From: Streptomyces showdoensis
Lineage (GTDB): Bacteria > Actinomycetota > Actinomycetes > Streptomycetales > Streptomycetaceae
Length of the DNA: 64,000 bases
Assembly (NCBI RefSeq): GCF_039535475.1
Contig: NZ_BAAAXG010000026.1
Location: forward strand, 124,001-188,000
Direction of reading: 5' to 3'
Shown: one piece after another, positions 1-64,000 of the stretch
How the letters are laid out: each line of letters starts with the position of its first letter
Numbering within the stretch: the first letter of the stretch is position 1
The notes under the pieces: model-generated
Database searches by the model: none
Told to the model about the DNA's origin: nothing
What the model saw: the letters and a program-made list of their open reading frames with translations, nothing else
Position numbers and translations under genes: made by a program

Positions 1-416
1 GCCTTAATGTCCTCTTGAACGGTCTGCCACGCTTGGGAGGCAATCTTCGACTCTTCGACCCGCAGAGGATCGCTGACTGTTACCAACGCTCGATGCAGGA
101 TCCCTTGATCCTCATTCGCAACCGCGACAGTCAGCTTTCGATCGACGAGCAACCGCGCTTCGAAGCGCCGAAGATCATCCGACCTCAGCCTCTTCAGGCG
201 CTGCGCCTCCGCCCTGCTGATGCGGGTGTACACCCAGAGGTTGTACTCCGTAGCTACACCGTCAACACAGGCGAAGAAGTAGTAGGCCGGCCGGAATCGC
301 TTCTTGAGGATCCCCTCAGTGGGCATGTCGTAGAAGTTGAGCTCGTGAACCATGCGCATTGCCCGAGAAGGCGCCCACGGCCTCGCTCCCAGCTCCAACT
401 CGATACGCTCAGTCAC
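1..416 (-). CDS. hypothetical protein, 3' end beyond left edge
   Basis: Open minus-strand frame of at least 138 codons running off the left edge, so the C-terminus is missing. The GTG start at 416-414 follows a clear GGAGGAG ribosome site and overlaps the stop of the upstream ORF by GTGA, implying translational coupling. The visible protein begins (M)TERIELELGARPWAP and continues with aromatic-rich sequence (RPAYYFFACVDG, NLWVYTRI) and a charged helix. I do not recognise a family. Codon use is less G/C-biased than in the chromosomal genes further right, consistent with acquired DNA. It is probably the last or middle gene of a small operon carried by the integrated element. Function unknown. 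Confidence 0.65.
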   Translation of the reverse strand, partial: MTERIELELGARPWAPSRAMRMVHELNFYDMPTEGILKKRFRPAYYFFACVDGVATEYNLWVYTRISRAEAQRLKRLRSDDLRRFEARLLVDRKLTVAVANEDQGILHRALVTVSDPLRVEESKIASQAWQTVQEDIK

Positions 417-676
417 GTTGACTCCTCCTCTCCGTGCCACTCCGGACCCTCAGTGAAGCACCCATCGAACTGCTTCGCATGCTGATCTGTCCACTCACCG
501 CGAGGAAGCATCACCCGGACGTGGTCAGGGTTCGCTTGCGTGGGGTCGTGCTCAACAGTGAACCCAGCTACACGAAGTATTCCCGCGGATGTCCGCCTCA
601 CTCCATCACCGGCACGCGGTGCCTGCAGTCCGACGATGCCGTGAGCGTCACTGGCTGCTACAGAGCCGCGAATCAA
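413..676 (-). CDS. small hypothetical protein of the integrated element
   Basis: Frame of about 87 codons whose TGA overlaps the GTG of the next gene (GTGA). The start is uncertain. A TTG at 676-674 has a GGGGGG run six bases upstream and is my choice; the frame is open up to an ATG at 781, and a later GTG before RRTSAGILRV is also possible. The conserved-looking core is GLQAPRAGDGVRRTSAG followed by FTVEHDPTQANPDHVRV and GEWTDQHAKQFDGCF, which looks like a small alpha/beta protein. I cannot assign a function. Coupling to the downstream ORF suggests a two-gene unit. Confidence 0.5.
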   Translation of the reverse strand: MIRGSVAASDAHGIVGLQAPRAGDGVRRTSAGILRVAGFTVEHDPTQANPDHVRVMLPRGEWTDQHAKQFDGCFTEGPEWHGEEEST

Positions 677-818
677 CGAGATCCCCCCTCTGTCGATACC
701 GTCCCGAGGTCGGGAGCGAAAGGCGGGACCCCCCCACCGGACGCTTGTTGCTGCCGTACTGCGAGAGCACCTGATCGTCATTGATCAGCTCACGGCGACG
801 CTTCCTGCCGAAGGCCAT
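648..818 (-). CDS. short basic ORF, doubtful
   Basis: A 56-codon frame starting MAFGRKRRRELINDD with a GGGGAG site four to five bases before the ATG at 818. It overlaps the next minus-strand ORF by about 29 bases in another frame. The very basic N-terminus would suit a nucleic-acid-binding peptide. It could equally be the 5' part of a longer gene broken by a frameshift, because the downstream frame is open across the overlap. No family recognised. Confidence 0.3.
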   Translation of the reverse strand: MAFGRKRRRELINDDQVLSQYGSNKRPVGGSRLSLPTSGRYRQRGDLVDSRLCSSQ

Positions 819-825
819 TTCTCCC

Positions 826-1080
826 CTACGCCCAAGCATCTCGCATGCCCGCCTTACTGGCTACCACCTTCGAGCCAACCAATCGCAACTCGCCAAGGTT
901 GCAGTTTGATAACGATCGATCACGCAGCGAGGCCACTCGCACCAAAGACCCACCAGACCCCAGCCACGGATCGCTCAATGTAGCGATCACATCACTCCTC
1001 TCGTAACCCTCCGGCAAGCCCTCCGCCCGGATCCGATTGCGGCAAGTTGGCCCGATTCCGCCTATCGAACGAGTTGCCAA
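826..1080 (-). CDS. small hypothetical ORF, doubtful
   Basis: An 84-codon frame with a TTG start at 1080 and no convincing ribosome site. It sits in the same lower-G+C stretch as its neighbours. The C-terminal half (SDPWLGSGGSLVRVASL, then GELRLVGSKVVASKAG) reads like protein, but codon bias is weak. It may be a remnant of an element-borne gene. I cannot exclude a chance ORF. Confidence 0.25.
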   Translation of the reverse strand: MATRSIGGIGPTCRNRIRAEGLPEGYERSDVIATLSDPWLGSGGSLVRVASLRDRSLSNCNLGELRLVGSKVVASKAGMRDAWA

Positions 1081-1141
1081 GGCGCTCGCCTTCCGCTACT
1101 CCGAAACTCACCTGGCGACAGCGCTGAAGATCCATCTCCTG

Positions 1142-1180
1142 GTCCGAATCGGATGCTGTTTTCTGGCATCCGATTCGGAC
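1142..1180. promoter_or_regulatory. perfect 15-bp inverted repeat upstream of restriction gene
   Basis: The arms GTCCGAATCGGATGC (1142-1156) and GCATCCGATTCGGAC (1166-1180) are exact reverse complements around a 9-base loop, TGTTTTCTG. The repeat ends 62 bases before the restriction-gene ATG. It could be an operator, a terminator for incoming transcription, or a recombination site; the sequence alone does not decide. Confidence 0.5.
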
Positions 1181-1242
1181 ACCGGACGGTAGCGTACCCT
1201 ACGACCTGTCCTAGTAGATCGATTAAGCGCAAGGAGGCACGC

Positions 1243-2181
1243 ATGCTGGGAGTGGCACCTGAGACACCCGCAGCCACCGAGTGGAGCCTCAACCCTGGGG
1301 ACTCGATCGAGCGCAAAAAGCTGCATGCGCAGTACGGAGGCAGGACACAGGGCGGCATCGGCCCCTCTGCGAAGACGCCAAACGTGTTGATCTTCACCGA
1401 CCCAATCGCCGGCGAGAAGCACGGCTACTACGACGGGTGGATGCCTGACGGGCTCTTCCACTACAGCGGCGAAGGGCAGTACGGGGATCAGCGGATGCTC
1501 TCGGGTAACGCCAGCATCCTCAACCACCGCACTGAAGGCCGGGCACTGCGCGTTTTCCAGGGCGCCAGAGGAAGCGTCGTCTACCTCGGCCAGTTCCAAG
1601 TCAGCGGTTGGTACGAGGCCGATGCCCCTGAAACAGGCGGTGGCCCGCTGCGCAAGGTCATAGTCTTCCGGCTACAGCCGATCGACACACCCCCTCAAGA
1701 ACCCGGCACCAAGGTGGGGCGACTACTGCGGAGCCAGTCGGACGTGGTCGCCCGCATCGATGTCGAGCAGCACGAAACCGAAAGATCGTTCGTCGAACCA
1801 AGTCGCGAGCCGTACGAGGCGGAACGCCGTGAGGCTAAGTTGGTGCTCCAGTTCAGCGACTACATGCGATCAAAGGGGCATCACATTTGCCGCCACCGCA
1901 TTCTCCCTCCGGGAGAAACGCGTCCCTTGCTGACTGATCTCTATGTTGAGGATCTGGAGCTCCTTGTTGAAGCCAAGGGGAGCGTGACTCGGGAGAACCT
2001 CAGAATGGCCATTGGGCAACTTGCCGACTACAGCAGGTTCGTCACTCCTGCTAGCCGGGCCGTGCTGCTGCCATCAGAGCCTCGTGCGGACTTGGCATCC
2101 CTCCTCGCGACTCAAGGGTGCGCCGCCATCTGGCCTGAACGTAAGAGCTTCAAGTGCACGAGTCCCGGACTTCTCCCTTAA
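1243..2181 (+). CDS. putative modification-dependent (type IV-like) restriction endonuclease
   Basis: 312 residues with ATG preceded by AAGGAGG at ideal spacing. The N-terminal half holds a conserved block (GEKHGYYDGW, FHYSGEGQYGDQ, SGNASILNH, GRALRVFQG, VYLGQFQV). Its order resembles SRA/YDG-type modified-base readers (tyrosine-glycine strand, GN, then a basic-aromatic strand). The C-terminal half carries a PD-(D/E)XK nuclease signature: Asp232 in LLTDLYVED, then Glu243-Ala-Lys245 in LLVEAKG, followed by a helix with conserved Gln/Tyr (AIGQLADYSR). This arrangement suggests cleavage of DNA carrying modified bases. No methyltransferase lies beside it, as expected for type IV enzymes. It is the last gene before the tRNA-fragment boundary of the integrated element. 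The nuclease call is fairly firm; the modified-base reading is inference. Confidence 0.7.
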   Translation: MLGVAPETPAATEWSLNPGDSIERKKLHAQYGGRTQGGIGPSAKTPNVLIFTDPIAGEKHGYYDGWMPDGLFHYSGEGQYGDQRMLSGNASILNHRTEGRALRVFQGARGSVVYLGQFQVSGWYEADAPETGGGPLRKVIVFRLQPIDTPPQEPGTKVGRLLRSQSDVVARIDVEQHETERSFVEPSREPYEAERREAKLVLQFSDYMRSKGHHICRHRILPPGETRPLLTDLYVEDLELLVEAKGSVTRENLRMAIGQLADYSRFVTPASRAVLLPSEPRADLASLLATQGCAAIWPERKSFKCTSPGLLP

Positions 2182-2365
2182 CCTCCCCAGCGTGACTAGG
2201 TGCCTCCCCTTATCAGGCCTCTAAGATCCCGTCCTGCGGCGCAGGCAAGGGGCCAGACTCTCCGACAGGACCCGACAGACGACTCTCGCGGCCTGCCTGT
2301 GGACCAGTTCCGCGCGTAAACCTGCCAGCTCCTCTCTGACCTGCGGGGATGTGGTCCGCGCACGC

Positions 2366-2409
2366 GCCCTCCGGAGCCGTGTGCGCAGGTTCGAATCCTG
2401 CCGGGGGCA
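2366..2409 (+). pseudogene. 3' tRNA fragment, probable att site of integrated element
   Basis: The segment ends with a perfect T-arm (stem GCAGG/CCTGC, loop TTCGAAT, 2385-2401), a 7-base acceptor 3' strand CGGGGGC (2402-2408) and discriminator A2409. Upstream bases CCTCCGGAG could be a long variable arm, which would suit a class II (Leu/Ser) tRNA. The matching 5' acceptor GCCCCCG is absent upstream, so this is not a whole tRNA. This is what site-specific integration into a tRNA 3' end leaves at the distal junction. The intact tRNA should lie left of the window. Confidence 0.7.
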
Positions 2410-2429
2410 CTTCGCAGGAAGTGCCAGAC

Positions 2430-2467
2430 AGACCCCGTGGTCAGCGGAAACGCTGAGTGCGGGGTCT
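2430..2467 (+). terminator. tRNA-type intrinsic terminator
   Basis: Outer stem AGACCCCG/CGGGGTCT and inner stem TCAGCG/CGCTGA with a GAAA tetraloop, followed by TGTTGT. It starts 20 bases after the tRNA 3' end, so it was probably the native terminator of the interrupted tRNA gene. Confidence 0.75.
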
Positions 2468-2499
2468 TGTTGTATGCGCGGGTGGGTGTCGCGCCGGTG

Positions 2500-2835
2500 T
2501 CAGCCGGTGAGTTCGTGGAGCAGGGTGCCGTCCTCGGCGTGGAGTTCGAGTGCGTGCGGGGCGCCGAGGAGGCGGCTCAGGTCGTCGAGGCGGGCGGGGT
2601 CGACGAAGCCGTTGAGCAAGAGGTCCGTGCCGTCGACCGGCTCGATCTCCAGCCGGCACCAACTGGTCTCCACCTCATAGCCGGACCAGGACGACGACGA
2701 GGAGCTCCAGCCCGCTCGGACGAACCGGGCGGCCACGGTCGATGCGTCGCGGTGGTTGCGGACCACGCCGCACACGTTGGTGGCCGCCTCCGCCCACCGG
2801 TTGTCGAGCTCCGCGCCTTCGTCGGACAGGTCCAT
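2500..2835 (-). CDS. conserved hypothetical protein
   Basis: 111 residues starting MDLSDEGAELDNRW. Features are a helical N-terminal part, a serine-rich stretch, and an acidic alpha/beta C-terminal half with LEIEPVDGTDLLLNGFVDP and LHAEDGTLLHEL. Typical Streptomyces G/C-rich third positions return here, so this is the first chromosomal gene right of the tRNA junction. It is divergent from the DUF5954 gene with about 150 bases between. No known domain recognised and no function assigned. Confidence 0.6.
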   Translation of the reverse strand: MDLSDEGAELDNRWAEAATNVCGVVRNHRDASTVAARFVRAGWSSSSSSWSGYEVETSWCRLEIEPVDGTDLLLNGFVDPARLDDLSRLLGAPHALELHAEDGTLLHELTG

Positions 2836-2982
2836 GTCCGGAGTATGCGCCGGAGCGGGCGGCGTGTTGTGGTGTCGGGGGCCGGGGTGGGTGGGGTGAG
2901 CGCCCCCCGGGCAACCCAACTGCGCCGGTCGTTCTTTTGGAAGCCTGGCCGGGCCCCCCTCCCCCGGCGCCACAATGCGCGC

Positions 2983-3999
2983 ATGAGTGATGACTGGAAG
3001 CTACGACTGGAGCGGATGAAGCGGGATCTCGTGATCAGTGGGGATCCCGTCGCCTGGGTAAGCGAGGCCGATGCCGTGCAGGCGTCCCTGCGGTATCCGT
3101 CGCTCGCCGTGCGCGGTGCCCTGTTCGGGGTGGCCGTGCAGCGGAAGGCGGACGGGGTCTGGCGGATGGTGACGCCGTTGCAGGACGGGATGCCGCAGAT
3201 CTCGCGGGACGGTCTGAACTCCAAGCTGTGGTTCCGGGCCAAGGACGACACCGACGATCCCGGGGTGCGGCGGGAGTTGCTCGCCGCGGTTGCCGTCCTG
3301 GAGCGGGAGGCCGTCGACGAGGTGGAGGTGCTCGACGAGCGGTACCGGATCGTGCGGGGCGACGAGCTCGCGCGGAGCGGGCCCGACGGGCTGGAGCCGC
3401 CGCGGCCCACCGATGTCGAGCCGCTCGAACGGTACTGGGACGACCGGCAGCCGGCCGATTCGCCGGACGTCGGGTTCGTCCTCGATCCGTTCCGGGAGCG
3501 CGGGCTCATGTCCGAGGCGCTGCGGCTCGGGCTGCGGAGCTTCGAGTACGCAGGGAAGCGCTACCCCGCCGCCGTCCGCGAGGACTCCCGGCGGGCGGTC
3601 GTCCGGCATCCCGAGATCGCGCTCATGCCCGTGACCTTCGGCGTCGTCGAGCGGACCGGCGACACCTGGCGGCCCGAGGGGGCGCTGATGCCGACCCCGC
3701 ACGACGCCCGCTGGTTCCTCTACGACGCGCTGGTCCGGATCTGGCCGCTGCTCCACAAGTATGGCGAGACCAAGCGGGAGCGGTACGCGCGCATCGCCGA
3801 GAAGTACCGGGCCGCCGGCCGCGCCGACGAGCTCAAGGTCGACGACCGGCTCTTCCGGATCTGCCGGGTCGAGCGCATCGTCCGCTTCGGCCCGGACGGG
3901 CCCGAGAAGCCCCGGCCTTCGGACGTGGACGACTACGGGCCCATGAAGATGCACCCCTCCATGGACGCCATGACCGGAGAGGTGCACCACGGCGAGTGA
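2983..3999 (+). CDS. DUF5954 family protein
   Basis: 338 residues starting MSDDWKLRLERMKRDL. It consists of two similar halves, each with a segment like (S/R)YPSLAVRGALFGVAVQ or HPEIALMPVTFGVVER, a PxxDxxx(K/R)W(F/L) segment and a basic YRIVRGDE / LFRICRVER strand ending in GPDG(L/P)E(P/K)PRP. This internal duplication is characteristic of the actinobacterial DUF5954 family, whose role is unknown. No signal peptide or membrane segment, so cytoplasmic. An in-frame extension upstream exists but is low-complexity; the ATG at 2983 fits the start of homology. Confidence 0.8.
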   Translation: MSDDWKLRLERMKRDLVISGDPVAWVSEADAVQASLRYPSLAVRGALFGVAVQRKADGVWRMVTPLQDGMPQISRDGLNSKLWFRAKDDTDDPGVRRELLAAVAVLEREAVDEVEVLDERYRIVRGDELARSGPDGLEPPRPTDVEPLERYWDDRQPADSPDVGFVLDPFRERGLMSEALRLGLRSFEYAGKRYPAAVREDSRRAVVRHPEIALMPVTFGVVERTGDTWRPEGALMPTPHDARWFLYDALVRIWPLLHKYGETKRERYARIAEKYRAAGRADELKVDDRLFRICRVERIVRFGPDGPEKPRPSDVDDYGPMKMHPSMDAMTGEVHHGE

Positions 4000-4018
4000 T
4001 CGCCTCGGGGAGAACGGA

Positions 4019-4057
4019 GGAGGGCCGTTCGGCGGTCCGGATGCCGCGCGGCCCTCC
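4019..4057. terminator. hairpin between convergent genes
   Basis: 9-bp stem GGAGGGCCG/CGGCCCTCC with a 21-base loop, between the DUF5954 stop and the stop of the minus-strand protease. Likely a shared bidirectional terminator. Confidence 0.5.
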
Positions 4058-4070
4058 CCGGCGCCCGGCG

Positions 4071-5681
4071 CTACTTGACGTTGATCGCCTTCCACGCCGC
4101 CGCCACCGCGTTGTACTCCGCGCTGCCGGACCCGTACAGGTCCGAGGCCGCCGAGAGGGTGGCCGTACGCGCGCCCGAGTAGCCGGTGGACGAGGTCATG
4201 TAGGTGGACAGGGCCTTGTACCAGATCTTGTAGGCCTTCTGGCGGCCGATGCCCGTGAGGGTGGAGCTGTCGTACGTCGGGGAGTTGTAGGTCACCCCGT
4301 TGATCGTCTTCGTCCCGCTGCCCTCGGAGAGCAGGTAGAAGAAGTGGTTCGCCGGGCCCGACGAGTAGTGCACGTTCAGGCGCCCGACCGACTTCGACCA
4401 GTAGTCCGCGGACTTGCCGTCCTTGCTGGGCTTGTCCATGTAGCGCAGCGGGGTGCCGTTGCCGTTGATGTCGATCTTCTCGCCGATGAGGTAGTCGCCG
4501 ACGTCCGACCCGTTCGCCGCGTAGAACTCCACCGACGTGCCGAGGATGTCGGACGTCGCCTCGTTCAGGCCGCCGGACTCGCCGCTGTAGCGCAGGTTCG
4601 CCGTGGAGGAGGTCAGGCCGTGGGACATCTCGTGGCCCGCCACGTCAAGCGAGGTCAGCGGGTGGGTGTTGCCGGTGCCGTCGCCGTACGTCATGCAGAA
4701 GCACGAGTCGTCCCAGAACGCGTTGACGTACGCGTTGCCGTAGTGGACCCGCGAGTACGCCGCGACGCCGTCGCCGCGGATGCCGTTGCGGCCCAGCTCG
4801 TTCTTGTAGAAGTCCCACGTCACGGCCGCGCCGTAGTGGGCGTCGGCGGCGGCCGTCTCGCGGTTGGTCGCCAGGCCGTTGCCCCACACGTCCGTGGAGT
4901 TGGTGAAGAGCGTGCCCGTGCCGGACGTGCCGCCGGCCAGGTCGTACGTCTTGTGACCGCCGCGGGCCGTGTCGTTGAGGGAGTACGAGGGGGCGGTGCC
5001 CAGGGTGACCTGGCCGCTGTACTCGGTGTTGCCGACGCCCGTCTCGATGGACTCGTACGCGAACAGCTCCTTGCCGCTGGTCGCGTCGGTGACGACGTGG
5101 CGGCGGCTCGGCGTGCCGTCGGCCTGGGTGCCCGTGACCACGGTCTCCCACGCCAGGACCGGCTTGCCGCTCGCGGCCCAGATCACCTTGCGGGCCGAGG
5201 AGGCCGCCGCCGACTTCGCGCCCGAGGACGCCACGGCCGACTTGCCGGCCACCGCGGCGGACAGCGCCGGGGCCGTGTCGGCCACGGCTATCGAGGCCTG
5301 CGTCGCCTTGGTGGTGGAGCGGGCGCCGTTCTTCTTCTGGTGCACGACGAGGTCGCCGCCGAGGACCGGGATGCCCGCGTACGTGCGCTCGTAGCGGGTG
5401 TGGACGGTGCCGTCCGCGTCCTTGACGACGTCGCGGGCGACCAGCTTCTCCTGGGCGGAGAGGCCGATGGACTCGGCGGTGCCCGCGGCGTCCGCCTGGG
5501 CCTCGTGGATCGCGGCCGCGCGCTGCGAGGTGCTGAGGACGAGGGCGGTCGCCCCGGCCTCGCGCTGGGCATCGGCGCTGGCGGAGCCGGACTGGACTCC
5601 GACGACGACCATGGCGGCCGAGGCGATCAGGGCGGCGGCGCGGACGGTGGTACGGCGGTGCGAGGACTGCTGGCGGGTCAC
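4071..5681 (-). CDS. secreted M4 (thermolysin-like) metalloprotease
   Basis: 536-residue pre-pro-protein. The Sec-type signal peptide is residues 1-37, ending GSASADA. The fungalysin/thermolysin propeptide covers about 60-120 (ERTYAGIPVLGGDLVV), then a PepSY-like part. The catalytic domain is about 215-536. Zinc ligands are visible as HEMSH (His350, His354) and GGLNEATSD with Glu374 exactly 20 residues after His354, the thermolysin spacing. The transition-state histidine lies in RLNVHYSSGPANHFFYLL. It should be an extracellular, self-processing neutral protease for peptide nutrition. It is single-gene, convergent with the DUF5954 gene, with a strong ribosome site (GAAGGAGC) before the ATG. 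Confidence 0.95.
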   Translation of the reverse strand: MTRQQSSHRRTTVRAAALIASAAMVVVGVQSGSASADAQREAGATALVLSTSQRAAAIHEAQADAAGTAESIGLSAQEKLVARDVVKDADGTVHTRYERTYAGIPVLGGDLVVHQKKNGARSTTKATQASIAVADTAPALSAAVAGKSAVASSGAKSAAASSARKVIWAASGKPVLAWETVVTGTQADGTPSRRHVVTDATSGKELFAYESIETGVGNTEYSGQVTLGTAPSYSLNDTARGGHKTYDLAGGTSGTGTLFTNSTDVWGNGLATNRETAAADAHYGAAVTWDFYKNELGRNGIRGDGVAAYSRVHYGNAYVNAFWDDSCFCMTYGDGTGNTHPLTSLDVAGHEMSHGLTSSTANLRYSGESGGLNEATSDILGTSVEFYAANGSDVGDYLIGEKIDINGNGTPLRYMDKPSKDGKSADYWSKSVGRLNVHYSSGPANHFFYLLSEGSGTKTINGVTYNSPTYDSSTLTGIGRQKAYKIWYKALSTYMTSSTGYSGARTATLSAASDLYGSGSAEYNAVAAAWKAINVK

Positions 5682-5955
5682 GCGTGCTCCTTCGCTGTGA
5701 AGCGTGGGGGGGGTGTGGGGGGTGGTGCGAGCAGCGAGCGTGCCAGCGAACGAGCGTTAATGACAGGTGCGCAACAAGAATTTGACCATCAGTTGTCCGA
5801 AGGGCGGCCAACTCCGTCCGGTATGCGGGGAGCTGACCGCCCTGAGGGTCGTACAGGGGCGATACGGGGGTGGTACGGGGGTGGTGCTGGGGGGTGCTGG
5901 GGTGGTGCGGGGTCGCGCAGGGTGGTGCAGGGCTGCCGCGGGGGCGGGCGGGGGC

Positions 5956-6612
5956 TCAGTCGAAGACCGGGCCCGACACCCTCGCCCGCTTGAACTCCGC
6001 GAAGCCGGGCACCGACGCCGCCAGTCGCGTCGCCTCCCACAGCCGCGCGGCCGCCTCCCCCCGCGGCACCCGCGAGATGACCGGGCCGAAGAAGCCCAGC
6101 GGCTCCCCCTCGGGGCCCGGCACCGCGAGGACCGGGCTGCCGGCCTCCTCGCCCACCGCCGCCTGGCCCGCCTCGTGGGACTCGCGGACCTCACCGTCGT
6201 ACGTGTCGTTCTCCGCGTACGCGATGAGCTCGGCCGCCGCCCCGTCCGGGAGCCCCGCCGCCTCCAGCGCCTCGCGGATCACGTCGAGCTCGGGGCCCTG
6301 CCCGCCGGGGTGGAAGCGGGCGCCCAGCTCGGCGAAGAGCCGCCCGGCCGCCTCGTTGCCGAACTTGTCCTTGACCGCGACCAGCGCGCGCACCGGGCGC
6401 CAGCCCTTCGGGCCCAGCAGCTCCCGGAACTGCTCAGGGATCTGGTCGATCCGGTCCTGGTTGAGAATTGCCAGGCTCATGACATTCCAGCGGATCTCGA
6501 CGAGGCCCTGCCGCTCCACCTCCACCAGCCAGCGCGAGGTGAGCCAGGTCCACGGGCACAGCGGGTCGAACCAGAAGTCGACCGGGGTCGGGGTCTCGGT
6601 GGCGGCGGTCAT
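5956..6612 (-). CDS. DsbA-family / mycothiol-dependent nitroreductase-type protein
   Basis: 218 residues starting MTAATETPTPVDFWFDP; the ATG at 6612 follows AAGGAGGAG. The motif WFDPLCPWTW is the thioredoxin-fold active site of the DsbA-like group that includes Rv2466c, in which a CPW-type cysteine works with mycothiol. A helical insertion (about 60-150) and the C-terminal EPLGFFGPVISRVPRG segment complete the fold. Likely a cytoplasmic mycothiol-linked oxidoreductase. It lies downstream of a DoxX protein with a 139-base repeat-containing gap. It may be unrelated to the biosynthetic cluster further right. Confidence 0.85.
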   Translation of the reverse strand: MTAATETPTPVDFWFDPLCPWTWLTSRWLVEVERQGLVEIRWNVMSLAILNQDRIDQIPEQFRELLGPKGWRPVRALVAVKDKFGNEAAGRLFAELGARFHPGGQGPELDVIREALEAAGLPDGAAAELIAYAENDTYDGEVRESHEAGQAAVGEEAGSPVLAVPGPEGEPLGFFGPVISRVPRGEAAARLWEATRLAASVPGFAEFKRARVSGPVFD

Positions 6613-6650
6613 GGGACTCCTCCTTGCGGCGGTGCGGGATTGCGGGGTCA

Positions 6651-6715
6651 CGGCACTGCGGGCTTACGGCACTACGGGCTTACAGGGTTACAGGGATACA
6701 GGGCTACTGGCTTAC
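6651..6715. repeat. short tandem repeats
   Basis: Two adjacent 16-bp copies CGGCACT(G/A)CGGGCTTA at 6651-6666 and 6667-6682, then degenerate 8-bp units of the type CAGGGNTA / TGGCTTAC. Non-coding, between the DoxX and DsbA-like genes. Confidence 0.6.
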
Positions 6716-6751
6716 GGGAGTGGGGAGTTGCCGGGCGAAGCCCGCGGGCGC

Positions 6752-7102
6752 TCAGTTGGCGGCGAGGCCGAGGAGGACCGGCGCGGCGGCGAGCAGCGCG
6801 AGGACCGCGGGGACCGGGGCGCCCTTGCCGTCCTTGGCGCGGATGTGCGTGACGATCGCGCCGAGGAAGTAGAGGACGACGCCCACACCGGCCGCGATGC
6901 CCAGGGGGCGGACCCAGATGCCCGCGATCAGGCCGATCGCGCCCAGGATCTCCAGCGTGGCGAGCCGGGGCAGCCAGCTGTCCGGGACGTTGACCTTCTG
7001 CATGCCGGCGACGATCTTCTCGTCGCGCACCAGCTTGCCGCGCGCCGATCCGAGGAGGACCAGCGAGACCAGGATCGCCAGGACGACGTATGCGATGAAC
7101 AC
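6752..7102 (-). CDS. DoxX-like membrane protein
   Basis: 116 residues with four predicted transmembrane helices: FIAYVVLAILVSLVLLGSA, LEILGAIGLIAGIWV, AAGVGVVLYFLGAIVTHI and PVPAVLALLAAAPVLLGLAA. Topology, length and the short GKLVRDEKIVAGMQKVNVP loop fit the DoxX_2 family. Members often accompany redox proteins; here the next downstream gene is a DsbA-like oxidoreductase. GTG start with AAGGAG six bases upstream. Specific function unknown. Confidence 0.8.
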   Translation of the reverse strand: MFIAYVVLAILVSLVLLGSARGKLVRDEKIVAGMQKVNVPDSWLPRLATLEILGAIGLIAGIWVRPLGIAAGVGVVLYFLGAIVTHIRAKDGKGAPVPAVLALLAAAPVLLGLAAN

Positions 7103-7124
7103 GGTTGCTCCTTGAACGGATGAG

Positions 7125-7174
7125 GTTGGGGTTGGGGTTGGGGATCAGGGTGGGGATGGGGATCAGGGTGCGGG
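7125..7174 (+). repeat. G-rich telomere-like repeats
   Basis: Consecutive GGTTGGGGTTGGGG units, then GGGATCAGGGTGGGG-type units, upstream of the DoxX start and downstream of the methyltransferase. Several runs of four G separated by short loops could form a G-quadruplex on the plus strand. Confidence 0.55.
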
Positions 7175-7258
7175 TGAGGAACAGGGTGCGGGCGGGGTGG
7201 GCGGAGAGGTCGTGGTGACGCCGTACGGGTACGGGTCGAGGCCTCGCCCCGCGTGCGT

Positions 7259-8299
7259 TCAGCGGGTCGGGATCGCCTCGATCACGCTGCTCGGCGACGC
7301 CGTCGGCAGGATCCGCGTGAGCGTGAAGCCCGCCGCGTCGAGGAGGGTGCGGAACTCCTCCGCCGTGCGCTCCTGACCGCCGCTGAGCACCATCATGTTG
7401 AGGTCGATGATCTTGCTCGGCGAGAAGCCGCCGCCCTCCGGGACGACCGTGTCCACCACCAGGAGCCGTCCGTCGGCCGGCATCACGCGCCGCACGGACT
7501 TGAGGATCTCGATGCTGGATTCGTCGTTCCAGTCGTGCAGGACCCACTTCATCGTGTAGAGGTCGCCGCCCTCGGGGACCTTCTCGAAGAAGCTGCCGCC
7601 GACCAGTTCGCAGCGGTCCGCGAGGCCCGCGTCGGCGATCCGGGCGCGGCCGTTGGCCACCACGTGCGGCAGGTCGAACACGATGCCCGAGGTCCCCGGG
7701 TGGGCGCCGAGGATCGCGCTCAGGAAGCCGCCCTCGCCGCCGCCGACGTCGACGACCGTTCCGTACGAGGAGAAGTCGAAGACTTCCAGGACCGCGTCCG
7801 CGACCATCGCGGTCAGTCCGGTCATGGCCTTGCCGAGGTGGTCGGCCAGCTCCGGCGTGCGCTCGAAGTACTCCCAGATCGGGTGACCCGACGCGGCCTC
7901 GAAGACCGGCTGTCCGGTGCGTACCGAGTCGGCCAGCAGGCCCCAGGTGCCGTGGTGCGCGGCGCCGAGCTCCAACTGGACGAAGGAGGCGAGGGAGCCG
8001 GGCACGTCGGTGCGCAGGGTGTCGCCGAGGGCCGTGGTCGTGTAGCGGCCCTCCTCGTCGACGCTCAGGACGCCGACGCCGGCGAGCGCGCGCAGCAGGC
8101 GGTGCAGGGAGCGCGGGTCGGTGCCGGTGACGGTGGCGAGCTCGGCGGAGGTCCGGGGCCGCGCGGCGACGTGGTCGGGCAGCCCGAGCACGGTGCCGGC
8201 GTGCACGGCGCGGGCCACCCAGAAACTGGTGACCATCTCGAACATCCGGCCGAAGTCGGGCTCTCGCTGCTCGGTGGCGGCGCTGGTGGGTGCGTCCAT
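7259..8299 (-). CDS. class I SAM-dependent O-methyltransferase
   Basis: 346 residues of the plant-type/antibiotic O-methyltransferase family (Methyltransf_2). The N-terminal winged-helix dimerisation domain is about 15-100 (ARAVHAGTVLGLPDHVA, SLHRLLRALAGVGVL). The SAM-binding glycine motif VVDVGGGEGGFLSAIL is near 185. MKWVLHDWND carries the catalytic-histidine region, and the ending GFTLTRILPT is typical. It would methylate a phenolic hydroxyl. Its position at the end of the minus-strand cluster suggests it tailors the synthetase product, for example a terphenyl hydroquinone. Ribosome site CCGGAG. Confidence 0.9.
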   Translation of the reverse strand: MDAPTSAATEQREPDFGRMFEMVTSFWVARAVHAGTVLGLPDHVAARPRTSAELATVTGTDPRSLHRLLRALAGVGVLSVDEEGRYTTTALGDTLRTDVPGSLASFVQLELGAAHHGTWGLLADSVRTGQPVFEAASGHPIWEYFERTPELADHLGKAMTGLTAMVADAVLEVFDFSSYGTVVDVGGGEGGFLSAILGAHPGTSGIVFDLPHVVANGRARIADAGLADRCELVGGSFFEKVPEGGDLYTMKWVLHDWNDESSIEILKSVRRVMPADGRLLVVDTVVPEGGGFSPSKIIDLNMMVLSGGQERTAEEFRTLLDAAGFTLTRILPTASPSSVIEAIPTR

Positions 8300-8413
8300 G
8301 GGGAAGTCTCCGGGGCTCTGGCTGCGTGTCGTCGTACGGGCGGAGGTAGTGCCTTGCTGTAGGGCGTGCGTGCGTGCGGGTGGGGCGGCGGTACGGGCCG
8401 GGGCGGGTCCGCC

Positions 8414-8454
8414 GTGCGGGGTGACCGGGTCCCGCGGACCCGGCCACCCCGCAC
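8414..8454. terminator. strong hairpin after quinone oxidoreductase gene
   Basis: A 19-bp stem with one mismatch (arms begin GTGCGGGGTG and end CACCCCGCAC) and a CGC loop, in the gap between the oxidoreductase stop and the methyltransferase start. It suggests that the methyltransferase has its own promoter. Confidence 0.6.
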
Positions 8455-8470
8455 GCCCGTGGTGCGGGTG

Positions 8471-9400
8471 TCAGGCGACGGAGACGCCGATCTTGCCGAC
8501 CGTGCCCGCGCCGAAGGCGGCGAAGCCCTGGCCGACCGCGTCCAGGCCGTACGTCTCGGCGATCGGCACCGTCAGGGCGCCGGAGACGACCGCGTCGGCG
8601 AGGCGCTCCAGGGTGGCCGGGTCGGGGTTGGCCATCACGGAGGTGACGGTGATGTCGAGCTCGGTGGCGGCCTCGGGGCCGAAGCCCAGCGTGGAGGCGA
8701 GGCGGCCGCCCGCGGCGACCAGCGCGACGGCGGCCCCCGGGTCGCCGGCCAGGTGGGCCGCGGCGTGCACCCCGCCCGGGGAGAGCGCGTGGACCTGGGC
8801 GGCCAGGTCGGCGGTGTGGTCGACGACGTGGGTGGCGCCGAGGCCCTTCACGAACTCGGTCTCCGCGCCCGGCTTGGCGGTCGCGATGACGGTCGCGCCG
8901 GTCTTGGCGGCGAGCTGCACCGCGTACGCGCCGACGCCGCCGGTCGCGCCGATGACCAGCACCGTCTCGCCCTGCTGCGGGGCGAGCGCGTCGACCACGC
9001 CGACGGCGGCCGAGCCGGCCAGGCCGAGCGCGCCGGCGTGGGCGGACTCCAGGCCCTCGGGGGCGGCGGCGATGCCGTAGCCCTCGCCCACCACCACGTA
9101 CTCGGCGAGGGCGCCGTCCTGGACGACCGGCTTCATCACGACGCCGAAGACCCGCTGGCCGGCGGCGCGGCCGACGCCCTCGCCGACGGCCTCGACCGTG
9201 CCGGCGAAGTCCTTGCCGAGGGTCACCGGGAACTTGTGCTCCAGGACGTCCTTGAGGAAGCCGTAGATGACGGCGCCGTCGAAGCCGTTGAGGGAGGAGT
9301 GACTGACCTTGACCAGGATCTCGCCGGGGCCGGGGACCGGCTTGTCCACCTCGGTGACGGTGGGGGCGGCGCCGAATTCCTCGATGGTCACTGCACGCAT
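8471..9400 (-). CDS. NADP-dependent quinone oxidoreductase (MDR superfamily)
   Basis: 309 residues. The N-terminal GroES-like domain has GEILVKVSHSSLNGFDG and GKDFAGTVEAVGEGV. The nucleotide-binding domain is marked by VLVIGATGGVGAYAVQLA (AxxGxG type), followed by GATHVVDH. No catalytic zinc ligands, so a zinc-free quinone-reductase-type MDR enzyme. Reduction of a quinone or enone intermediate is plausible in a polyporic-acid-like pathway. Ribosome site AGAGGAA. It lies 89 bases downstream of the DUF5519 gene on the same strand, probably co-transcribed. Confidence 0.9.
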   Translation of the reverse strand: MRAVTIEEFGAAPTVTEVDKPVPGPGEILVKVSHSSLNGFDGAVIYGFLKDVLEHKFPVTLGKDFAGTVEAVGEGVGRAAGQRVFGVVMKPVVQDGALAEYVVVGEGYGIAAAPEGLESAHAGALGLAGSAAVGVVDALAPQQGETVLVIGATGGVGAYAVQLAAKTGATVIATAKPGAETEFVKGLGATHVVDHTADLAAQVHALSPGGVHAAAHLAGDPGAAVALVAAGGRLASTLGFGPEAATELDITVTSVMANPDPATLERLADAVVSGALTVPIAETYGLDAVGQGFAAFGAGTVGKIGVSVA

Positions 9401-9489
9401 GGGTGTTTCCTCTTTCTCACTGAGCGGAAGAACGATGGATCCGTGGAAGGGAGCGGCCGGGCGGGGCCGGGGGGCTCGCGGGGCCTCCG

Positions 9490-9957
9490 TCAGGCCACGG
9501 CCTGCTCGTACGAGGCCTGCAGCACGGTGAACGCGACCTCCAGCTCGTCCTCGTCGCGCGGCGCGTAGAGCATCACGATGCTGTCCGGGAACTCCGCGCG
9601 CCGGGTGATGGGGTGCGGCTCGATCCAGCCGAGCTCGGTGAGCGCCGGCAGGGCCTCGACCGGCACCGCGAGGTGCATGAACCCCGACCGGTGGATGTGC
9701 CCGAACTCGTCGACCGACGGGTGCAGGAAGGCCAGGAAGGGCCGGTTGCTCCGGTTCAGCCGCAGGGCGAGCGAGCCGGGCTCGGAGACCAGGCTCGGGC
9801 TGGTGAAGACGCCCGGCAGTCGCTGGGCGCGCTCCACCAGGGCGTCACGGATCTCCGGCGGGGAGAAGTCCTCGAGCTGGTCGTGCGGAATCTCCCGGCC
9901 GGTCGTCTCGGGACGGGGCCCCTTGCGCGGGGGCAGAACGCTCAGATCGACGGCCAT
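9490..9957 (-). CDS. DUF5519 (luciferase-domain) protein
   Basis: 155 residues starting MAVDLSVLPPRKGPRP after GGAGGAAAACC. The central and C-terminal region (FGHIHRSGFMHLAVPVEAL, LTELGWIEPHPITRR, LYAPRDEDELEVAFTVLQ, ASYEQAV) matches the small 'luciferase family' DUF5519 proteins, with conserved histidines in GHIH and EPH. The biochemical role is unknown; the name does not imply light production. It is divergent from the HxlR regulator across a 130-base region with a palindrome, so its transcription is likely controlled by that regulator. Confidence 0.75.
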   Translation of the reverse strand: MAVDLSVLPPRKGPRPETTGREIPHDQLEDFSPPEIRDALVERAQRLPGVFTSPSLVSEPGSLALRLNRSNRPFLAFLHPSVDEFGHIHRSGFMHLAVPVEALPALTELGWIEPHPITRRAEFPDSIVMLYAPRDEDELEVAFTVLQASYEQAVA

Positions 9958-10013
9958 GGTTTTCCTCCGGTGCGGGGCGCGGCAAAGCCGCGCACAAACA
10001 GTGCGCTGGTTAC

Positions 10014-10031
10014 TTCTTGTTTCCACAAGAA
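10014..10031. promoter_or_regulatory. candidate HxlR operator
   Basis: Perfect 7-bp inverted repeat TTCTTGT-TTCC-ACAAGAA in the divergent promoter between the DUF5519 gene and the HxlR-type regulator. It is A/T-rich relative to its surroundings and of a size fitting a winged-helix dimer. Regulator assignment is inferred from position. Confidence 0.5.
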
Positions 10032-10087
10032 TTCTGGGCGATGCTGCAGGGGTGGCAGAAGACGGCACTTCAAAGATCGCAACGCAC

Positions 10088-10453
10088 ATGAATGTTCCTG
10101 ACCAGGTCAGCGAGGGTCTGGCCATCTGTCAGCTGCGTGATGTGCTGGACCGGGTCGGCGACAAATGGAGCGTTCTGATCATGGCGATCCTGGGGGACGG
10201 CCCCCGGCGCTATTCGGAGCTCCGCCGTTCGATCGACGGGATCTCCCAGCGCATGCTGACGCTCACGCTGCGCAGCCTGGAGCGCGACGGCCTGGTGATC
10301 AGGACGGTCACGCCCAGCACGCCGCCGCGCGTCGACTACGAGCTGACGCCGGTCGGGCACACCCTGTCCACGGAGGTGGGCTCGCTGATCAAGTGGTCCG
10401 AGCAGCACCGCGAGTACATCAGCATGTCGCGCCGGACCTTCGACGCGGAGTGA
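10088..10453 (+). CDS. HxlR-family winged-helix transcriptional regulator
   Basis: 121 residues from ATG 10088 (an in-frame GTG at 10052 would add 12). Family hallmarks are CQLRDVLDRVGDKWSVLIM at the N-terminus with the conserved cysteine and KW, RYSELRRSIDGISQRMLT in the recognition region, and RTVTPSTPPRVDYELTPVG in the wing. HxlR proteins commonly respond to redox or electrophilic/quinone signals through that cysteine. It is the only plus-strand gene inside the minus-strand cluster and faces the operon that starts with DUF5519 and the quinone oxidoreductase. It is probably a local repressor of these redox genes. Confidence 0.9.
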   Translation: MNVPDQVSEGLAICQLRDVLDRVGDKWSVLIMAILGDGPRRYSELRRSIDGISQRMLTLTLRSLERDGLVIRTVTPSTPPRVDYELTPVGHTLSTEVGSLIKWSEQHREYISMSRRTFDAE

Positions 10454-10559
10454 GACGGACGGTACGGGGCGACTGACGCGTGCAGGGGGACTGACGCCCG
10501 CACGCGGCTGACGCCAGTACGCGGCTGACGCGCGTGTACGGGCCGGGGCCGACGCGCGT

Positions 10560-10583
10560 ACGGGGCGGCGGGTGCCGCCCCGT
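10560..10583. terminator. hairpin between convergent genes
   Basis: 10-bp stem ACGGGGCGGC/GCCGCCCCGT with loop GGGT, between the HxlR stop and the multicopper oxidase stop. Likely bidirectional terminator. Just before it lie short repeats of the type G(G/A)CTGACGC. Confidence 0.65.
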
Positions 10584-10636
10584 CGCCCCGCACGCGTCCC
10601 GACGGCCCCCGGCCCCGGCCCCGGCCGCGCGACCGG

Positions 10637-12106
10637 TCAGACGATCTTCATGGTGGCCATCATGCCCATCGCCGCGTGGTCGAAGATGTGGCAGTGGTAG
10701 AGGTACGTGCCCCGGTAACCGGTGAACGTGGCCTGGATCTTGACCGTCTCCCCCGGGTTCAGGTTGACCGTGTCCTTGAGCCCGACCTCCGGCCCCGAGG
10801 TCACCGGCACCCCGTTGCGCTCCAGCACCCTGAACTGCACCAGGTGGATGTGGAAGTTGTGCGGGATGATCTTGTTGGCGTTGGTGACGGTCCAGATCTC
10901 CGTGCTGCCGTAGGCGATCTGGGTGTCGACCCGGTTCATGTCGTAGACCAGGCCGTTGATGTAGCCCAGGTCCGACGCCATGCCGTTCTCGTCCATGCTG
11001 AGCGTGATGGAACGGTTCACCGTGGCCGGCGGGAGGGCCGGCAGGGTGCGCAGGTCGTACGGGATGGTGCCGAACTCCTTGCCCGTGCCGGTGACGCGGA
11101 ACTGGAGCACCTTGGTGATCGCGTCCGCGGGGCCGCCCGGCATGGCGTCGGGCGCGTTCTTGAGCTCCAGCGTGGTGCCCAGCGGGTACTCGTAGAAGTC
11201 GATCATGATGTCGACGCGCTCGCCCGGGGAGAGCATCACACTGGTGACCTCCTGCGGCCGGGGCAGCAGTCCGCCGTCGGTGCCGATCAGCGTGAACGGC
11301 TGGTTGCCGGTCAGGCTGAGGTTGAAGTACCGCATGTTCGCGGTGTTGAAGATCCGGAAGCGGTACAGCTTGCGGGCCACCTCGAAGTACGGCCAGGCCT
11401 TGCCGTTGGCGAGGATGACGTTCCGGTTGAGGAAGTCGTCCATGGCGTAGACGAGCTGGCCCTGGTCGTTGAAGCGGGCGTCGCGCAGCTGGATCGGTAT
11501 GTCGTACGCGCCCTTCGGCAGGACGTTGCCCTGCTCGACGTCGTCGGTGAGCAGGTAGGTGCCGCTGAGGCCGAGGAAGACGTTCTCGGACTCCTGGTGG
11601 TGCGCGTGGTCGTGGAACCAGAGGTTCGCGTGCGGCTGCTGGTTCGGGTACGTGTACGTCTTGGTGCCGCCGCCGGGCGCGATGAGGTCCATCGGGCCGC
11701 CGTCGCTGTCCTCCGGCACGTGCGCGCCGTGCAGGTGGACGGAGGTGGCGACGGAGAGGTTGTTCGTCTGCTGCACCACGGCCCGCACGCCCGACTTGGC
11801 GCGGATGACCGGGCCCGGGAAGCTGCCGTTGAAGGTGCGGACCCGGGTGAGGCGGCCGGGGATGATCTCCACGTCCGCCTCCTTCATCGTCATCGCGTAG
11901 TACTCCGCGGTGCCCGTGGAGGAGTACGGGGCGAGCGTCGGGGCGAGGGGCATGCGCTGGGTGAACTTGGGGATGTTCACCGGGTCGAGGTCGGACGCCT
12001 GGGCGGAGCCGCCCGTGGCCGGAATCAGCAGCCCCGCGGCGCCGACCGCGCCGGTGGCCACGCCCGCCTTGAGCATGTTTCTGCGACTGATCACGAAATC
12101 CCCCAT
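10637..12106 (-). CDS. Tat-exported multicopper oxidase (CotA/bilirubin oxidase/phenoxazinone synthase type)
   Basis: 489 residues from ATG 12106 (MGDFVISRRNMLK). The twin-arginine signal SRRNMLKAGVATGAVGAAG predicts export of the folded protein. All four copper-binding motifs are present: SVHLHGAHV, LWFHDHAHH, HNFHIHLVQF, and YHCHIFDHAAMGM with the axial methionine of the type 1 site. Such enzymes oxidise phenols and couple them oxidatively with O2 as acceptor. In this cluster it could oxidise or couple hydroquinone/terphenyl intermediates. It sits downstream of the chorismate mutase gene with a 193-base gap. Confidence 0.92.
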   Translation of the reverse strand: MGDFVISRRNMLKAGVATGAVGAAGLLIPATGGSAQASDLDPVNIPKFTQRMPLAPTLAPYSSTGTAEYYAMTMKEADVEIIPGRLTRVRTFNGSFPGPVIRAKSGVRAVVQQTNNLSVATSVHLHGAHVPEDSDGGPMDLIAPGGGTKTYTYPNQQPHANLWFHDHAHHQESENVFLGLSGTYLLTDDVEQGNVLPKGAYDIPIQLRDARFNDQGQLVYAMDDFLNRNVILANGKAWPYFEVARKLYRFRIFNTANMRYFNLSLTGNQPFTLIGTDGGLLPRPQEVTSVMLSPGERVDIMIDFYEYPLGTTLELKNAPDAMPGGPADAITKVLQFRVTGTGKEFGTIPYDLRTLPALPPATVNRSITLSMDENGMASDLGYINGLVYDMNRVDTQIAYGSTEIWTVTNANKIIPHNFHIHLVQFRVLERNGVPVTSGPEVGLKDTVNLNPGETVKIQATFTGYRGTYLYHCHIFDHAAMGMMATMKIV

Positions 12107-12299
12107 GGTGATCCCGGAAAGAAGACGCCGGGTGTCCGTCGTGAACGAGAGAGGAGAAAGGCCGGCCACGGAGAATCGGGCCGGATCATGGCCTTGATTC
12201 TCCGTTGGCCGGAAAGCTCGTCACAACGGAAGGGGATTCAGGTGTGTGCGCACTTTCCCAGGTCATGCGCACGCTGTGCCGGTTTTCGCCAAGCGAATG

Positions 12300-12653
12300 T
12301 CAATATTCCGCTAGGACGGGCTCGGGAACGCTCTCCTCACGGACGGCCGGAATTCGATGTTCCGCCGCATGTCGCGCGATCGACTCGTGGTGCCGGATGA
12401 CTTCCGCCACGACGAAGTTGAGGAACTTCTCGGCGAACTCCGGATCCAGCCGTGCCGACTCGGCGATGCTCCGCAGCCGGGCGATCTGCCGGGCCTCGCG
12501 CCCGGGGTCGGCCGGCGGCAGGCCGTGCCGGGCCTTCAGCTCGCCGACCCGGCGGGTGTGGGTGAAACGCTCGGCGAGCAGGTGCACCACGGCGGCGTCG
12601 ATGTTGTCGATGCTGTCGCGGATCCGGCCGAGCTCGGCGCGTGCGGTGCTCAT
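12300..12653 (-). CDS. chorismate mutase, AroQ type
   Basis: 117 residues, monofunctional. The helical AroQ pattern is clear: RIRDSIDNIDAAVVHLLAER, the basic strip FTHTRRVGELKARHG, then REARQIARLRSIAESARLDP and the last helix FLNFVVAEVIRHHE. It converts chorismate to prephenate. A separate copy inside a cluster that also encodes DAHP synthase and prephenate dehydratase points to a dedicated phenylpyruvate supply. Ribosome site AAGGAGGA. A strong terminator lies upstream, so it is probably transcribed separately from the DAHP synthase gene. Confidence 0.93.
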   Translation of the reverse strand: MSTARAELGRIRDSIDNIDAAVVHLLAERFTHTRRVGELKARHGLPPADPGREARQIARLRSIAESARLDPEFAEKFLNFVVAEVIRHHESIARHAAEHRIPAVREESVPEPVLAEY

Positions 12654-12745
12654 GCTTCCTCCTTCTCGGGGCTGAGCCGGTGGGCCCGTCGGGCGGGGCG
12701 GGTCCGTCCGGTCCGGCGGAGCCCGTCCGCGTGCGCCGCGGTCCC

Positions 12746-12782
12746 GGGGCCCGCTGCCTCCCTCACGAAGGCAGCGGGCCCC
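12746..12782 (-). terminator. intrinsic terminator after DAHP synthase gene
   Basis: Perfect 14-bp stem GGGGCCCGCTGCCT/AGGCAGCGGGCCCC with a 9-base loop, 22 bases beyond the DAHP synthase stop codon and before the chorismate mutase start. It divides the minus-strand cluster into at least two transcripts. Confidence 0.75.
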
Positions 12783-12804
12783 GCGCCGGGCGTCACGCGG
12801 GCCG

Positions 12805-14172
12805 TCATGCGGTCTCCTCGCCGTGCAGGAACTCCGCGACCAGGAAGGCCAGGTCGAGCGACTGGCTGCGGTTGAGCCGCGGGTCGCAGGCCGACTCGTA
12901 CCGGTCGAAGAGGTCGGGGAAGCCCAGGTCGTGGCCGCCGCCGACGCACTCGGTGACGTCGTCGCCGGTCAGCTCGACGTGGATGCCGCCCGCGTGGGTG
13001 CCGAGGGCTCCGTGGACCTCGAAGAAGGCGCGCACCTCGCCGAGGATGTCGTCGAAGTGCCGGGTCTTGTGGCCGGAGGGCGCGCCGACGGTGTTGCCGT
13101 GCATCGGGTCGCAGACCCAGGCGACCCGGGCGCCGGAGGCGGTGACCTTCTCGACCAGTTCGGGCAGCACCTCGTGCACCGTGCCGACGCCGAGCCGTAC
13201 GACGAAGGTGAGCCGGCCGGCCTCGCGGTCGGGGTCGAGCCGGTCGATGAGCCGCAGCGCCGTGTCGGCGGTGGTGCTCGGGCCCAGCTTGACGCCGATG
13301 GGGTTGGCGACCCGGGAGAAGTACTCGACGTGGGCGCCGTCCAGGTCGCGGGTGCGCTCGCCGATCCAGAGCATGTGCCCGGAGGTGGCGTAGAGCCGGC
13401 CGGTGTCGGGGTCGTGGCGGGTGAGCGGGGCCTCGTAGTCCAGCAGCAGGCCCTCGTGCGAGACGTAGAACTCGGAGTCGTCGAAGGCGCGCGGGCTGGC
13501 GCCGGTGGCCTCCATGAACTTGAGCGCCCGGTCGATGCCGTTCGCGATGGCCTCGTACTGCTCGCGCAGCGGCGAGCCGGCGATGAAGTCGCGGTTCCAC
13601 TCGTGGACCTGGCCGAGCGCCGCGTAGCCGCCGGCGGTGAACGCCCGGACGAGGTTGAGGGTGTTGGAGGAGGCCTGGTACATCCGCAGCAGCCGCTCCG
13701 GGTCGGGGACCCGGGCCTCGGCGGTGAAGGCGAGGCCGTTGACGGCGTCGCCGCGGTAGGTGGGGAGGGTGAGGCCGTCGCGGGTCTCGGTGGGCTGGGA
13801 GCGCGGTTTGGCGTACTGGCCGGCGATGCGGCCGACCTTCACGACGGGCATCGCGGCCGCGTAGGTGAGGACGGCGGACATCTGCATCAGGGTGTTGAGC
13901 TTGCTGTGCACGGTCTCGGCCGACACCCGGTCGAAGGTCTCGGCGCAGTCGCCGCCCTGGAGGAGCAGGGCCTCCCCGCGCGCGACGGCGGCCAGCCGGT
14001 CCTTGAGCCGGTCGCACTCGCCGGAGAAGACGAGCGGCGGGGCGGAGGCGAGCTCGCGGGTGACGCGGTGGAGGGTGGCGGGGTCGGGGTACTCGGGCTG
14101 CTGGGCGGCGGGGAGGCCGGCCCATGTGTTCACCAGTTCGAATTCAGGGGTCTCGGGCTTCAGGGTCTCCAT
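12805..14172 (-). CDS. class II 3-deoxy-D-arabino-heptulosonate 7-phosphate synthase
   Basis: 455 residues of the plant/AroG-II type: NTWAGLPAAQQPEYPDP at the N-terminus, LLLQGGDCAETFD (metal/substrate-binding cysteine), VVKVGRIAGQYAKPRS, LPTYRGDAVNG and the C-terminal DPMHGNTVGAPSGHKTRHF, HVELTGDDVTEC and DPRLNRSQSLDLAFLVAEFL. It condenses PEP and erythrose 4-phosphate, the first shikimate step. As a clustered copy it probably boosts flux for the aromatic product. Ribosome site GAGAGG. Downstream of the azoreductase gene with a 45-base gap. Confidence 0.95.
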   Translation of the reverse strand: METLKPETPEFELVNTWAGLPAAQQPEYPDPATLHRVTRELASAPPLVFSGECDRLKDRLAAVARGEALLLQGGDCAETFDRVSAETVHSKLNTLMQMSAVLTYAAAMPVVKVGRIAGQYAKPRSQPTETRDGLTLPTYRGDAVNGLAFTAEARVPDPERLLRMYQASSNTLNLVRAFTAGGYAALGQVHEWNRDFIAGSPLREQYEAIANGIDRALKFMEATGASPRAFDDSEFYVSHEGLLLDYEAPLTRHDPDTGRLYATSGHMLWIGERTRDLDGAHVEYFSRVANPIGVKLGPSTTADTALRLIDRLDPDREAGRLTFVVRLGVGTVHEVLPELVEKVTASGARVAWVCDPMHGNTVGAPSGHKTRHFDDILGEVRAFFEVHGALGTHAGGIHVELTGDDVTECVGGGHDLGFPDLFDRYESACDPRLNRSQSLDLAFLVAEFLHGEETA

Positions 14173-14217
14173 GACGGAACCTCTCGGAGAGGAAGGAAGG
14201 GTGGGGGTGTGCGGACA

Positions 14218-14898
14218 TCAGAGGTGGACGCGCTGGGCGTGCTTGCGGGCGCCCTCCAGCGCCTCCTTCAGCGACTCGGCCGCCAGCCGCTGGAAGCCGG
14301 CCAGCCGGGCCACGTGCCCGGACTTCGTCATCTCCGCGTGCAGGAAGGTCAGGTCGTCGGCGAGGGCGACCATGCCGAGGGCCGCCCTCAGGTACGGCTC
14401 CTGGAAGTCGTACGCCTGGCGCGGCGTGCCCGGGCCGTACGCGCCGCCGCGGGCCGTGACCACGACGACCTGCCGGCCGGCCAGCGGGCCGGTGCCGGTC
14501 TCCGGGTCGACGACCAGCGGCGGGATGACCACCCGGTCCAGCCAGGCCTTGAACGTGGAGGGCAGCGAGAAGTTGTGCATGGGCAGGCCGAGGACGATCG
14601 TGTCGGCGGCGAGCACCTCGTCGACCAGCTCCCAGGTGGTGGCCCAGCTCGCCTTCTCCCCCGCCGTGCGCGCCGCGTCCCGGGCCTCGTCGAGGTCGCG
14701 GACGCCGGCCGCCTCGATCCGCTGGGTCACGGCGATCTGGTCGCCGTCGACGTGCGGGACGGGGGCGGCGCCCAGGTCGCGGTAGAGGTGGGTGCCGCCC
14801 TCGTTGGCGGCGCGCCAGGACGCGGCGAACTCCGCGGTGACGCGGCGGGTGGTGGAGCCGAGGCGGGCGCTGGTGTCGATGTGGAGCAGGGTGGGCAT
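14218..14898 (-). CDS. FMN-dependent NADH-azoreductase / quinone reductase
   Basis: 226 residues of the AzoR/AcpD flavodoxin-like family. Features are the phosphate-binding HIDTSARLGSTTRRV at the N-terminus, PMHNFSLPSTFKAWLDRV (flavin-binding and dimer helix) and VVVVTARGGAYGPGTPRQAYDF. These enzymes reduce quinones by two electrons with NAD(P)H. It sits between the prephenate dehydratase and DAHP synthase genes on the same strand, so reduction of a dihydroxybenzoquinone intermediate is a likely job here. Ribosome site AGGAGAGG. Confidence 0.9.
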   Translation of the reverse strand: MPTLLHIDTSARLGSTTRRVTAEFAASWRAANEGGTHLYRDLGAAPVPHVDGDQIAVTQRIEAAGVRDLDEARDAARTAGEKASWATTWELVDEVLAADTIVLGLPMHNFSLPSTFKAWLDRVVIPPLVVDPETGTGPLAGRQVVVVTARGGAYGPGTPRQAYDFQEPYLRAALGMVALADDLTFLHAEMTKSGHVARLAGFQRLAAESLKEALEGARKHAQRVHL

Positions 14899-15004
14899 GG
14901 GGACCTCTCCTGGGGGGGGTCGGGTTCGGCGGGCTCCCCGTACCAGCGCGGCGCCTCCGGGGCGTGACTCCGGATCGGGCCCGGCCTGATCCGGAAGTCG
15001 CGGC

Positions 15005-16012
15005 CTAGGTGCGGGTGCTCGGCGCGGGGTGGTCGGAGCGGAGGCGCCCGCGGAGGCGCCGTTCCGTCGTGCCGAGCCGTTCCGCCCCGGCGGAGCGACT
15101 CGGCACGACGGCGGGGGCGGGGGCGGAACGCATGCCCACGACGGAGCGGGGCGGGACGGCCGTCCACCTCGGGTAGCTGCCCAGGAAGCGGGCCGAGGCG
15201 CCGGCTCCGGGGAGGTGCGACAGGACCCGGCGCACCGCCGGGTTCTCGACGTGGCCGTCCACGTCGACGAAGTAGCGGTAGCTGCCCAGGCGTTCGCCGG
15301 TGGGCCAGGCGTGGACGCGGCTCACCTCGATGTCGCGGTCGGTGAAGAGGCCGAGGACCGCGGCGAGCCGGGCGGGGCCGCCGTCCTCGGTGGTGACGAC
15401 CAGGGAGGTGCGGTCCCGGTCGGTGCGGGCGGGCGGGAACCAGGCCGGGGAGACCGCGACGAAGCGGGTGACCGCTCCGCCGCGGCGGCCGAGGCCGGCG
15501 GCCAGGACCCGCAGGCCGTAGCGCTCGGCGGCCGGCGGGGCGGCGACGGCCGCCGCCCCGCCGCCCGGCCGCCGCGCCACCTCGCGCGCGGCGGCCGCCG
15601 TGGAGTCGGCCGGTACGGCCCGGGCGCCCGGGAGGTGCTCGTCCAGCCACCCGGCGCACTGCGCGAGGGCGTGCGGGTGGCTGTACACCTCCCGTACGTC
15701 GCCGAGGTCCGTGCCGGCCGGCGCCATCAGGGCGAAGGTCACCGGGAGTTCGACCTCGCCGGTGATGTGCAGCCCGGACTCGGCCAGCTGGTCCATGGTG
15801 GCGGGCACGACGCCCTTCACCGAGTTCTCCAGCGGGACCACGGCCGTCGCGCAGTCGCCGCGGCGGACCGCGTCCAGGGCCGCGGGGACACTGGGGTACG
15901 GGCGCCGGGGCAGTTCCTCGCCGTGGGCGGCGTACGCGGGGAGTCTGCGCAGCGCCGCCTCGGTGAAGGTGCCCTCGGGACCCAGGTAGGCGTACGCGGT
16001 GGCGGATGTCAT
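15005..16012 (-). CDS. prephenate dehydratase with altered ACT domain
   Basis: 335 residues. The catalytic domain (1-190) has YLGPEGTFTEAAL, VVPLENSVKGVVP and the essential TRF motif in GGAVTRFVAVS. The ACT domain (about 205-285) keeps the fold (TSLVVTTEDG, SYRYFVDVDGH), but the two Phe-binding motifs are degenerate: GAL is GPARL, and ESRP is replaced by VSRVHAWP. Loss of these motifs abolishes phenylalanine feedback in studied enzymes, so this copy may be deregulated. A basic 50-residue C-terminal extension follows. It makes phenylpyruvate, the expected substrate of the synthetase. Only 15 bases separate it from the upstream NTF2-like gene. Confidence 0.93.
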   Translation of the reverse strand: MTSATAYAYLGPEGTFTEAALRRLPAYAAHGEELPRRPYPSVPAALDAVRRGDCATAVVPLENSVKGVVPATMDQLAESGLHITGEVELPVTFALMAPAGTDLGDVREVYSHPHALAQCAGWLDEHLPGARAVPADSTAAAAREVARRPGGGAAAVAAPPAAERYGLRVLAAGLGRRGGAVTRFVAVSPAWFPPARTDRDRTSLVVTTEDGGPARLAAVLGLFTDRDIEVSRVHAWPTGERLGSYRYFVDVDGHVENPAVRRVLSHLPGAGASARFLGSYPRWTAVPPRSVVGMRSAPAPAVVPSRSAGAERLGTTERRLRGRLRSDHPAPSTRT

Positions 16013-16027
16013 GGCCGAGGGCGCCCG

Positions 16028-16432
16028 TCAGCTCTCGATCACGCGGTGGAAGGCGACGGTGTCGAAGATGTCCTCCATGCGGACGGCCTTGCCGTCGCGG
16101 AACGTCCAGGAGTGGACGAACTGCAGCGTCTCGGTGTGGCCGCGGCGGGAGGTGACGTCGCGGACGCCGAAGACGACGACCCGGTCGCCGTGGTCGAGGA
16201 ACTCCAGGGGCTGGAGCCGCATCCCGCCCAGGACGGTGGGGACGTGGGCCAGGAAGGCGCGGACGCCGGCGTGGCCGTGCTTGGTGCCGCCGAGGCCGTA
16301 GGCGTGCATGCCCTCGGGGTGGATCCACTCCATGTCCTCGGCCATGGTGGCGACGAGGGCGTCGACGTCACGGTCGCGGAAGGCCGCGTAGGCGGCGTGG
16401 ATCAGGTCCAGGTTGCTGGTGGTCGTGGTCAT
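16028..16432 (-). CDS. SnoaL-like/NTF2-fold protein, possible dehydratase
   Basis: 134 residues of NTF2-like fold: helix LDLIHAAYAAFRDRDVDALV, MAEDMEWIHPEG, then strands LEFLDHGDRVVVFGVRD, LQFVHSWTFRDGKAV and EDIFDTVAFHRV. Polar residues (His, Asp, Glu) point into the cone as in SnoaL-type enzymes. It is tightly sandwiched between the reductase (13-base gap) and prephenate dehydratase genes. A reductase-dehydratase pair, TerB/TerC, is known from p-terphenyl biosynthesis; whether this small protein plays the dehydratase part is inference. Ribosome site GAGGAGCGG. Confidence 0.85.
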   Translation of the reverse strand: MTTTTSNLDLIHAAYAAFRDRDVDALVATMAEDMEWIHPEGMHAYGLGGTKHGHAGVRAFLAHVPTVLGGMRLQPLEFLDHGDRVVVFGVRDVTSRRGHTETLQFVHSWTFRDGKAVRMEDIFDTVAFHRVIES

Positions 16433-16445
16433 CGCTCGCCGCTCC

Positions 16446-17372
16446 TCAGCGCTGCTTCGCGTACTCGGGATACATGGACTCGACGGTGCGGCGGATGCCC
16501 TCGCGCCAGTCGACCTTGCAGGGGCCGGTGAGGCGCTTCCGCAGGGTCGGGTCGAACTGGTAGGTCTCGCGGGTGACCTCGCTCGGCACCAGCTTGGCCT
16601 CGACGCCGGTGAGCTCCTCCAGGTAGCGGACGCAGTCGGTGATGCCGACGGACTCGTCGCCGCCCCAGTTGGTGAGGGTGGCGGGCACGGTCGCCGCGTT
16701 CCACAGGTGGGGGACCTGCTCGACGAGGTCGTCGGTGTAGAGCAGGGAGCACCAGTTCTGGCCCTCGACCGGGACCGGGATGGGCTCGCCGGCGAGCATC
16801 CGCTTGAAGTAGAGCATCGGGACGCCGCCGTAGCCGCCGGGTCCGTACGCGATGTTGAGGCGGGCGATGATCGTGGGCAGGCCGAGGGTCGCCGCGTACG
16901 CGCGGACCGCGCCCTCGGTGGCGATCTTGACCACGGGGTAGGCGGGCAGCCAGTCGGCGACGCCGTCGACCGGGTCGTCCTCGTGGTAGGCGTGGTCGAG
17001 GGTCTGGCGCTTGTAGAGGGCGCCGGTGGAGACGTACAGGAACGCCTCCGCGGTGCGACAGTGGGTCATCAGGCGGCCGGCGGCCACGGTGTTGACCTCG
17101 ATCGCCCGGTTGAAGTCGCCGTCCTCGCCGCGGTTCACGGCGGAGTGGATGACATGGGTGAAGTCCTCGGGCAGGCCCTTGAGGGCGTCCTCGCCCGTGT
17201 CGTCCATGTCCCAGCGGAAGGTGGTGATGCCGTGCTCGCGCAGCGCCTCCTCCGAGCCGGGGGCGCCGAAGCGCCCGAGCGCCCAGACCTCGTTGTCCTG
17301 GGCGAGCGCCTTGGCGACCGGTCCGGCCACCTGGCCCGTGCCGCCGGTGACCAGGATCTTCTTGCCGTTCAT
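16446..17372 (-). CDS. NAD(P)-dependent epimerase/dehydratase-family reductase
   Basis: 308 residues, extended SDR. The Rossmann motif [18 protein letters not shown] is at the N-terminus, then [22 protein letters not shown] with the serine, and the catalytic YxxxK in [12 protein letters not shown] substrate-binding C-terminal part follows ([23 protein letters not shown]). It starts 25 bases after the synthetase stop codon, so it is almost surely co-transcribed and acts on the released product. Reduction of a polyporic-acid-like quinone is a reasonable hypothesis by analogy with the terfestatin pathway. Ribosome site AAGGGGA. Confidence 0.88.
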
Positions 17373-17397
17373 GTGTGCAATCCCCTTCGTTTCGTGC

Positions 17398-20160
17398 TTA
17401 CTTGCCGTCGCCGAGCGCCCGGTCGAGCTCCTTGCGGAGGATCGACTGGAAGCCGGCCACGTGCTGCGGGCCCATCAGCGTGTAGTGCTCGCCGGGGACG
17501 TCGATGAAGGTGACGTCGTCGGCGTGCTCCTTCCAGCGGCTCAGCTCGTTGTTGAGCCAGTCCTCCTTGGTGCCGCGCAGCGGTATCGCGTAGAAGACGG
17601 ACATGCCGCGGACGCGCCCGGAGGGCGCGTAGCTGCGGCCGAGGTCGGTGAGGCCGTCGGCGAGTTCGGCCCAGGCGGTGAACTTGGCCAGGTCCAGGTC
17701 GAGTTCGGCGAGCCGGGCCTGCGGCGCGTGCTCGATGAAGTAGGCCAGCTGCTCCTCCTTCGACAGGTGGCCCAGCTGCTTGGGCAGCTCCAGCGACTGC
17801 TTCTTGTCGATGAGGGCGAGGAAGAAGGCCAGGTTGGCGGCGGTCTCGACGAAGTCCAGCTCGTCCATGCGGTACTTGATGTGCGGGGGCAGGTTGAAGC
17901 TGCCGATGAAGTCGACCCGCTCGCCCTCGGCCTCCAGCACCTTGGCGATCTCGAAGGCGACGGCGCCGCCGTACGAGTAGCCGGCCACGGCGTACGGGCC
18001 GTGCGGCTGCTTCTCGCGGATGGCGGCGACGTAGGTGCTCACCATCTCCTCGAAGCTCTCGAAGGGCTTCTCGCCGGGGTTGAAGCCGCGGGCGCGCAGC
18101 GCGTAGAAGGGCCGGTCGCCGACGAAGTACTTGGCGAGGTTGACGAAGACGAGGACCTCGCCGACGCCGGGGTGGACGCAGAACAGCGGCGTCTTGTCGC
18201 CGACCACCTGCATGGGCACGATCGGGTCGTACGGGCGTTCCGCCGCTCCGCCGGCCGCGTCCTCGGCGAGCCGGGCGGCCAGCGCGCGGACGGTCGGGGC
18301 CATCAGGACGGTGATGATCTGGAGGTCGTTCGCGCCGAGGCGGCGGGCGACCAGGCTGCGCAGCCGCAGGATGTCGAGCGAGGTGCCGCCGAGGTCGAAG
18401 AAGTTGGCGGTGGCGCTCAGCTTGGCCGGGTCGGTGTCGAACATCTCCGCGTAGATCCCGGCGAGGACCGTCTCGGTCTCGCCCTCGGGCGCGGTGTAGC
18501 CGCCGAGGCGGCGCAGGATCAGGTCGGCGACGGCGTCGGCGGTCTCCGCGTACGCCCCGGCTTCGAGCCGCTTGCGCATGAGCGGGCGCTGGATCTTGCC
18601 GAGGCTGGTCTTCGGGAAGGCCTCCTTCGGCAGCGGGAGGATCAGCGAGGGGCGGAAGCCCCAGTGCATGACGACGCTGGCCCGGACCGCGGACAGGACG
18701 CGGTAGAGGGCGAGTTCGTCGCCCTCCTCGACCTCGGGGTGGAAGGCGACGACGAGCTGCTCGGTGTCGGAGCCGGGGGCCCGGGTGGGGAAGGCGGCGA
18801 CGTAGGAGCGGGCGACGTCGTCGAGCTCCTGGAGCAGGGTCTCGATGTCGTGGCTGAAGTAGTTGACGCCGTTGACGATGATGCTGTCCTTGCTGCGGCC
18901 GACGAGGGTGAGCCGCCCGTCGTCGATCCGGCCCAGGTCGCCGCTGCGGAACCAGCCGTCGGCGGTGAAGGCGTCCTTCGTGGCCTGCTCGTTGTTGTGG
19001 TAGCCGGGCGTGATCATCGGGCCGAGGAGCTGGAGCTCGCCGGTCTCGCCCTCGCCCAGCGGCCGGTCCCGCTCGTCGGCGACGCGGATCCGCAGGCCGT
19101 CGACCGGGCGGCCGAGGTTGGCGAACTCCTGCCCCTGGTCGGAGGCGGGGAACTCGCGCGAGTAGATGGAGCCGGCGCAGGTCTCGGTCATGCCGAACGC
19201 GGGCCACAGGGTGTCGCCGGCCAGTCCGTACGGGGCGAAGTGGGCCAGGAAGGCCTCGCCGGTGGTGCGGACCACGGCCTCGCCGCCGCTGATGATGTGC
19301 CGCAGCTTCGACAGGTCGACGGGGCCGTGCTCGTCGAGCCGGTCGGCCGAGGCGTTGAGCAGCCCGAGCAGGAAGTTCGGGGTGAAGGTCATGGTGACGC
19401 CGTAGCGGGAGATCAGCCGCAGGAAGTCGAGCGGTTCGCCGAGGACGACGGCCGCCTCGACGTGCAGCTGGGTGGCGCCGACGGAGAGCGGCAGCAGGTG
19501 GCACTCCAGGAGCGCGGCGACGTGGTCGAAGGAGACCCAGTTGAGCGAGGTGTCCTCGGAGCCGATGCGGTGGGCGGTGTTCTTGCCCGCCATGGAGGCG
19601 ATCAGGTTGGCGTGGGTGAGCCGGACGGCCTTGGAGTTGCCGGTGGAGCCGGAGGTGAGGACGAGCAGCGCGGTGTCCTCGGGGGCCGCCTCGTGCAGCA
19701 GGTCGGCCGGATCGGCGCCGTACAGCGTGTCCAGGGCGGTGACGGCGAGGCCGTCGACGCGGGGCAGCTCGGCGGCCAGGCTGTCGTTGGTGACGACCAG
19801 CGGCCCGTCGAGCAGGGTGTGGACGTGGCCGAGCTGGGCGGCCCAGCGCTCCGGGTCGCCGCCGAGCGGGGCCATCGGCACGGGCACGTAGCCGCCGAGG
19901 AGGCAGGCCCAGAAGGCGGTGAGGAACTCCTGCGGGCGCTCCAGGAGCAGGACGACCTTGTCCTGCGGGGCGAGCCCGCGGGCGCGCAGCCCGGTGAGGA
20001 CCCGGCGGGCCTCGTGCACCAGCTCCGGGTACGGCTGGAGGTGCGCGGCCGCGGCACCGGCGTCGCCCTCGTGGTAGAGGACTCCGGAGCCGGGGTGTGC
20101 CTCCGCGGCCTGGAGCAGCAGGTCCGCGACGGTCCGGGTCGATGGGATGGCCACGGTCAT
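17398..20160 (-). CDS. NRPS-like synthetase A-T-TE, aryl keto acid type
   Basis: 920 residues from ATG 20160 ([16 protein letters not shown]). The adenylation domain is about 1-560: [12 protein letters not shown] (A3), [14 protein letters not shown] (A4 region, where keto-acid-activating enzymes lack the amino-acid-binding Asp), [10 protein letters not shown] (A5), GDLGRID (A7), PKTSLGKIQ (A10 Lys). The carrier domain has [10 protein letters not shown] with Ser594 as pantetheine site. The thioesterase is about 665-920: [18 protein letters not shown] with Ser729, and GEHYTLMG with the catalytic His. No condensation domain. This architecture matches atromentin/polyporic-acid/ralfuranone synthetases (EchA, TerA, RalA types), which dimerise two phenylpyruvates by Claisen condensation at the TE. 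The clustered phenylpyruvate genes support this. Confidence 0.92.
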
Positions 20161-20447
20161 GGCGATGTCCTCTCTCTGGTGTGCGGTGTGCGGTGCGGTG
20201 CCCCGTGGAGGGGGCGCGACAGGTGCCGGAACACGGCCGCCGCCGGCTGCGGGATGGGCAGCACGACGGCGACGGAGACGGCGTGGGGGCGGCCGGGGGG
20301 AGGTGGTTCCGGCCGGGCGGGCCGCGCGGTGAAGACAGCGCACCGACCTTGACGTCCAGCTTCTTCGGACGGGCGGCGGCGTTCAATGGGGCTTGTGTCA
20401 GAGCTCTGTCGGGTTTCTCAAATCCCGGTAGGGGTGCGCGGGTTCTC
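20161..20447. promoter_or_regulatory. intergenic region upstream of synthetase gene
   Basis: 287 bases between the phosphopantetheinyl transferase stop and the synthetase start; presumed promoter of the synthetase operon. It contains TCAGAGCTC(T/G)GTC at 20398-20410, repeated at 20448-20460 (50-base spacing), the second copy overlapping the transferase stop codon. No ORF supported. The promoter itself is not resolved. Confidence 0.35.
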
Positions 20448-21125
20448 TCAGAGCTCGGTCAGGGACGGCACGTGGTGGGGCAGCGGGGGGCCGCTGACGG
20501 AGCGGGGCGCGCGCAGGGCGACGGCGGCGTGGTGGCGGGGGCCGCAGGGCAGGTCGTCCACGGTCCAGCCGGCCGGGTCGGTGCCGAGGTCGTCCAGGGT
20601 GGTGTCGCGGCCGAGCCCGGTGCCGAGTCCCTTGAGGTACGCCTCCTTGCGCGCCCAGAGCCGGCCGAAGGCGGCGGCCCGCGCCGCGGCGCCGGGCTCG
20701 GCGGCGACCGCGGCGCGTTCGCCTGGGTGGAGGGCGGCCAGCAGTCCGGGCACGGCCTCGGGCGCGGGGCGGCGCTGGGCGTCGGCGCCGACGGGAACGG
20801 GGGCGAGGGCGACGAGGACCAGGCCCTCGGTGTGCGACAGGGAGAAGTGCAGCGGCGGTTCGGGGACGGCGAGCACCGGGCGCCCGTGCGCGGCGCCGCA
20901 GCAGGGGCAGGGCTCGCGCCCGAAGACCAGCTCCTCGGGGCGCTCGCCGAGCGACCGCGCGAGGAGGGTGCGGAGCGCGAGGTGGGCCACCGTGTACAGG
21001 GTGCGGTCGGAGGCCCGGAGGAAGGACGCGGCGCGGTGGCGCTCGTGGGCGTCGAGGGCGGTGGTGTCGAGGGCGTCGGCGGACACGGTGGCGTCCACCT
21101 CCAGGAACCAGGCTTCGGCCTGCAT
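20448..21125 (-). CDS. Sfp-type 4'-phosphopantetheinyl transferase
   Basis: 225 residues. Motifs are LHFSLSHTEGLVLVAL, VPVGADAQRR (the usual GxDxE metal site, here with Gln for Glu) and WARKEAYLKGLGTGL (WxxKEAxxK). A CPCCG pair at about 72-76 is a frequent insertion in actinobacterial members. It transfers phosphopantetheine from CoA to the carrier-domain serine of the adjacent synthetase. The ATG at 21125 has GAGGAGA upstream; a longer frame runs into the tandem repeats and is unlikely. Downstream of the HTH/zinc protein gene on the same strand. Confidence 0.9.
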   Translation of the reverse strand: MQAEAWFLEVDATVSADALDTTALDAHERHRAASFLRASDRTLYTVAHLALRTLLARSLGERPEELVFGREPCPCCGAAHGRPVLAVPEPPLHFSLSHTEGLVLVALAPVPVGADAQRRPAPEAVPGLLAALHPGERAAVAAEPGAAARAAAFGRLWARKEAYLKGLGTGLGRDTTLDDLGTDPAGWTVDDLPCGPRHHAAVALRAPRSVSGPPLPHHVPSLTEL

Positions 21126-21180
21126 CGGGCGGGGTCTCCTCGGGCTCGGAGGGTACGGGGGGGACGGGAGTACGGGGGAC

Positions 21181-21320
21181 ACGGGTGGGACGGGGGACGC
21201 GGGTACGGGTGGGACGGGGGACGCGGGTACGGGTGGGACGGGGGACGCGGGTACGGGTGGGACGGGGGACGCGGGTACGGGTGGGACGGGGGACGCGGGT
21301 ACGGGTGGGACACGGGTACG
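21181..21320 (+). repeat. 24-bp G-rich tandem repeat (5 exact copies)
   Basis: Five identical consecutive 24-base units at 21181-21300, each beginning ACGGGTGGGACGGGGG, then a partial copy; imperfect units precede it from about 21155. It lies immediately upstream of the phosphopantetheinyl transferase start (that gene reads leftward). Multiple GGG runs give quadruplex potential on the plus strand. Copy number is likely to vary between strains. Confidence 0.85.
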
Positions 21321-21462
21321 GAGGGAACGGCGACGCCCCGCCGTCCGGACGGGTGCCGGGGGGCGGGGCGTCGGGTGTCGGGGCAGGACCGCGGGGGTGG
21401 CCGCGGCGGGGCGGGGCGGGGCGGCGGGCGGGCGTGGCGGCGGGCCCGGGCCCCGGGGGGGG

Positions 21463-22458
21463 TCATTTCATCGCGGGGGTGCGGGGCCGCCGGCCGCTGA
21501 GGCTGCCGTGGACGTCGCTCTCCGCGTAGTACGTGCGGCCGTAGCGGTTCCGTCTGCGCCACCGCTGCTCGCTGGCGAGCCGGTACACCGTCCCGGTCGG
21601 CGCGCCCCACAGGTCCGCGATGTCCCGTGCGGTGAGCCAGCGTTCGACGGGCGGGGGCGGGGACGGCGCCGCAGGCACGGACGCGGGTACGGACGCGGGT
21701 ACGGACGCCGCGGCGGAGGTGGCCGTCGGCGGGACCGCGGCCGGTGCCGGGGGCACCGACGGCACCGCGGCCGCCGCGCACTGGGCGGGCCCGCGCTGCG
21801 CGGGCACCCGCTGGCCCGGCATCGCGCGGCGCAGCCGGGTCCACTCGTGGCCCGCCCACTGGTGGGCCGGGTCCGCGTCGCACAGGATCCGCCGGGTGCC
21901 GGAGACCACCGCGAGCCGGCCCGCGCAGCCGGGCTCGACGCACGGACCGACCGGGAGGTGCCGGACGGGCTCGCGGGCCACCCGCCGGGCGGCGCCGACC
22001 AGCCGCTCCAGCTCGCGGGTGGCGTCCGCGACGGCCGGGTGGGCGGCCAGCCACTCGGCGCTGCGCAGCAGGAAGGCCGCCAGGTGCGCGGGGGTGCGCC
22101 GGGGGGCGGGGAAGCCCCGCTCGTCGGCGACGAGTCCGCTCCAGGAGCCGAGGGTGGCGACGATCGCCGAACGCACCTCGGCCGCCGGGCCGTTGAGCGG
22201 GATCCCGGCGGGTCTGCCGCCGGTGCCGCGCCTTTCGCCGGTGCCGCGCGCCGGTCCGGCGCCGCCGAGCACCCGCTCGCACTCGGCGTAGAGGCCGGGA
22301 AGTTCCTCGAGGACCGCGACCAGCCGGCCCAGACATGGGGGGCAGAGCCGGAGGTCCGGCCGTGCCCGTCGTTTGCCGCCGCCGTCGACGGCGCTCCGCC
22401 TGCAGTCCTCGCCCACGCACACGGCCCGCGGGGGCAGGTGCGTCGCCGGGTGAGCCAT
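21463..22458 (-). CDS. zinc-motif and helix-turn-helix protein, possible regulator
   Basis: 331 residues from ATG 22458 (MAHPATHLPPRAVC). The N-terminal half has cysteine pairs (CVGEDC, LCPPC) and a second set (CVEPGCAG, ILCDAD), suggesting two small zinc-binding units. A Pro/Ala/Ser-rich linker follows, with VPASVPASVPA repeats. The C-terminal helix-turn-helix is WLTARDIADLWGAPTGTVYRLASE, with a basic tail RRRNRYGR. No named family recognised; similar layouts occur in phage- or plasmid-type DNA-binding proteins. Just downstream of the response regulator on the same strand, so possibly a cluster regulator. Confidence 0.65.
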   Translation of the reverse strand: MAHPATHLPPRAVCVGEDCRRSAVDGGGKRRARPDLRLCPPCLGRLVAVLEELPGLYAECERVLGGAGPARGTGERRGTGGRPAGIPLNGPAAEVRSAIVATLGSWSGLVADERGFPAPRRTPAHLAAFLLRSAEWLAAHPAVADATRELERLVGAARRVAREPVRHLPVGPCVEPGCAGRLAVVSGTRRILCDADPAHQWAGHEWTRLRRAMPGQRVPAQRGPAQCAAAAVPSVPPAPAAVPPTATSAAASVPASVPASVPAAPSPPPPVERWLTARDIADLWGAPTGTVYRLASEQRWRRRNRYGRTYYAESDVHGSLSGRRPRTPAMK

Positions 22459-22502
22459 TTTCCGTTTCTCCGTGTTCCGAAGCCGTGCGCCGACGCTGCC
22501 GA

Positions 22503-23237
22503 TTACACTTTGCCGAGCTTGAAACCGACACCGCGAATGGTGACGATCCAGTCCCGACAGCCGAGCTTGTTGCGGAGGCTGCTCACATGGGTGTCCACGG
22601 TTCTGCGGGACCAGGAATCCCCCCATATCTGCTGCATGAGCCTTTTACGGGGGACGACGTTTCCGGGATTCGAGGCGAGCAGATAAAGGACGTCGAACTC
22701 TTTTCGGGTGACGTCGATCTGCTTTCCGTCGAGGCTGACCTGGCGGGCACCGGCGTCAATACGCAGCGGCCCCTGGTCGATGACGTCGACGGCGCGCGGC
22801 CGGGGCCTGGACCGGCGCATGACGGCCTGCATGCGGGCCATGAGTTCGCGGAATCCGTACGGCTTGACCATGTAGTCGTCGGCGCCGGCCTGGAGGCCGA
22901 GGACCCGGTCGAGTTCGGAGCCGCGGGCGGTGACCGCGATGATCGGGGTGTCACCGGCGGCGCGAATCGCCCGACACACCTCAAGGCCGTCGAGATCGGG
23001 CAGTTCGAGATCGATCAGGACCAGGTCGGCCGAGGTGTAGACCTGGAGCGCGGCGCCGCCGGTCTCGACCGTCGACACCTGGTGGCCGTGCCGGCGCAGC
23101 CCCGTCACGAGCGACTCCGCGTACCGGAGCTCGCTCTCCACCACGAGGATCCGCCAGCTGTCGCAGCCGACGGAATCCCGGTCGATATAAACGTCGGGTA
23201 TGAGAGGTTTCGGTTTTTCCTGCGTACGCTGACTCAT
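22503..23237 (-). CDS. OmpR/PhoB-type response regulator, orphan
   Basis: 244 residues. The receiver domain (about 28-140) begins ILVVESELRYAE, so the usual acidic pair is Glu-Ser-Glu. It keeps the phospho-acceptor Asp in LVLIDLELPD, Thr in IIAVTARG and Lys in MVKPYGF. The winged-helix DNA-binding domain (about 155-244) includes LTRKEFDVLYLLASNPG-type sequence and RTVDTHVSSLRNKLG. No histidine kinase is adjacent. Cluster-situated OmpR-type regulators with modified receiver pockets (JadR1 type) respond to small molecules rather than phosphorylation; this could be one. First gene of the minus-strand cluster. Confidence 0.9.
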   Translation of the reverse strand: MSQRTQEKPKPLIPDVYIDRDSVGCDSWRILVVESELRYAESLVTGLRRHGHQVSTVETGGAALQVYTSADLVLIDLELPDLDGLEVCRAIRAAGDTPIIAVTARGSELDRVLGLQAGADDYMVKPYGFRELMARMQAVMRRSRPRPRAVDVIDQGPLRIDAGARQVSLDGKQIDVTRKEFDVLYLLASNPGNVVPRKRLMQQIWGDSWSRRTVDTHVSSLRNKLGCRDWIVTIRGVGFKLGKV

Positions 23238-23681
23238 CGTCTCCCCCTAGACTGTTGTCCAACGAGTCTAAAAACCACCGCTTCGCTTTGTCAAAGATCG
23301 ACGCCGTAAACGGGCTGTGTCTGCGAAGTAAAGGGGAACATTGAATTCCGGTTACATTTTCCGGACCTTTTTTGATCCCCGAGGATACACGGGCCCCATG
23401 TACGACCCGTGGCGGCCGAATCATTCCGGACACGGCCGCCGCACCCTGGCCTGGCCGTCAGCAGGTCGGGGCGGCCCCCGGCCACCCCGCTTCGCGACCG
23501 AAAACAGTCAGGAACACACGTGTGCGCTACCCACAGAGGTGTACGCGCAGCCCCTCGACCACATATCGAGACGCCCTCGGGGCATCATGACGAATTCTTT
23601 ACCCGTGCCCCCATTCGGGGTGTGTCTGGGGTCACTTCCGGCCAACCCGGCCGACCGGCCGACGAACCGACACGCCTTGCG
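23238..23681. other. intergenic region between regulator and ku
   Basis: 444 bases without a supported gene. The left part (to about 23400) is relatively A/T-rich and probably holds the response-regulator promoter. A 10-bp palindrome CACACGTGTG lies at 23515-23524. It separates the cluster from the repair locus. Confidence 0.5.
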
Positions 23682-24881
23682 TCACGCGGAGCGCTTGCGC
23701 GGGGCCGCCTTCTTCGCCGGCTGCGCCGCCTTGGCGGTCCGCTTCTTCGTCGCGGCCCCGCTCGCGGCGGTCTTCGCGGCCGTCTTCGCGGTGCTCTTGA
23801 CCGCGCCCTTCGCCGTACTCTTCGCCGCGCCCTTCGCCGTACTCTTCGCCGCGGCCCCGCCGGAAGCCGCCCCGGCCGCACCCGCCGTCCTGGCCGTCCT
23901 GGCCGTCTTGGCCGTCGACTTGCGGGCCGGGGCCGCCGCCGTCCTCTTCGCCGCCGTCCGGGCCGTGGACTTCTTCGCGCCCGTCTCCTTGGGGCTGGCG
24001 GGCGCCCGCGCCGCCTTCTTGCGCGGCTTGAGCTCGGTCACCTCGGCGACCGCCTCCGTGGCCGCCTCCGTGGCCGCCTCCGCGGCCGGTTCGCCCCGGG
24101 CCTCCTTCGCCGCGCGGACGCTGCTCTCCAGGGCCGCCATCAGGTCGATGACCTGACCGCCGCCGGCCGCCTCGGGCTCGGCGGGCGCCAGGCCCGCGCC
24201 GCCCTCGGCCTTCGCGGCGATCATCTCCTCGACGGCCTCCCGGTAGTCGTCGTGCAGGCCGGTGATGTCGACCTCGCCCAGGGTGGCCATCAGGGCGTCC
24301 GCCAGGTCGAGTTCGGCCTCCCGCACGGTGACCGGGGTCTCGGGGGCCACGCCCTCCGGGGCCCGGATCTCGTCGGGCCACAGCAGCCCGTGCATGGCGA
24401 TCACGTCGTCCACCACCCGCAGCATGCCGAGCCGCTCCCGCCCGCGCAGCGCGTACTTGGCCACCGCCACCTTGTCGCTGCGCTTCAGCGCCTCGCGGAG
24501 CAGGGTGTACGGCTTGGCGGCGGGCACCCCGTTCGCGGAGAGGTAGTACGCGGCGTCCATCTGGAGCGGGTCGATCTCCCCGGCCGGGACGAAGGCGACG
24601 ATCTCGATGGTCTTCGCCGTCGGGAGCGGCAGGGCGGCCAGGTCCTCGTCGGTGATCGGGATCATGGACCCGTCGGCGTCCTCGTACGCCTTGCCGATCT
24701 CCGCCGGGGAGACCTCCTCCCCGTCGAGCTCGCACACCTTGCGGTAGCGGATGCGGCCGCCGTCCTCGGTGTGGATCTGGCGGAAGGAGACCGACCGGCT
24801 CTCGGTCGCGTTCACCAGCTTGATCGGGATGCTGACCAGCCCGAAGGATATGGCGCCGTTCCAGATGGATCGCACGTTCAT
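23682..24881 (-). CDS. ku: non-homologous end-joining protein Ku
   Basis: 399 residues. The Ku core (1-260) begins MNVRSIWNGAISFGLVSIPIKL, with FRQIHTEDGGRIRYRKVCE, AYYLSANG, KPYTLLREALKRS and DPLQMDAAYYL. The C-terminal 120 residues are an Ala/Lys/Thr-rich histone-H1-like tail (KSTAKGAAKSTAKGAVKSTAK), longer than in minimal bacterial Ku. Such basic extensions bind DNA and help recruit or retain Ku away from ends. It forms a homodimeric ring on double-strand ends and recruits LigD-type partners. Divergent from the polymerase/ligase pair across 90 bases. Confidence 0.97.
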   Translation of the reverse strand: MNVRSIWNGAISFGLVSIPIKLVNATESRSVSFRQIHTEDGGRIRYRKVCELDGEEVSPAEIGKAYEDADGSMIPITDEDLAALPLPTAKTIEIVAFVPAGEIDPLQMDAAYYLSANGVPAAKPYTLLREALKRSDKVAVAKYALRGRERLGMLRVVDDVIAMHGLLWPDEIRAPEGVAPETPVTVREAELDLADALMATLGEVDITGLHDDYREAVEEMIAAKAEGGAGLAPAEPEAAGGGQVIDLMAALESSVRAAKEARGEPAAEAATEAATEAVAEVTELKPRKKAARAPASPKETGAKKSTARTAAKRTAAAPARKSTAKTARTARTAGAAGAASGGAAAKSTAKGAAKSTAKGAVKSTAKTAAKTAASGAATKKRTAKAAQPAKKAAPRKRSA

Positions 24882-24971
24882 CGCCTTTCGTGCCGTTTGG
24901 TGCGGTGAGCGAGATCAGTGAGGTTGATGCCGTTCATCCCGTTACATCGGGAATCATGGGATTCTCATCGT

Positions 24972-25856
24972 ATGACGCCCATCACAGAGGTGGAGGGGCG
25001 GCGGCTGGCGCTCAGCAACCTGGACAAGGTCCTCCACCCCGCCACCGGCACCACCAAGGGCGAGCTGCTGCACTACTACGCCACCGTCGGGGCCGCGATC
25101 CTGCCCCATCTGCGCGACCGCCCGGTCTCCTTCCTGCGCTACCCGGACGGCCCCGACGGCCAGCTCTTCTTCACCAAGAACCCGCCGCCCGGCACCCCCG
25201 CCTGGGTGAAGACCGCCCCCGTCCCCCGCTCCGAGGACCCGCGGGCCCGGCAGGTGATGGTCCAGGACCTGGCCTCGCTGATGTGGGCGGCCAACCTGGT
25301 CGTCGAGTTCCACACCCCCCAGTGGCGGGCGGGCGCCCCGGCCGTCGCCGACCGGCTGGTCCTCGACCTCGACCCGGGGCCGCCCGCGAGCGTGGTCGAG
25401 TGCTGTCTGGTCGCCCGCCACCTGCGGGAACGGCTCGCGGCCGACGGCCTCACGGCCTACCCGAAGACCTCCGGCGCGAAGGGGCTGCACCTGCTCGTCC
25501 CGCTGGAACCGACCCCGTCCGAGCGGGTCTCCGCGTACGCCCGCCGGCTCGCCGTCGAGGCGGAGGCGGAGCTCCCCGGGCTGGTGGTCCACCGGATGGC
25601 CAAGGCGCTGCGCCGGGGGAAGGTCTTCGTCGACCACAGCCAGAACGCCGCCGCGAAGACCACCGCCACCCCCTACACCCTGCGGGCCCGCCCGCTCCCC
25701 GCCGTGTCGGCGCCGGTCACCTGGGCGGAGGTCGAGGCCTGCGCCTCTCCGGACCGGCTGGTCCTGCTCCTCGACGACATCGCCCCGCGCCTGGAGCGGT
25801 ACGGGGAGCTGCTCGCCCCGCTCTTCGACCCGGCGGTGGCGGGAGCACTGCCGTGA
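24972..25856 (+). CDS. LigD-type NHEJ polymerase (PolDom)
   Basis: 294 residues, a stand-alone primase-polymerase domain of the LigD family. Visible are the catalytic acidic motif RLVLDLDPG, KTSGAKGLHLLVPL with the nucleotide-binding SGxKGxH, and VFVDHSQNAAAKTTATPYTLR. It fills in gaps and adds (ribo)nucleotides at broken ends. In Mycobacterium this domain is fused to nuclease and ligase; here polymerase and ligase are separate, coupled by a GTGA overlap, as is common in Streptomyces. The start at 24972 begins MTPITEVEGRRLAL, matching the family. Confidence 0.93.
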   Translation: MTPITEVEGRRLALSNLDKVLHPATGTTKGELLHYYATVGAAILPHLRDRPVSFLRYPDGPDGQLFFTKNPPPGTPAWVKTAPVPRSEDPRARQVMVQDLASLMWAANLVVEFHTPQWRAGAPAVADRLVLDLDPGPPASVVECCLVARHLRERLAADGLTAYPKTSGAKGLHLLVPLEPTPSERVSAYARRLAVEAEAELPGLVVHRMAKALRRGKVFVDHSQNAAAKTTATPYTLRARPLPAVSAPVTWAEVEACASPDRLVLLLDDIAPRLERYGELLAPLFDPAVAGALP

Positions 25857-27286
25857 ACGGCCCCGGCGTCGTGCTCCGGCCGCCCGTCGACGTGATGCGG
25901 CCGCGGTCCGCCGACGAGATCCCCGCGCAGGGCAGCGTCCCGGGCGGCCTGCAGTACTCCCTCAAGCTGGACGGCTTCCGCGCGCTCGCCTTCGTCCTCG
26001 ACGGGGGCCGGGTCTTCCTCCAGTCCCGGGCCCGCCGCGACCTCTCCCCCGAGTTCCCGGCCGTCGCCGCGTACCTGGGCGAGCGGCTGCCGCCGGGGAT
26101 CGTCCTGGACGGCGAGCTCTGCGCGTACCGCGAGGGGCGGCTGAGCTTCACCGACCTGCTCCGCCCGCACCGGGAGCGCGAGCGGGCCGGCGTCCCCGTC
26201 TCGTACATCGCCTTCGACCTGCTCGCCCTCCCCGGCCACGACCTGCGGGCCCGGCCGCTGCGGGAGCGCTGGGAGCTGCTCGGCGCGGCCCTCGCCGGGA
26301 CCGGTCCGCCGCTCCAGCGGGTGCTCGCCACGGAGGACGAGGGCACCGCGCGGGAGTGGTTCGGGACACTGCGGGAGGCGGGGGTCGAGGGGATCGTCGC
26401 GAAGGCCTGGGACTCGGCGTACCGGCCGGGCGGCACCTGGTCCTGGCGGAAGGTGCGGTACGCGGACACCCGGGACGCCGCCCTCGTCGGCGTCTTCGGC
26501 CCGCCGGACCGCCCGCACGCGGTGCTGGTCCGGCTGCCCGACGGGCGCACCCTGCGCACGAGCCCGCGGCTGACCGCGCCGCAGGCCCGCGAGGTCGCCC
26601 GGCTGACGACGGGGCTCCTCGCGGGGCCGATGGCCGACCCGGAGCACGGGACCGTACGGCCGCTGACCGAGCACCTGCCCGTCGAGCTGCGCGTACCGTC
26701 GGGCCGCCAGGACACCGCGCGCTTCGTCCGGGTACGGGACGGGGAGCGGGCCGAGGAGCAGGCCGAGGAGCAGGCCGAGGAGCAGGCCGAGGAGCAGGCC
26801 GAGGAGCAGGCCGAGGAGCAGGCCGGGGAGCAGGCCGGGGAGCGGGCCGGGGAGGACCAGCGGGTCGAAGGCGACGGACGAGACGGGGAGCCCGACGGCC
26901 GCCCGGACACCGCCCCTCCCACCGCCCCCCGTGCCGCCCCCCCACGCCGCCCCGCGCACCGGCCCCCGCAGCGGCCCCGCCGCGAACGAGCCCCCTGGCT
27001 GATTCCTCCGCCCGTCCCGCTCTCCTCCCCCGGCGCTCCGTTCAGGACAAACTCACGCAACGCCGCCGCGGCCGCCCGACGGCCCACCCGGTGCGGAACC
27101 GGGCCGGTCGGCCGTCCGCGGGGAGTGGTATGGACCGGGTGCGGGGGCTCCGTGGGGGTCCTGAGGGGGTCCGGGAGGGGTCCCGCGGGGGTCCGGCGGG
27201 GCGACGGGCGGAGCGGTGGATGGCGCAAAGCGAGCGGCCGCGCGGGGGTTCGCCGAGAGCGTCCGTCAGGCGGGCCCTCGTTCTGA
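25853..27286 (+). CDS. ATP-dependent DNA ligase with long low-complexity tail
   Basis: 477 residues; GTG 25853 overlaps the polymerase stop (GTGA). The nucleotidyltransferase domain has the adenylated lysine in YSLKLDGFRA (KxDGxR), VLDGELCAYREG, IAFDLLALPG, GVEGIVAKAWDS and SWRKVRYADT. The OB domain ends near VELRVPSGRQD (about residue 290). Beyond it are six exact AEEQ units, AGEQ/AGER/AGED, then about 145 Pro/Arg/Gly-rich residues, atypical of the family. The tail may be an unstructured extension, or the functional stop was lost; the frame stays open until just before the next gene. It seals ends prepared by Ku and the polymerase. Confidence 0.88.
   Translation: MNGPGVVLRPPVDVMRPRSADEIPAQGSVPGGLQYSLKLDGFRALAFVLDGGRVFLQSRARRDLSPEFPAVAAYLGERLPPGIVLDGELCAYREGRLSFTDLLRPHRERERAGVPVSYIAFDLLALPGHDLRARPLRERWELLGAALAGTGPPLQRVLATEDEGTAREWFGTLREAGVEGIVAKAWDSAYRPGGTWSWRKVRYADTRDAALVGVFGPPDRPHAVLVRLPDGRTLRTSPRLTAPQAREVARLTTGLLAGPMADPEHGTVRPLTEHLPVELRVPSGRQDTARFVRVRDGERAEEQAEEQAEEQAEEQAEEQAEEQAGEQAGERAGEDQRVEGDGRDGEPDGRPDTAPPTAPRAAPPRRPAHRPPQRPRRERAPWLIPPPVPLSSPGAPFRTNSRNAAAAARRPTRCGTGPVGRPRGVVWTGCGGSVGVLRGSGRGPAGVRRGDGRSGGWRKASGRAGVRRERPSGGPSF
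26750..26857 (+). repeat. 12-bp tandem repeat coding AEEQ
   Basis: Six exact copies of GCCGAGGAGCAG (26750-26821), followed by three diverged copies (GCCGGGGAGCAG type) to 26857, all in frame within the ligase tail. Translates as (AEEQ)6-AGEQ-AGER-AGED. Copy number is likely to vary by slippage. Confidence 0.9.
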
Positions 27287-27342
27287 GCCCGTTGGTGCAC
27301 ACTTGCTGCCTGGTACAGCGCTCACGGGGAAGGCGGCCTGGC

Positions 27343-29433
27343 ATGCTGACGGGGATCGAGGAGGTCGACTGGGCCTCGCTGGGGCACGCGTACGGCCCGG
27401 CGGACGACGTGCCGGAGCTGCTGCGCGGACTCGCCTCCGCCGATCCCGCGGAGCGGGAGAACGCGCTCGACGGCATGTACGGGGCGGTGCACCACCAGGG
27501 CGACGTGTACGACTCGACGCTCGCCTGCATCCCCTTCCTCCTCGAACTCGTCGCCGACCCCGAGGTCCAGGACCGGGGCTGCATCGTGGAGTTGCTGACC
27601 AGCATCGGCGGCATCGACCTCGGCGACGACGAGGAGCTGGCCGAACTCGACGTTGACGACGAGGAGTTCATACCGGCGGCGAACTACGCGATGGCGGCCG
27701 CCGCCATCGCGGCCGGCGCCGACGTCTTCCTCGGCCTGGTCTGCGACCCGGACCCCGAGGTGCGGATCGCGGCGCCGTGCGCGCTCGCCTCGCTGCACCC
27801 CGACCCCGTCCGGGTGCTCGGCCTGCTGCGCGAGCGGCTCACCGTGGAGCGGGACACCGAGGTGCGCCTCGCCCTGGTCGCCGCGGTCGGGCGGCTCGCG
27901 CTGCGGCACGAGTCGCTGCGCGCCGAGACCGCGGACTGGCTCGCCTGGCTCTCCCGCGCGGCCCAGGCGCCCGGGCTGCGGCTGGCGGCCCTCGCCCAGC
28001 TGGCCCGGATCGCGCCCGCCGAGATCCCGGGCGACGTGGTGGAGCGGGTCACCGTCCTCCTCGACGAGGTGCGGACCGCGCCGGGCGAGCCGGCCGGGGA
28101 GACCCCGCGGGCGGCCACCCCGACCCTCATCGGGCAGGTCCGCGAGCTCCTGGAGGAGCACTCGGCGGGCCGCCCGACGCCGTGGACCGAGGAGCTGCTG
28201 CGCACCCTGCACACGGCCCTCGACGACCGGGTCGACGACCGCATCGCTCTGATCCTGGCCCAGCTGCGCAGCCCCGACTGGGGGCAGCGCTCGGACGCGA
28301 TCTGGCTGTGCGGCTCCTTGATACGGGTGTGGCGCGGGCGGTACGAGGAGGTGGTCCGGCTCGTCGGCGCGCAGCTGAGCGATCCGGAGCCGCGGCTGCG
28401 CGAGGCCGCCGGCTCCTTCCTGGAGCGCCTCTTCGAGCTGGCGGGCCCCTCGGCGGACGCGCTGGCGGCCCGGCTCGCCGCCGCCCCGCAGGGGCCGCTG
28501 GGCCTGCCGGGTCCCGGGGCCCGGGCCGGGCGGGGCGGGGCGCTGCTGGCGCTGGCCCGCTGCGGGGACGCGCGGGCGATCCCGCTGCTGGCCCGCGCCC
28601 TGGAGGAGGGCGAAGTGCGGCGCGAGCTGCTGTACGCGGTGAAGGCGCTGGGCCCGGCGGCGCTGCCGCTCGCCCCGGCGCTGCGGCGCAGGCTCGCGGA
28701 GGTCGAGCTGGACGAGCTGCTGTACGACCGGGCGGCGCCGCTGCTGTGCGCGCTGGGCGCGGTCCGGGGCGTCCAGGCGCTGCCGGAGGTGCTCCGGGTG
28801 CTGCGCGGGGCGCCGCCGAACCGGCGGGACTGGGTGCGGGAGGCGTGCCTGCGGACCCTGGCGGCGTTCGGGCCCGCGGCCCGGGAGGCGCTGGAGGACG
28901 CGCGGGCGCTGCTCGGCTCGGAGTCGGCGGCGGTGTCGTCGATGGCGGCGCAGGCCGTGTGGGCGCTGGACGGTTCGCCCGAGGAGGCGCTGGAGGCCCT
29001 GGAGGGCTGGCTGCGGCCGGGTGCGTCGGGCGCGGAGTGGTGCGCGGCGGCGCGGGCGCTCGGGGCGATCGGTCCGGCGGCGGCCGCGGCGGCGCCGGCG
29101 CTGCGGGCGGGGCTCGGGGCGCGGGACCTGTGGGTGCGGGTGCGGTCGGCGGCGGCCCTGTGGCGGGTGTCGGGGGACGCGGCGACGGTGCTTCCGGTGC
29201 TGCTCGCGGCCTGGGACGAGAACCGGCACACGCGGGTGACGGTGGCCGAGTGCCTGGCGGAGATGGGCCCGGCGGCGGCGGAGGCGGAGTTCGCCATCCG
29301 TACCGAGCTGGCCCGAAGACACCGTCACAACGCCCGCGAGGACGGTGCGGGCTCGCACGACGTGCACGACGACGAGAAGCTGCTCACGCTCTGCCGGGCG
29401 GCGCTCGCGCGGATGGAACGCCACCGGATGTGA
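27343..29433 (+). CDS. HEAT-repeat (PBS lyase-like) protein
   Basis: 696 residues, nearly all alpha-solenoid. Repeats with the pattern DPxxxVRxxAxxALxxL are seen throughout, for example DPDPEVRIAAPCALASLHPDP, DPEPRLREAAGSFLERL, ALLALARCGDARAIPLLARAL and WVRVRSAAALWRVSGD. The N-terminus resembles HEAT proteins of actinobacteria (GADDVPELLRGL-type, YGAVHHQGDVYDST). No signal peptide or membrane segment. Such scaffolds mediate protein-protein contacts; partner unknown. About 100 bases upstream of the sortase gene, but the A/T-rich gap suggests a separate promoter for the latter. Confidence 0.85.
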   Translation: MLTGIEEVDWASLGHAYGPADDVPELLRGLASADPAERENALDGMYGAVHHQGDVYDSTLACIPFLLELVADPEVQDRGCIVELLTSIGGIDLGDDEELAELDVDDEEFIPAANYAMAAAAIAAGADVFLGLVCDPDPEVRIAAPCALASLHPDPVRVLGLLRERLTVERDTEVRLALVAAVGRLALRHESLRAETADWLAWLSRAAQAPGLRLAALAQLARIAPAEIPGDVVERVTVLLDEVRTAPGEPAGETPRAATPTLIGQVRELLEEHSAGRPTPWTEELLRTLHTALDDRVDDRIALILAQLRSPDWGQRSDAIWLCGSLIRVWRGRYEEVVRLVGAQLSDPEPRLREAAGSFLERLFELAGPSADALAARLAAAPQGPLGLPGPGARAGRGGALLALARCGDARAIPLLARALEEGEVRRELLYAVKALGPAALPLAPALRRRLAEVELDELLYDRAAPLLCALGAVRGVQALPEVLRVLRGAPPNRRDWVREACLRTLAAFGPAAREALEDARALLGSESAAVSSMAAQAVWALDGSPEEALEALEGWLRPGASGAEWCAAARALGAIGPAAAAAAPALRAGLGARDLWVRVRSAAALWRVSGDAATVLPVLLAAWDENRHTRVTVAECLAEMGPAAAEAEFAIRTELARRHRHNAREDGAGSHDVHDDEKLLTLCRAALARMERHRM

Positions 29434-29533
29434 CAGCTTCGCGGCGCTGCCTATGGCCGATCGTTACGTCATCGTAAATAAGGACATTTAGGTTCAGATT
29501 CGGTCAGCAGTCCCTCCCGGATCGGAACCCGTC

Positions 29534-30226
29534 ATGCGCCGCACGCCCCGCCGCCCCGCACCCCGCCCCGCACCCCGCCCCACCCCCTCCCGCACGCCCG
29601 GTGCCGCGGCCCCCGGCCGCCGCCACCGGCTCCTCGCCGGGAGCGCGCTCGCCCTGACCGTGGCGGGCGGCGCGGTCGTGGGCTGCGCGGGCCAGGGGGC
29701 GGCGGCCCTGGCGCCGGACGTGCGGATGCCGCACGCGTCCGCGGCCCCCGCGGACCGCCGGGCCGCGCCCCCGATGGCGGCATCCGAGCCGGTCCGGCTG
29801 GTGGTCCCGGCGGCCGGCGTGGACGCCGGGCCCGTACTGCGCCTCGGCCTGGACCCGGACCGGGAGCTCCAGGTGCCCTCCGCCGAGCAGGCGGATCGGC
29901 CCGGCTGGTACACAGGGAGCGTGACACCGGGCGAGCGCGGGGCCGCCGTCCTGGTGGCGCACTACGACACGGCCCGGGGTCCGGCGCTGCTGCGGGACGT
30001 GGCGAGGATCAAGACGGGCGACCCGATCGAGGTGGGGCGGGCGGACGGCACGACGGCCCGGTTCGCGGTCCGCGAGATACAGCAGGTAGACAAAAAGGAC
30101 TTCCCTACGAATAAGGTCTATGGGAAGACCGACCGCCCCGAGCTCCGCCTCATCACCTGCGGAGGCCCGGTCCGGGACGGTCACCGGACGGACAACATCA
30201 TCCTCTTCGCCGACCTGGTGAAGTGA
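29534..30226 (+). CDS. class F sortase
   Basis: 230 residues. A Pro/Arg-rich N-terminus precedes a hydrophobic segment (LLAGSALALTVAGGAVVGC). The VVGC end could act as a lipobox or as part of a membrane anchor. The sortase domain (about 90-230) has the catalytic His in VLVAHYDTARGPA, Cys in LRLITCGG and Arg in GHRTDNIILFADL. FPTNKVYGKTDRPELRL before the cysteine is typical of class F. Acts outside the membrane as a transpeptidase on cell-surface proteins. Followed after 33 bases by the lipoprotein gene, probably one transcript. Confidence 0.9.
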   Translation: MRRTPRRPAPRPAPRPTPSRTPGAAAPGRRHRLLAGSALALTVAGGAVVGCAGQGAAALAPDVRMPHASAAPADRRAAPPMAASEPVRLVVPAAGVDAGPVLRLGLDPDRELQVPSAEQADRPGWYTGSVTPGERGAAVLVAHYDTARGPALLRDVARIKTGDPIEVGRADGTTARFAVREIQQVDKKDFPTNKVYGKTDRPELRLITCGGPVRDGHRTDNIILFADLVK

Positions 30227-30259
30227 GACGCGGAAGCACAGAAGGACAGAAGGAACCGA

Positions 30260-31069
30260 GTGGGAGCGCGCGCGGTACGGCTCACCGGCGCCGCGGCCGT
30301 CCTGGCCGCGGTGCTCCTCGGCGCGCTCGCCCTGGCCGGCTGCGGCAACCAGGGCGCCCTGAAGAGCGCCGGGCCCACCCCCGAGGCCGTGGGGCCGGTC
30401 CGGCTCTGGCCCGACCTGCCGCCGGCGACCAATCCGCCGATCGACTACGGCGAGTCCGACACCGAGCGGGTCCCCGGCATCGACGTCCCCGACAACGACG
30501 TCCACTCGGTCGACGCGGTGGCGGTCGTCCAGGCCGAGGTCCGCGCCCACGGCGGCGCCCGCAGCGGCGCGGACGGGCTGTACGAGGAGACCGTCCGGGC
30601 GATCGGCGCCTGCACCACCGACCGCAAGGCCTGCCCGGTCCTCGCCCCGTACTACCGCGACCTCACCGGCAACGGCCGCGACGAGCTGATCGTGGGCATC
30701 CGGATGCCCGACCAGCAGCTGGGCGTGCGGGTCTACCTCGCCGAGAACGGCGGGCTGACCAGGATCATGTCCACCGTCGACCAGGTGGTCAGCGTCGAGC
30801 TGGCCGGCCGGGACCTGATCATGCGGGTCAGCTCGGCCGGCATCCCGGGCTACGAGTACCGGACCGCCTGGTCCTGGGACGAGCAGCAGCGCACGATGCT
30901 GCCCGCGCGGGACGAGATCGTCCGGGTCAAGCCGCCGGGGCCGGGGGCCTCGGTCGTCCCGGCGCCCGCCTTCGTCAGCCCCAGCACCACCCCGGCCCCT
31001 GCCACGCCGCCGCCCGCCGCGCCCGGCGCCGGGCAGCCCGACGCGGCCCCGCCCGAGGTGAGCCAGTGA
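30260..31069 (+). CDS. secreted lipoprotein, partner of sensor kinase
   Basis: 269 residues; GTG start after AAGGAAC. The signal peptide ends at lipobox LALAGCGNQ, so the mature protein is lipid-anchored on the outer membrane face. The central domain (about 70-200) has VDAVAVVQAEVRAHGG, CTTDRKACPVLAPYYRDLTGNGRDELIVGI and ends with an aromatic segment YRTAWSWDEQQ; a Pro/Ala-rich tail follows. Its GTGA overlap with the histidine-kinase gene indicates a functional pair, as with CseA/CseC-type systems in which a lipoprotein modulates an envelope-stress kinase. The ligand is unknown. Confidence 0.88.
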   Translation: MGARAVRLTGAAAVLAAVLLGALALAGCGNQGALKSAGPTPEAVGPVRLWPDLPPATNPPIDYGESDTERVPGIDVPDNDVHSVDAVAVVQAEVRAHGGARSGADGLYEETVRAIGACTTDRKACPVLAPYYRDLTGNGRDELIVGIRMPDQQLGVRVYLAENGGLTRIMSTVDQVVSVELAGRDLIMRVSSAGIPGYEYRTAWSWDEQQRTMLPARDEIVRVKPPGPGASVVPAPAFVSPSTTPAPATPPPAAPGAGQPDAAPPEVSQ

Positions 31070-32427
31070 GACGTCCCCGCCTGCCCGCCTGGACCGCGAC
31101 CCTCACCTGGAAGGCCGCGGTCTTCATCACCGTCATGTGCTGCGCGCTGGCCGCGCTGCTCGGCGTGCTCGTCCACGTGTCGGTGGCGGGCCAGACGGTG
31201 AAGGACTCCCGGGACAAGGCGCTCGGCAGGCTCGACGAGGTGAGCAGGCTGTACGAGTCGGGCGAGCCGCTCCCCCGCTTCGCCGGGGTCGACCCGGAGG
31301 GACTGCCCGGCTCGCTGCGGGCGCTCGCGGCCCGCGGCGACCGGGGCACCATGGTCACCGAGTACCAGGGCCGGCCGACGATGTGGGCGGCGGGCCCGGC
31401 GGACGGCAAGGCCCTCGCCGTCCGGGTCGACTACACCTCCAGCGCCGCCACCATCGACGGTCTCGACCGCTCGATCCTCGGCTCCTCGGTGCTCGCCATC
31501 GGCGCCACCCTGCTCGTCGGCGCCTTCGCCGTCACCCGGATCACCCGGCGGCTGCACCTGACCGCGCAGGTGGCCCGGCGGATCAGCGCCGGCGACCTCG
31601 ACGCCCGCGTCAACGACCCCCGTACCGAGGACCCTTCACGCCCCCAGGACGAGGTGGCGACGGTCTCCGGAGCCCTGGACACGATGGCCTCCTCGCTCCA
31701 GCGCAAGCTCCAGACCGAGCAGCGCTTCACCGCCGACGTGGCGCACGAGCTGCGCACCCCGCTGACCGGCCTGTCCGCCGCGGCCGAACTGCTGCCCGAG
31801 GGGCGGCCGTCCGAGCTGGTGCGGGACCGGGTGCAGGCCATGCGCGGACTCACGGAGGACCTGCTGGAGATCTCGCGGCTCGACGCGGGCACCGAGACGG
31901 TCGACCTCGCGGTGCACGACCTCGGCCCGCTGGCCGAGCGGGTGGTGCGCGCCTCCGGCACCGCGACGGAGGTGCGGATCACCCGGGACGCCACGGTGGA
32001 GACGGACAAGCGGCGGCTGGAGCGGGTGCTCGGCAACCTGGTCGCCAACGCCCACCGGCACGGGCTGCCGCCGGTGGTGCTGAGCGTGGACGGGCCGGTC
32101 GTGACGGTGCGGGACCACGGCGAGGGTTATCCGGAGTACCTGCTGGCCGCGGGCCCGCAGCGGTTCCGCACGGAGAGCGGTGGCAAGGGCCACGGGCTCG
32201 GGCTGACCATCGCGGTGGGCCAGGCCGAGGTGATCGGCGCCGAGCTGGTGTTCGCCAACGCGCCGGACGGCGGGGCGGTGGCCCGGCTGGCCCTCCCGGA
32301 GTACGTGCGGTTCGCGGACCCGGACGGCGAAGCGGACGACGGGGCGGTCGACGGGGCGCGCGGCGAGACGGACGGCGGGGCGCGCGGCGAGACGGACGGC
32401 CGGGCCGCGGGAAGCGCGGGAAGCTGA
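31066..32427 (+). CDS. membrane sensor histidine kinase, no adjacent response regulator
   Basis: 453 residues. TM1 is about 16-38 (AAVFITVMCCALAALLGVLV), the extracytoplasmic loop about 40-135, and TM2 about 140-160 (GSSVLAIGATLLVGAFAV). HAMP follows. The DHp helix has FTADVAHELRTPLTGL with the phospho-His. The ATPase motifs are LGNLVANAHRHG (N), RDHGEGYP (G1) and GHGLGLTIAVGQAE (G2). The C-terminus has short Asp/Gly-rich ARGETDG repeats. GTG start overlaps the lipoprotein stop. No response regulator lies on either side, so the phospho-acceptor must be encoded elsewhere. Probably senses the cell envelope, given FtsW/PBP neighbours. Confidence 0.92.
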   Translation: MRRPRLPAWTATLTWKAAVFITVMCCALAALLGVLVHVSVAGQTVKDSRDKALGRLDEVSRLYESGEPLPRFAGVDPEGLPGSLRALAARGDRGTMVTEYQGRPTMWAAGPADGKALAVRVDYTSSAATIDGLDRSILGSSVLAIGATLLVGAFAVTRITRRLHLTAQVARRISAGDLDARVNDPRTEDPSRPQDEVATVSGALDTMASSLQRKLQTEQRFTADVAHELRTPLTGLSAAAELLPEGRPSELVRDRVQAMRGLTEDLLEISRLDAGTETVDLAVHDLGPLAERVVRASGTATEVRITRDATVETDKRRLERVLGNLVANAHRHGLPPVVLSVDGPVVTVRDHGEGYPEYLLAAGPQRFRTESGGKGHGLGLTIAVGQAEVIGAELVFANAPDGGAVARLALPEYVRFADPDGEADDGAVDGARGETDGGARGETDGRAAGSAGS

Positions 32428-32496
32428 CGCACGCCCCCGACGGCACACCGTCACACAAAAGGGACATAAGGCTTACTGCTTGCTACGTTGCGGACC

Positions 32497-33897
32497 ATGA
32501 CCGCACCGCCGCCGACGAACACGAAGGACGCGCGGGACGCTCCCCCGCCGGGGCTGCGCATCCCCAAGCGCCGCGGCGTGGAACTCTCCCTCCTCGTCTG
32601 CGCCGTCCTCATCTGCGTCTACGGCTACGCCGAGGTCGGCCTCGCCCGCAGCGGCGCCGTGCCGCCGGACGCCGCCCGGTACGGCGCCGGGCTCGGCCTG
32701 CTCGCCCTGCTCGCGCACCTCGCGGTCCGGTGGCGCGCCCCCTACGCCGACCCGCTGCTGCTGCCGATCGCCGTGCTGCTCAACGGACTCGGCCTGGTCC
32801 TCATCTACCGGCTCGACCTGGAGACCCCCGGCGACCGGGCGGCCCCCACCCAGCTGGTGTGGTCGACCCTCGGCGTCGGCCTGTTCATCGTGGTCGTGCT
32901 GCTCCTCCGCGACCACCGGCTGCTCCAGCGCTACGCGTACCTCTCGGTGGCCACGGCCCTCGGCCTGATGATCCTGCCGATCTTCTTCCCCGCCGTGAAC
33001 GGGGCCAAGATCTGGATCCGCGTCGGCGGACTCTCCTTCCAGCCCGGGGAGTTCGCCAAGATCCTGCTCGCCGTCTTCTTCGCCGCGTACCTCGCCGCCA
33101 ACCGCAACGCGCTGGCCTACACCGGCCGCACGGTCTGGCGGCTCCAGTTCCCCACCGGCCGCGTCCTCGGCCCGATCGTCGCGATCTGGCTGCTCAGCGT
33201 CGGGGTCCTGGTCCTGGAACGCGACCTGGGCACCTCGCTGCTCTTCTTCGGCCTGTTCGTGATCATGCTGTACGTGGCGACCGGCCGCACCGGCTGGATC
33301 GCGGTCGGCCTCGTCCTCGCCGCGGCGGGCGCCTTCCTGGTCGGCTCCCTCGAACCGCACGTCCACAGCAGGGTCCAGGACTGGCTCGACCCCTTCGCCT
33401 CGATCCGCGCCGGGGACGGTCCGGGCCAGCTCGCCCAGTCCCTGTTCGCCTTCGCGGCGGGCGGGATGCTCGGCGCGGGCCTCGGCCTCGGCCACTCCGT
33501 CCTCATCGGCTTCGCGGCCAAGTCGGACTTCATCCTGGCCACCGCCGGCGAGGAGCTGGGCCTGGTCGGCCTGACCGCCCTGTTCCTCCTGTACGCCCTG
33601 CTCGTCGCCCGCGGCTACCGCGCCGGCCTCGCCCTGCGCGACCCCTTCGGCCGGCTCCTCGCCATCGGCCTCGCCTCGATCCTGGCCCTCCAGGTCTTCG
33701 TCATCGCCGGCGGGGTGATGGGCCTGATCCCGCTCACCGGCATGGCGATGCCGTTCCTCGCCCAGGGCGGCTCCTCGGTCGTCACCAACTGGATCATCGT
33801 GGCCCTCCTGGTCCGGGTCTCCGACTCGGCCCGGACCCCGCGCCCGGACATGGCGGACGGCGGGGTGATCGCCCCGATCACGGAGGACGAAAGATGA
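32497..33897 (+). CDS. FtsW/RodA/SpoVE family (SEDS) glycosyltransferase
   Basis: 466 residues with about ten to twelve transmembrane helices. Family signatures are FLVLERDLGTSLLFFG-like LVLERDLGTSLLFFGLFV, GAKIWIRVGGLSFQPGEFAK, DFILATAGEELGLVG and the C-terminal PLTGMAMPFLAQGGSSVV. SEDS proteins polymerise glycan strands from lipid II together with a class B PBP, whose gene follows with an ATGA overlap. Cytoplasmic membrane. The ATG at 32497 is seven bases downstream of TACGTT, so a leaderless transcript is possible; an in-frame TTG lies three codons upstream. Confidence 0.95.
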   Translation: MTAPPPTNTKDARDAPPPGLRIPKRRGVELSLLVCAVLICVYGYAEVGLARSGAVPPDAARYGAGLGLLALLAHLAVRWRAPYADPLLLPIAVLLNGLGLVLIYRLDLETPGDRAAPTQLVWSTLGVGLFIVVVLLLRDHRLLQRYAYLSVATALGLMILPIFFPAVNGAKIWIRVGGLSFQPGEFAKILLAVFFAAYLAANRNALAYTGRTVWRLQFPTGRVLGPIVAIWLLSVGVLVLERDLGTSLLFFGLFVIMLYVATGRTGWIAVGLVLAAAGAFLVGSLEPHVHSRVQDWLDPFASIRAGDGPGQLAQSLFAFAAGGMLGAGLGLGHSVLIGFAAKSDFILATAGEELGLVGLTALFLLYALLVARGYRAGLALRDPFGRLLAIGLASILALQVFVIAGGVMGLIPLTGMAMPFLAQGGSSVVTNWIIVALLVRVSDSARTPRPDMADGGVIAPITEDER

Positions 33898-35372
33898 TCC
33901 GCTACATCCGCCGCGCGGCGGCCCTCTGCCTGGTCCTCCTCGTCGCCCTGCTCGTCAACGCGGCCCGGGTCATGGTCTTCGAGGCCGACGCGTACGACGA
34001 GAACCCGGCCAACCGCCGGATCGCGATCACCCGCTGGGGCGAGCCGCGCGGCGAGATCACCGTGGACGGGCACCCGGTCACCGGCTCCCGCGACAGCGGA
34101 CAGCAGCTGCGCTACGAACGCACGTACACCCAGGGCCCGTTGTACGCACCGGTGACCGGCTACGCCTCCCAGACCTACGGCACCACCCTCCTGGAGAGCG
34201 CGGAGGACTCCCTCCTCTCCGGCACCGACCCGATGCTCGCGCCGCTCCCGCTGTGGAACGACGTCAGCCGCGGCCGGCAGCCCGGCGGCGACGTGGTCAC
34301 CACGATCCGGGCCCGGATGCAGGAGGCGGCCTACCGCGGCCTGGACGGCAGGCGGGGCGCGGTCGCGGCGATCGAACCGGCGAGCGGCCGCATCCTCGCG
34401 CTGGTCTCCTCCCCCTCGTACGAGCCCGGCGTCCTGTCCGGCACGGGCCCCGCGGTGGCCGAGAGCTGGAAGCGGCTCAACACCTCGCCCGACCAGCCGA
34501 TGCTGAACCGCGCGATCCGCCAGACCTACCCGCCCGGCTCCACCTTCAAGATCGTCACGGCGGCGGCGGCCCTGGACGCGGGCGTGGTCACCGACGTCGA
34601 CGCGCCCACCGACACCCCCGACCCGTTCGTCCTCCCCGGCACCCGCCAGGTCCTCCCCAACGAGGCCACCGGCTGCGCCGACGCCTCCCTGGCGTACGCG
34701 ATCCAGTGGTCCTGCAACACGGTGATGGCCGGCCTCGGAGTGAAGGTGGGCCTCACGGACATGGTGACGGCGGTCGAGAAGTTCGGCTTCGACGACACGG
34801 GCCTCCGGATCCCGTCCTGGGTGGCGAAGTCGAACTTCGACACCGACATGAGCGACGACCAGCTGGCCCTCTCCTCCATCGGCCAGTTCGACACGGCGGC
34901 GACCCCCCTCCAGATGGCGATGGTCGCCGCGGCGGTCGCCAACAACGGCGAGATCGCCTACCCCCACCTGGTCGACCGCACCACCACCGCGGGCGGCACC
35001 ACCGTCGACACCACCGGCCGCCGCAGCTACCGCCAGGCCATGCGCCCCTCGACCGCGAACCAGCTCCAGAACCTGATGGTCCGCGCGGTGGAGGAGGGCA
35101 CCGGCACCAACGCGGCCATCCCCGGCGCCCGCGTCGGCGGCAAGACCGGCACCGCCCAGCACGGCCTCGGCAACACCGGCACCCCCTACGCCTGGTTCAT
35201 CGCCTGGGCCCAGGCCACCGACTCGGCCCAGCCGGCCGTCGCGGTGGCGGTGGTGGTGGAGGACGCGGAGGCCAGCCGAACCGACATCAGCGGCGGCGGG
35301 AACGCGGCCCCGATCGCGCGCGCGGTGATGGAGGAGGGGCTGCGGCTGGAGGCGGAGGGGCGGGGGCGGTAG
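33894..35372 (+). CDS. class B penicillin-binding protein (PbpA/PBP2 type transpeptidase)
   Basis: 492 residues. A single N-terminal TM (about 7-24) and a short non-catalytic domain (LYAPVTGYASQTYGTTLLE) precede the transpeptidase domain. Motifs are SxxK in PPGSTFKIV (Ser216, Lys219), SxN in WSCNTVMAGL and KTG in GGKTGTAQHG. The ATG overlaps the FtsW stop (ATGA), preceded by GAAAG. Cross-links peptidoglycan as partner of the SEDS polymerase, probably in elongation or sporulation. The gene ends before a perfect palindrome shared with the convergent immunity gene. Confidence 0.95.
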   Translation: MIRYIRRAAALCLVLLVALLVNAARVMVFEADAYDENPANRRIAITRWGEPRGEITVDGHPVTGSRDSGQQLRYERTYTQGPLYAPVTGYASQTYGTTLLESAEDSLLSGTDPMLAPLPLWNDVSRGRQPGGDVVTTIRARMQEAAYRGLDGRRGAVAAIEPASGRILALVSSPSYEPGVLSGTGPAVAESWKRLNTSPDQPMLNRAIRQTYPPGSTFKIVTAAAALDAGVVTDVDAPTDTPDPFVLPGTRQVLPNEATGCADASLAYAIQWSCNTVMAGLGVKVGLTDMVTAVEKFGFDDTGLRIPSWVAKSNFDTDMSDDQLALSSIGQFDTAATPLQMAMVAAAVANNGEIAYPHLVDRTTTAGGTTVDTTGRRSYRQAMRPSTANQLQNLMVRAVEEGTGTNAAIPGARVGGKTGTAQHGLGNTGTPYAWFIAWAQATDSAQPAVAVAVVVEDAEASRTDISGGGNAAPIARAVMEEGLRLEAEGRGR

Positions 35373-35382
35373 GGGGACGAGA

Positions 35383-35420
35383 AGGGCCGCCGTCACCACC
35401 ATGGTGGTGACGGCGGCCCT
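35383..35420. terminator. 38-bp perfect palindrome between convergent genes
   Basis: Each 19-base half is the exact reverse complement of the other (left half starts AGGGCCGCCGTCACC, centre CCATGG), lying between the PBP stop and the stop of the minus-strand candidate immunity gene. It can work as a bidirectional terminator. No spacer loop is present, so a hairpin RNA would use central bases as loop. Confidence 0.7.
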
Positions 35421-35423
35421 CGC

Positions 35424-35987
35424 TCAGTCGCCGGAGGCTTCGAGCCATCGTCCGGCGGCCGCCTTCTCTTGCTCCGAGATCCTCTGCTGGCTCGCCACCC
35501 ATTCCGCGTGCTTCCGGAGGTCCGGGAGGCTGGAGAATCCGGCCGCCACCACGGTGATCACGGCCAGCTCGTGCGAGGCGCAGAAAGCGGCGACGTCTCC
35601 CTTCACCGAGAGCGTGGTGAACTCCGGTGAGCCGAAACCGAGACCCAGAGCGGTGACGGAACCCTCGCCCACCAGATCCCAGGATTCGGCCAGCCGAACC
35701 CGTGCCCACCACAGGTCCCGCCCGTCCTCGTCGAGCGGGACGGCGACCAGGAATTCGCCGTCGTCCCCGATCAGCCCACCCGCTCGGCACAGCTCGAACC
35801 AGCTGTCGTTCGCCTTGGTGAGGAAATCCGGTTCGGTGCGTTCGACGGTCGCGACGGAACACTGCCCGGCACGCTGCTGATATCCGGTGGCGAGGTTGGC
35901 CAGTGCCGGCGGGACGAGAGGGAGTTTCAGGTCCAGCAGTTCCAGGAAGACCAGTCCGGCAGGGGCGAGTCGCCCAGCGTGGTCCAT
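35424..35987 (-). CDS. candidate immunity protein for the RHS toxin
   Basis: 187 residues from ATG 35987 (MDHAGRLAPAGLVFLELLD) after GAAAGG; a longer frame to 36074 has no ribosome site. Predicted cytoplasmic, acidic, mixed alpha/beta, with aromatic segments KANDSWFELCRAGGLIGDD and DLWWARVRLAESWDLVG. No family recognised. It is the first gene downstream of the toxin-bearing RHS gene on the same strand, 105 bases away, the canonical place for an immunity gene. A/T-richer codons than in the neighbouring PBP gene suggest acquired DNA. Direct proof of toxin binding is not in the sequence. Confidence 0.65.
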   Translation of the reverse strand: MDHAGRLAPAGLVFLELLDLKLPLVPPALANLATGYQQRAGQCSVATVERTEPDFLTKANDSWFELCRAGGLIGDDGEFLVAVPLDEDGRDLWWARVRLAESWDLVGEGSVTALGLGFGSPEFTTLSVKGDVAAFCASHELAVITVVAAGFSSLPDLRKHAEWVASQQRISEQEKAAAGRWLEASGD

Positions 35988-36017
35988 TGCACAAACCTTT
36001 CCGGAAGACCTTCGGAC

Positions 36018-36077
36018 ACGTCCACCGAGGGTGGACGTAGCAGTGCGCGACACCCCTCGTGGGATGCCGCGCACTGC
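36018..36077 (-). promoter_or_regulatory. two hairpins between toxin and immunity genes
   Basis: Hairpin 1: GCAGTGCGCG (36040-36049) with CGCGCACTGC (36068-36077), 10-bp stem. Hairpin 2: ACGTCCACC (36018-36026) with GGTGGACGT (36030-36038), 9-bp stem and 3-base loop. They follow the RHS stop codon on the minus strand. Terminator, RNA-processing site or attenuator are all possible. Confidence 0.6.
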
Positions 36078-36092
36078 GATTTCTCTAATCTA

Positions 36093-39000
36093 CTACCTGC
36101 CCCAGAGACCGCTGTAGAGGCGTGGCGAGCCGTAGTTGTGGACGCCCCCCCTCGTCAGGGGGAACCAGGCGATCTGCCCTGTCGTCGGATGGACCATGAT
36201 CCGGATCTGACTTCCCGGCTGCCTGTTCCAGTAGATCAACGCTCCACCCGTCGGGCCCTGTCCGATCCACGAGGCCCACTGGGCCCGCTGCCGGGGGTTG
36301 AGATCCCGTCCGGTGAAGTGGTCGAGTCCGTCGGGAGCGCTGCCGTGACGCGCCGGCATGTTCGGGTTCGCACGGAAGTCGGCGACCAGCTGATGCGTCT
36401 CCGGCGGAACGTCGAAGAAGTTGCCGAGGTCGTTCATGTCCGTCTGACGGGCCTCGATCTCCGCGTCCGAGTAGTGGTCCGGCGCCCAGTTCTCCTGGTC
36501 GCCACCACCACCCGAACCACCCGACTCTCCTGCCGTCGGGCAGGAGTCGTTGTGGACGAGGAGCGAGGTCGCACCCGCGAGCACGTAGTACGTGTGGATC
36601 TCGCTGACGGTGAGATTGTGCACGGTCGCCGCCGGAGCGATCGACCGCTGTACAGACGTGACCTGGACGTACGTACCAGAGCTGGTCCGCAGCCACTGCC
36701 CCGGCTTCAGGTCGGTTGCCTTGATCCAGCGCCGCAGCTCGGGCACCCACACGGGGTGGCCGTCGGTCGCCGTGAACAGGGCCGTCCGCTCGCCGGCGGC
36801 ACCATCGGTGTCGATGGTGACCGTGACCAGGTGCTTGAGGCCCTGACCCTTGATCTCGGCGGTGACCGTCTCGACTCGGGTCTCGCCGGTCTCCGGGTCG
36901 GTCGCGAGGACCTTGTCGCCGGTCCTGACCTTCTCGATCGGCTTGGTGGAGCCGTCGGCCATCAGCACCCTCGTGCCGGGCACGAAGCTGTTGCAGCCCG
37001 CCTTGCCGGAGCCGCCGCCGCCGCTGGAGCCGCCGCTGTTCCGCGAGGAACCGCCGGAGGAACCGCCGGGCTTGCTGGTGCTGACCTTGCCGCCGCCCCC
37101 GCTCTTGGGCCTGGGCTGGGAGGAGGACTTCGGCGCGGCCTTCGCCTGCGACTGCTTGTGGGCCGGGTTACCGGTCTTCCGCTTCGCTGCCGCGGCGGCA
37201 TCGGCCTTGCGTCTGGCTGCTTCGGCCGCCTTTTTCTTCGCCCGTTGCGCTGCCTCCTTCTTGGCCTTCTCGATGGCCAGCTTCTTGGCCTTCAAGGCTG
37301 CCGCCTCGGCGGCCTTGGCCGCCTTCAGGACGGCCTCGGCGGCCCGCTTGGCGACCTTGAACGCCTTGATGGCGTCGATGGTGCGGTTGACCGCCTTGAT
37401 CACCGACGGGATCTTGCCGAGCTTCGTCCACGGGATCGCGTCGATGATGATGCTCGCGCAGGACCACATGTCACCGCCGAAGCAGGCCATGGCGTCGTTG
37501 ATGCCGATGAAGTCCTTCAGCGTCTCCCACGCGACCGCGAGGATCACCGAGGTGAGGGACTTGCCCTGCATCGCCTGCGCCTGGGCGACCTGCGCCGCCG
37601 ACAGACCGGCGCCCGCGAGGGCCGCGGCCCGCTCGGATGCGTTCAGGGTGATCGCGAGACCGGTCGGGTCGTCGAACGTCACCGGGTTGTTGTGGGCGTA
37701 GACGTACCCGTTGGACTGCTGCGGGTCGTTCAGGTCCATCATCGGGTCGGCGGACAGGAACCGTCCGACCACCGGATCGTAGAGACGGGCACCCAGCGGC
37801 GTGTAGCCGGAGGCGTCGTCCCGGACCTTGCCCAGGAAGCCGGTGTGGCTCTGCTGGTTGGCTCCGACCGTACCGGCGCCCCGCTGGTTGCCGAACGGGT
37901 CCTGCTTGCGGATCCGCACCGCCATCGTGCCGCTCATGGCGACCTCGGCGTACGTCGAACCCTGGTGGTCACTGGTCATGGCGACCAGTTGGTCGCCCGC
38001 CGTTCCGGCGGCGTAGCGCATGACCTGGCCGCCGGGGGTCGAGTAGGTGCGCTGGCTGTTCAGCAGCACACCGCCCGGCTGGATGGTGACCTCGGTGTCA
38101 CCGAGGTACAGCGTGGCCGTCTTGCCCTTGATGGTCAGCAGACGGTCGCCGCCGGGGCCGTAGATGTGGCGGGTGTCGTTCTGCGCCCCCCACAGCTGGG
38201 CCGAGGACGTGCTGTCACAGGCGGCCAGCACGATCGGCGTGCCGTTCGTGGAATTGGCGCCCTGGACCGCGAGGCACAGGTTGTTCGACGCGGGGTGGAT
38301 CAGCTGTCCCGCGGTGTTGCGCTTCAGCTCCTGCGCGGCGGAGCCGTTGCACTTCTGGATCTGGACCGCCGAGCCGGCCGTGTTGGCGGCGGGCTGGAGG
38401 CACCAGTCGCCGTACACCGTCATGGTGCCCCGGTTGGGGTCCGGCTGCGTCCCGCCCACGAGGGCCGGGGTCGGCACGAACTTCCAGTTCTGGGCGACGG
38501 TGGTGTTGCAGGTGTAGAGCTGGACCGGCTGCGCGGCTGCTCCGAGGCCGCTCTTGAGGTCGAGGCACTTGTCGGCCAGGCCCACGTAAGGGGTCTGGCC
38601 TCCGGCGCCCGCGCCGGTGATCCGGTCGATCTGGCCGTCGTACGTCCAGGACAGCGTCTGCTTGTCGCCGTTCTGGAGCGAGGTGACCTGCTTGGTCTCG
38701 CCGGTCAGCTCGTACAGCCGCTCGGCCTCGGCCTTGACCTGCGCACCCGCGGGGGTGGTGTAGGTCTTCGACACCTTGGTGAGCGTGTGCGGCTGAGCGC
38801 CGTCCGCCTTGCCGTACGCGTAGTCGGTCGTCGCGTCCTTGGCGGTGTTGCCCGACAGGTCCTTCTCGACGAGCTTCTTCCGGTTGCCCATCAGGTCGTA
38901 CTCGTACTGCTGCCAGTAGCCCGAGCCGTCGGCGCCGGCGGCGACGTTGAGGCTGCCGTCGGCCTTCTTCGGTGCGGTGCAGGCGGTCTGGTCCTTGGAG

Positions 39001-42000
39001 GTCCAGGCCTCCTTCAGCTGACCCAGCGGGTCATACGTGAAGCACTGGTTCTCCTCGATCCCGGTGGCTCCCTCACGGATGCCCGTGACGTTGCCGGAGG
39101 CGTCGTAGGAGTAGGAACGGCTCGACACCAGGTTGCCGCTGACGACCGACGGGTCGGCCTTCTCGCGGTAGGTCTCCTGCTTGGTCAGTTCACCGGTGGA
39201 CTCGTCGTACGAGTTCTGCGCCCACACCCGGTACGGCTGCGCGCCCAGCGTGGAGCGCATGACCTGGCCGTACGGGGAATAGACCGTCTCCGTGCCGTAC
39301 CAGTCCTTGCCGGAGAGGGCTACCGGCTTGCCGTCCTGGTTGTACCGGACGACGAGCTTCTCCGCGTCGAACTTGCCGGCCTTGGGCAGGGTCGCCTCGT
39401 CCAGCATGCCGTTGTCGGAGTAGGTGTAGCCGTAGGTGTAGTCCTTCTGCAGACCCCAAGTGCTGACGATCGAGTCCGGCAGCGAGAGGGTCGTCGAGGT
39501 CGGCTGGTACTCCTTGGAGTACCCGTTGATCTTCTGGACGTAAGCGAGACCGTCCGTGTAACGGGTGGCGGTGGCCGGCAGGCCCTTGCCGCCGGGAACC
39601 GTGTCGTAGGTGAAGTCGGACAGGACCTTGCCGTTGGCGTCCGTCTCACGCTGCTGCTTCGGGCGGGACAGCTCGTCGTAGCTGTTCCACACGGTGCCGC
39701 GGGCGTTGGCGATGGTCACCGGACGGTCGCGGTCGTCGTACGTGGTCACCGTGGTGCCGGTGTCGGGGTCGGTCGCCGTCTCCACCCGGCCGCGCTTGTC
39801 GTACGTCCACGACCACGGGTGGGCCGGGTCGGTCGACGAGGTCGCCTTGGCGAGCTGGCCGCGCGGGTCGTACTCGTAGCGGGTCGACGTGCGGCCGCCC
39901 GGAGCAGCCGGGTTGATGGTGTCGGTGCGGACGGTGCGTCCGATGGCGTCGGTGAAGACCTGGTAGGTCGAGGTGCCCTGCGGCTGAATCACCTTGGACC
40001 AGTCCGGACCGTACTCGTACCGGACCGCCTTTTCCGGGACCTCCTGGGAGATGGCCTCGGTGGTACCCGGGGCCTTCACCTTGAGGACCGGCATCTCCTC
40101 GGTCACACGGCCGAGGCCGTCGTACGTGTACCGGGTGATGTTCGGAACCGTGGTGTCGGCGAGCGGCGTGAACAGCTCGCCGTCCGGCTCGTCCGGGTTC
40201 AGGTAGGCGTTGTTGGTCTGGTAGACCTCACCGGCACTGTCGTACAGCGTGTCGGTGATCAGCCGGCCGCCGCCGTCCGCCTGCTCCTGCGACTGGCGCT
40301 CACGGCCGAGGCCGTCGTAGATGCTGACGGACTTCTCGATCCGGTCCTCGTAGCCACGCGCATACGTGGCGACGTAAGGAGGCTTGCGGATCTTCTTGCC
40401 GTCCGGGTCGTCGGGGTCCGTCGTCTCCTGCGGGATCACGTAGTCGGCACGGAAGTCCGGAACCCCGGAGCCCGGAGTGCGGCCCGGGGACCACGCCTCC
40501 TTCAGCCGGCCCAGCGGATCGTAGATCGACTCGCTCACGTAGCCGTTGGCGTCGGTCACCTTCAGCGTGACCGCACGGCCCGGCTCGACCTCCTTGACCT
40601 GGGCGTGGCCCAGCGGATTCGTCTCGGTGATCTTGAAGACCTGCCCCGTGGGCGGGTCATAGGTGATCAGTGATTCCTTGCGGTCCGGGTCGATCATCTT
40701 GGTGACCCGCCCGACGGCGTCGAAGACCGTGGTGCCGCTCGACTGGAAGCCTGTGCCCTTGCCGTTCAGCGACCAGGACTCGGTCGCCAGACCGCGGCCG
40801 GTGGCGCCGAGAGCGGTGCCGTAGGCGGTGTTGTCGTAGGCCGTGCGCGCTCCGCCGCTGAGCGTGCCGAGGTTGGTCCAGTCGGCCTTGGCGCACGTCG
40901 TCGGGGAGGCGAGGACCTGCTTCGACAGACCGATCAGGTTCCTGGTCGTGTCGTGCAGGTACTCCATCTTGGTGCAGGACTCGTCACCCGCCTGGGTGTC
41001 GTCGCCCAGCGACTCCACCAGCGTCGGCAGACCGTACGTCGACTCGTACGTGGTGTTCGTCCGCACCGTGCGCAGCGTGCGCTTGTCGTCGCCCGTGCCG
41101 GACGACTTCGTGTACGCGACCTCCTCCGGCTCCGTGACCCGCCAGGCCTTCAGCGGGGTCAGGCCGTCGCCGCGGTCGCGGCTGGCCAGCTCGGTCGCCT
41201 CGGGGATGGTGATGCTGCGGGTCAGCCAGTTGGTGTCGGCGTCCGTCGCGTTGGTGTAGGAGAGTTCCTCGGCGATGCGGCCCGCGAACGCGTCGCGGTC
41301 GTAGACCTGCCTGCCGTCGGCCGTCTTGATCGGGTTGCCGTGGATGTCCGTCATGGCGACGTTGTCGCCCATGCCGCGGTAGAAGCGGGTGACGGCCTTG
41401 GTCTTGGGCGCCTCGGCGCCCGGACCGCCCTGGCCGGGGGTGTCCTCGCCGGGGGTGGAGCCCTCGCCGCTGTCGGAGGCGGCCTTGCGCTCACCGGTGA
41501 TGACGGTGGTCTGCTCGAAGCCCGCGAACTGCGAATAGGTCCGGGTGGACTTCTTCGTGAACTCGGCCTCGGCCAGCTTCCAGCCGGCGTTCTTGTAGTC
41601 GTACGCCGTCGTGGTCGAGAACGAGCCGGCGACGTTCGGCAGCTCCTCGATCGAGTCGACCACGTACTTGTTGAACCAGTCGATGTCCTCGACTTCGGAG
41701 TCCGGGTGCCAGTACGACGGGTAGCACAGGCGCGTGTTGGACTTCAGCGCGGCCGTGTCGGTCTTGGCCGGCAGGCCGGTACCAGAGAGGCACTGGCCCG
41801 TGCGGTCCTTGTACTCGACGACCGTCTCGCCGCCGTACTCGTTGACGACGCGGGCGACGCGCAGCCGGGAGAAGCCGGGCCGCGGGTCGGTGGCCTCGCT
41901 GCCGCCGCGCAGGACGCGGTTGGGCATGTCGTCGGCGTTGTACTCGAAGCGGACCGGGTTCAGCTCCACCTTGGCGTCGGTCGTGCCCTTGCGGCCGTAA

Positions 42001-44204
42001 CCGGTGCGCTGGATCGACTCCAGCCACAGGGCCGTGTTGGCGCCCGTCCTGAGGACCGGGAAGCTCTGCTTGAGCTGGTACTCGTCGACGACCTGGCGCG
42101 AGGCGGTGGTGGTCAGGCGCTGCGCGGACGTGGTGATCTTGTCCAGGCGCTTGGTGGTCCAGAAGGTCGGACCGGCGTTCCAGCACTTCCGCTTGTACGT
42201 GGAGGTGACGGCCTGGCAGCGCAGGTCGGCCGGGGTGTCGTACCAGATGCGGTACTTACCCGGGTCGGGCGACGCGAAGTTGTCGTCCGTGCAGGTCAGC
42301 GTGCCCTCTTTGAAGCACCGCTCTTCGACCGAGAACCCGATGCGCGCCGGGGCCGTGGCGGTGAAGATGCTGTCCTTGCGCTGGCCGTAGTAGATGTGCG
42401 ACAGGTAGCCGCCGCGGTCGTACTTGACCGGACCCTTGAAGTAGAAGTTCTTCGCGTAGTAGTTCTGCTCCTTCTTCCACCAGAAGGACATCGCGTTGCC
42501 GTGGATGTCCTCGACGTAGTCGAGGTTCCACTGCCAGCCCTGGGTGCAGGACGACTTCTTCCAGTCCTCCTTCGTCGGGCCCGCGTAGCAGGGCTCGTCC
42601 GGGTGGTTGCCGTAGACGGGCACCGTGAGGACGGAGTCGGTGGTCGGGTCGTCGGGGTCGGCACCGTGGTTCGACCAGCCCGGGAGGCGGTTCAGGCCGA
42701 AGTGGTACTTGGTGCCGTCCTTGGTGGTGACGATCCAGTACTCGTTGTTGCGGGCCTTGTTGTCGGTGTCCTCACCGGTGACCTGCTGGATCGTGGAGCC
42801 GTCGCCGTTGGCGGTGAACCACTTGCTCTTGGCCGCGTCCCAGACGAGCTCGGTGGTCATGCCGCCGAGCGAGAGGGTGGCGTTGTTGGAGCCCCAGCAC
42901 AGGTCCGCGGTCTTGTGGTCCTTGTTGTTGGCCCCGGCCTTCTTGGAGTCCTGGCGGCAGTTGGTGTAGTTCCGGCTGATGGAGCCCGGGTTGTAGTCCC
43001 AGCCGTCGCCGATCCAGGAGGCCTGGTTGTTCGTCGAGGAGGTGCGCCCGTCGACGGACTGCGAGTTGTACGACAGGTTCACCTTCGGCATCAGGCCGCC
43101 GGCGGTCTCCGGGGTCTGCACCTGGTACGCGTAGGTGAAGGCACCGTTGGAGGAACCCGCCGCCCACGAACCGGCCGACAGCAGCGGCGAGGCCGTGAAG
43201 TCACCAGACGCCGAGGAGCCGGTGTCCATCGCGCCGACGACCTGGCGGCCGGAGGCGTCGACGACCTGGAGGCCGTCCGCGGCCGGCAGGGACGCCTTGC
43301 GCGCGGAGGCGCCGGAGACGCCCGACGCGGCACCCGCGTCCGGGAGCAGGTTCGCGACCGGAACGGTTCCCGACAGGATCTGCCGGGTCGCGGAGCCCTT
43401 CTTAGCGGTCGGCTTCAGTCCGGCCTGCGCGGTCGGCACGTCCTTGACGACGCTGCGCAGCCGCTCGACGCCGTGGCCCTGCTCGTCCTTGCCGGCCATG
43501 GTCTCGACGCCCTCGTCGGGGGCGCAGTCGCCGGTGTCCGGGGAGTCGAGGACACAGCTCGGCAGCAGCATCAGGCCGAAGCGCTCGGCGGCGAGCTGGC
43601 CGTAGCGGTCCTTGAAGCCGCTGGTGTCGACGTCGAGGAGCACCTGTGCGGTGGGGTCGGCGGTGGCCGGGGGCACGATCTCCATGACCATGCCGGGGAC
43701 GCCGGACTCCTCGGACGTGGTGGTCGACTTGATCGCGACCTGCCAGTCACCCGCGATGGTGGCGGGGTCCTGTCCGACCGGGACGCCGACGCCGACCGGC
43801 AGCAGGGCCGAGGTGGCGGTGTTGGTGACCTGGACGGTCTTGCCCGCCTCGACCTTGGAGGGGTCGGCCTTTCCGGCGTCGGCCGCCCAGGGGTCGACCG
43901 CCTGCGGCACGTACGGTTCGACCTTCTGAGCCTGAGCGGTGCTCAGGATCTTCTGGGCCGCGACGTCGTCGGCCAGGGTGGTGCTCTCGGGGATGTCCGG
44001 GAGGTCGACCTCTGCGGTCGTCTCCTCGCGGCTCATCCCGTCCCCGGGGACGGCCAGGGCCTGCGAGCCCAGGCTGGTCACCGTCAATGTCGATGACAAC
44101 AATAGGACGACAGCCGTGCGGCTGAGCCGACGGCGTCGTCGTTGTGACTCTGTCAGGGCGAGGCGATGTCGCCCCAGCCATGACAGCGGACCTGAAGCAC
44201 GCAT
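36093..44204 (-). CDS. giant secreted RHS polymorphic toxin with lectin and HINT domains
   Basis: 2703 residues from ATG 44204, GGGAG eight bases upstream. In order: Arg-rich stretch and Sec signal (RTAVVLLLSSTLTVTS, 1-52); N-terminal shell region to about 330; SpvB/RHS-like region (NLSYNSQSVDGRTSSTN); YD repeats (YDPLGRLKEAWSP, YDGLGRVTEEMP, YDDRDRPVTIANARG). A ricin-type beta-trefoil lectin lies at about 1870-2005, with QxW-type repeats (AQNWKF, AQLWGA). The RHS core is near 2135 (YDPVVGRFLSADPMMDLNDP). A Lys/Ala-rich helix is followed by a HINT domain at about 2400-2553 (NSFVPGTRVLMADGS, DGHPVWVPE, VHNLTVSEIHTYYVLAG), then a C-terminal 145-residue unrecognised toxin ending PRLYSGLWGR. RHS repeats encapsulate the toxin; HINT probably cleaves it free. 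Confidence 0.92.
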   Translation of the reverse strand: MRASGPLSWLGRHRLALTESQRRRRRLSRTAVVLLLSSTLTVTSLGSQALAVPGDGMSREETTAEVDLPDIPESTTLADDVAAQKILSTAQAQKVEPYVPQAVDPWAADAGKADPSKVEAGKTVQVTNTATSALLPVGVGVPVGQDPATIAGDWQVAIKSTTTSEESGVPGMVMEIVPPATADPTAQVLLDVDTSGFKDRYGQLAAERFGLMLLPSCVLDSPDTGDCAPDEGVETMAGKDEQGHGVERLRSVVKDVPTAQAGLKPTAKKGSATRQILSGTVPVANLLPDAGAASGVSGASARKASLPAADGLQVVDASGRQVVGAMDTGSSASGDFTASPLLSAGSWAAGSSNGAFTYAYQVQTPETAGGLMPKVNLSYNSQSVDGRTSSTNNQASWIGDGWDYNPGSISRNYTNCRQDSKKAGANNKDHKTADLCWGSNNATLSLGGMTTELVWDAAKSKWFTANGDGSTIQQVTGEDTDNKARNNEYWIVTTKDGTKYHFGLNRLPGWSNHGADPDDPTTDSVLTVPVYGNHPDEPCYAGPTKEDWKKSSCTQGWQWNLDYVEDIHGNAMSFWWKKEQNYYAKNFYFKGPVKYDRGGYLSHIYYGQRKDSIFTATAPARIGFSVEERCFKEGTLTCTDDNFASPDPGKYRIWYDTPADLRCQAVTSTYKRKCWNAGPTFWTTKRLDKITTSAQRLTTTASRQVVDEYQLKQSFPVLRTGANTALWLESIQRTGYGRKGTTDAKVELNPVRFEYNADDMPNRVLRGGSEATDPRPGFSRLRVARVVNEYGGETVVEYKDRTGQCLSGTGLPAKTDTAALKSNTRLCYPSYWHPDSEVEDIDWFNKYVVDSIEELPNVAGSFSTTTAYDYKNAGWKLAEAEFTKKSTRTYSQFAGFEQTTVITGERKAASDSGEGSTPGEDTPGQGGPGAEAPKTKAVTRFYRGMGDNVAMTDIHGNPIKTADGRQVYDRDAFAGRIAEELSYTNATDADTNWLTRSITIPEATELASRDRGDGLTPLKAWRVTEPEEVAYTKSSGTGDDKRTLRTVRTNTTYESTYGLPTLVESLGDDTQAGDESCTKMEYLHDTTRNLIGLSKQVLASPTTCAKADWTNLGTLSGGARTAYDNTAYGTALGATGRGLATESWSLNGKGTGFQSSGTTVFDAVGRVTKMIDPDRKESLITYDPPTGQVFKITETNPLGHAQVKEVEPGRAVTLKVTDANGYVSESIYDPLGRLKEAWSPGRTPGSGVPDFRADYVIPQETTDPDDPDGKKIRKPPYVATYARGYEDRIEKSVSIYDGLGRERQSQEQADGGGRLITDTLYDSAGEVYQTNNAYLNPDEPDGELFTPLADTTVPNITRYTYDGLGRVTEEMPVLKVKAPGTTEAISQEVPEKAVRYEYGPDWSKVIQPQGTSTYQVFTDAIGRTVRTDTINPAAPGGRTSTRYEYDPRGQLAKATSSTDPAHPWSWTYDKRGRVETATDPDTGTTVTTYDDRDRPVTIANARGTVWNSYDELSRPKQQRETDANGKVLSDFTYDTVPGGKGLPATATRYTDGLAYVQKINGYSKEYQPTSTTLSLPDSIVSTWGLQKDYTYGYTYSDNGMLDEATLPKAGKFDAEKLVVRYNQDGKPVALSGKDWYGTETVYSPYGQVMRSTLGAQPYRVWAQNSYDESTGELTKQETYREKADPSVVSGNLVSSRSYSYDASGNVTGIREGATGIEENQCFTYDPLGQLKEAWTSKDQTACTAPKKADGSLNVAAGADGSGYWQQYEYDLMGNRKKLVEKDLSGNTAKDATTDYAYGKADGAQPHTLTKVSKTYTTPAGAQVKAEAERLYELTGETKQVTSLQNGDKQTLSWTYDGQIDRITGAGAGGQTPYVGLADKCLDLKSGLGAAAQPVQLYTCNTTVAQNWKFVPTPALVGGTQPDPNRGTMTVYGDWCLQPAANTAGSAVQIQKCNGSAAQELKRNTAGQLIHPASNNLCLAVQGANSTNGTPIVLAACDSTSSAQLWGAQNDTRHIYGPGGDRLLTIKGKTATLYLGDTEVTIQPGGVLLNSQRTYSTPGGQVMRYAAGTAGDQLVAMTSDHQGSTYAEVAMSGTMAVRIRKQDPFGNQRGAGTVGANQQSHTGFLGKVRDDASGYTPLGARLYDPVVGRFLSADPMMDLNDPQQSNGYVYAHNNPVTFDDPTGLAITLNASERAAALAGAGLSAAQVAQAQAMQGKSLTSVILAVAWETLKDFIGINDAMACFGGDMWSCASIIIDAIPWTKLGKIPSVIKAVNRTIDAIKAFKVAKRAAEAVLKAAKAAEAAALKAKKLAIEKAKKEAAQRAKKKAAEAARRKADAAAAAKRKTGNPAHKQSQAKAAPKSSSQPRPKSGGGGKVSTSKPGGSSGGSSRNSGGSSGGGGSGKAGCNSFVPGTRVLMADGSTKPIEKVRTGDKVLATDPETGETRVETVTAEIKGQGLKHLVTVTIDTDGAAGERTALFTATDGHPVWVPELRRWIKATDLKPGQWLRTSSGTYVQVTSVQRSIAPAATVHNLTVSEIHTYYVLAGATSLLVHNDSCPTAGESGGSGGGGDQENWAPDHYSDAEIEARQTDMNDLGNFFDVPPETHQLVADFRANPNMPARHGSAPDGLDHFTGRDLNPRQRAQWASWIGQGPTGGALIYWNRQPGSQIRIMVHPTTGQIAWFPLTRGGVHNYGSPRLYSGLWGR

Positions 44205-44646
44205 ACGCGTCGACTCCCACCCAGACGAACAAGACAACGGATGAGGTGCGGAAACACCAAAGAGCACGCGCCCGGATCAGGCGCGTGCGTGCGCACTCTC
44301 CGTCATGCACGACGCTGGATACAAGATCGGTGATCGCGTCCGCAATCGTGCGAAGTGATCTTCACCACGGTGCACTCGCAAACAGAGCACCGCACATACG
44401 ATCTTCATGAGGGATCAGGAGGGTTCCGGCATTCGGAACCTAACACTCCACCAAAAGGGCACAATCCGGCCATCTTGACGTCCCATCTGATTCTCACACG
44501 CTCACTCATAACATCTTCATAAAACTCTCAGATATGGACGTCTCCTGATTGCCGTGTGATCGTGTGCGCGCCTGTGCCCCGCGGTCTAGACCGCGGGGCT
44601 GTCTGTGCTGTCCGAAATCCTCTGGTTCCCACGGGAGTAGACCGCC
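44205..44646. promoter_or_regulatory. divergent promoter region of the toxin locus
   Basis: 442 bases between the divergent RHS and DNRLRE/FG-GAP genes, noticeably A/T-richer in its centre (44330-44550) than the genome average. Both promoters must lie here, although I cannot assign -35/-10 boxes with confidence. No ORF supported. Confidence 0.55.
44576..44599. promoter_or_regulatory. 24-bp perfect palindrome
   Basis: 12-base arms (GCCCCGCGGTCT and AGACCGCGGGGC) with no spacer, 48 bases upstream of the DNRLRE gene GTG. Position fits an operator or a leader attenuator of that gene. Confidence 0.55.
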
Positions 44647-47600
44647 GTGCCCGCGCCGCCTCGCCTTCTCAGCCCATTCGTGCGCACGCGCACGCGGCTG
44701 AGCCTCACTCTCGGCCTCGTCCTGGCCGCACTCACCGCCGCGCTGCTGCCCTGGTGGCAGCCGAACGGCCCGACCGCCCCGGGTTCCCAGACCTCCACCG
44801 AAGCGCGCAACGCGTCGGTGGGTCCGCGAGACGAGGCCACCGCGGTGGCCGAAGCGAAGCGGACGGGCAAGAAGGTGCTCGTCGAAACGGCGACCACCGA
44901 GACCCAGCTCATCTGGGCACAGCCCAACGGCAAGATGCTCACCCAGATCGACGCCCTGCCGCAGCGGGCGAAGAACGCCGAGGGCAACTGGGCGCCGATC
45001 GACACCACGCTGCACCGCACGAAGGCCGCCGGGCCGCTGAACGTCAGCCCGGCCAACGCCGTCGTCCCGGTCCGGTTCTCCAGCGGCTCCGGCGGCGGCA
45101 AGGCCGCCCGCGCCGACCGCTCCTTCAGCCGGCTCCCGCTGGCCGAGGGCACGTCGAACGGCACTCCGCTCGCCGAGGTCGAACTGGGCGGCCACACCGT
45201 CACGTACACCTGGCCGACCGCGCTTCCCGAGCCCGTCCTCGACGGCCCGCGCGCGCTCTACCCCGAGGTCTTCCCGGGCGTCGACCTGCTGCTCGTGGCC
45301 CGCGCGGAGGGGGGCTTCGGTCAGGTCCTCATCGTGAAGAACCGCGAGGCCGCGAAGAACCAGGCGCTGTCGACGGTGAAGTTCGGGATGAGCTCGAAGA
45401 CCGCCGTCTTCCGGCAGAACACCGCGGCGAACGTGATCCAGGTGCTGGACAGGTCCGGCCAGGAGATCGGCTCCGTCCCCACCCCGTTCGCCTGGGACTC
45501 CGCCGGGCGGGACGCCGACAAGCCGGGCGCCGCGCCGCGCACCGCCGTCGCCACCCCGGCCGACGTGCTGAAGCTGTCGGGCCTCACCGGCATCGAGCCC
45601 GGCGCGAAGTCGGCCCAGCTGCCGGTCGTGCTCGACGGCGACGGCACCGGCGAGCTGGCCGTCGGCCTGAAGGTGGCCGAGACCAAGCTGCTGAGCGACG
45701 CGGACACCGCGTACCCGGTCTTCATCGACCCGCCGCTCAACACCGGCTTCCTCAACTGGACCGTTGCGTACAAGAAGTACCCGAGCTCCAGCTTCTGGAA
45801 CGGTACGAACTTCTCGTCCGGCACCTCCGACGCCCGCGTCGGCTACGAGAGCGACACCGGCGGTCTGGCCCGCTCCTTCTGGCAGATGAGGTTCTCCACC
45901 ACCTACAAGTACGCCAAGTTCGACTGGGCGTACTTCAAGGTGAAGAACAACCACTCCTGGTCCTGCACCGAACGGCAGATGGAGTTCTGGCTGACCGGCG
46001 GCATCTCGTCGGGCACCACCTGGAACGCACAGCCGAGCTGGGCGAAGGTGCTGCACAAGAAGTCCTTCGCGCACGGCTGGTCCAGCTCCTGCCCGGACGA
46101 GTACGAGTCGTTCACCGTCACCTCGGCCGCCCAGGAGGCCGCCGACAAGGGCTGGTCGAACATCACCTTCGGCATGCGCGCCACCAGCGAGTCCGACACC
46201 CAGACCTGGCGCAAGTTCGCCGCCACCGGCGCGACGCTGACCGGTGAGTTCAACCGCGCGCCGACGCAGCCGACCTCCGGCACCTCCGCCCCCGGCGGCG
46301 CGTGCGTGACGGGCAGCTCGGGCACCGGCGTGCTCATCGGCCGGACCAACATCACCCTGAAGGCAAAGGGCGCCGACGCCGACGGCAACCTCTCCAAGCT
46401 GCGCTTCCGGTTCTGGAAGGACGGCGGCTCCGCCGTGGACCGCCCGCTGGCGACTCCGGACGCCAACGGCTGGGCACAGGTGATCATCCCGGCCACGGAT
46501 CCGCTCCTGAAGGACATCACCGCCAACACGACGTTCCTCTGGGACGTGCGCTCCGAGGACTCGACGTACCCCGACGCGGGTTCCACCTCGTCGTTCTTCC
46601 CGGACGGCTCCTACCCCTGCCGGCTCACCGTCGACCCGACCGCGCCGCCGCAGCCGGACATCACCAGCACGGTGTTCGACGAGGCGACCCCGGACGGCAA
46701 GACCTGGGCGAAGGTGAACTTCGGCAAGCCCGGCGACTTCACCTTCACCGCCGCGGGCGCGACGCGCTTCTCGTACGGCTTCGAGGGCCAGGGCTACAAG
46801 GACACCCCGCCGCCGGTCAACGGCAAGGTCACGCTGAAGGACGTCGCCCCGCCGCACGCGGGCCCGATCCAGATCAACGTGTTCGCGTACGACGCCAACG
46901 GCAACCAGAGCCTGCGCGGCGACTACTCCTTCTACCTGCCGCCGCGCGACACGGCCGACGGTCCGATGGACACCGGCGGTGACGGGGTCGCCGACCTGCT
47001 CGTGCTCTACCCGGACGGCAAGCTGAAGAACTGCGTCGGCGCTCCCGCCGACCCCGCGGTCCCGGGCACCGGCGGTGAGCTCTACAGCTGCCTGTCCGCG
47101 TCCTACGTCACGGCGGGCAAGAAGACCGATCCGCCGAACCACTGGATCGACGCCGCCGGCAACGCCTCGCTCATCGCGCACTACAACGACGTCTACCCCG
47201 GCGACGGCTCGACCGACCTGTTCGCGGTCACCCCGGACAAGCAGTTCTGGCTCTACCCGGGCGACGGCTACGGCAGCTTCAACGTGGACCAGCGGATCAA
47301 GATCCGGCTGCCTTCCAACGCGCCCGCGCCGAGCACCTGGACGCAGATGAAGGCGATCGGCGACGTGACCGGCGACAAGAACCCGGACATCGCCCTGCGC
47401 GCCGGCAACGCGTTCTGGATCCTCTCGGGTTACACCGGGGCCACCTTCCAGACCGCCACGCTCATGGAGGGCACCGCCTGGGCCCGCCGTGACATCGTCA
47501 ACATCGCGGACATGAACAAGGACGGCACGCCCGACCTGCTCTGGCGCAACCTGGACAACGGCAACATGTACGCCCGGCACGGCAAGCCCGGTCCGGTGAC

Positions 47601-47862
47601 CGGCAGCGTCGACCTGGAGTCGATCAAGGTGGCGGCCAACTCGCTCAACGGCGACGTCGCCTTCGGCACCAACTGGACCGAGGCCAACGTGACCACGGCC
47701 ATCGGCCTCCCCGACGTCAACAAGGACGGGGTCCCGGACATCTGGGCCCGCTTCGGCGACACCGGCAACATCAAGCTGTACTACCCGTCCACCACCAACA
47801 CCAACGCACCGGTCAGGACGGTCCTGGCGGTCGACTGGCGGACCATCAGGGCGTTCGGCTGA
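44647..47862 (+). CDS. secreted DNRLRE and FG-GAP repeat protein, RHS partner
   Basis: 1071 residues, GTG start after GGGAG. The signal/TM segment is about residues 14-36 (RTRLSLTLGLVLAALTAALL). An N-terminal region typical of RHS-associated secreted proteins (LVETATTETQLIWAQPNG, HTVTYTWPTALPEPVLDG) is followed by a DNRLRE-type domain at about 370-540 (DARVGYESDTGGLARSF, RQMEFWL) and an Ig/FN3-like section (NRAPTQPTSG, GADADGNLSKLRFRF). Four or more FG-GAP/VCBS calcium-loop repeats lie at 770-1060 (DTGGDGVADLLVLY, DVTGDKNPDIALR, DMNKDGTPDLLWR, DVNKDGVPDIWAR). No catalytic motif. Divergent from the RHS toxin; similar pairs recur in Streptomyces, suggesting a surface adhesion or delivery partner. 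Confidence 0.88.
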   Translation: MPAPPRLLSPFVRTRTRLSLTLGLVLAALTAALLPWWQPNGPTAPGSQTSTEARNASVGPRDEATAVAEAKRTGKKVLVETATTETQLIWAQPNGKMLTQIDALPQRAKNAEGNWAPIDTTLHRTKAAGPLNVSPANAVVPVRFSSGSGGGKAARADRSFSRLPLAEGTSNGTPLAEVELGGHTVTYTWPTALPEPVLDGPRALYPEVFPGVDLLLVARAEGGFGQVLIVKNREAAKNQALSTVKFGMSSKTAVFRQNTAANVIQVLDRSGQEIGSVPTPFAWDSAGRDADKPGAAPRTAVATPADVLKLSGLTGIEPGAKSAQLPVVLDGDGTGELAVGLKVAETKLLSDADTAYPVFIDPPLNTGFLNWTVAYKKYPSSSFWNGTNFSSGTSDARVGYESDTGGLARSFWQMRFSTTYKYAKFDWAYFKVKNNHSWSCTERQMEFWLTGGISSGTTWNAQPSWAKVLHKKSFAHGWSSSCPDEYESFTVTSAAQEAADKGWSNITFGMRATSESDTQTWRKFAATGATLTGEFNRAPTQPTSGTSAPGGACVTGSSGTGVLIGRTNITLKAKGADADGNLSKLRFRFWKDGGSAVDRPLATPDANGWAQVIIPATDPLLKDITANTTFLWDVRSEDSTYPDAGSTSSFFPDGSYPCRLTVDPTAPPQPDITSTVFDEATPDGKTWAKVNFGKPGDFTFTAAGATRFSYGFEGQGYKDTPPPVNGKVTLKDVAPPHAGPIQINVFAYDANGNQSLRGDYSFYLPPRDTADGPMDTGGDGVADLLVLYPDGKLKNCVGAPADPAVPGTGGELYSCLSASYVTAGKKTDPPNHWIDAAGNASLIAHYNDVYPGDGSTDLFAVTPDKQFWLYPGDGYGSFNVDQRIKIRLPSNAPAPSTWTQMKAIGDVTGDKNPDIALRAGNAFWILSGYTGATFQTATLMEGTAWARRDIVNIADMNKDGTPDLLWRNLDNGNMYARHGKPGPVTGSVDLESIKVAANSLNGDVAFGTNWTEANVTTAIGLPDVNKDGVPDIWARFGDTGNIKLYYPSTTNTNAPVRTVLAVDWRTIRAFG

Positions 47863-47886
47863 TCCCCGGCCACCCCGCACCACACC

Positions 47887-47918
47887 GAGCCCCCGGCGCC
47901 CCAAGGCGCCGGGGGCTC
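47887..47918. terminator. bidirectional intrinsic terminator
   Basis: Perfect 14-bp stem GAGCCCCCGGCGCC/GGCGCCGGGGGCTC with loop CCAA, 24 bases after the DNRLRE gene stop and 39 bases before the stop of the convergent diiron gene. Confidence 0.85.
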
Positions 47919-47957
47919 ACCCCTTTCCCGGGCCCCGCCCTACGCGGAGACCCCGCC

Positions 47958-49067
47958 CTACGCGGAGGCCCCGCCCTCCGCGATCGCCGTCGCGACCTCC
48001 TCGACCCGCTCCCGCTCCTCCGCCGCGAAGCGCTCGCGGTCCAGGGCCTCGGCGATCTCCTCGTCCTGGGTCATCAGCAGGTCGAGGTTGGAGTCGCCGA
48101 GGTCGAAGACGCCCATGTCGAGGTAGGCCTTCTGGAGGCGCTCGCCCCACAGGCCGATGTCCTTGACGCACGGGACGATCCGGCTGAACAGCAGCTTGCG
48201 GAAGAGGCGCAGGAAGTCGCTCTGCTCGCTGAGGGCCTCCGCCTCCTTCTTCGGGATGCCGAAGTTCTCCAGGACCTCGACGCCGCGCAGCCGGTCCCGC
48301 ATCAGGTAGCAGCCCTCGATGACGAACTCCTCGCGCTCGCGCAGCTCGGCGTCCGTGAGCTGGCGGTAGTAGTCGCGGAGTGCCATCCGGCCGAAGGCGA
48401 CGTGGCGGGCCTCGTCCTGCATCACGTACGCGAGGATCTGCTTGGGCAGCGGCTTGTCGGTGGTGTCGCGGATCATGCCGAAGGCGGCGAGCGCGAGGCC
48501 CTCGATGAGGACCTGCATGCCGAGGTAGGGCATGTCCCAGCGGGAGTCGCGCAGGGTGTCGCCGAGCAGGCTCTGCAGGTTGTCGTTGATCGGGTAGAGC
48601 ATCCCGATCTTCTCGTGCAGGAAGCGGGAGTAGATCTCGGCGTGCCGGGCCTCGTCCATGGTCTGGGTGGCCGAGTAGAACTTGGCGTCCATGTCGGGCA
48701 CGGACTCGACGATCCGGGCGGCGCAGATCATCGCGCCCTGCTCGCCGTGCAGGAACTGGCTGAACTGCCAGGAGGAGTAGTGCCGGCGCAGCTCGCCCTT
48801 GTCCTTCTCGGTGAGCTTGGCCCAGTGCCGGGTGCCGTAGAGGGACATCGCCTCGTCCGGGGTGCCGAGGGGGTCGTACGGGTCGACCTCCAGGTCCCAG
48901 TCGATGCGCGTGGCGCCGTCCCACTGCTTGTCCTTGCCCTTCTGGTAGAGGGCCAGGAGGCGGTCGCGCCCGTCGTCATAATCCCAGTTGAAGCGCGCGG
49001 CGCCGGTCGCGGGCACCTGCCAGACGGGCTCCCCGGGGGCCTGCGCATAGAGGTCGTGCGTCGACAC
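47958..49067 (-). CDS. ferritin-like/AurF-like diiron protein
   Basis: 369 residues; GTG 49067 with AAGGAG upstream. Carboxylate-bridged diiron ligands are visible in a four-helix pattern: FLHGEQGAM (Glu), QTMDEARHAEIY (DExxH), MQVLIEGLALAAFG (Glu) and YVMQDEARHVAFG (DExxH). The segment DWDLEVDPYDPLGTPDEAMSLYG and following WAKLTEKDKGELRRH parallel DWDAPFEDG, SLYDTPLWRKMSEDQRIELSRH in the divergent neighbour, so the two proteins are homologous. Likely an O2-activating oxygenase; substrate unknown. The codons around the stop are duplicated just downstream (18 bases including TAG). Confidence 0.85.
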   Translation of the reverse strand: MSTHDLYAQAPGEPVWQVPATGAARFNWDYDDGRDRLLALYQKGKDKQWDGATRIDWDLEVDPYDPLGTPDEAMSLYGTRHWAKLTEKDKGELRRHYSSWQFSQFLHGEQGAMICAARIVESVPDMDAKFYSATQTMDEARHAEIYSRFLHEKIGMLYPINDNLQSLLGDTLRDSRWDMPYLGMQVLIEGLALAAFGMIRDTTDKPLPKQILAYVMQDEARHVAFGRMALRDYYRQLTDAELREREEFVIEGCYLMRDRLRGVEVLENFGIPKKEAEALSEQSDFLRLFRKLLFSRIVPCVKDIGLWGERLQKAYLDMGVFDLGDSNLDLLMTQDEEIAEALDRERFAAEERERVEEVATAIAEGGASA

Positions 49068-49178
49068 TGACGGCTCCTTCCTACGGTTCCCAGCAGGCTC
49101 ACACGTTGGTAGACGCAGGGTCAACAAGTCGTGCGTGAGGGATTGACGACGTTACTGACGAGGAGTCTTATACGTTGC

Positions 49179-50114
49179 ATGGCCAGTCTCACCGAGCCCG
49201 ACTTCGCCCTCCTGCGTGACGCCCTCGGCCCGCTGCGCGACCGTGAACAGGTCGCCGAGCGGCTGCTGGAGTCCTCCCTCAAGCACTCCTTCGACCCCGA
49301 GACCGAGCTCGACTGGGACGCCCCCTTCGAGGACGGGAAGTGGTTCTGGCCGCCGGAGCTGCTCTCCCTCTACGACACCCCGCTGTGGCGGAAGATGTCC
49401 GAGGACCAGCGCATCGAGCTCTCCCGGCACGAGGCCGCCTCGCTCGCCTCGCTCGGGATCTGGTTCGAGATCATCCTCATGCAGCTGCTCGTCCGGCACA
49501 TCTACGACAAGTCGCTGACCAGCAAGCACGTCCGCTACGCCCTCACCGAGATCGCCGACGAGTGCCGGCACTCGATGATGTTCGCGCGGCTGATCACCCG
49601 CGGCGGCTCGCCCGAGTACCCGGTGCCGCGGGTCTACCACAACCTCGGCCGGGTCCTGAAGACCGTCTCCACCACCCCCGGCTCCTTCGCCGCGACCCTC
49701 CTCGGCGAGGAGATCCTGGACTGGATGCAGCGCCTCACCTTCCCCGACGAGCGGGTCCAGCCGCTGGTCCGCGGCGTCACCCGGATCCACGTCGTCGAGG
49801 AGGCCCGGCACGTGCGGTACGCACGGGAGGAGCTGCGCCGGCAGATGGCGACGGCCCCGCGCTGGGAGCAGGAGTTCACCCGCCTCAGCTGCGGCGAGGC
49901 CGCCCGGGTCTTCTCCACCTGCTTCGTGAACCCGAAGGTGTACGACAACGTCGGCCTGGACCGCCGCGAGGCCGTCGCCCAGGTGAGGGCGAGCGGCCAC
50001 CGGCGCGAGGTGATGCAGTCCGGGGCCAAGCGCCTGACCGACTTCCTGGACGACATCGGCGTGCTGCGCGGCGCGGGCCGCCGGCTCTGGAAGTCCTCCG
50101 GGCTGCTCGCCTGA
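49179..50114 (+). CDS. AurF-family diiron oxygenase
   Basis: 311 residues from ATG 49179 (MASLTEPDFALLRDALG). Family AurF-like (p-aminobenzoate N-oxygenase type): LSRHEAASLASLGIWFEIILMQ, EIADECRHSMMFARLI (ExxH), LGEEILDWMQR and VVEEARHVRYAREELRR (EExxH). These proteins use a diiron centre and O2 for N-oxygenation or hydroxylation. The substrate cannot be read from the sequence. TTGACG at 49143 and TATACG at 49170 lie just upstream, so the transcript may have a very short leader. Divergent from its ferritin-like paralogue, with a TetR regulator immediately downstream. Confidence 0.88.
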   Translation: MASLTEPDFALLRDALGPLRDREQVAERLLESSLKHSFDPETELDWDAPFEDGKWFWPPELLSLYDTPLWRKMSEDQRIELSRHEAASLASLGIWFEIILMQLLVRHIYDKSLTSKHVRYALTEIADECRHSMMFARLITRGGSPEYPVPRVYHNLGRVLKTVSTTPGSFAATLLGEEILDWMQRLTFPDERVQPLVRGVTRIHVVEEARHVRYAREELRRQMATAPRWEQEFTRLSCGEAARVFSTCFVNPKVYDNVGLDRREAVAQVRASGHRREVMQSGAKRLTDFLDDIGVLRGAGRRLWKSSGLLA

Positions 50115-50194
50115 ACGCCCGGCCGCCCTCGCTGAGCTGCCCCGATCCGTCCGGACCCGCCCGGGGCCGCTCCGGGCGGCGTTACGCTGCGGGC

Positions 50195-50917
50195 ATGACG
50201 AGTCACGCCTCGCCCGCGTACCGCCGCCTGAGCGTCGAGGAACGGAAGCACCAGCTGCTCGACGCCGCCCAGACGCTCTTCGCCCACCGGGCCCCCGAGG
50301 ACGTCTCGCTCGACGACGTCGCCGAGGCCGCGGGCGTCTCGCGCCCGCTCGTCTACCGCTACTTCCCGGGCGGCAAGCAGCAGCTGTACGAGGCGGCCCT
50401 GCGCTCCTCGGCCGACGCCCTGGAGCACTGCTTCGCCGAGCCGCCGGACGGGCCGCCGACCGAGCGGCTCGCCCGGGTCCTGGACCGCTACCTGGCCTTC
50501 GTCGACGGGCACGACGCCGGGTTCGCCGCGCTGCTGCGCGGCGGCAGCGTCGCCGAGACCTCCCGGACCTCCGCCATCGTCGACGAGGTCCGGCGCGCGG
50601 CGGCCGAGCAGATCCTCTTCCACCTGGGCGTGGACCGGCCCGGGCCGCGGCTCGGGATGATGGTGCGGACCTGGATCGCGGCGGTCGAGGCGGCCTCCCT
50701 GATCTGGGTCGACGAGGGGAAGCGACCGACCCCCGGGGAGCTGCGGGACTGGCTGGTGGACCATCTGGTCGCCCTGCTCGCCGCGACCGCCGCGAGCGAC
50801 CCGGAGACGGCGAAGGTGGTGGCCCGGCTGCTCGCCCGGGAGACCCCGGCGGGGCCGGTCGGCACCCTGGCGCGGAACGTCATCCCGGTGGTCAGCGAGG
50901 CCGCGCACCTGCTCTGA
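50195..50917 (+). CDS. TetR-family transcriptional regulator
   Basis: 240 residues. The N-terminal HTH is RKHQLLDAAQTLFAHRAPEDVSLDDVAEAAGVSRPLVYRYFPGG-like: the LLDAAQTLF and VSRPLVYRYF elements are diagnostic. The C-terminal ligand domain (about 70-240) is helical with VRTWIAAVEAASLIWVDEG. Located 80 bases downstream of the AurF-like gene on the same strand. Probably regulates the divergent diiron pair, perhaps binding the 110-base region between them. Ligand unknown. Confidence 0.92.
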   Translation: MTSHASPAYRRLSVEERKHQLLDAAQTLFAHRAPEDVSLDDVAEAAGVSRPLVYRYFPGGKQQLYEAALRSSADALEHCFAEPPDGPPTERLARVLDRYLAFVDGHDAGFAALLRGGSVAETSRTSAIVDEVRRAAAEQILFHLGVDRPGPRLGMMVRTWIAAVEAASLIWVDEGKRPTPGELRDWLVDHLVALLAATAASDPETAKVVARLLARETPAGPVGTLARNVIPVVSEAAHLL

Positions 50918-50942
50918 GCGCGGCGGGGGCGACACTGGTGGG

Positions 50943-51230
50943 GTGAAGAGCGAGAACACCCCCTTCCGCGGCGGCCCCCTCGACGGCCGGGTGCTGCCCG
51001 TCCTGCTCGGCCCGACCGGGCACCCCCCGAAGTGGTACGAGGTCCCGGTCCCGGCCCACGAGGGCCGCCCCGCCACCGTGTACGCGTACCGCCGCGAGCC
51101 GGCCGGCCACAGCAAGCGGCTCGGGCTGCAGCAGGGCTGGGTCTACGCGTACGCCCCCGAGGGCCGGGAGCGCCGCGAGATCCGGTGGCCGTGGTCGAAG
51201 CCCCGGAACCCGGCTGCGCCGAACGAGTGA
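50943..51230 (+). CDS. small hypothetical protein
   Basis: 95 residues with GTG start 25 bases after the TetR stop. A GGPLDGRVLPV motif near the N-terminus and aromatic segments PPKWYEVPVP, VYAYRRE and GWVYAYAPEG suggest a small beta-rich protein. Pro/Arg-rich C-terminus. GGPxDG proteins are common in actinobacteria and phages, without known function. Probably co-transcribed with the TetR gene. Confidence 0.6.
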   Translation: MKSENTPFRGGPLDGRVLPVLLGPTGHPPKWYEVPVPAHEGRPATVYAYRREPAGHSKRLGLQQGWVYAYAPEGRERREIRWPWSKPRNPAAPNE

Positions 51231-51304
51231 GCCCCGGGAACACCCCCACGCCGCTCCGATCATCACACTGATCCCCGCGCCATCATCCCGATGGAGGTGG
51301 TGAC

Positions 51305-52711
51305 GTGTCGGTACGGCTGCTGCGCACGGTCTGCACGGGGGGACTCGCGGCCCTGACGGTCCTGACGGCCCTGACGGGCGTGCCGGGGGTGACCGGCCAC
51401 CCGGCGAGGGCCGCCGAGCCACCGGCGCCGGGGAGTTCGGAGCCACCGGAGACGTCGGAGCCACGGGAGACGCCGGAGTCACGGGAGACGCCGACGACCC
51501 CGCCCCCGACCCCGCCCGCGGCACCGGAGACGCCGGAGGCCGCCGCGGGAGAGCCCTCCGGGACCCCCGAGACCCCCGAGACCCCCGGATCGGCCCTCGC
51601 CCCCGCCGCCGGCCCCGAGTCCCTCGGCTCCCTCCTCGCGCGGCTGCAGAGCCTCTACCGGCAGACCGAGCGGGCCACCGAGGCCTTCAACGCCGGCGAG
51701 GAGACGCTCAAGCGGCAGACCGCCGACACCCGGCAGGTGGACGCCCGCCTCGCCGCCGCCCGGGCCGAGCTGGCCCGGGGCAGGGACGAGGCCGGACGGC
51801 TGGCCCGGGAGCAGTACCAGGGGCGCTCCGAACTCTCCCCGTACCTGCGGCTGCTGCTCGCCCGCGACCCCCAGCACGCCCTGGACCAGAACCACCTGTT
51901 CGCCCGGGCCGCCCGGGACCGCGCCGGGACCGTCGCGCGGCTCCAGGGGGCCGAGAAGCGCGCCGCGGACCTGGCGGCGGCCTCCCGCAAGGCGCTGGAC
52001 CGGCGCCGCTCCCTGGCCGCCCGGCAGCGGACCCACCGCGACGAGGTGCAGGAGCGGCTCCGCGAGGTGGAGGGGCTGCTGGCCGCCCTCTCCCCCGAGG
52101 AGCTCGCCCGGCTCGGCGCCCTGGAACGCACCCAGACCGCCGGAGCCCAGGCCGAACTCCTCGGCTCCGGCGTCCTCGACGGCCCCCGCTCCCCGTCGCG
52201 GGCGGGCGCCGAGGCGCTGCGCTTCGCGGTGGCGCAGATCGGGAAGCCGTACGAGTGGGGCGCCGAGGGCCCCGACACGTACGACTGCTCGGGGCTCACC
52301 CAGCGGGCCTGGGCGAGCGCGGGCCGCGAGCTCCCCCGGACCAGCCAGGAGCAGTGGCAGACCCTCCCCCGCGTCCCGCTCTCCCGGCTGCGCCCGGGCG
52401 ACCTGGTCGTCTACTTCCCCGAGGCCACCCACGTCGCCCTCTACCTCGGCGACGGCCTCGTGGTGCACGCCCCGCGCCCCGGCGCCCGGATCAAGGTCTC
52501 CCCGCTCGCCGCCAACCCGCTCCTCGGCGCCGTGCGCCCCGATCCCGACACCCCGGCCCTGACGACGTACGCGCCGCCCGAGCTCCCGGCGGGAGCCACG
52601 GACGGCGCGGACGAGGGGTACGGCGGGGACGGACCGTCCGGCGGGGACCAGCGGTCCCGCGGGGAAGGACGGTCCGGCGGGGGTCAGGCCCCGGCGACCG
52701 AGGCCAGGTAG
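51305..52711 (+). CDS. secreted NlpC/P60 peptidoglycan hydrolase
   Basis: 468 residues; GTG start after GGAGGTGG. Signal peptide 1-37 (LRTVCTGGLAALTVLTAL, ending ARAAE), then a Pro/Glu/Thr-rich linker. A long coiled coil covers about 105-290 (LLARLQSLYRQTERATEAF, LAARQRTHRDEVQERLREVE). The NlpC/P60 domain (about 305-420) has catalytic Cys in YDCSGLTQRAW, His in THVALYLGDG and a third residue in VVHAPRPG. The architecture matches RipA-type D,L-endopeptidases that cleave peptide stems during growth or division, where the coiled coil may be autoinhibitory. The 3' end overlaps the convergent StyA-like gene by 28 bases. Confidence 0.93.
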   Translation: MSVRLLRTVCTGGLAALTVLTALTGVPGVTGHPARAAEPPAPGSSEPPETSEPRETPESRETPTTPPPTPPAAPETPEAAAGEPSGTPETPETPGSALAPAAGPESLGSLLARLQSLYRQTERATEAFNAGEETLKRQTADTRQVDARLAAARAELARGRDEAGRLAREQYQGRSELSPYLRLLLARDPQHALDQNHLFARAARDRAGTVARLQGAEKRAADLAAASRKALDRRRSLAARQRTHRDEVQERLREVEGLLAALSPEELARLGALERTQTAGAQAELLGSGVLDGPRSPSRAGAEALRFAVAQIGKPYEWGAEGPDTYDCSGLTQRAWASAGRELPRTSQEQWQTLPRVPLSRLRPGDLVVYFPEATHVALYLGDGLVVHAPRPGARIKVSPLAANPLLGAVRPDPDTPALTTYAPPELPAGATDGADEGYGGDGPSGGDQRSRGEGRSGGGQAPATEAR

Positions 52712-53919
52712 GCGGAGGTCTTCTCGGGGTCGAAGAAGAACTCCTCGAAGTCGGCCGGGTCGTCGAAGCCGTTCGCGAAGCGGTCGGCGACCGGCTGGAG
52801 CCCGCCCGCGGCGCCGAGCAGGTTCAGGACGTGCTCCGGCGGCGGCGCGAGCATCGCGTTGGTCCACTTGGTGACGTGCTGGGCGGTCCGCCAGTAGCGC
52901 TCGAAGGTGGCCCGCATCCAGGCCTCGTCGAAGGCGCCGTCGCCGTGCTCGACGATCGAGGCGAGGTACGCGGCGGCGCACTTGGAGGCGGAGTTGGAGC
53001 CCTGGCCGGTGATCGGGTCGTTGGCGACGACCACGTCGGCGACGCCGAGGACCAGCCCGCCGCCCGGGAGCCGCCCGACGGGGTTGCGGACGGTCGGGGC
53101 GTAGCGGCCTGCCAGGGTGCCGCCGGCGTCGGTCAGTTCGACCTTGATAACCCGCGCGTACTCCCAGGGCGTGAACCTCTCCATCAGCTCCAGCGTGAGG
53201 GCCAGGTGCTCGGAGGGGTCCTTGACGCCCTGGAAGACGTCGAGCGGGCCGCCTGGGACGCCCTCCCAGAAGAGGATGTCGGCGCGGCCGGAGGTGGTGA
53301 GGGTCGGCATGACGAACAGCTCGCCGACGCCCGGCACCACGTTGCACCGCACCGCGTCGAAGTCGGGGTGCTCGGGCCGCGGGCCGAGCCCGTGGACGTA
53401 GCTGACGGCGAGGGCGCGCTGCGGCTCGGCGTACGGGGAGCGCGCGGCGTCCCGGCCGAACATGGAGACCAGCTCGCCCTTGCCGGCCGAGACCAGCACC
53501 AGGTCGTAGCTGCGGGCGAAGTAGTCGAGGTCGCCGACGGCGGCGCCGTGGATGACGAGCTGGCCGCCGCGCTGGGCGAAGGTCTCCATCCAGCCGGCCA
53601 TCTTCACGCGCTGGTCGACGGACTGGGCGTAGCCGCGGAGCTTGCCGACCCAGTCGATGGCGCGGCCGCCGTCGGGCGCGGCGACGGAGACGCCGACGCC
53701 CTCGATCCGCGGGGCCTGGGGCTCCCAGAAGTTGATGCCGAGGTCGCGCTCGTGCTGGAGCGCGGTGTCGAACATGCACTGCGTGGACATGACCCGGCCG
53801 GACCGGATCTCGTCCGCGGTGCGGTTGGACATCAGGGTGACTTCGTAGCCCCGGGACTGCAGACCGAGGGCGAGCTGGAGGCCGGACTGGCCGGCCCCGA
53901 CTATGAGTATCTTCCGCAT
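52684..53919 (-). CDS. StyA-like FAD-dependent monooxygenase
   Basis: 411 residues. The N-terminal FAD-binding Rossmann motif is ILIVGAGQSGLQLALGLQ. FWEPQAPRIEGVGVSV, the DLVLVSAGKGELVSMF region and a C-terminal FAD motif VLGVADVVVANDPITGQGSN match the styrene monooxygenase (StyA) group, two-component flavoenzymes that need an external flavin reductase. No reductase is adjacent. Starts 28 bases after the conservon GTPase gene on the same strand, so it is the last gene of that operon. Substrate unknown. Confidence 0.88.
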   Translation of the reverse strand: MRKILIVGAGQSGLQLALGLQSRGYEVTLMSNRTADEIRSGRVMSTQCMFDTALQHERDLGINFWEPQAPRIEGVGVSVAAPDGGRAIDWVGKLRGYAQSVDQRVKMAGWMETFAQRGGQLVIHGAAVGDLDYFARSYDLVLVSAGKGELVSMFGRDAARSPYAEPQRALAVSYVHGLGPRPEHPDFDAVRCNVVPGVGELFVMPTLTTSGRADILFWEGVPGGPLDVFQGVKDPSEHLALTLELMERFTPWEYARVIKVELTDAGGTLAGRYAPTVRNPVGRLPGGGLVLGVADVVVANDPITGQGSNSASKCAAAYLASIVEHGDGAFDEAWMRATFERYWRTAQHVTKWTNAMLAPPPEHVLNLLGAAGGLQPVADRFANGFDDPADFEEFFFDPEKTSAYLASVAGA

Positions 53920-53947
53920 GTGCGACCGACCTTGGGGAACTCGGGGG

Positions 53948-54637
53948 TTATTCGGGGGTGGCTTCGAGCGCGTGGGCGACCATCGCGAGCAGGGTCTCGA
54001 CCACGCTGTACCGCTTGCGCGCGTCCATGATCACGACCGGCACGTGGGCCGGCACGGTCAGCGCCTCGCGGACGTCGTCCACCTCGAACGACTCGGTGCC
54101 CTCGAAGTGGTTGACGGCCACGATGTACGGCAGGCCACAGCTCTCGAAGTAGTCCAGCGCGGGGAAGCAGTCGGTCAGCCGCCGCGTGTCGGCCATCACG
54201 ATGGCGCCGATCGCGCCGCGCACCAGGTCGTCCCACATGAACCAGAAGCGCTGCTGCCCCGGCGTGCCGAAGACGTACAGCACCAGGTCGTCGTCGAGGG
54301 TGATCCGCCCGAAGTCCATCGCCACGGTGGTCGTGAGCTTGTCGGGGGTGGCGGTGAGGTCGTCGGTGTCCTCGCTCGCCCGGGTCATCAGGGCCTCGGT
54401 CTGCAGCGGGGTGATCTCGGAGACCGCGCGGACGAAGGTGGTCTTGCCGACGCCGAAGCCGCCCGCGACGACGACCTTGGTCGCGATCGGGGCGCGGGTG
54501 TGGTCCAGCTGCCAGTCCTGGGCGCCCTCTTCGGGGTCCGGTTCGGGCCGGGCGGCGGGCGGGGCGGTGGAGCCGCCCGCGGGCTGGGCGGGGATGCCGC
54601 CGACGACGGGCGGCGTTTCAGAGACGGCGGAGTCCAC
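53948..54637 (-). CDS. conservon GTP-binding protein (CvnD type)
   Basis: 229 residues from GTG 54637, overlapping the DUF742 gene by 20 bases. After a Pro-rich N-terminus comes an MglA/Ras-like GTPase: KVVVAGGFGVGKTTFV (P-loop), TTTVAMDFGRI (switch I), VLYVFGTPGQQRFWFMWDD (switch II, FGTPGQ) and IVAVNHFEG in place of NKxD. Acts at the membrane with the other conservon proteins as a G-protein-like switch. Its order A-B-C-D with the three upstream genes is diagnostic. Confidence 0.95.
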   Translation of the reverse strand: MDSAVSETPPVVGGIPAQPAGGSTAPPAARPEPDPEEGAQDWQLDHTRAPIATKVVVAGGFGVGKTTFVRAVSEITPLQTEALMTRASEDTDDLTATPDKLTTTVAMDFGRITLDDDLVLYVFGTPGQQRFWFMWDDLVRGAIGAIVMADTRRLTDCFPALDYFESCGLPYIVAVNHFEGTESFEVDDVREALTVPAHVPVVIMDARKRYSVVETLLAMVAHALEATPE

Positions 54638-55040
54638 TCAGCACCCTTTCGAGGAGCGCGCGGTCGGGCCGGTCGGTGCCGTGCCCCGTCCCGTACACGC
54701 GGATCTTTCCCTGGTCGGCCAGGTCGCTGAGCAGCACCCGGACGACTCCCAACGGCATCTTCAGGAGCGCCGAGATCTCCGCCACCGTGCGCATCCGGCG
54801 GCAGACCTCGACGATGGCCCGCATCTCCGGCATGAGCCCGCGCGCGGCGCGCCCCCCGTCGGTCAGGACCTTGCGCTCCGGCGCCGCCTCCAGCGCGGCC
54901 ACGAAGGTCTCGACGAGGAGGACGTGGGCGAAGCGGGTGCGGCCGCCGGTGAGCGAGTAGGGGCGGACGCGCGCGGGGCGCCGCCCCTCGCCGCGTATGG
55001 GCAGCCGGTGCGGGTGGTGGGCCGAGGAGGCTGACGTCAC
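54618..55040 (-). CDS. conservon DUF742 protein (CvnC type)
   Basis: 140 residues; GTG 55040 overlaps the roadblock gene stop (GTGA). Family DUF742: RPYSLTGGRTRF near the N-terminus, MPEMRAIVEVCRRMRTVAEISALLKMPLGVVRVLLSDLADQG (a winged-helix-like segment) and a C-terminal RALLERVLSGLRRL. Role in conservons is poorly known; it interacts with the GTPase/kinase module in studied systems. Same operon as neighbours. Confidence 0.95.
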   Translation of the reverse strand: MTSASSAHHPHRLPIRGEGRRPARVRPYSLTGGRTRFAHVLLVETFVAALEAAPERKVLTDGGRAARGLMPEMRAIVEVCRRMRTVAEISALLKMPLGVVRVLLSDLADQGKIRVYGTGHGTDRPDRALLERVLSGLRRL

Positions 55041-55519
55041 TGGTAGCTCTCCATCGACTTGGCCAGTTCGCTGCGGAGCTCGGGGGTGAGCACGTGTCCG
55101 GCGCGGCCGACGAAGAGCGCCATGTGGTACGCGATGACGCTCATGTCGCAGTCGGGGGTGGCGTGCACGCCGAGCAGCGAGCCGTCGCTGATCGACATGA
55201 CGAAGACGCTGCCCTCCTCCATGGCGACCATCGTCTGCTTCACCCCGCCGCCGTCCATCAGCCGGGCGGCACCCACGGTGAGGCTGCCGATGCCGGAGAC
55301 GATGGTGGCCAGGTCGGCGGTGGAGCCCCGCGGCCCCTCGGGCCGGTCGGCCTCGGCGGCCGCGCTCTGCACCTCCGGGTCGGACGAGAGCAGGAGCAGC
55401 CCGTCGGAGGAGACGACGGCGACGGAGCGGACCCCCGGCACCTCCTCGACGAGGTTGCCCAACAGCCATTGCAGATTGCGGGCCTCGCTGCTCAGCCCGA
55501 ATGTTCCGGTCGCAGTCAA
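55037..55519 (-). CDS. conservon roadblock/LC7 protein (CvnB type)
   Basis: 160 residues. TTG start at 55519, overlapping the kinase stop as TTGA and preceded by GAGGAGG, so translation is coupled. Roadblock/LC7 domain: LQWLLGNLVEEVPGVRSVAVVSSDG, GGVKQTMVAMEEGSVFVM and ATPDCDMSVIAYHMALF. Roadblock proteins act as regulators or GAP-like partners of MglA-type GTPases. Fits second position in the conservon. Confidence 0.95.
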   Translation of the reverse strand: MTATGTFGLSSEARNLQWLLGNLVEEVPGVRSVAVVSSDGLLLLSSDPEVQSAAAEADRPEGPRGSTADLATIVSGIGSLTVGAARLMDGGGVKQTMVAMEEGSVFVMSISDGSLLGVHATPDCDMSVIAYHMALFVGRAGHVLTPELRSELAKSMESYQ

Positions 55520-58407
55520 CTGCGTGCCTCCTCGACTGTGTCCCCCGTGTTCTCCTCGGTACGTGCTGTCTGTGCGGCCTCGATCTCGGCGGCCACGTCG
55601 CGGCGGCCGTGCTCGGCGCCCCGCTGGAAGCCGCCGAGCCGGCGGCGCAGGGCCTCCGCGTCGACGCCGCGGGTGCGTATCGGCGGGGTGGCGCCGCCGG
55701 CCTGCCGCACGATCCGCGGCGTCCGCTTGGGCAGCCCCTTGTCCGTGACCCGCTCCCACCGCCCGGGCCGCGGCCCGGCCTCGTCCGGCAGGCTCTCCGG
55801 CTCCTCGACGGCCCGCTCGTGCGCGTCGGGCTCCGGCGGGGGGTCCGGGAGCCTGACCTGGAGCGTGGTCTCGGAGACGGACTCCACGGGAGTCGGGGCG
55901 GGGAGGGCGTCGTGGGGGGCGGGCTCGGGCTCCGGCTCGTACGCGGGCGCGGCGGCGGGCTCGGGCGTCGGCTCCGGCTCGTACGCCGGTACGGGCTCGG
56001 GCGCGGGGGCCTGCGTGGCCTCCGGCTCGGGCGCCGGGGACTGCGTCGGCTCCGGCTGCCGCTCCGGCAGGGGCGTACCGGCGACGAGGGTGCCTTCTTC
56101 CGCGGCCGCCGCGATCGCGCGTTCCGCGGCCTCCACCAGGGGGTCGCGGTGGCGGGAGGGCAGCGTGTTGGAGTTGGCCTCGGCGACCGAGCCGGGGAGC
56201 GTGAGCACGGGCGCGTCGCCCGGGACCGGGACCGGCGGGGGCACGGCGGCCGGCGGGGTGGTGGGGAGCAGCGGAAGCGGGAGGACCACGACGGCCGCGA
56301 CGCCGCCGGGCTTCTGCTCGCGCAGCTCGACCCGTACGCCGTGGCGGGCGGCGAGCAGCGCGGCGACCCGGATGCCGAGCCCCTCGCCCTCGCCGTCGGC
56401 GATCGCGGGGTCGGCGAGCCGGGCGTTGAGCTCGGCGAGCCGGTCGGGCGCGATGCCGATGCCGCCGTCCTGGACGGAGAGCATGACCTCGCCGGACTCC
56501 AGGAGCCAGCCGGAGAGCTGGACCTGGGAGTCGGGCGGCGAGAAGGAGGTGGCGTTCTCCAGGAGCTCGGCGACCAGGTGGCTCAGGTCGTCCGCGGCGA
56601 AGCCGGCGACCTGCGCGTGCGGCGGCAGCGCCTGGATGCTGACCCGCTCGTAGCGCTCGATCTCGCTGACGGCGGCCCGCAGCACGTCGACGAGCGGCAC
56701 CGGGCCGGGGTGCCCGTGGTGGTGCTCGTGGCCGGCGAGGACCAGGAGGTTCTCGCTGTGGCGGCGCATGACGGTCGCCATGTGGTCGAGCTTGAAGAGG
56801 GTGGCGAGGCGGTCCGGGTCCTGCTCGCGCTCCTCCAGCTTCTCGATCACGCCGAGCTGGCGGTCGACCAGCCCGAGGCTGCGCAGCGAGAGGTTGACGA
56901 AGGTGTGCTGGACGGTCTGCCGGAGCTTTTCGAGCTCGGCGGTGAGCCGGGCGCTGTGGCCCTGGAGCTCGGCCCGCTGGGCGGCCAGTTCGGCGGCGAC
57001 GGCCTCGCGGGCGCCGGCCTGGTCGGCGCGCTCGGCGTCGAGCCGCTCGGCGCGGGCGGCGAGCGCGGTCAGCTTGCCCTGGAGGGTGTTGAGGGAGCGG
57101 ACGACCTGGGCGAACTCGTCGTTGCGGCCGGTGAAGCGGATCGGCTCCTCGGCGTGCGGCTCGGGGGCGGCGGCGAGCCGGGCGGCGCCGATGCGCAGCA
57201 CGGCGAGCGGCCGGGTGAGGGTGCGGGCCACGTAGGTGGAGATGCCGACGGCGACGAGCAGGCAGCCGCCGAGGAAGGCGATGCGCACTTCGAGCGCGGT
57301 GACGTCGTCGTCGCGGAGCGCGGTGAAGCGTTCGGCGCGCTCCGCGGCGAGGGCGGACTCGACGCCGCGCATCTGCTCGATGCGGGCGGAGAGCGCGGCG
57401 TCCAGCTTGGCCGGGTCGGTGTTGAGTTCGGACTCGGAGAGCTCGGGCCGGTCGGTGAGCCGGGCCAGGTAGCGCTCGGCGTTCTTGACGTCGGGGCCGG
57501 TGACGGTGGCGGCGAGGGAGTCGCGCGCGGGGGTGGTGGCGGCCTGGTCGAAGTCGGCGAGGGCGGCGAGTTCGCGGACCCTGGCCTGCTGGGCGGCGAG
57601 GGTCAGCGCGGACCTGGCCCGGTCGGCCTCGGCGGCGCCCTCCGCCTCGTCGGCGACGTAGGTGCCGGTGGCGGGGTCGTAGTGGGTGCCGCCGGTGGAC
57701 TCGGGCCGGGGGACGGCGAGCGCGGCGAGCAGCAGGCCGCGCTCGGCGGAGGCATGTTCGGTGGCGCGGCCGAGGGCGGCGGGGGCCCGGACGGCCTCGG
57801 CGGCGCGCGCGGGGGTGCCCTCGGCGAGCCGGTCGGCGAGGGCCTGGAGCTTGGCGATGACCTCGGTGTACGCCCGGTGCGCGTCGAGCGCGGAGCCCTT
57901 GCCGGTGAGGGCGGTGCGGCGGATCGCGGGCAGTCCGGCGAGCTCGCGGCGGAGGTCCTCGGGGGCGGCCGGGCGGATCTCGTCGATCTGGCGGTCGACC
58001 CGGGTGGACCGGGCGCTGGTGACCTGGCGCTTGGAGGCGCTGTCGCCGCCCTGCTCGTCGCGTCCCGCGGCGATGTACGCGACGACCTCGTCGCGCTCGT
58101 CGGAGAGGGAGTGGGCGAGGGTGACGGCCTGGCGGTCGAGTTCGGCGAGCGCGACCAGGCCGACGGTGTCGTCGAGGTCGCCGGAGGCGGCGAGGATCGC
58201 GGGGGCGCCGGCGGCGAGGACGGTGACGCCGACCAGGGCGACACCGGCGACGAGACGGCCGCGGACCCGCTTGGGGCGGCCGGCGGGGGCCTGGGGGGCG
58301 CTGTCGGCGCCGTGCGCGGGCAGGCCGGGGTGCTGCGGGTCACCGGGGGTCTGGCTCCGCGCGCCGTTGTTGCTCCGAGGCCGCTTCTTCTGCACCGGTG
58401 CTCGCAT
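55516..58407 (-). CDS. conservon nitrate-sensor-like histidine kinase (CvnA type)
   Basis: 963 residues from ATG 58407 (MRAPVQKKRPRSNN); an in-frame GTG at 58449 with a G-rich site is an alternative start. TM1 is about 50-70 (GRLVAGVALVGVTVLAAGA). The extracytoplasmic NIT domain spans about 75-385. TM2 is LGGCLLVAVGISTYVA, then HAMP (RTLTRPLAVLRIGAARLAA) and a coiled coil. The dimerisation helix is VQHTFVNLSLRSLGLVDRQL. HATPase: LVAELLENATSFSPP (N), VQDGGIGIAPD (G1), GLGIRVAALLAARHGVRV (G2). The last 250 residues are Pro/Glu-rich. The kinase transmits an unknown signal to the GTPase module. Confidence 0.94.
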   Translation of the reverse strand: MRAPVQKKRPRSNNGARSQTPGDPQHPGLPAHGADSAPQAPAGRPKRVRGRLVAGVALVGVTVLAAGAPAILAASGDLDDTVGLVALAELDRQAVTLAHSLSDERDEVVAYIAAGRDEQGGDSASKRQVTSARSTRVDRQIDEIRPAAPEDLRRELAGLPAIRRTALTGKGSALDAHRAYTEVIAKLQALADRLAEGTPARAAEAVRAPAALGRATEHASAERGLLLAALAVPRPESTGGTHYDPATGTYVADEAEGAAEADRARSALTLAAQQARVRELAALADFDQAATTPARDSLAATVTGPDVKNAERYLARLTDRPELSESELNTDPAKLDAALSARIEQMRGVESALAAERAERFTALRDDDVTALEVRIAFLGGCLLVAVGISTYVARTLTRPLAVLRIGAARLAAAPEPHAEEPIRFTGRNDEFAQVVRSLNTLQGKLTALAARAERLDAERADQAGAREAVAAELAAQRAELQGHSARLTAELEKLRQTVQHTFVNLSLRSLGLVDRQLGVIEKLEEREQDPDRLATLFKLDHMATVMRRHSENLLVLAGHEHHHGHPGPVPLVDVLRAAVSEIERYERVSIQALPPHAQVAGFAADDLSHLVAELLENATSFSPPDSQVQLSGWLLESGEVMLSVQDGGIGIAPDRLAELNARLADPAIADGEGEGLGIRVAALLAARHGVRVELREQKPGGVAAVVVLPLPLLPTTPPAAVPPPVPVPGDAPVLTLPGSVAEANSNTLPSRHRDPLVEAAERAIAAAAEEGTLVAGTPLPERQPEPTQSPAPEPEATQAPAPEPVPAYEPEPTPEPAAAPAYEPEPEPAPHDALPAPTPVESVSETTLQVRLPDPPPEPDAHERAVEEPESLPDEAGPRPGRWERVTDKGLPKRTPRIVRQAGGATPPIRTRGVDAEALRRRLGGFQRGAEHGRRDVAAEIEAAQTARTEENTGDTVEEARS

Positions 58408-58539
58408 TCTTGATCGTCCGCCCATGAAGCAGAGGTGACGACCGGTCACATGTAAGAGCCCCCACCCCTGGTGTGTGTCTTCCGACCATTTCAGCGGTTC
58501 TGGTCAGGGGACTCGCATCGGCCGCTCCGCCACCCGAAC

Positions 58540-58573
58540 GAGTGAACAACACTCATGAGTTGGCAAACAACTC
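58540..58573. promoter_or_regulatory. two adjacent inverted repeats upstream of conservon
   Basis: GAGTG-AACAA-CACTC (58540-58554) is followed by GAGTT-7 bases-AACTC (58557-58573) in the divergent region between the conservon kinase and the PP2C-like gene. A/T-rich for this genome. Candidate operator(s); binding protein unknown. Confidence 0.45.
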
Positions 58574-58780
58574 CTCCCGGTGGCCGCCGGGGCGCCGGGC
58601 TTACCCCCGGTTGGATCTTCCGCGCGGGCTTTGGCAGGATGCCCGCCCGCAGCTCCCCGGAGCTTGCGGTTCCGGGCTCCGGGGCCCGTCACGGTCCTTT
58701 GGTACAGGCCTGATTCGGCCGTCTGGAGGCGCTGTGAAGGAGTGATGCAGGCCGGGCCCGCCCGGGGCAGACTGGGGATC

Positions 58781-59563
58781 ATGCGCACCGAAGCGGTCAC
58801 CCTGCCCGGCAGCCCCGAACGCCCCAATGAGGACTGGGCGGCCGCAGCCCTGCCCGCCTCGGGGGCGGGCGGCACGGTCGTGGTCCTCGACGGGGTGACG
58901 CCCCCGGCGGGCGACGACGGTTGTGTGCACACGGTGCCCTGGTTCACCGCCCGACTCGGCGGCGCTTTGACGGAACTGTCCGCTTCGCGCCCCGATCTGA
59001 CGCTGTCCGAGATCCTCGCCCTCGCAATCCGGCGCACCGCGGACGCCCACCGGAACACCTGTGACCTTTCTCACGTGCGGACTCCGCAGGCGACGGTGGC
59101 CATGGCGCGCTGGGACGGGGCGACGGTGGAGCACCTCGTCCTGTCGGACGCGGCCCTGCTCCTCCAGGCCGCCGACGGGTCGGTACGCGCGGTGCTCGAC
59201 GACCGGCTGGACCACGTCCCGGAGGAGGTGCTGCGCTCCCTGGAGGCGACCGACCGGCTGCGCAACCGGGAGGGCGGCTTCTTCACCGCCGCCGCCGATC
59301 CGGCCGTGGCCGCGCGGGCGGTGACGGGCACGACGCCCCGCGCGCGGGTGCGGGCCCTGGCGGCGCTCACGGACGGGGCGACCCGCTGGGTGCAGCTGTT
59401 CGGGGAGGGCGACTGGGCGGACTGCTTCGGGGTGCTCGCGAAGGAGGGGGCGCACGGCCTGCTCCAGCGGGTCCGGGCGCTGGAGGGCGCCGACGCGGAG
59501 GCGGGCGGGGTGCACCGCTGGAAGCTGCACGACGACGCGACGGCGGTGTACGCGGAGCTGTAG
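58781..59563 (+). CDS. PP2C-like protein phosphatase
   Basis: 260 residues from ATG 58781 (MRTEAVTLPGSPERPNEDW); an ATG at 58745 is in frame but has its site too close. Metal-binding PP2C motifs are visible in diverged form: PNEDWAA (RxxNED-like), VVVLDGVTPP (DGxxG region), LSDAALLLQAADG (SDG-like) and WKLHDDATAVYAEL (DDxT at the C-terminus). Probably a cytoplasmic Ser/Thr phosphatase or a catalytically weakened relative. Convergent with the MarR gene, only four bases between stops. Confidence 0.7.
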   Translation: MRTEAVTLPGSPERPNEDWAAAALPASGAGGTVVVLDGVTPPAGDDGCVHTVPWFTARLGGALTELSASRPDLTLSEILALAIRRTADAHRNTCDLSHVRTPQATVAMARWDGATVEHLVLSDAALLLQAADGSVRAVLDDRLDHVPEEVLRSLEATDRLRNREGGFFTAAADPAVAARAVTGTTPRARVRALAALTDGATRWVQLFGEGDWADCFGVLAKEGAHGLLQRVRALEGADAEAGGVHRWKLHDDATAVYAEL

Positions 59564-59567
59564 GGGG

Positions 59568-60065
59568 TCACCCCTCCGATCGCACGTTGAAGTGGTGCAG
59601 CAGCCGGGCCAGTTCGGCGACCTCGGAACGGTCCCAGTCGGCCAGCTTGCGGACGTACCGTTCGCGCCGCGCGTCCCGCACCCGCCGGAAGCGGCCCTGG
59701 CCCTCGTCCGTCAGCCGGACCAGCGAGGCGCGGCCGTCGGCGGGGTCGGGGTCGCGGGCGACCAGCCCGAGCTGTTCGAGGGCGCGCAGCTGACGGCTCA
59801 TCGTGGCCTTGCCGACGCCGAAGTAGCCGGCCAGATCGGTGGCGCGCTGCGGCCCCGCGTCGTCGAGCCGCACGAAGAGGCCGTAGGCGGCGGGCTCCAG
59901 TTCGGGGTGCACTTCGCGGGCCATCTCGCCGGACTGGGCCCGGGCGCGGCGCAGGAAGACCGCCAGTTCGCGCTCCAGGGCGAGGAACTCCTGGTCCACA
60001 CCACTCCCGCCCTTGGGTGCGGATTCACTCCCCGTACCGCTTCCGTGCACGTCAGCACCCCTCAC
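59568..60065 (-). CDS. MarR-family transcriptional regulator
   Basis: 165 residues; GTG start at 60065 is tentative, and a GTG before DQEFLALERE is an alternative. The winged helix is recognisable: PAAYGLFVRLDDAGPQRATDLAGYF, GVGKATMSRQLRALEQLGLVARDPDPADGRASLVRLTDEG. Dimer helices are at both ends. Divergent from the GH25 lysozyme gene over 210 bases containing an inverted repeat, so it may control that gene or itself. Ligand unknown. Confidence 0.92.
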   Translation of the reverse strand: MRGADVHGSGTGSESAPKGGSGVDQEFLALERELAVFLRRARAQSGEMAREVHPELEPAAYGLFVRLDDAGPQRATDLAGYFGVGKATMSRQLRALEQLGLVARDPDPADGRASLVRLTDEGQGRFRRVRDARRERYVRKLADWDRSEVAELARLLHHFNVRSEG

Positions 60066-60216
60066 GCGCTTTCCGCTCGCTGAAAGTTATTTCCGGCCGC
60101 GGCCATCGCCGCAGCTCCTCCAGTATTTCGCAGGCGTAGACCAACGGCAGCAGTCGGCCCCTCTTCCGCCGGGCGGGTCTACGTGCGTAGCGTCTCACCC
60201 AAGCGCCATCGCTGAC

Positions 60217-60242
60217 ATGTCCACTACAGGACAGGTGGACAT
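60217..60242. promoter_or_regulatory. 8-bp inverted repeat between MarR and lysozyme genes
   Basis: ATGTCCAC-10 bases-GTGGACAT, exact, 33 bases upstream of the lysozyme ATG. Size and location fit an operator for the divergent MarR protein. Assignment inferred. Confidence 0.45.
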
Positions 60243-60275
60243 CGCTCCCCCCACCGAGCCTTTCGGAGGCACGCA

Positions 60276-61121
60276 ATGCGTGTGCACAGATCCGGGACGT
60301 CCCCGGCCGGCGCCGCCCTCGCGGCCCTGGCCCTCCTCCTCCCCCTCGCCCTCGGCGCCCTCGCCACCCCCGCCGCCGCCCAGGACCCGGGCGGCGCCCG
60401 GCAGACACCCGCCCGCGGCTCCGCGTACATGGGCATGGGCGTGGCCGCGCACGACGGCCGGGGCGCCGAGCCCGCCGGCCTCGCGGTCCAGGCCGTCCAG
60501 ACCGAGGGCGTGGACGTGTCCAGCCACAACGGCAACGTGGCCTGGTCGACCCTGTGGAACAGCGGGGTGAAGTGGGCCTACGTGAAGGCGACGGAGGGCA
60601 CGTACTACAAGAACACCTCGTTCACCCAGCAGTACAACGGCTCGTACAACGTGGGCATGATCCGCGGCACGTACCACTTCGCGACGCCCGACACGACGTC
60701 GGGCGCGGCCCAGGCCGACTACTTCGTGAACAACGGCGGCGGCTGGTCCGGGGACGGCAGGACGCTGCCGGGCGCGCTGGACATCGAGTGGAACCCGTAC
60801 GGCGCGACCTGCTACGGCAAGACGCAGGCCGGGATGGTCGCCTGGATCAAGGACTTCCTCGACCGGTACAAGTACCGCACCGGCCGGGACGCGGTGATCT
60901 ACACGGCGACGAGCTGGTGGACCCAGTGCACCGGCAACTACGGCGGCTTCGCCTCGACCAACCCGCTGTGGATCGCGCGGTACGCCGCGGAGGTCGGCAC
61001 CCTGCCGGCCGGCTGGGGCTACTACACGATGTGGCAGTACACCTCGTCCGGCCCCACGGTCGGCGACCACAACCACTTCAACGGGGACTACTCGCGGGTG
61101 CAGGCGCTCGCGAACGGCTGA
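60276..61121 (+). CDS. secreted GH25 lysozyme (N-acetylmuramidase)
   Basis: 281 residues; ATG after GGAGG. Signal peptide about 1-35 (GAALAALALLLPLALGALATPAAA). The GH25 domain (about 75-281) has GVDVSSHNGNVAW, VKWAYVKATEGTYYKN, the acidic pair in GALDIEWNPYG (Asp/Glu catalytic) and YTMWQYTSSG. Cleaves the beta-1,4 bond between MurNAc and GlcNAc, like Streptomyces cellosyl. No wall-binding repeats. Followed by a strong hairpin, so monocistronic. Confidence 0.95.
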   Translation: MRVHRSGTSPAGAALAALALLLPLALGALATPAAAQDPGGARQTPARGSAYMGMGVAAHDGRGAEPAGLAVQAVQTEGVDVSSHNGNVAWSTLWNSGVKWAYVKATEGTYYKNTSFTQQYNGSYNVGMIRGTYHFATPDTTSGAAQADYFVNNGGGWSGDGRTLPGALDIEWNPYGATCYGKTQAGMVAWIKDFLDRYKYRTGRDAVIYTATSWWTQCTGNYGGFASTNPLWIARYAAEVGTLPAGWGYYTMWQYTSSGPTVGDHNHFNGDYSRVQALANG

Positions 61122-61135
61122 CCGGTGCGGCGCGG

Positions 61136-61179
61136 CGGGCCTCCCGGGTGTGCGGCGGCGCACCCGGGAGGCCCGCCCC
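61136..61179 (+). terminator. intrinsic terminator of lysozyme gene
   Basis: Perfect 17-bp stem (left arm GGCGGGCCTCCCGGGTG) with a 10-base loop, 15 bases after the lysozyme stop codon. Confidence 0.8.
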
Positions 61180-61342
61180 CTTCGTGCGCACACCCCCGCG
61201 TCCCGGCTTTCTCGGACGCACCCCTTGCCCATTGGTATGGACCAATGCGACCCTCGGGGAGCCGCGGGCGAGCCGCAACTCGCCCGCACCGTGCGCACGT
61301 TGCTCGTCCCGTACTCCCCCACGCACGAGAGAGAGCTCCGCC

Positions 61343-62230
61343 ATGCCCCGCATCACGACCTCCCGCTCCCGCCGCGCCGCCGCCGCGACCGCACTGACCG
61401 CCGCCGTGCTCGTCCCCCTCACGCCCGGCGCCGCGAGCGCCCACGGTGCCGTGTTCAACCCGGTCAGCAGGATCGCCGCCTGTTACGCCGAGGGCCCCGA
61501 GGCCCCCAAGTCGCAGGTGTGCAAGGACCTCGTCGCCGACTCCGGCACCCAGCCGCTCTACGACTGGAACGAGGTCAACATCGCCAACGCCGACGGGCAG
61601 CACAAGGCGCTGATCCCGGACGGCAAGCTCTGCTCGGCCAACCGCGCGAAGTACCGCGCCCTGGACTGGGCCCGCACCGACTGGCCGGCCACCGCCGTCG
61701 CCCCCGGCGCCTTCGGCTTCAAGATCCGTGCCACGGCGGCGCACTCCGGCACGATGACGATGTACATCACCAAGCCGGCCTTCGACCCCACCCAGCCGCT
61801 GAAGTGGTCCGACCTCGACACCACCCCGGTCGCCGTCTACAACACCACCCGCACGGCCACCGACGGCTACTACGCCTTCAACGGCACCCTCCCCGCGCGC
61901 TCCGGCCGCCACATCGTCTACATGGTGTGGCAGCGCAACGACAGCCCCGAGGCCTTCTACAGCTGCTCGGACGTCACCTTCGGCACCGGTGGCGCCGCCG
62001 CCGTCGCCGCGAAGGCCGAGGTCCCGACCGAGGCCGAGCTCGCCGCGGGCGCCCAGCTCTCCACCGTGAGCCACAAGGGCCACGGCGGCGACGAGCAGCC
62101 CCCCGCCCTCTCCGCCGAGACCGCCGAGACCCCCGCCTCGCCGCTTCCGCTCGCCCTCGCGGGCGCCGGCGCGCTCGCCGCCTTCGGCGCGGGCAGCATC
62201 CTGCTGGCGCGGCGCCGCAACGAGTCCTGA
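61343..62230 (+). CDS. AA10 lytic polysaccharide monooxygenase with C-terminal anchor
   Basis: 295 residues. The signal peptide ends GAASA, leaving the copper-brace N-terminal histidine HGAVFNPVSR. The second copper His is in AAHSGTMTMYI. Other AA10 features are YDWNEVNIAN, CSANRAKYRALDWARTDWP, the conserved axial region WQRNDSPEAFYSCSDVTF and a compact 160-170-residue domain. A Glu/Pro-rich linker and a C-terminal hydrophobic helix with basic tail (LPLALAGAGALAAFGAGS then LARRRNES) would hold the enzyme at the cell surface, unlike freely secreted AA10 enzymes. Oxidatively cleaves chitin or cellulose. Confidence 0.93.
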   Translation: MPRITTSRSRRAAAATALTAAVLVPLTPGAASAHGAVFNPVSRIAACYAEGPEAPKSQVCKDLVADSGTQPLYDWNEVNIANADGQHKALIPDGKLCSANRAKYRALDWARTDWPATAVAPGAFGFKIRATAAHSGTMTMYITKPAFDPTQPLKWSDLDTTPVAVYNTTRTATDGYYAFNGTLPARSGRHIVYMVWQRNDSPEAFYSCSDVTFGTGGAAAVAAKAEVPTEAELAAGAQLSTVSHKGHGGDEQPPALSAETAETPASPLPLALAGAGALAAFGAGSILLARRRNES

Positions 62231-62246
62231 GCACCGCCCCCGGAGG

Positions 62247-62300
62247 TCCCGCCCGGCGCGCCGCCGCACCGCTCCCGGCCGGCGTGCGCGCCGGGCGGGA
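62247..62300. terminator. bidirectional hairpin terminator
   Basis: 15-bp stem TCCCGCCCGGCGCGC/GCGCGCCGGGCGGGA with a 24-base loop, between the stops of the LPMO and DUF4240 genes. Confidence 0.75.
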
Positions 62301-62301
62301 G

Positions 62302-62883
62302 CTACCCCCGCCCGGCCCGGGCCGGGAAGAGGGCGGCGAGCCGGGGCATCCCCGCCTCGTCCAGGGGCTCCTCCCGCGGCGGCGCCTCCGGGTCCGGGGC
62401 CTCCTCGCCCTGGGCGGCGTCGAGCGCGTCGAAGAAGGCCTCCCCCTCGTCGGCCACCCCCGTCAGGTCCTCGTAGGCGTCCGCCGCCACGTAGTCCAGC
62501 GCCTCCAGGTCGGGCCACTCCTCCGCCTCGCACCAGGAATCCCGGCTCCGCCCCGCGAGCCGGAGCACCTCGGGCACCCCGGCCAGTCCGTCGGGCGACA
62601 CGAGGGCCTCCTCGAACACCTCGCGCCCCAGACCCACCAGCCACAGCCGGAAGTAGTGGAAGCCGTCGTCGGAGCACCGGCCGCCCAGGATCCGCTCGGC
62701 CGCCGACCACAGGTCGGCCCGGTAGGACCGGTCGCAGGCCGCCTCCAGCTCCACCTGGAACGCCACGCACTCCTGCGCCGGCCCCCGCGCCAGCTCCCCC
62801 CGCAGCCACTGCAGCCGGTCGTCCCGCGACCCCGGCCGGTGCCGCAGCTCCCCCATCAGCGCCCAGAAGGCCTTCTCGTCCAT
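62302..62883 (-). CDS. DUF4240 domain protein
   Basis: 193 residues starting MDEKAFWALMGELRH, the usual DUF4240 N-terminus. The domain continues with LRGELARGPAQECVAFQVELEAACDRSYRADLW-like helices (RSYRADLWSAAERILGG), DDGFHYFRLWLVGLGREVFE and ALDYVAADAYEDLTG. C-terminal acidic, Pro-rich tail. Function unknown; members are frequent near toxin or immunity genes, but nothing here supports that role. Cytoplasmic. Confidence 0.85.
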   Translation of the reverse strand: MDEKAFWALMGELRHRPGSRDDRLQWLRGELARGPAQECVAFQVELEAACDRSYRADLWSAAERILGGRCSDDGFHYFRLWLVGLGREVFEEALVSPDGLAGVPEVLRLAGRSRDSWCEAEEWPDLEALDYVAADAYEDLTGVADEGEAFFDALDAAQGEEAPDPEAPPREEPLDEAGMPRLAALFPARAGRG

Positions 62884-62911
62884 GCCCGCCGCATCGCAGC
62901 CGCCACTGACA

Positions 62912-62956
62912 ACGCCGGTGGGGCGCCCTCCCCTTGGGAGTGCGCCCCACCGGCGT
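62912..62956 (-). terminator. intrinsic terminator downstream of lon
   Basis: 15-bp stem ACGCCGGTGGGGCGC/GCGCCCCACCGGCGT with a 15-base loop, 16 bases beyond the lon stop codon. Confidence 0.8.
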
Positions 62957-62972
62957 ACCGCGGGTCCGGGCG

Positions 62973-64000
62973 TCAGGCCGCCGCGCCCACCGCGACCTGG
63001 GCCGGGGCGAGGGCGATCTCCAGGACCTGCCGGACGTCCGTCACCGGGTGGACCTCCAGCTTCTCCAGGATCTCGGCCGGGACGTCGTCCAGGTCGGCCT
63101 CGTTCCGCTTGGGGATCACGACCGTCGTGATGCCCGCCCGGTGCGCGGCGAGGAGCTTCTGCTTCAGGCCGCCGATCGGGAGCACCCGGCCGGTCAGGGA
63201 CACCTCGCCGGTCATCGCGACGTCCGTGCGGACCAGCCGGCCCGACAGGAGCGAGGCGAGGGCGGTGGTCATCGTGATGCCCGCGCTCGGACCGTCCTTC
63301 GGGACCGCGCCCGCCGGGAAGTGGATGTGCACGCCGCGGTCCTTGAGACCGGTGACGGGCAGCTCCAGCTCCGCGCCGTGCGAGCGGAGGAAGGAGAGCG
63401 CGATCTGCGCGGACTCCTTCATCACGTCGCCCAGCTGGCCGGTGAGGGTGAGCCCGGCCGCGCCCGTCTCCGGGTCGGCGAGCGAGGCCTCGACGAAGAG
63501 CACGTCGCCGCCCGCGCCGGTCACGGCGAGACCGGTCGCGACCCCGGGCACCGAGGTCCGGCGCTCGGCCGGGTCCTGGGCCGACTCGGGCACGTGGTGC
63601 GGGCGCCCGATGAGGCCGCGCAGCTCGTCCGGGCCGACGGTGAACGGCAGCTCCCGGTCGCCCAGTTCGTGCTGGGCGGCCACCTTGCGCAGCAGCCGCG
63701 CGATGGACCGCTCCAGGGTGCGGACGCCCGCCTCCCGGGTGTACTCGCCGGCGAGCCTGCGCAGCGCCGCCTCCTCCAGCACGACCTCGCCCGGCTCCAG
63801 GCCGGCCTTCTCCAGCTGCCGGGGCAGCAGGTGGTCGCGGGCGATGACGACCTTCTCGTCCTCGGTGTAGCCGTCGAGCCGGACGAGCTCCATGCGGTCG
63901 AGCAGCGCCTCGGGGATGGCTTCGAGGACGTTGGCGGTGGCCAGGAACACCACGTCCGACAGGTCGAGTTCGACCTCCAGGTAGTGGTCCCGGAAGGTGT
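62973..64000 (-). CDS. lon: ATP-dependent protease Lon, C-terminal part (5' end outside window)
   Basis: 342 codons including the stop; the gene continues past the right edge. Visible are the end of the AAA+ module (HYLEVELDLSDVVFLATAN sensor region, ALLDRMELVRLDGYTEDEK, EAGVRTLERSIARLLRKVA with sensor-2 Arg) and the proteolytic domain with the Ser-Lys dyad: catalytic Ser in PKDGPSAGITM and Lys in GGLKQKLLAAHRAGI. GRVLPIGGLKQ and VIPKRNEADLDDVP are strongly conserved. Degrades damaged and regulatory proteins in the cytoplasm. Actinobacterial lon is often controlled by HspR, but its promoter is outside the window. Confidence 0.97.
   Translation of the reverse strand, partial: TFRDHYLEVELDLSDVVFLATANVLEAIPEALLDRMELVRLDGYTEDEKVVIARDHLLPRQLEKAGLEPGEVVLEEAALRRLAGEYTREAGVRTLERSIARLLRKVAAQHELGDRELPFTVGPDELRGLIGRPHHVPESAQDPAERRTSVPGVATGLAVTGAGGDVLFVEASLADPETGAAGLTLTGQLGDVMKESAQIALSFLRSHGAELELPVTGLKDRGVHIHFPAGAVPKDGPSAGITMTTALASLLSGRLVRTDVAMTGEVSLTGRVLPIGGLKQKLLAAHRAGITTVVIPKRNEADLDDVPAEILEKLEVHPVTDVRQVLEIALAPAQVAVGAAA

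What the first reader, a model, noticed from the sequence alone, without database searches (positions are those of the whole stretch)
7259..23237. Probable p-terphenyl / polyporic-acid-type biosynthetic cluster with its own phenylpyruvate supply
A-T-TE synthetase without a condensation domain, DAHP synthase, chorismate mutase and prephenate dehydratase form a self-contained phenylpyruvate-to-dimer route. Reductase, NTF2-like protein, quinone reductases, O-methyltransferase and multicopper oxidase could tailor the quinone. Known relatives are EchA/TerA (echosides, terfestatins) and RalA (ralfuranones). No glycosyltransferase is seen here, so the product may be a methylated or oxidised aglycone not yet described.
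Basis: partly seen in the sequence, partly recalled or inferred. Interest (0 to 1): 0.75.

Follow-up and report, generated by a model that had tools for sequence, protein, structure and literature searches.

The report
Streptomyces terphenyl cluster with precursor supply
A Streptomyces gene cluster that very probably joins two phenylpyruvate units into a three-ring aromatic (p-terphenyl) compound and carries extra copies of enzymes that make phenylpyruvate; the chemistry is known from relatives, the built-in and possibly feedback-released supply line is the unusual part.

Summary
The genes reported are present. The core (A-T-TE synthetase, epimerase-type reductase, NTF2-like protein) is the echoside/terfestatin/daturamycin core: the reductase matches TerB (568 bits) and the NTF2-like protein TerC (206 bits). 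Published work on that core gives phenylpyruvate, then polyporic acid, then 2',3',5'-trihydroxyterphenyl. With the in-cluster O-methyltransferase the simplest product is terferol, a known compound. All steps here are inferred from homology.

Less expected: (1) a small clade (window, L004, L005, L006, L124) keeps the gene order from response regulator to mycothiol-dependent reductase, while DAHP synthase, chorismate mutase and multicopper oxidase come and go. (2) The prephenate dehydratase and its six most similar synthetase-linked relatives read WP instead of RP in the phenylalanine-binding ESRP motif; four more distant linked copies keep RP, as do 27 of 30 other Streptomyces copies. Feedback release is an inference. 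(3) A DUF5519 gene is in the four clusters sequenced that far and, at 77% or more, in 2 of 392 Streptomyces genomes, both with this cluster. A fungal terferol pathway (alf) also carries a DAHP synthase in its cluster. New variant of a known kind.

The parts
5956..6651 (-). Rv2466c-like mycothiol-dependent reductase (DsbA fold), probable downstream edge of the cluster
   Evidence: PF22234 E 7e-58; same place in L004 (63%), L005 (62%) and L124 (60%)
6752..7102 (-). DoxX-like membrane protein
   Evidence: PF13564; same place in L004, L005, L124
7259..8299 (-). O-methyltransferase, predicted to methylate the terphenyl hydroquinone
   Evidence: PF00891 E 1e-53; best solved relative 6c5b, 279 bits; conserved in L004, L005, L124
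8471..9400 (-). zinc-type alcohol dehydrogenase / quinone oxidoreductase
   Evidence: PF00107, PF08240; conserved in L004, L005, L124
9490..9957 (-). DUF5519 'luciferase-domain' protein, signature gene of this sub-family; role unknown
   Evidence: PF17648; at 77% identity or more in 2 of 392 Streptomyces genomes, both carrying this cluster
10637..12169 (-). probably Tat-exported multicopper oxidase, bilirubin-oxidase/CotA type
   Evidence: PF07732, PF07731 and a TAT_signal match just above its cut-off in E-value but below it in bits (21.4 against 22.7); best solved relative 8z59 bilirubin oxidase; copper-ligand motifs and SRRNMLK present; 65% homologue in L124
12300..12653 (-). AroQ-type chorismate mutase, extra copy
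   Evidence: PF01817 E 2.5e-21; three CM_2 matches in the genome; conserved in L004
12805..14172 (-). class-II DAHP synthase, second full-length copy
   Evidence: PF01474 E 2e-195; 72% to the other full-length copy L084, 84% to the L004 cluster copy
14218..14898 (-). FMN-dependent azoreductase-type quinone reductase
   Evidence: PF02525; 7awv 128 bits; a homologue in 13 of 80 relatives' loci
15005..16012 (-). prephenate dehydratase with ACT domain whose ESRP motif reads HAWP
   Evidence: PF00800 E 1e-52; motif comparison
16028..16432 (-). TerC/EchC homologue (NTF2-like dehydratase partner)
   Evidence: 6d34 TerC, E 3e-60 over residues 5-134
16446..17372 (-). TerB/EchB homologue (epimerase-type ketoreductase)
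   Evidence: 6d2v/6nd7 TerB, E 6e-170 over residues 1-304
17398..20160 (-). A-T-TE polyporic acid synthetase (EchA/DatA type), 920 aa, 99.8 kDa
   Evidence: PF00501, PF00550, PF00975; A domain nearest McyG and the 6ulx/6ulw A domain; motifs conserved
20448..21182 (-). 4'-phosphopantetheinyl transferase, probably for the carrier domain
   Evidence: PF01648; no match to it in L004, L005 or L124 at the thresholds
22503..23237 (-). OmpR-type response regulator, likely cluster regulator
   Evidence: PF00072, PF00486; homologue upstream of the synthetase in L004, L005, L006, L124

Best explanation
A p-terphenyl biosynthetic cluster of the echoside/terfestatin/daturamycin kind. DAHP synthase, chorismate mutase and prephenate dehydratase raise the phenylpyruvate flux (inferred). 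The PPTase arms the carrier domain (inferred). The A-T-TE enzyme adenylates phenylpyruvate, holds it on carrier and thioesterase, and joins two units by Claisen-Dieckmann condensation to polyporic acid (shown for EchA and DatA in the literature; inferred here). The TerB/TerC pair reduces and dehydrates it to 2',3',5'-trihydroxyterphenyl (reported for EchB/EchC; inferred here). The O-methyltransferase gives terferol or a close O-methyl terphenyl, and the quinone reductases and the exported multicopper oxidase set the quinone/hydroquinone state (inferred). The ACT-domain change in the prephenate dehydratase probably weakens or removes phenylalanine feedback (inferred). The confidence given is for the route as far as the trihydroxyterphenyl; I put a terferol-type end product at about 0.55.
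For: TerB and TerC matches over nearly full length. A domain nearest McyG and the 6ulx/6ulw A domain, sharing the NWxxxDH pocket stretch. Over 87 aligned synthetases: GYS of the thioesterase 87 of 87, carrier GGTS 86 of 87, GEH 84 of 87, NWxxxDHVA 87 of 87. DatA and EchA make polyporic acid from phenylpyruvate (PMC9379647). EchB/EchC form the 2',3',5'-trihydroxy core (passage and title of reference 24 in PMC12105029). AlfA+AlfC+AlfD give terferol. Gene order conserved in L004, L005, L124. TerB and TerC homologues both lie beside the synthetase in 58 of 80 relatives' loci. Other copies of DAHP synthase, chorismate mutase and prephenate dehydratase exist elsewhere in the genome, so the cluster copies are extra.
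Against: No chemistry for this strain. O-methyltransferase position and number of methylations cannot be read from sequence. Chorismate mutase is missing in L005 and L124, DAHP synthase in L005, multicopper oxidase in L004 and L005, so none of the three is essential to the pathway. A glycosyltransferase elsewhere in the genome could add a sugar; none was searched for. For the feedback claim: four of ten synthetase-linked relatives (L037, L039, L042, L073) keep RP; three of 30 other Streptomyces copies lack it (ESYQ type), one of them the only prephenate dehydratase found in its genome; and the companion GAL motif varies among the 30 as well (GAL 16, GGL 11, other 3).
Confidence: 0.8

Rival explanations
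1. Same core, but the end product is a daturamycin/betulinan-type compound: polyporic acid itself is methylated or contracted to a diarylcyclopentenone, with the multicopper oxidase doing the oxidation.
For: The dat locus has a bilirubin oxidase (DatD) and an NADPH-dependent oxidoreductase (DatE) downstream of datABC, and its strain makes terferol, betulinan A and daturamycins. The window has a bilirubin-oxidase-type multicopper oxidase and a flavodoxin-type reductase.
Against: No role of DatD is shown in the parts read. The multicopper oxidase is absent from the L004 and L005 loci and, besides the window, lies near the synthetase in 1 of 43 other genomes. TerB/TerC would pull flux away from polyporic acid.
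Confidence: 0.25
2. Same core, ending in a glycosylated terphenyl (echoside/terfestatin type), with the sugar added by an enzyme encoded elsewhere.
For: Same ABC core as echoside and terfestatin.
Against: No glycosyltransferase among the 38 window ORFs scanned; an O-methyltransferase is conserved in L004, L005, L124. The rest of the genome was not searched for one.
Confidence: 0.12
3. A furanone or other non-quinone product, as with RalA.
For: RalA is also an A-T-TE enzyme (recalled).
Against: TerB/TerC homologues act on a terphenylquinone, and 58 of 80 related synthetases (62-82% identical) have both beside them.
Confidence: 0.03

Closest known systems
Echoside cluster (EchA, EchB, EchC; Streptomyces sp. 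LZ35)
   Same: A-T-TE + epimerase-type reductase + NTF2-like protein; synthetase 67-70% identical to L028-L036, S. hygroscopicus-group and similar loci that I take as stand-ins for EchA
   Different: No match to the cluster's DAHP synthase, chorismate mutase, prephenate dehydratase, DUF5519 protein, O-methyltransferase or multicopper oxidase in L028-L036, three of which are cut by contig ends. EchA itself was not in hand.
Terfestatin TerB/TerC
   Same: Near full-length matches to the solved enzymes
   Different: The rest of the ter cluster was not available for comparison.
Daturamycin cluster (datA-E, Streptomyces sp. KIB-H1544)
   Same: ABC core plus a bilirubin oxidase and an NADPH-dependent oxidoreductase; O-methylated aglycone products
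   Different: No supply genes mentioned in parts 1 and 2 of 3, where phenylpyruvate is drawn from phenylalanine; its sequence was not in hand.
Allantofuranone alf cluster (fungal, Allantophomopsis lycopodina)
   Same: A-T-TE, reductive dehydration, O-methyltransferase to terferol, and a DAHP synthase (alfS) in the cluster
   Different: Fungal; one bifunctional AlfC in place of TerB+TerC; has the ring-cleavage dioxygenase AlfB; no prephenate dehydratase, chorismate mutase or multicopper oxidase in the gene list seen.

Membership tests
Bacterial polyporic-acid / p-terphenyl (EchABC-type) clusters | A-T-TE synthetase without condensation domain | tested here: met
   Pfam
Bacterial polyporic-acid / p-terphenyl (EchABC-type) clusters | A domain of the aromatic keto-acid type | tested here: met
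   By similarity only: nearest solved A domains McyG 4r0m and 6ulx/6ulw, whose substrate types are recalled. The substrate was not assayed.
Bacterial polyporic-acid / p-terphenyl (EchABC-type) clusters | TerB/EchB reductase and TerC/EchC NTF2-like partner next to the synthetase | tested here: met
   13-25 bp gaps
Bacterial polyporic-acid / p-terphenyl (EchABC-type) clusters | Polyporic acid formed from phenylpyruvate | not testable with these tools
   Needs an enzyme assay
Echoside/terfestatin glycosides | Sugar-transfer gene in the cluster | tested here: inconclusive
   None among 38 scanned window ORFs; whether the known clusters carry theirs was not tested
Terferol-type (O-methyl trihydroxyterphenyl) pathway | Synthetase, reductive dehydration and O-methyltransferase together | tested here: met
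   methylation itself and its site not tested
RalA (ralfuranone) | Furanone product without a TerB/TerC step (recalled) | tested here: not met
   TerB/TerC homologues present

The most novel reading that the evidence does not exclude
The clade has evolved a dedicated, phenylalanine-insensitive phenylpyruvate line feeding a terphenyl hydroquinone that the exported multicopper oxidase oxidises or couples outside the cell, with the DUF5519 protein as a new dedicated step; the product would then be an extracellular oxidised or dimeric terphenyl pigment or redox cycler rather than terferol itself.
Probability: 0.15. Interest if true: 0.65.

Novelty: new variant of a known kind. Interest (0 to 1): 0.4.

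Why it matters
It shows a terphenyl pathway that carries its own branch-point enzymes, with a prephenate dehydratase whose effector motif has changed in all seven copies of its close group (window and six linked relatives). If confirmed, it gives a natural feedback-released prephenate dehydratase, a case of bacterial and fungal terferol-type clusters each holding a DAHP synthase, and a specific unknown gene (DUF5519) to test.

Tried and rejected
In-frame TGA codons reported in seven 55-58% relatives of the synthetase suggested recoding or gene splitting. Reading the DNA of those seven (L130-L135, L137) showed that the stop is the natural one at the C-terminus. Rejected. An eighth TGA, in the N-terminal piece of the split G108 copy, was not followed.

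Loss of a C-terminal DAHP-synthase-contacting motif in the cluster chorismate mutase was considered; the copy elsewhere in the genome (L001) has the same core and simply ends earlier, so there is no loss to interpret.

A deregulated short-type DAHP synthase was considered; the cluster enzyme is full-length and 72% identical to the other full-length copy, unlike the shorter copies on C27 and C7. Rejected.

A structure of the DUF5519 protein was wanted; the prediction machine was busy three times, so no fold was obtained.

Counts to read with care: the 80 loci are the best of 105, and 18 of the 80 are shorter than 22.5 kb because of contig ends, so absences there are lower bounds. L080 and L127 were dropped from the tree (partial or split synthetase). 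L078/L125, L060/L129 and L033/L138 are probably the same genomes (equal contig lengths). In some searches I gave 43 of the 45 genomes, besides the window's, that had a synthetase-like match of 55% or more; G213 and G350, with split matches, were left out, while G031, G046, G309, G356 and G108, also partial or split, were kept. Closeness to the synthetase was computed for the seven genomes with two prephenate dehydratase matches and for five multicopper oxidase matches; for the rest, and for DAHP synthase, I compared by eye the coordinates with those. The 30 reference prephenate dehydratases are the best-scoring loci plus L093, not a random draw, and their housekeeping role was not proven. One search scored at most 9 candidates per genome. 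One search (papers on TerB and TerC) found nothing.
Full report
What is there. The window lies in an 8.5 Mb genome in 29 contigs. A-T-TE, reductase, NTF2-like protein and prephenate dehydratase are 13-25 bp apart.

The core. The epimerase-type reductase matches TerB (PDB 6d2v, 6nd7) over residues 1-304 with 568 bits, and the NTF2-like protein matches TerC (6d34) over residues 5-134 with 206 bits. The A domain is nearest McyG (4r0m, 360 bits) and the A domain of 6ulx/6ulw (that these take keto or phenylpropanoid acids is recalled). Over 87 aligned synthetases, the window among them, the pocket stretch NWxxxDHVA is in 87, the carrier GGTS in 86, the thioesterase GYS in 87 and GEH in 84. DatA and EchA convert phenylpyruvate to polyporic acid (m/z 291.0663), and a datA knockout loses compounds 1-6 (PMC9379647, parts 1 and 2 of 3 read). 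The EchB/EchC step to the 2',3',5'-trihydroxy core and the TerB/TerC reductase-dehydratase work were seen only as a passage and reference titles in PMC12105029; the TerB/TerC paper is not held. TerB and TerC homologues both lie beside the synthetase in 58 of the 80 loci.

The product. In PMC12105029 (abstract and passages) polyporic acid synthetase AlfA, reductive dehydratase AlfC and O-methyltransferase AlfD give terferol, and the alf cluster carries a DAHP synthase (alfS). The window holds the same functions in bacterial form: A-T-TE, TerB+TerC, an O-methyltransferase nearest 6c5b and then CalO6 and MmcR among solved structures, and a DAHP synthase. Terferol or a close O-methyl terphenyl is therefore the simplest prediction. 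Terferol has been isolated from Streptomyces sp. KIB-H1544. Polyporic acid and terferol share nominal m/z 291 in negative mode and need high resolution to tell apart.

The supply genes. Elsewhere the genome has a second full-length class-II DAHP synthase (L084, 72% identical to the cluster copy) plus three shorter ones on C27 and C7, a second prephenate dehydratase (L093, 45%) and two more chorismate mutase matches, one of them L001 at 76%. So the cluster copies are additional. Among the 80 loci, a linked prephenate dehydratase was found in 8 (L004, L005, L007, L010, L037, L039, L042, L073), class-II DAHP synthase in 2 (L004, L042), this type of chorismate mutase in 1 (L004) and this multicopper oxidase in none; 18 of the 80 loci are cut short. 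Among 43 Streptomyces genomes with a synthetase of 55% or more, besides the window's, a prephenate dehydratase lay within 8 kb of the synthetase in 4 (G284, G108, G180, G289), and the DAHP synthase and the multicopper oxidase in 1 (G284).

The ACT domain. ESRP and GALV are the ligand-binding motifs of the ACT domain (PMC10845154, passages). In the window and its six most similar synthetase-linked relatives (L004, L005, L124, L007, L127, L010) the RP of ESRP reads WP. Of 30 other Streptomyces copies (L093 and L140-L168) 27 read QSRP and 3 read ESYQ; two of those three come from genomes with a second copy, the third (L151) is the only one found in its genome. The four more distant linked copies (L037, L039, L042, L073) keep RP but have a changed GAL stretch. 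The GAL stretch differs in the window group too, but it varies among the 30 as well (GAL 16, GGL 11, SAL 2, ASL 1), so it says little. The catalytic TRF is intact in all 41 rows. I infer that the cluster enzyme has lost or altered phenylalanine control; this was not assayed, and the RP-keeping linked copies show that the change is not required for a terphenyl cluster.

A conserved sub-family. A FastTree tree of 87 synthetases puts the window with L124, L004, L005 and L006 (support 0.99), next to L007, L078, L079, L125, L126 (support 1.0 for the joint group). In this clade a related response regulator lies upstream in 5 of 5. In the four members with sequence downstream (L006 ends at the synthetase) the order TerB, TerC, prephenate dehydratase, azoreductase-type reductase, DUF5519, zinc-type reductase, O-methyltransferase, DoxX, mycothiol-dependent reductase is kept in 4 of 4. 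DAHP synthase is in 3 of 4 (not L005), chorismate mutase in 2 of 4 (window, L004) and the multicopper oxidase in 2 of 4 (window, L124). The PPTase upstream of the synthetase is peculiar to the window within this clade, though weakly similar PPTases are found in 18 of the 80 loci.

The DUF5519 gene. At 77% identity or more it is found in 2 of 392 Streptomyces genomes, the window's own and G284, both inside this cluster; seven others have 39-45% matches. Two of the close homologues in the protein collection share a contig with a close synthetase, by strain name and contig length: Streptomyces sp. DG2A-72 and NPDC051211. Others, such as S. capillispiralis (82%), and 60-70% relatives in Nocardia and other actinomycetes, were not checked for a synthetase, so the gene is not shown to be exclusive to the cluster. 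It is a signature of the sub-family with no function that I can assign.

The multicopper oxidase. It is nearest a bilirubin oxidase (8z59, 254 bits) and CotA, has the copper-ligand motifs and a twin-arginine stretch, SRRNMLK at residue 28, with a Pfam TAT_signal match slightly under its cut-off (21.4 against 22.7 bits), so it is probably exported. The dat locus also has a bilirubin oxidase. Export is what makes an extracellular oxidation step conceivable; nothing here shows that it takes place.

Literature. The listings of searches did not show a bacterial terphenyl cluster described with in-cluster DAHP synthase, chorismate mutase and prephenate dehydratase, and one search found no paper; one search listed 20 of 146 papers and one search listed 20 of 402, and subscription papers are mostly missing, so this is not proof of absence. 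Echoside-like clusters are reported as common (17 clusters in 129 Streptomyces genomes, 7 of 11 Streptacidiphilus genomes; PMC7601586, passage), and a comparison of related clusters already notes differences on both sides of the core between strain 11-1-2 and the terfestatin strain RM-5-8 (PMC11074319, passage).

Verdict. The interest lies in the built-in supply line, the altered prephenate dehydratase, and the unknown signature gene.

Noticed in passing
window 36093-44267 (-): 2724-residue RHS-repeat protein with ricin-type lectin domains and a pretoxin HINT domain near the C-terminus, the build of a polymorphic-toxin protein.
   Followed up: no
window 47958-49127 (-) and 49131-50114 (+): Two AurF-type N-oxygenase genes in divergent orientation, 3 bp apart, the second a close and the first a distant match to the family.
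   Followed up: no
window 52684-58449: NIT-domain histidine kinase, an ATP-binding protein of the conservon type (name recalled) and a styrene-monooxygenase-like protein in one stretch, all on the minus strand.
   Followed up: no
window 23682-25856: Ku and LigD primase-polymerase genes in divergent orientation just upstream of the cluster regulator.
   Followed up: no
own genome C27 about 426-438 kb and C7 about 4.4-5.6 kb: Three shorter class-II DAHP synthases (39-43% to the cluster copy), two of them about 10 kb apart, hinting at further shikimate-derived clusters.
   Followed up: no
L043, L046, L057, L073, L081, L082: Related synthetases outside actinomycetes: Burkholderia, Hyalangium, Methylocapsa, Sporolactobacillus; the Methylocapsa locus also has TerB, TerC, O-methyltransferase and prephenate dehydratase matches.
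   Followed up: partly
L044, L047, L048, L050, L051, L053, L055, L071, L139: A separate Streptomyces group has the synthetase with a 55-59% TerB homologue and an O-methyltransferase but no TerC match: how, or whether, it dehydrates is open.
   Followed up: no
L127 (G108): The synthetase is matched in two overlapping pieces in different frames, with TerB, TerC, prephenate dehydratase and reductase matches beside it.
   Followed up: no
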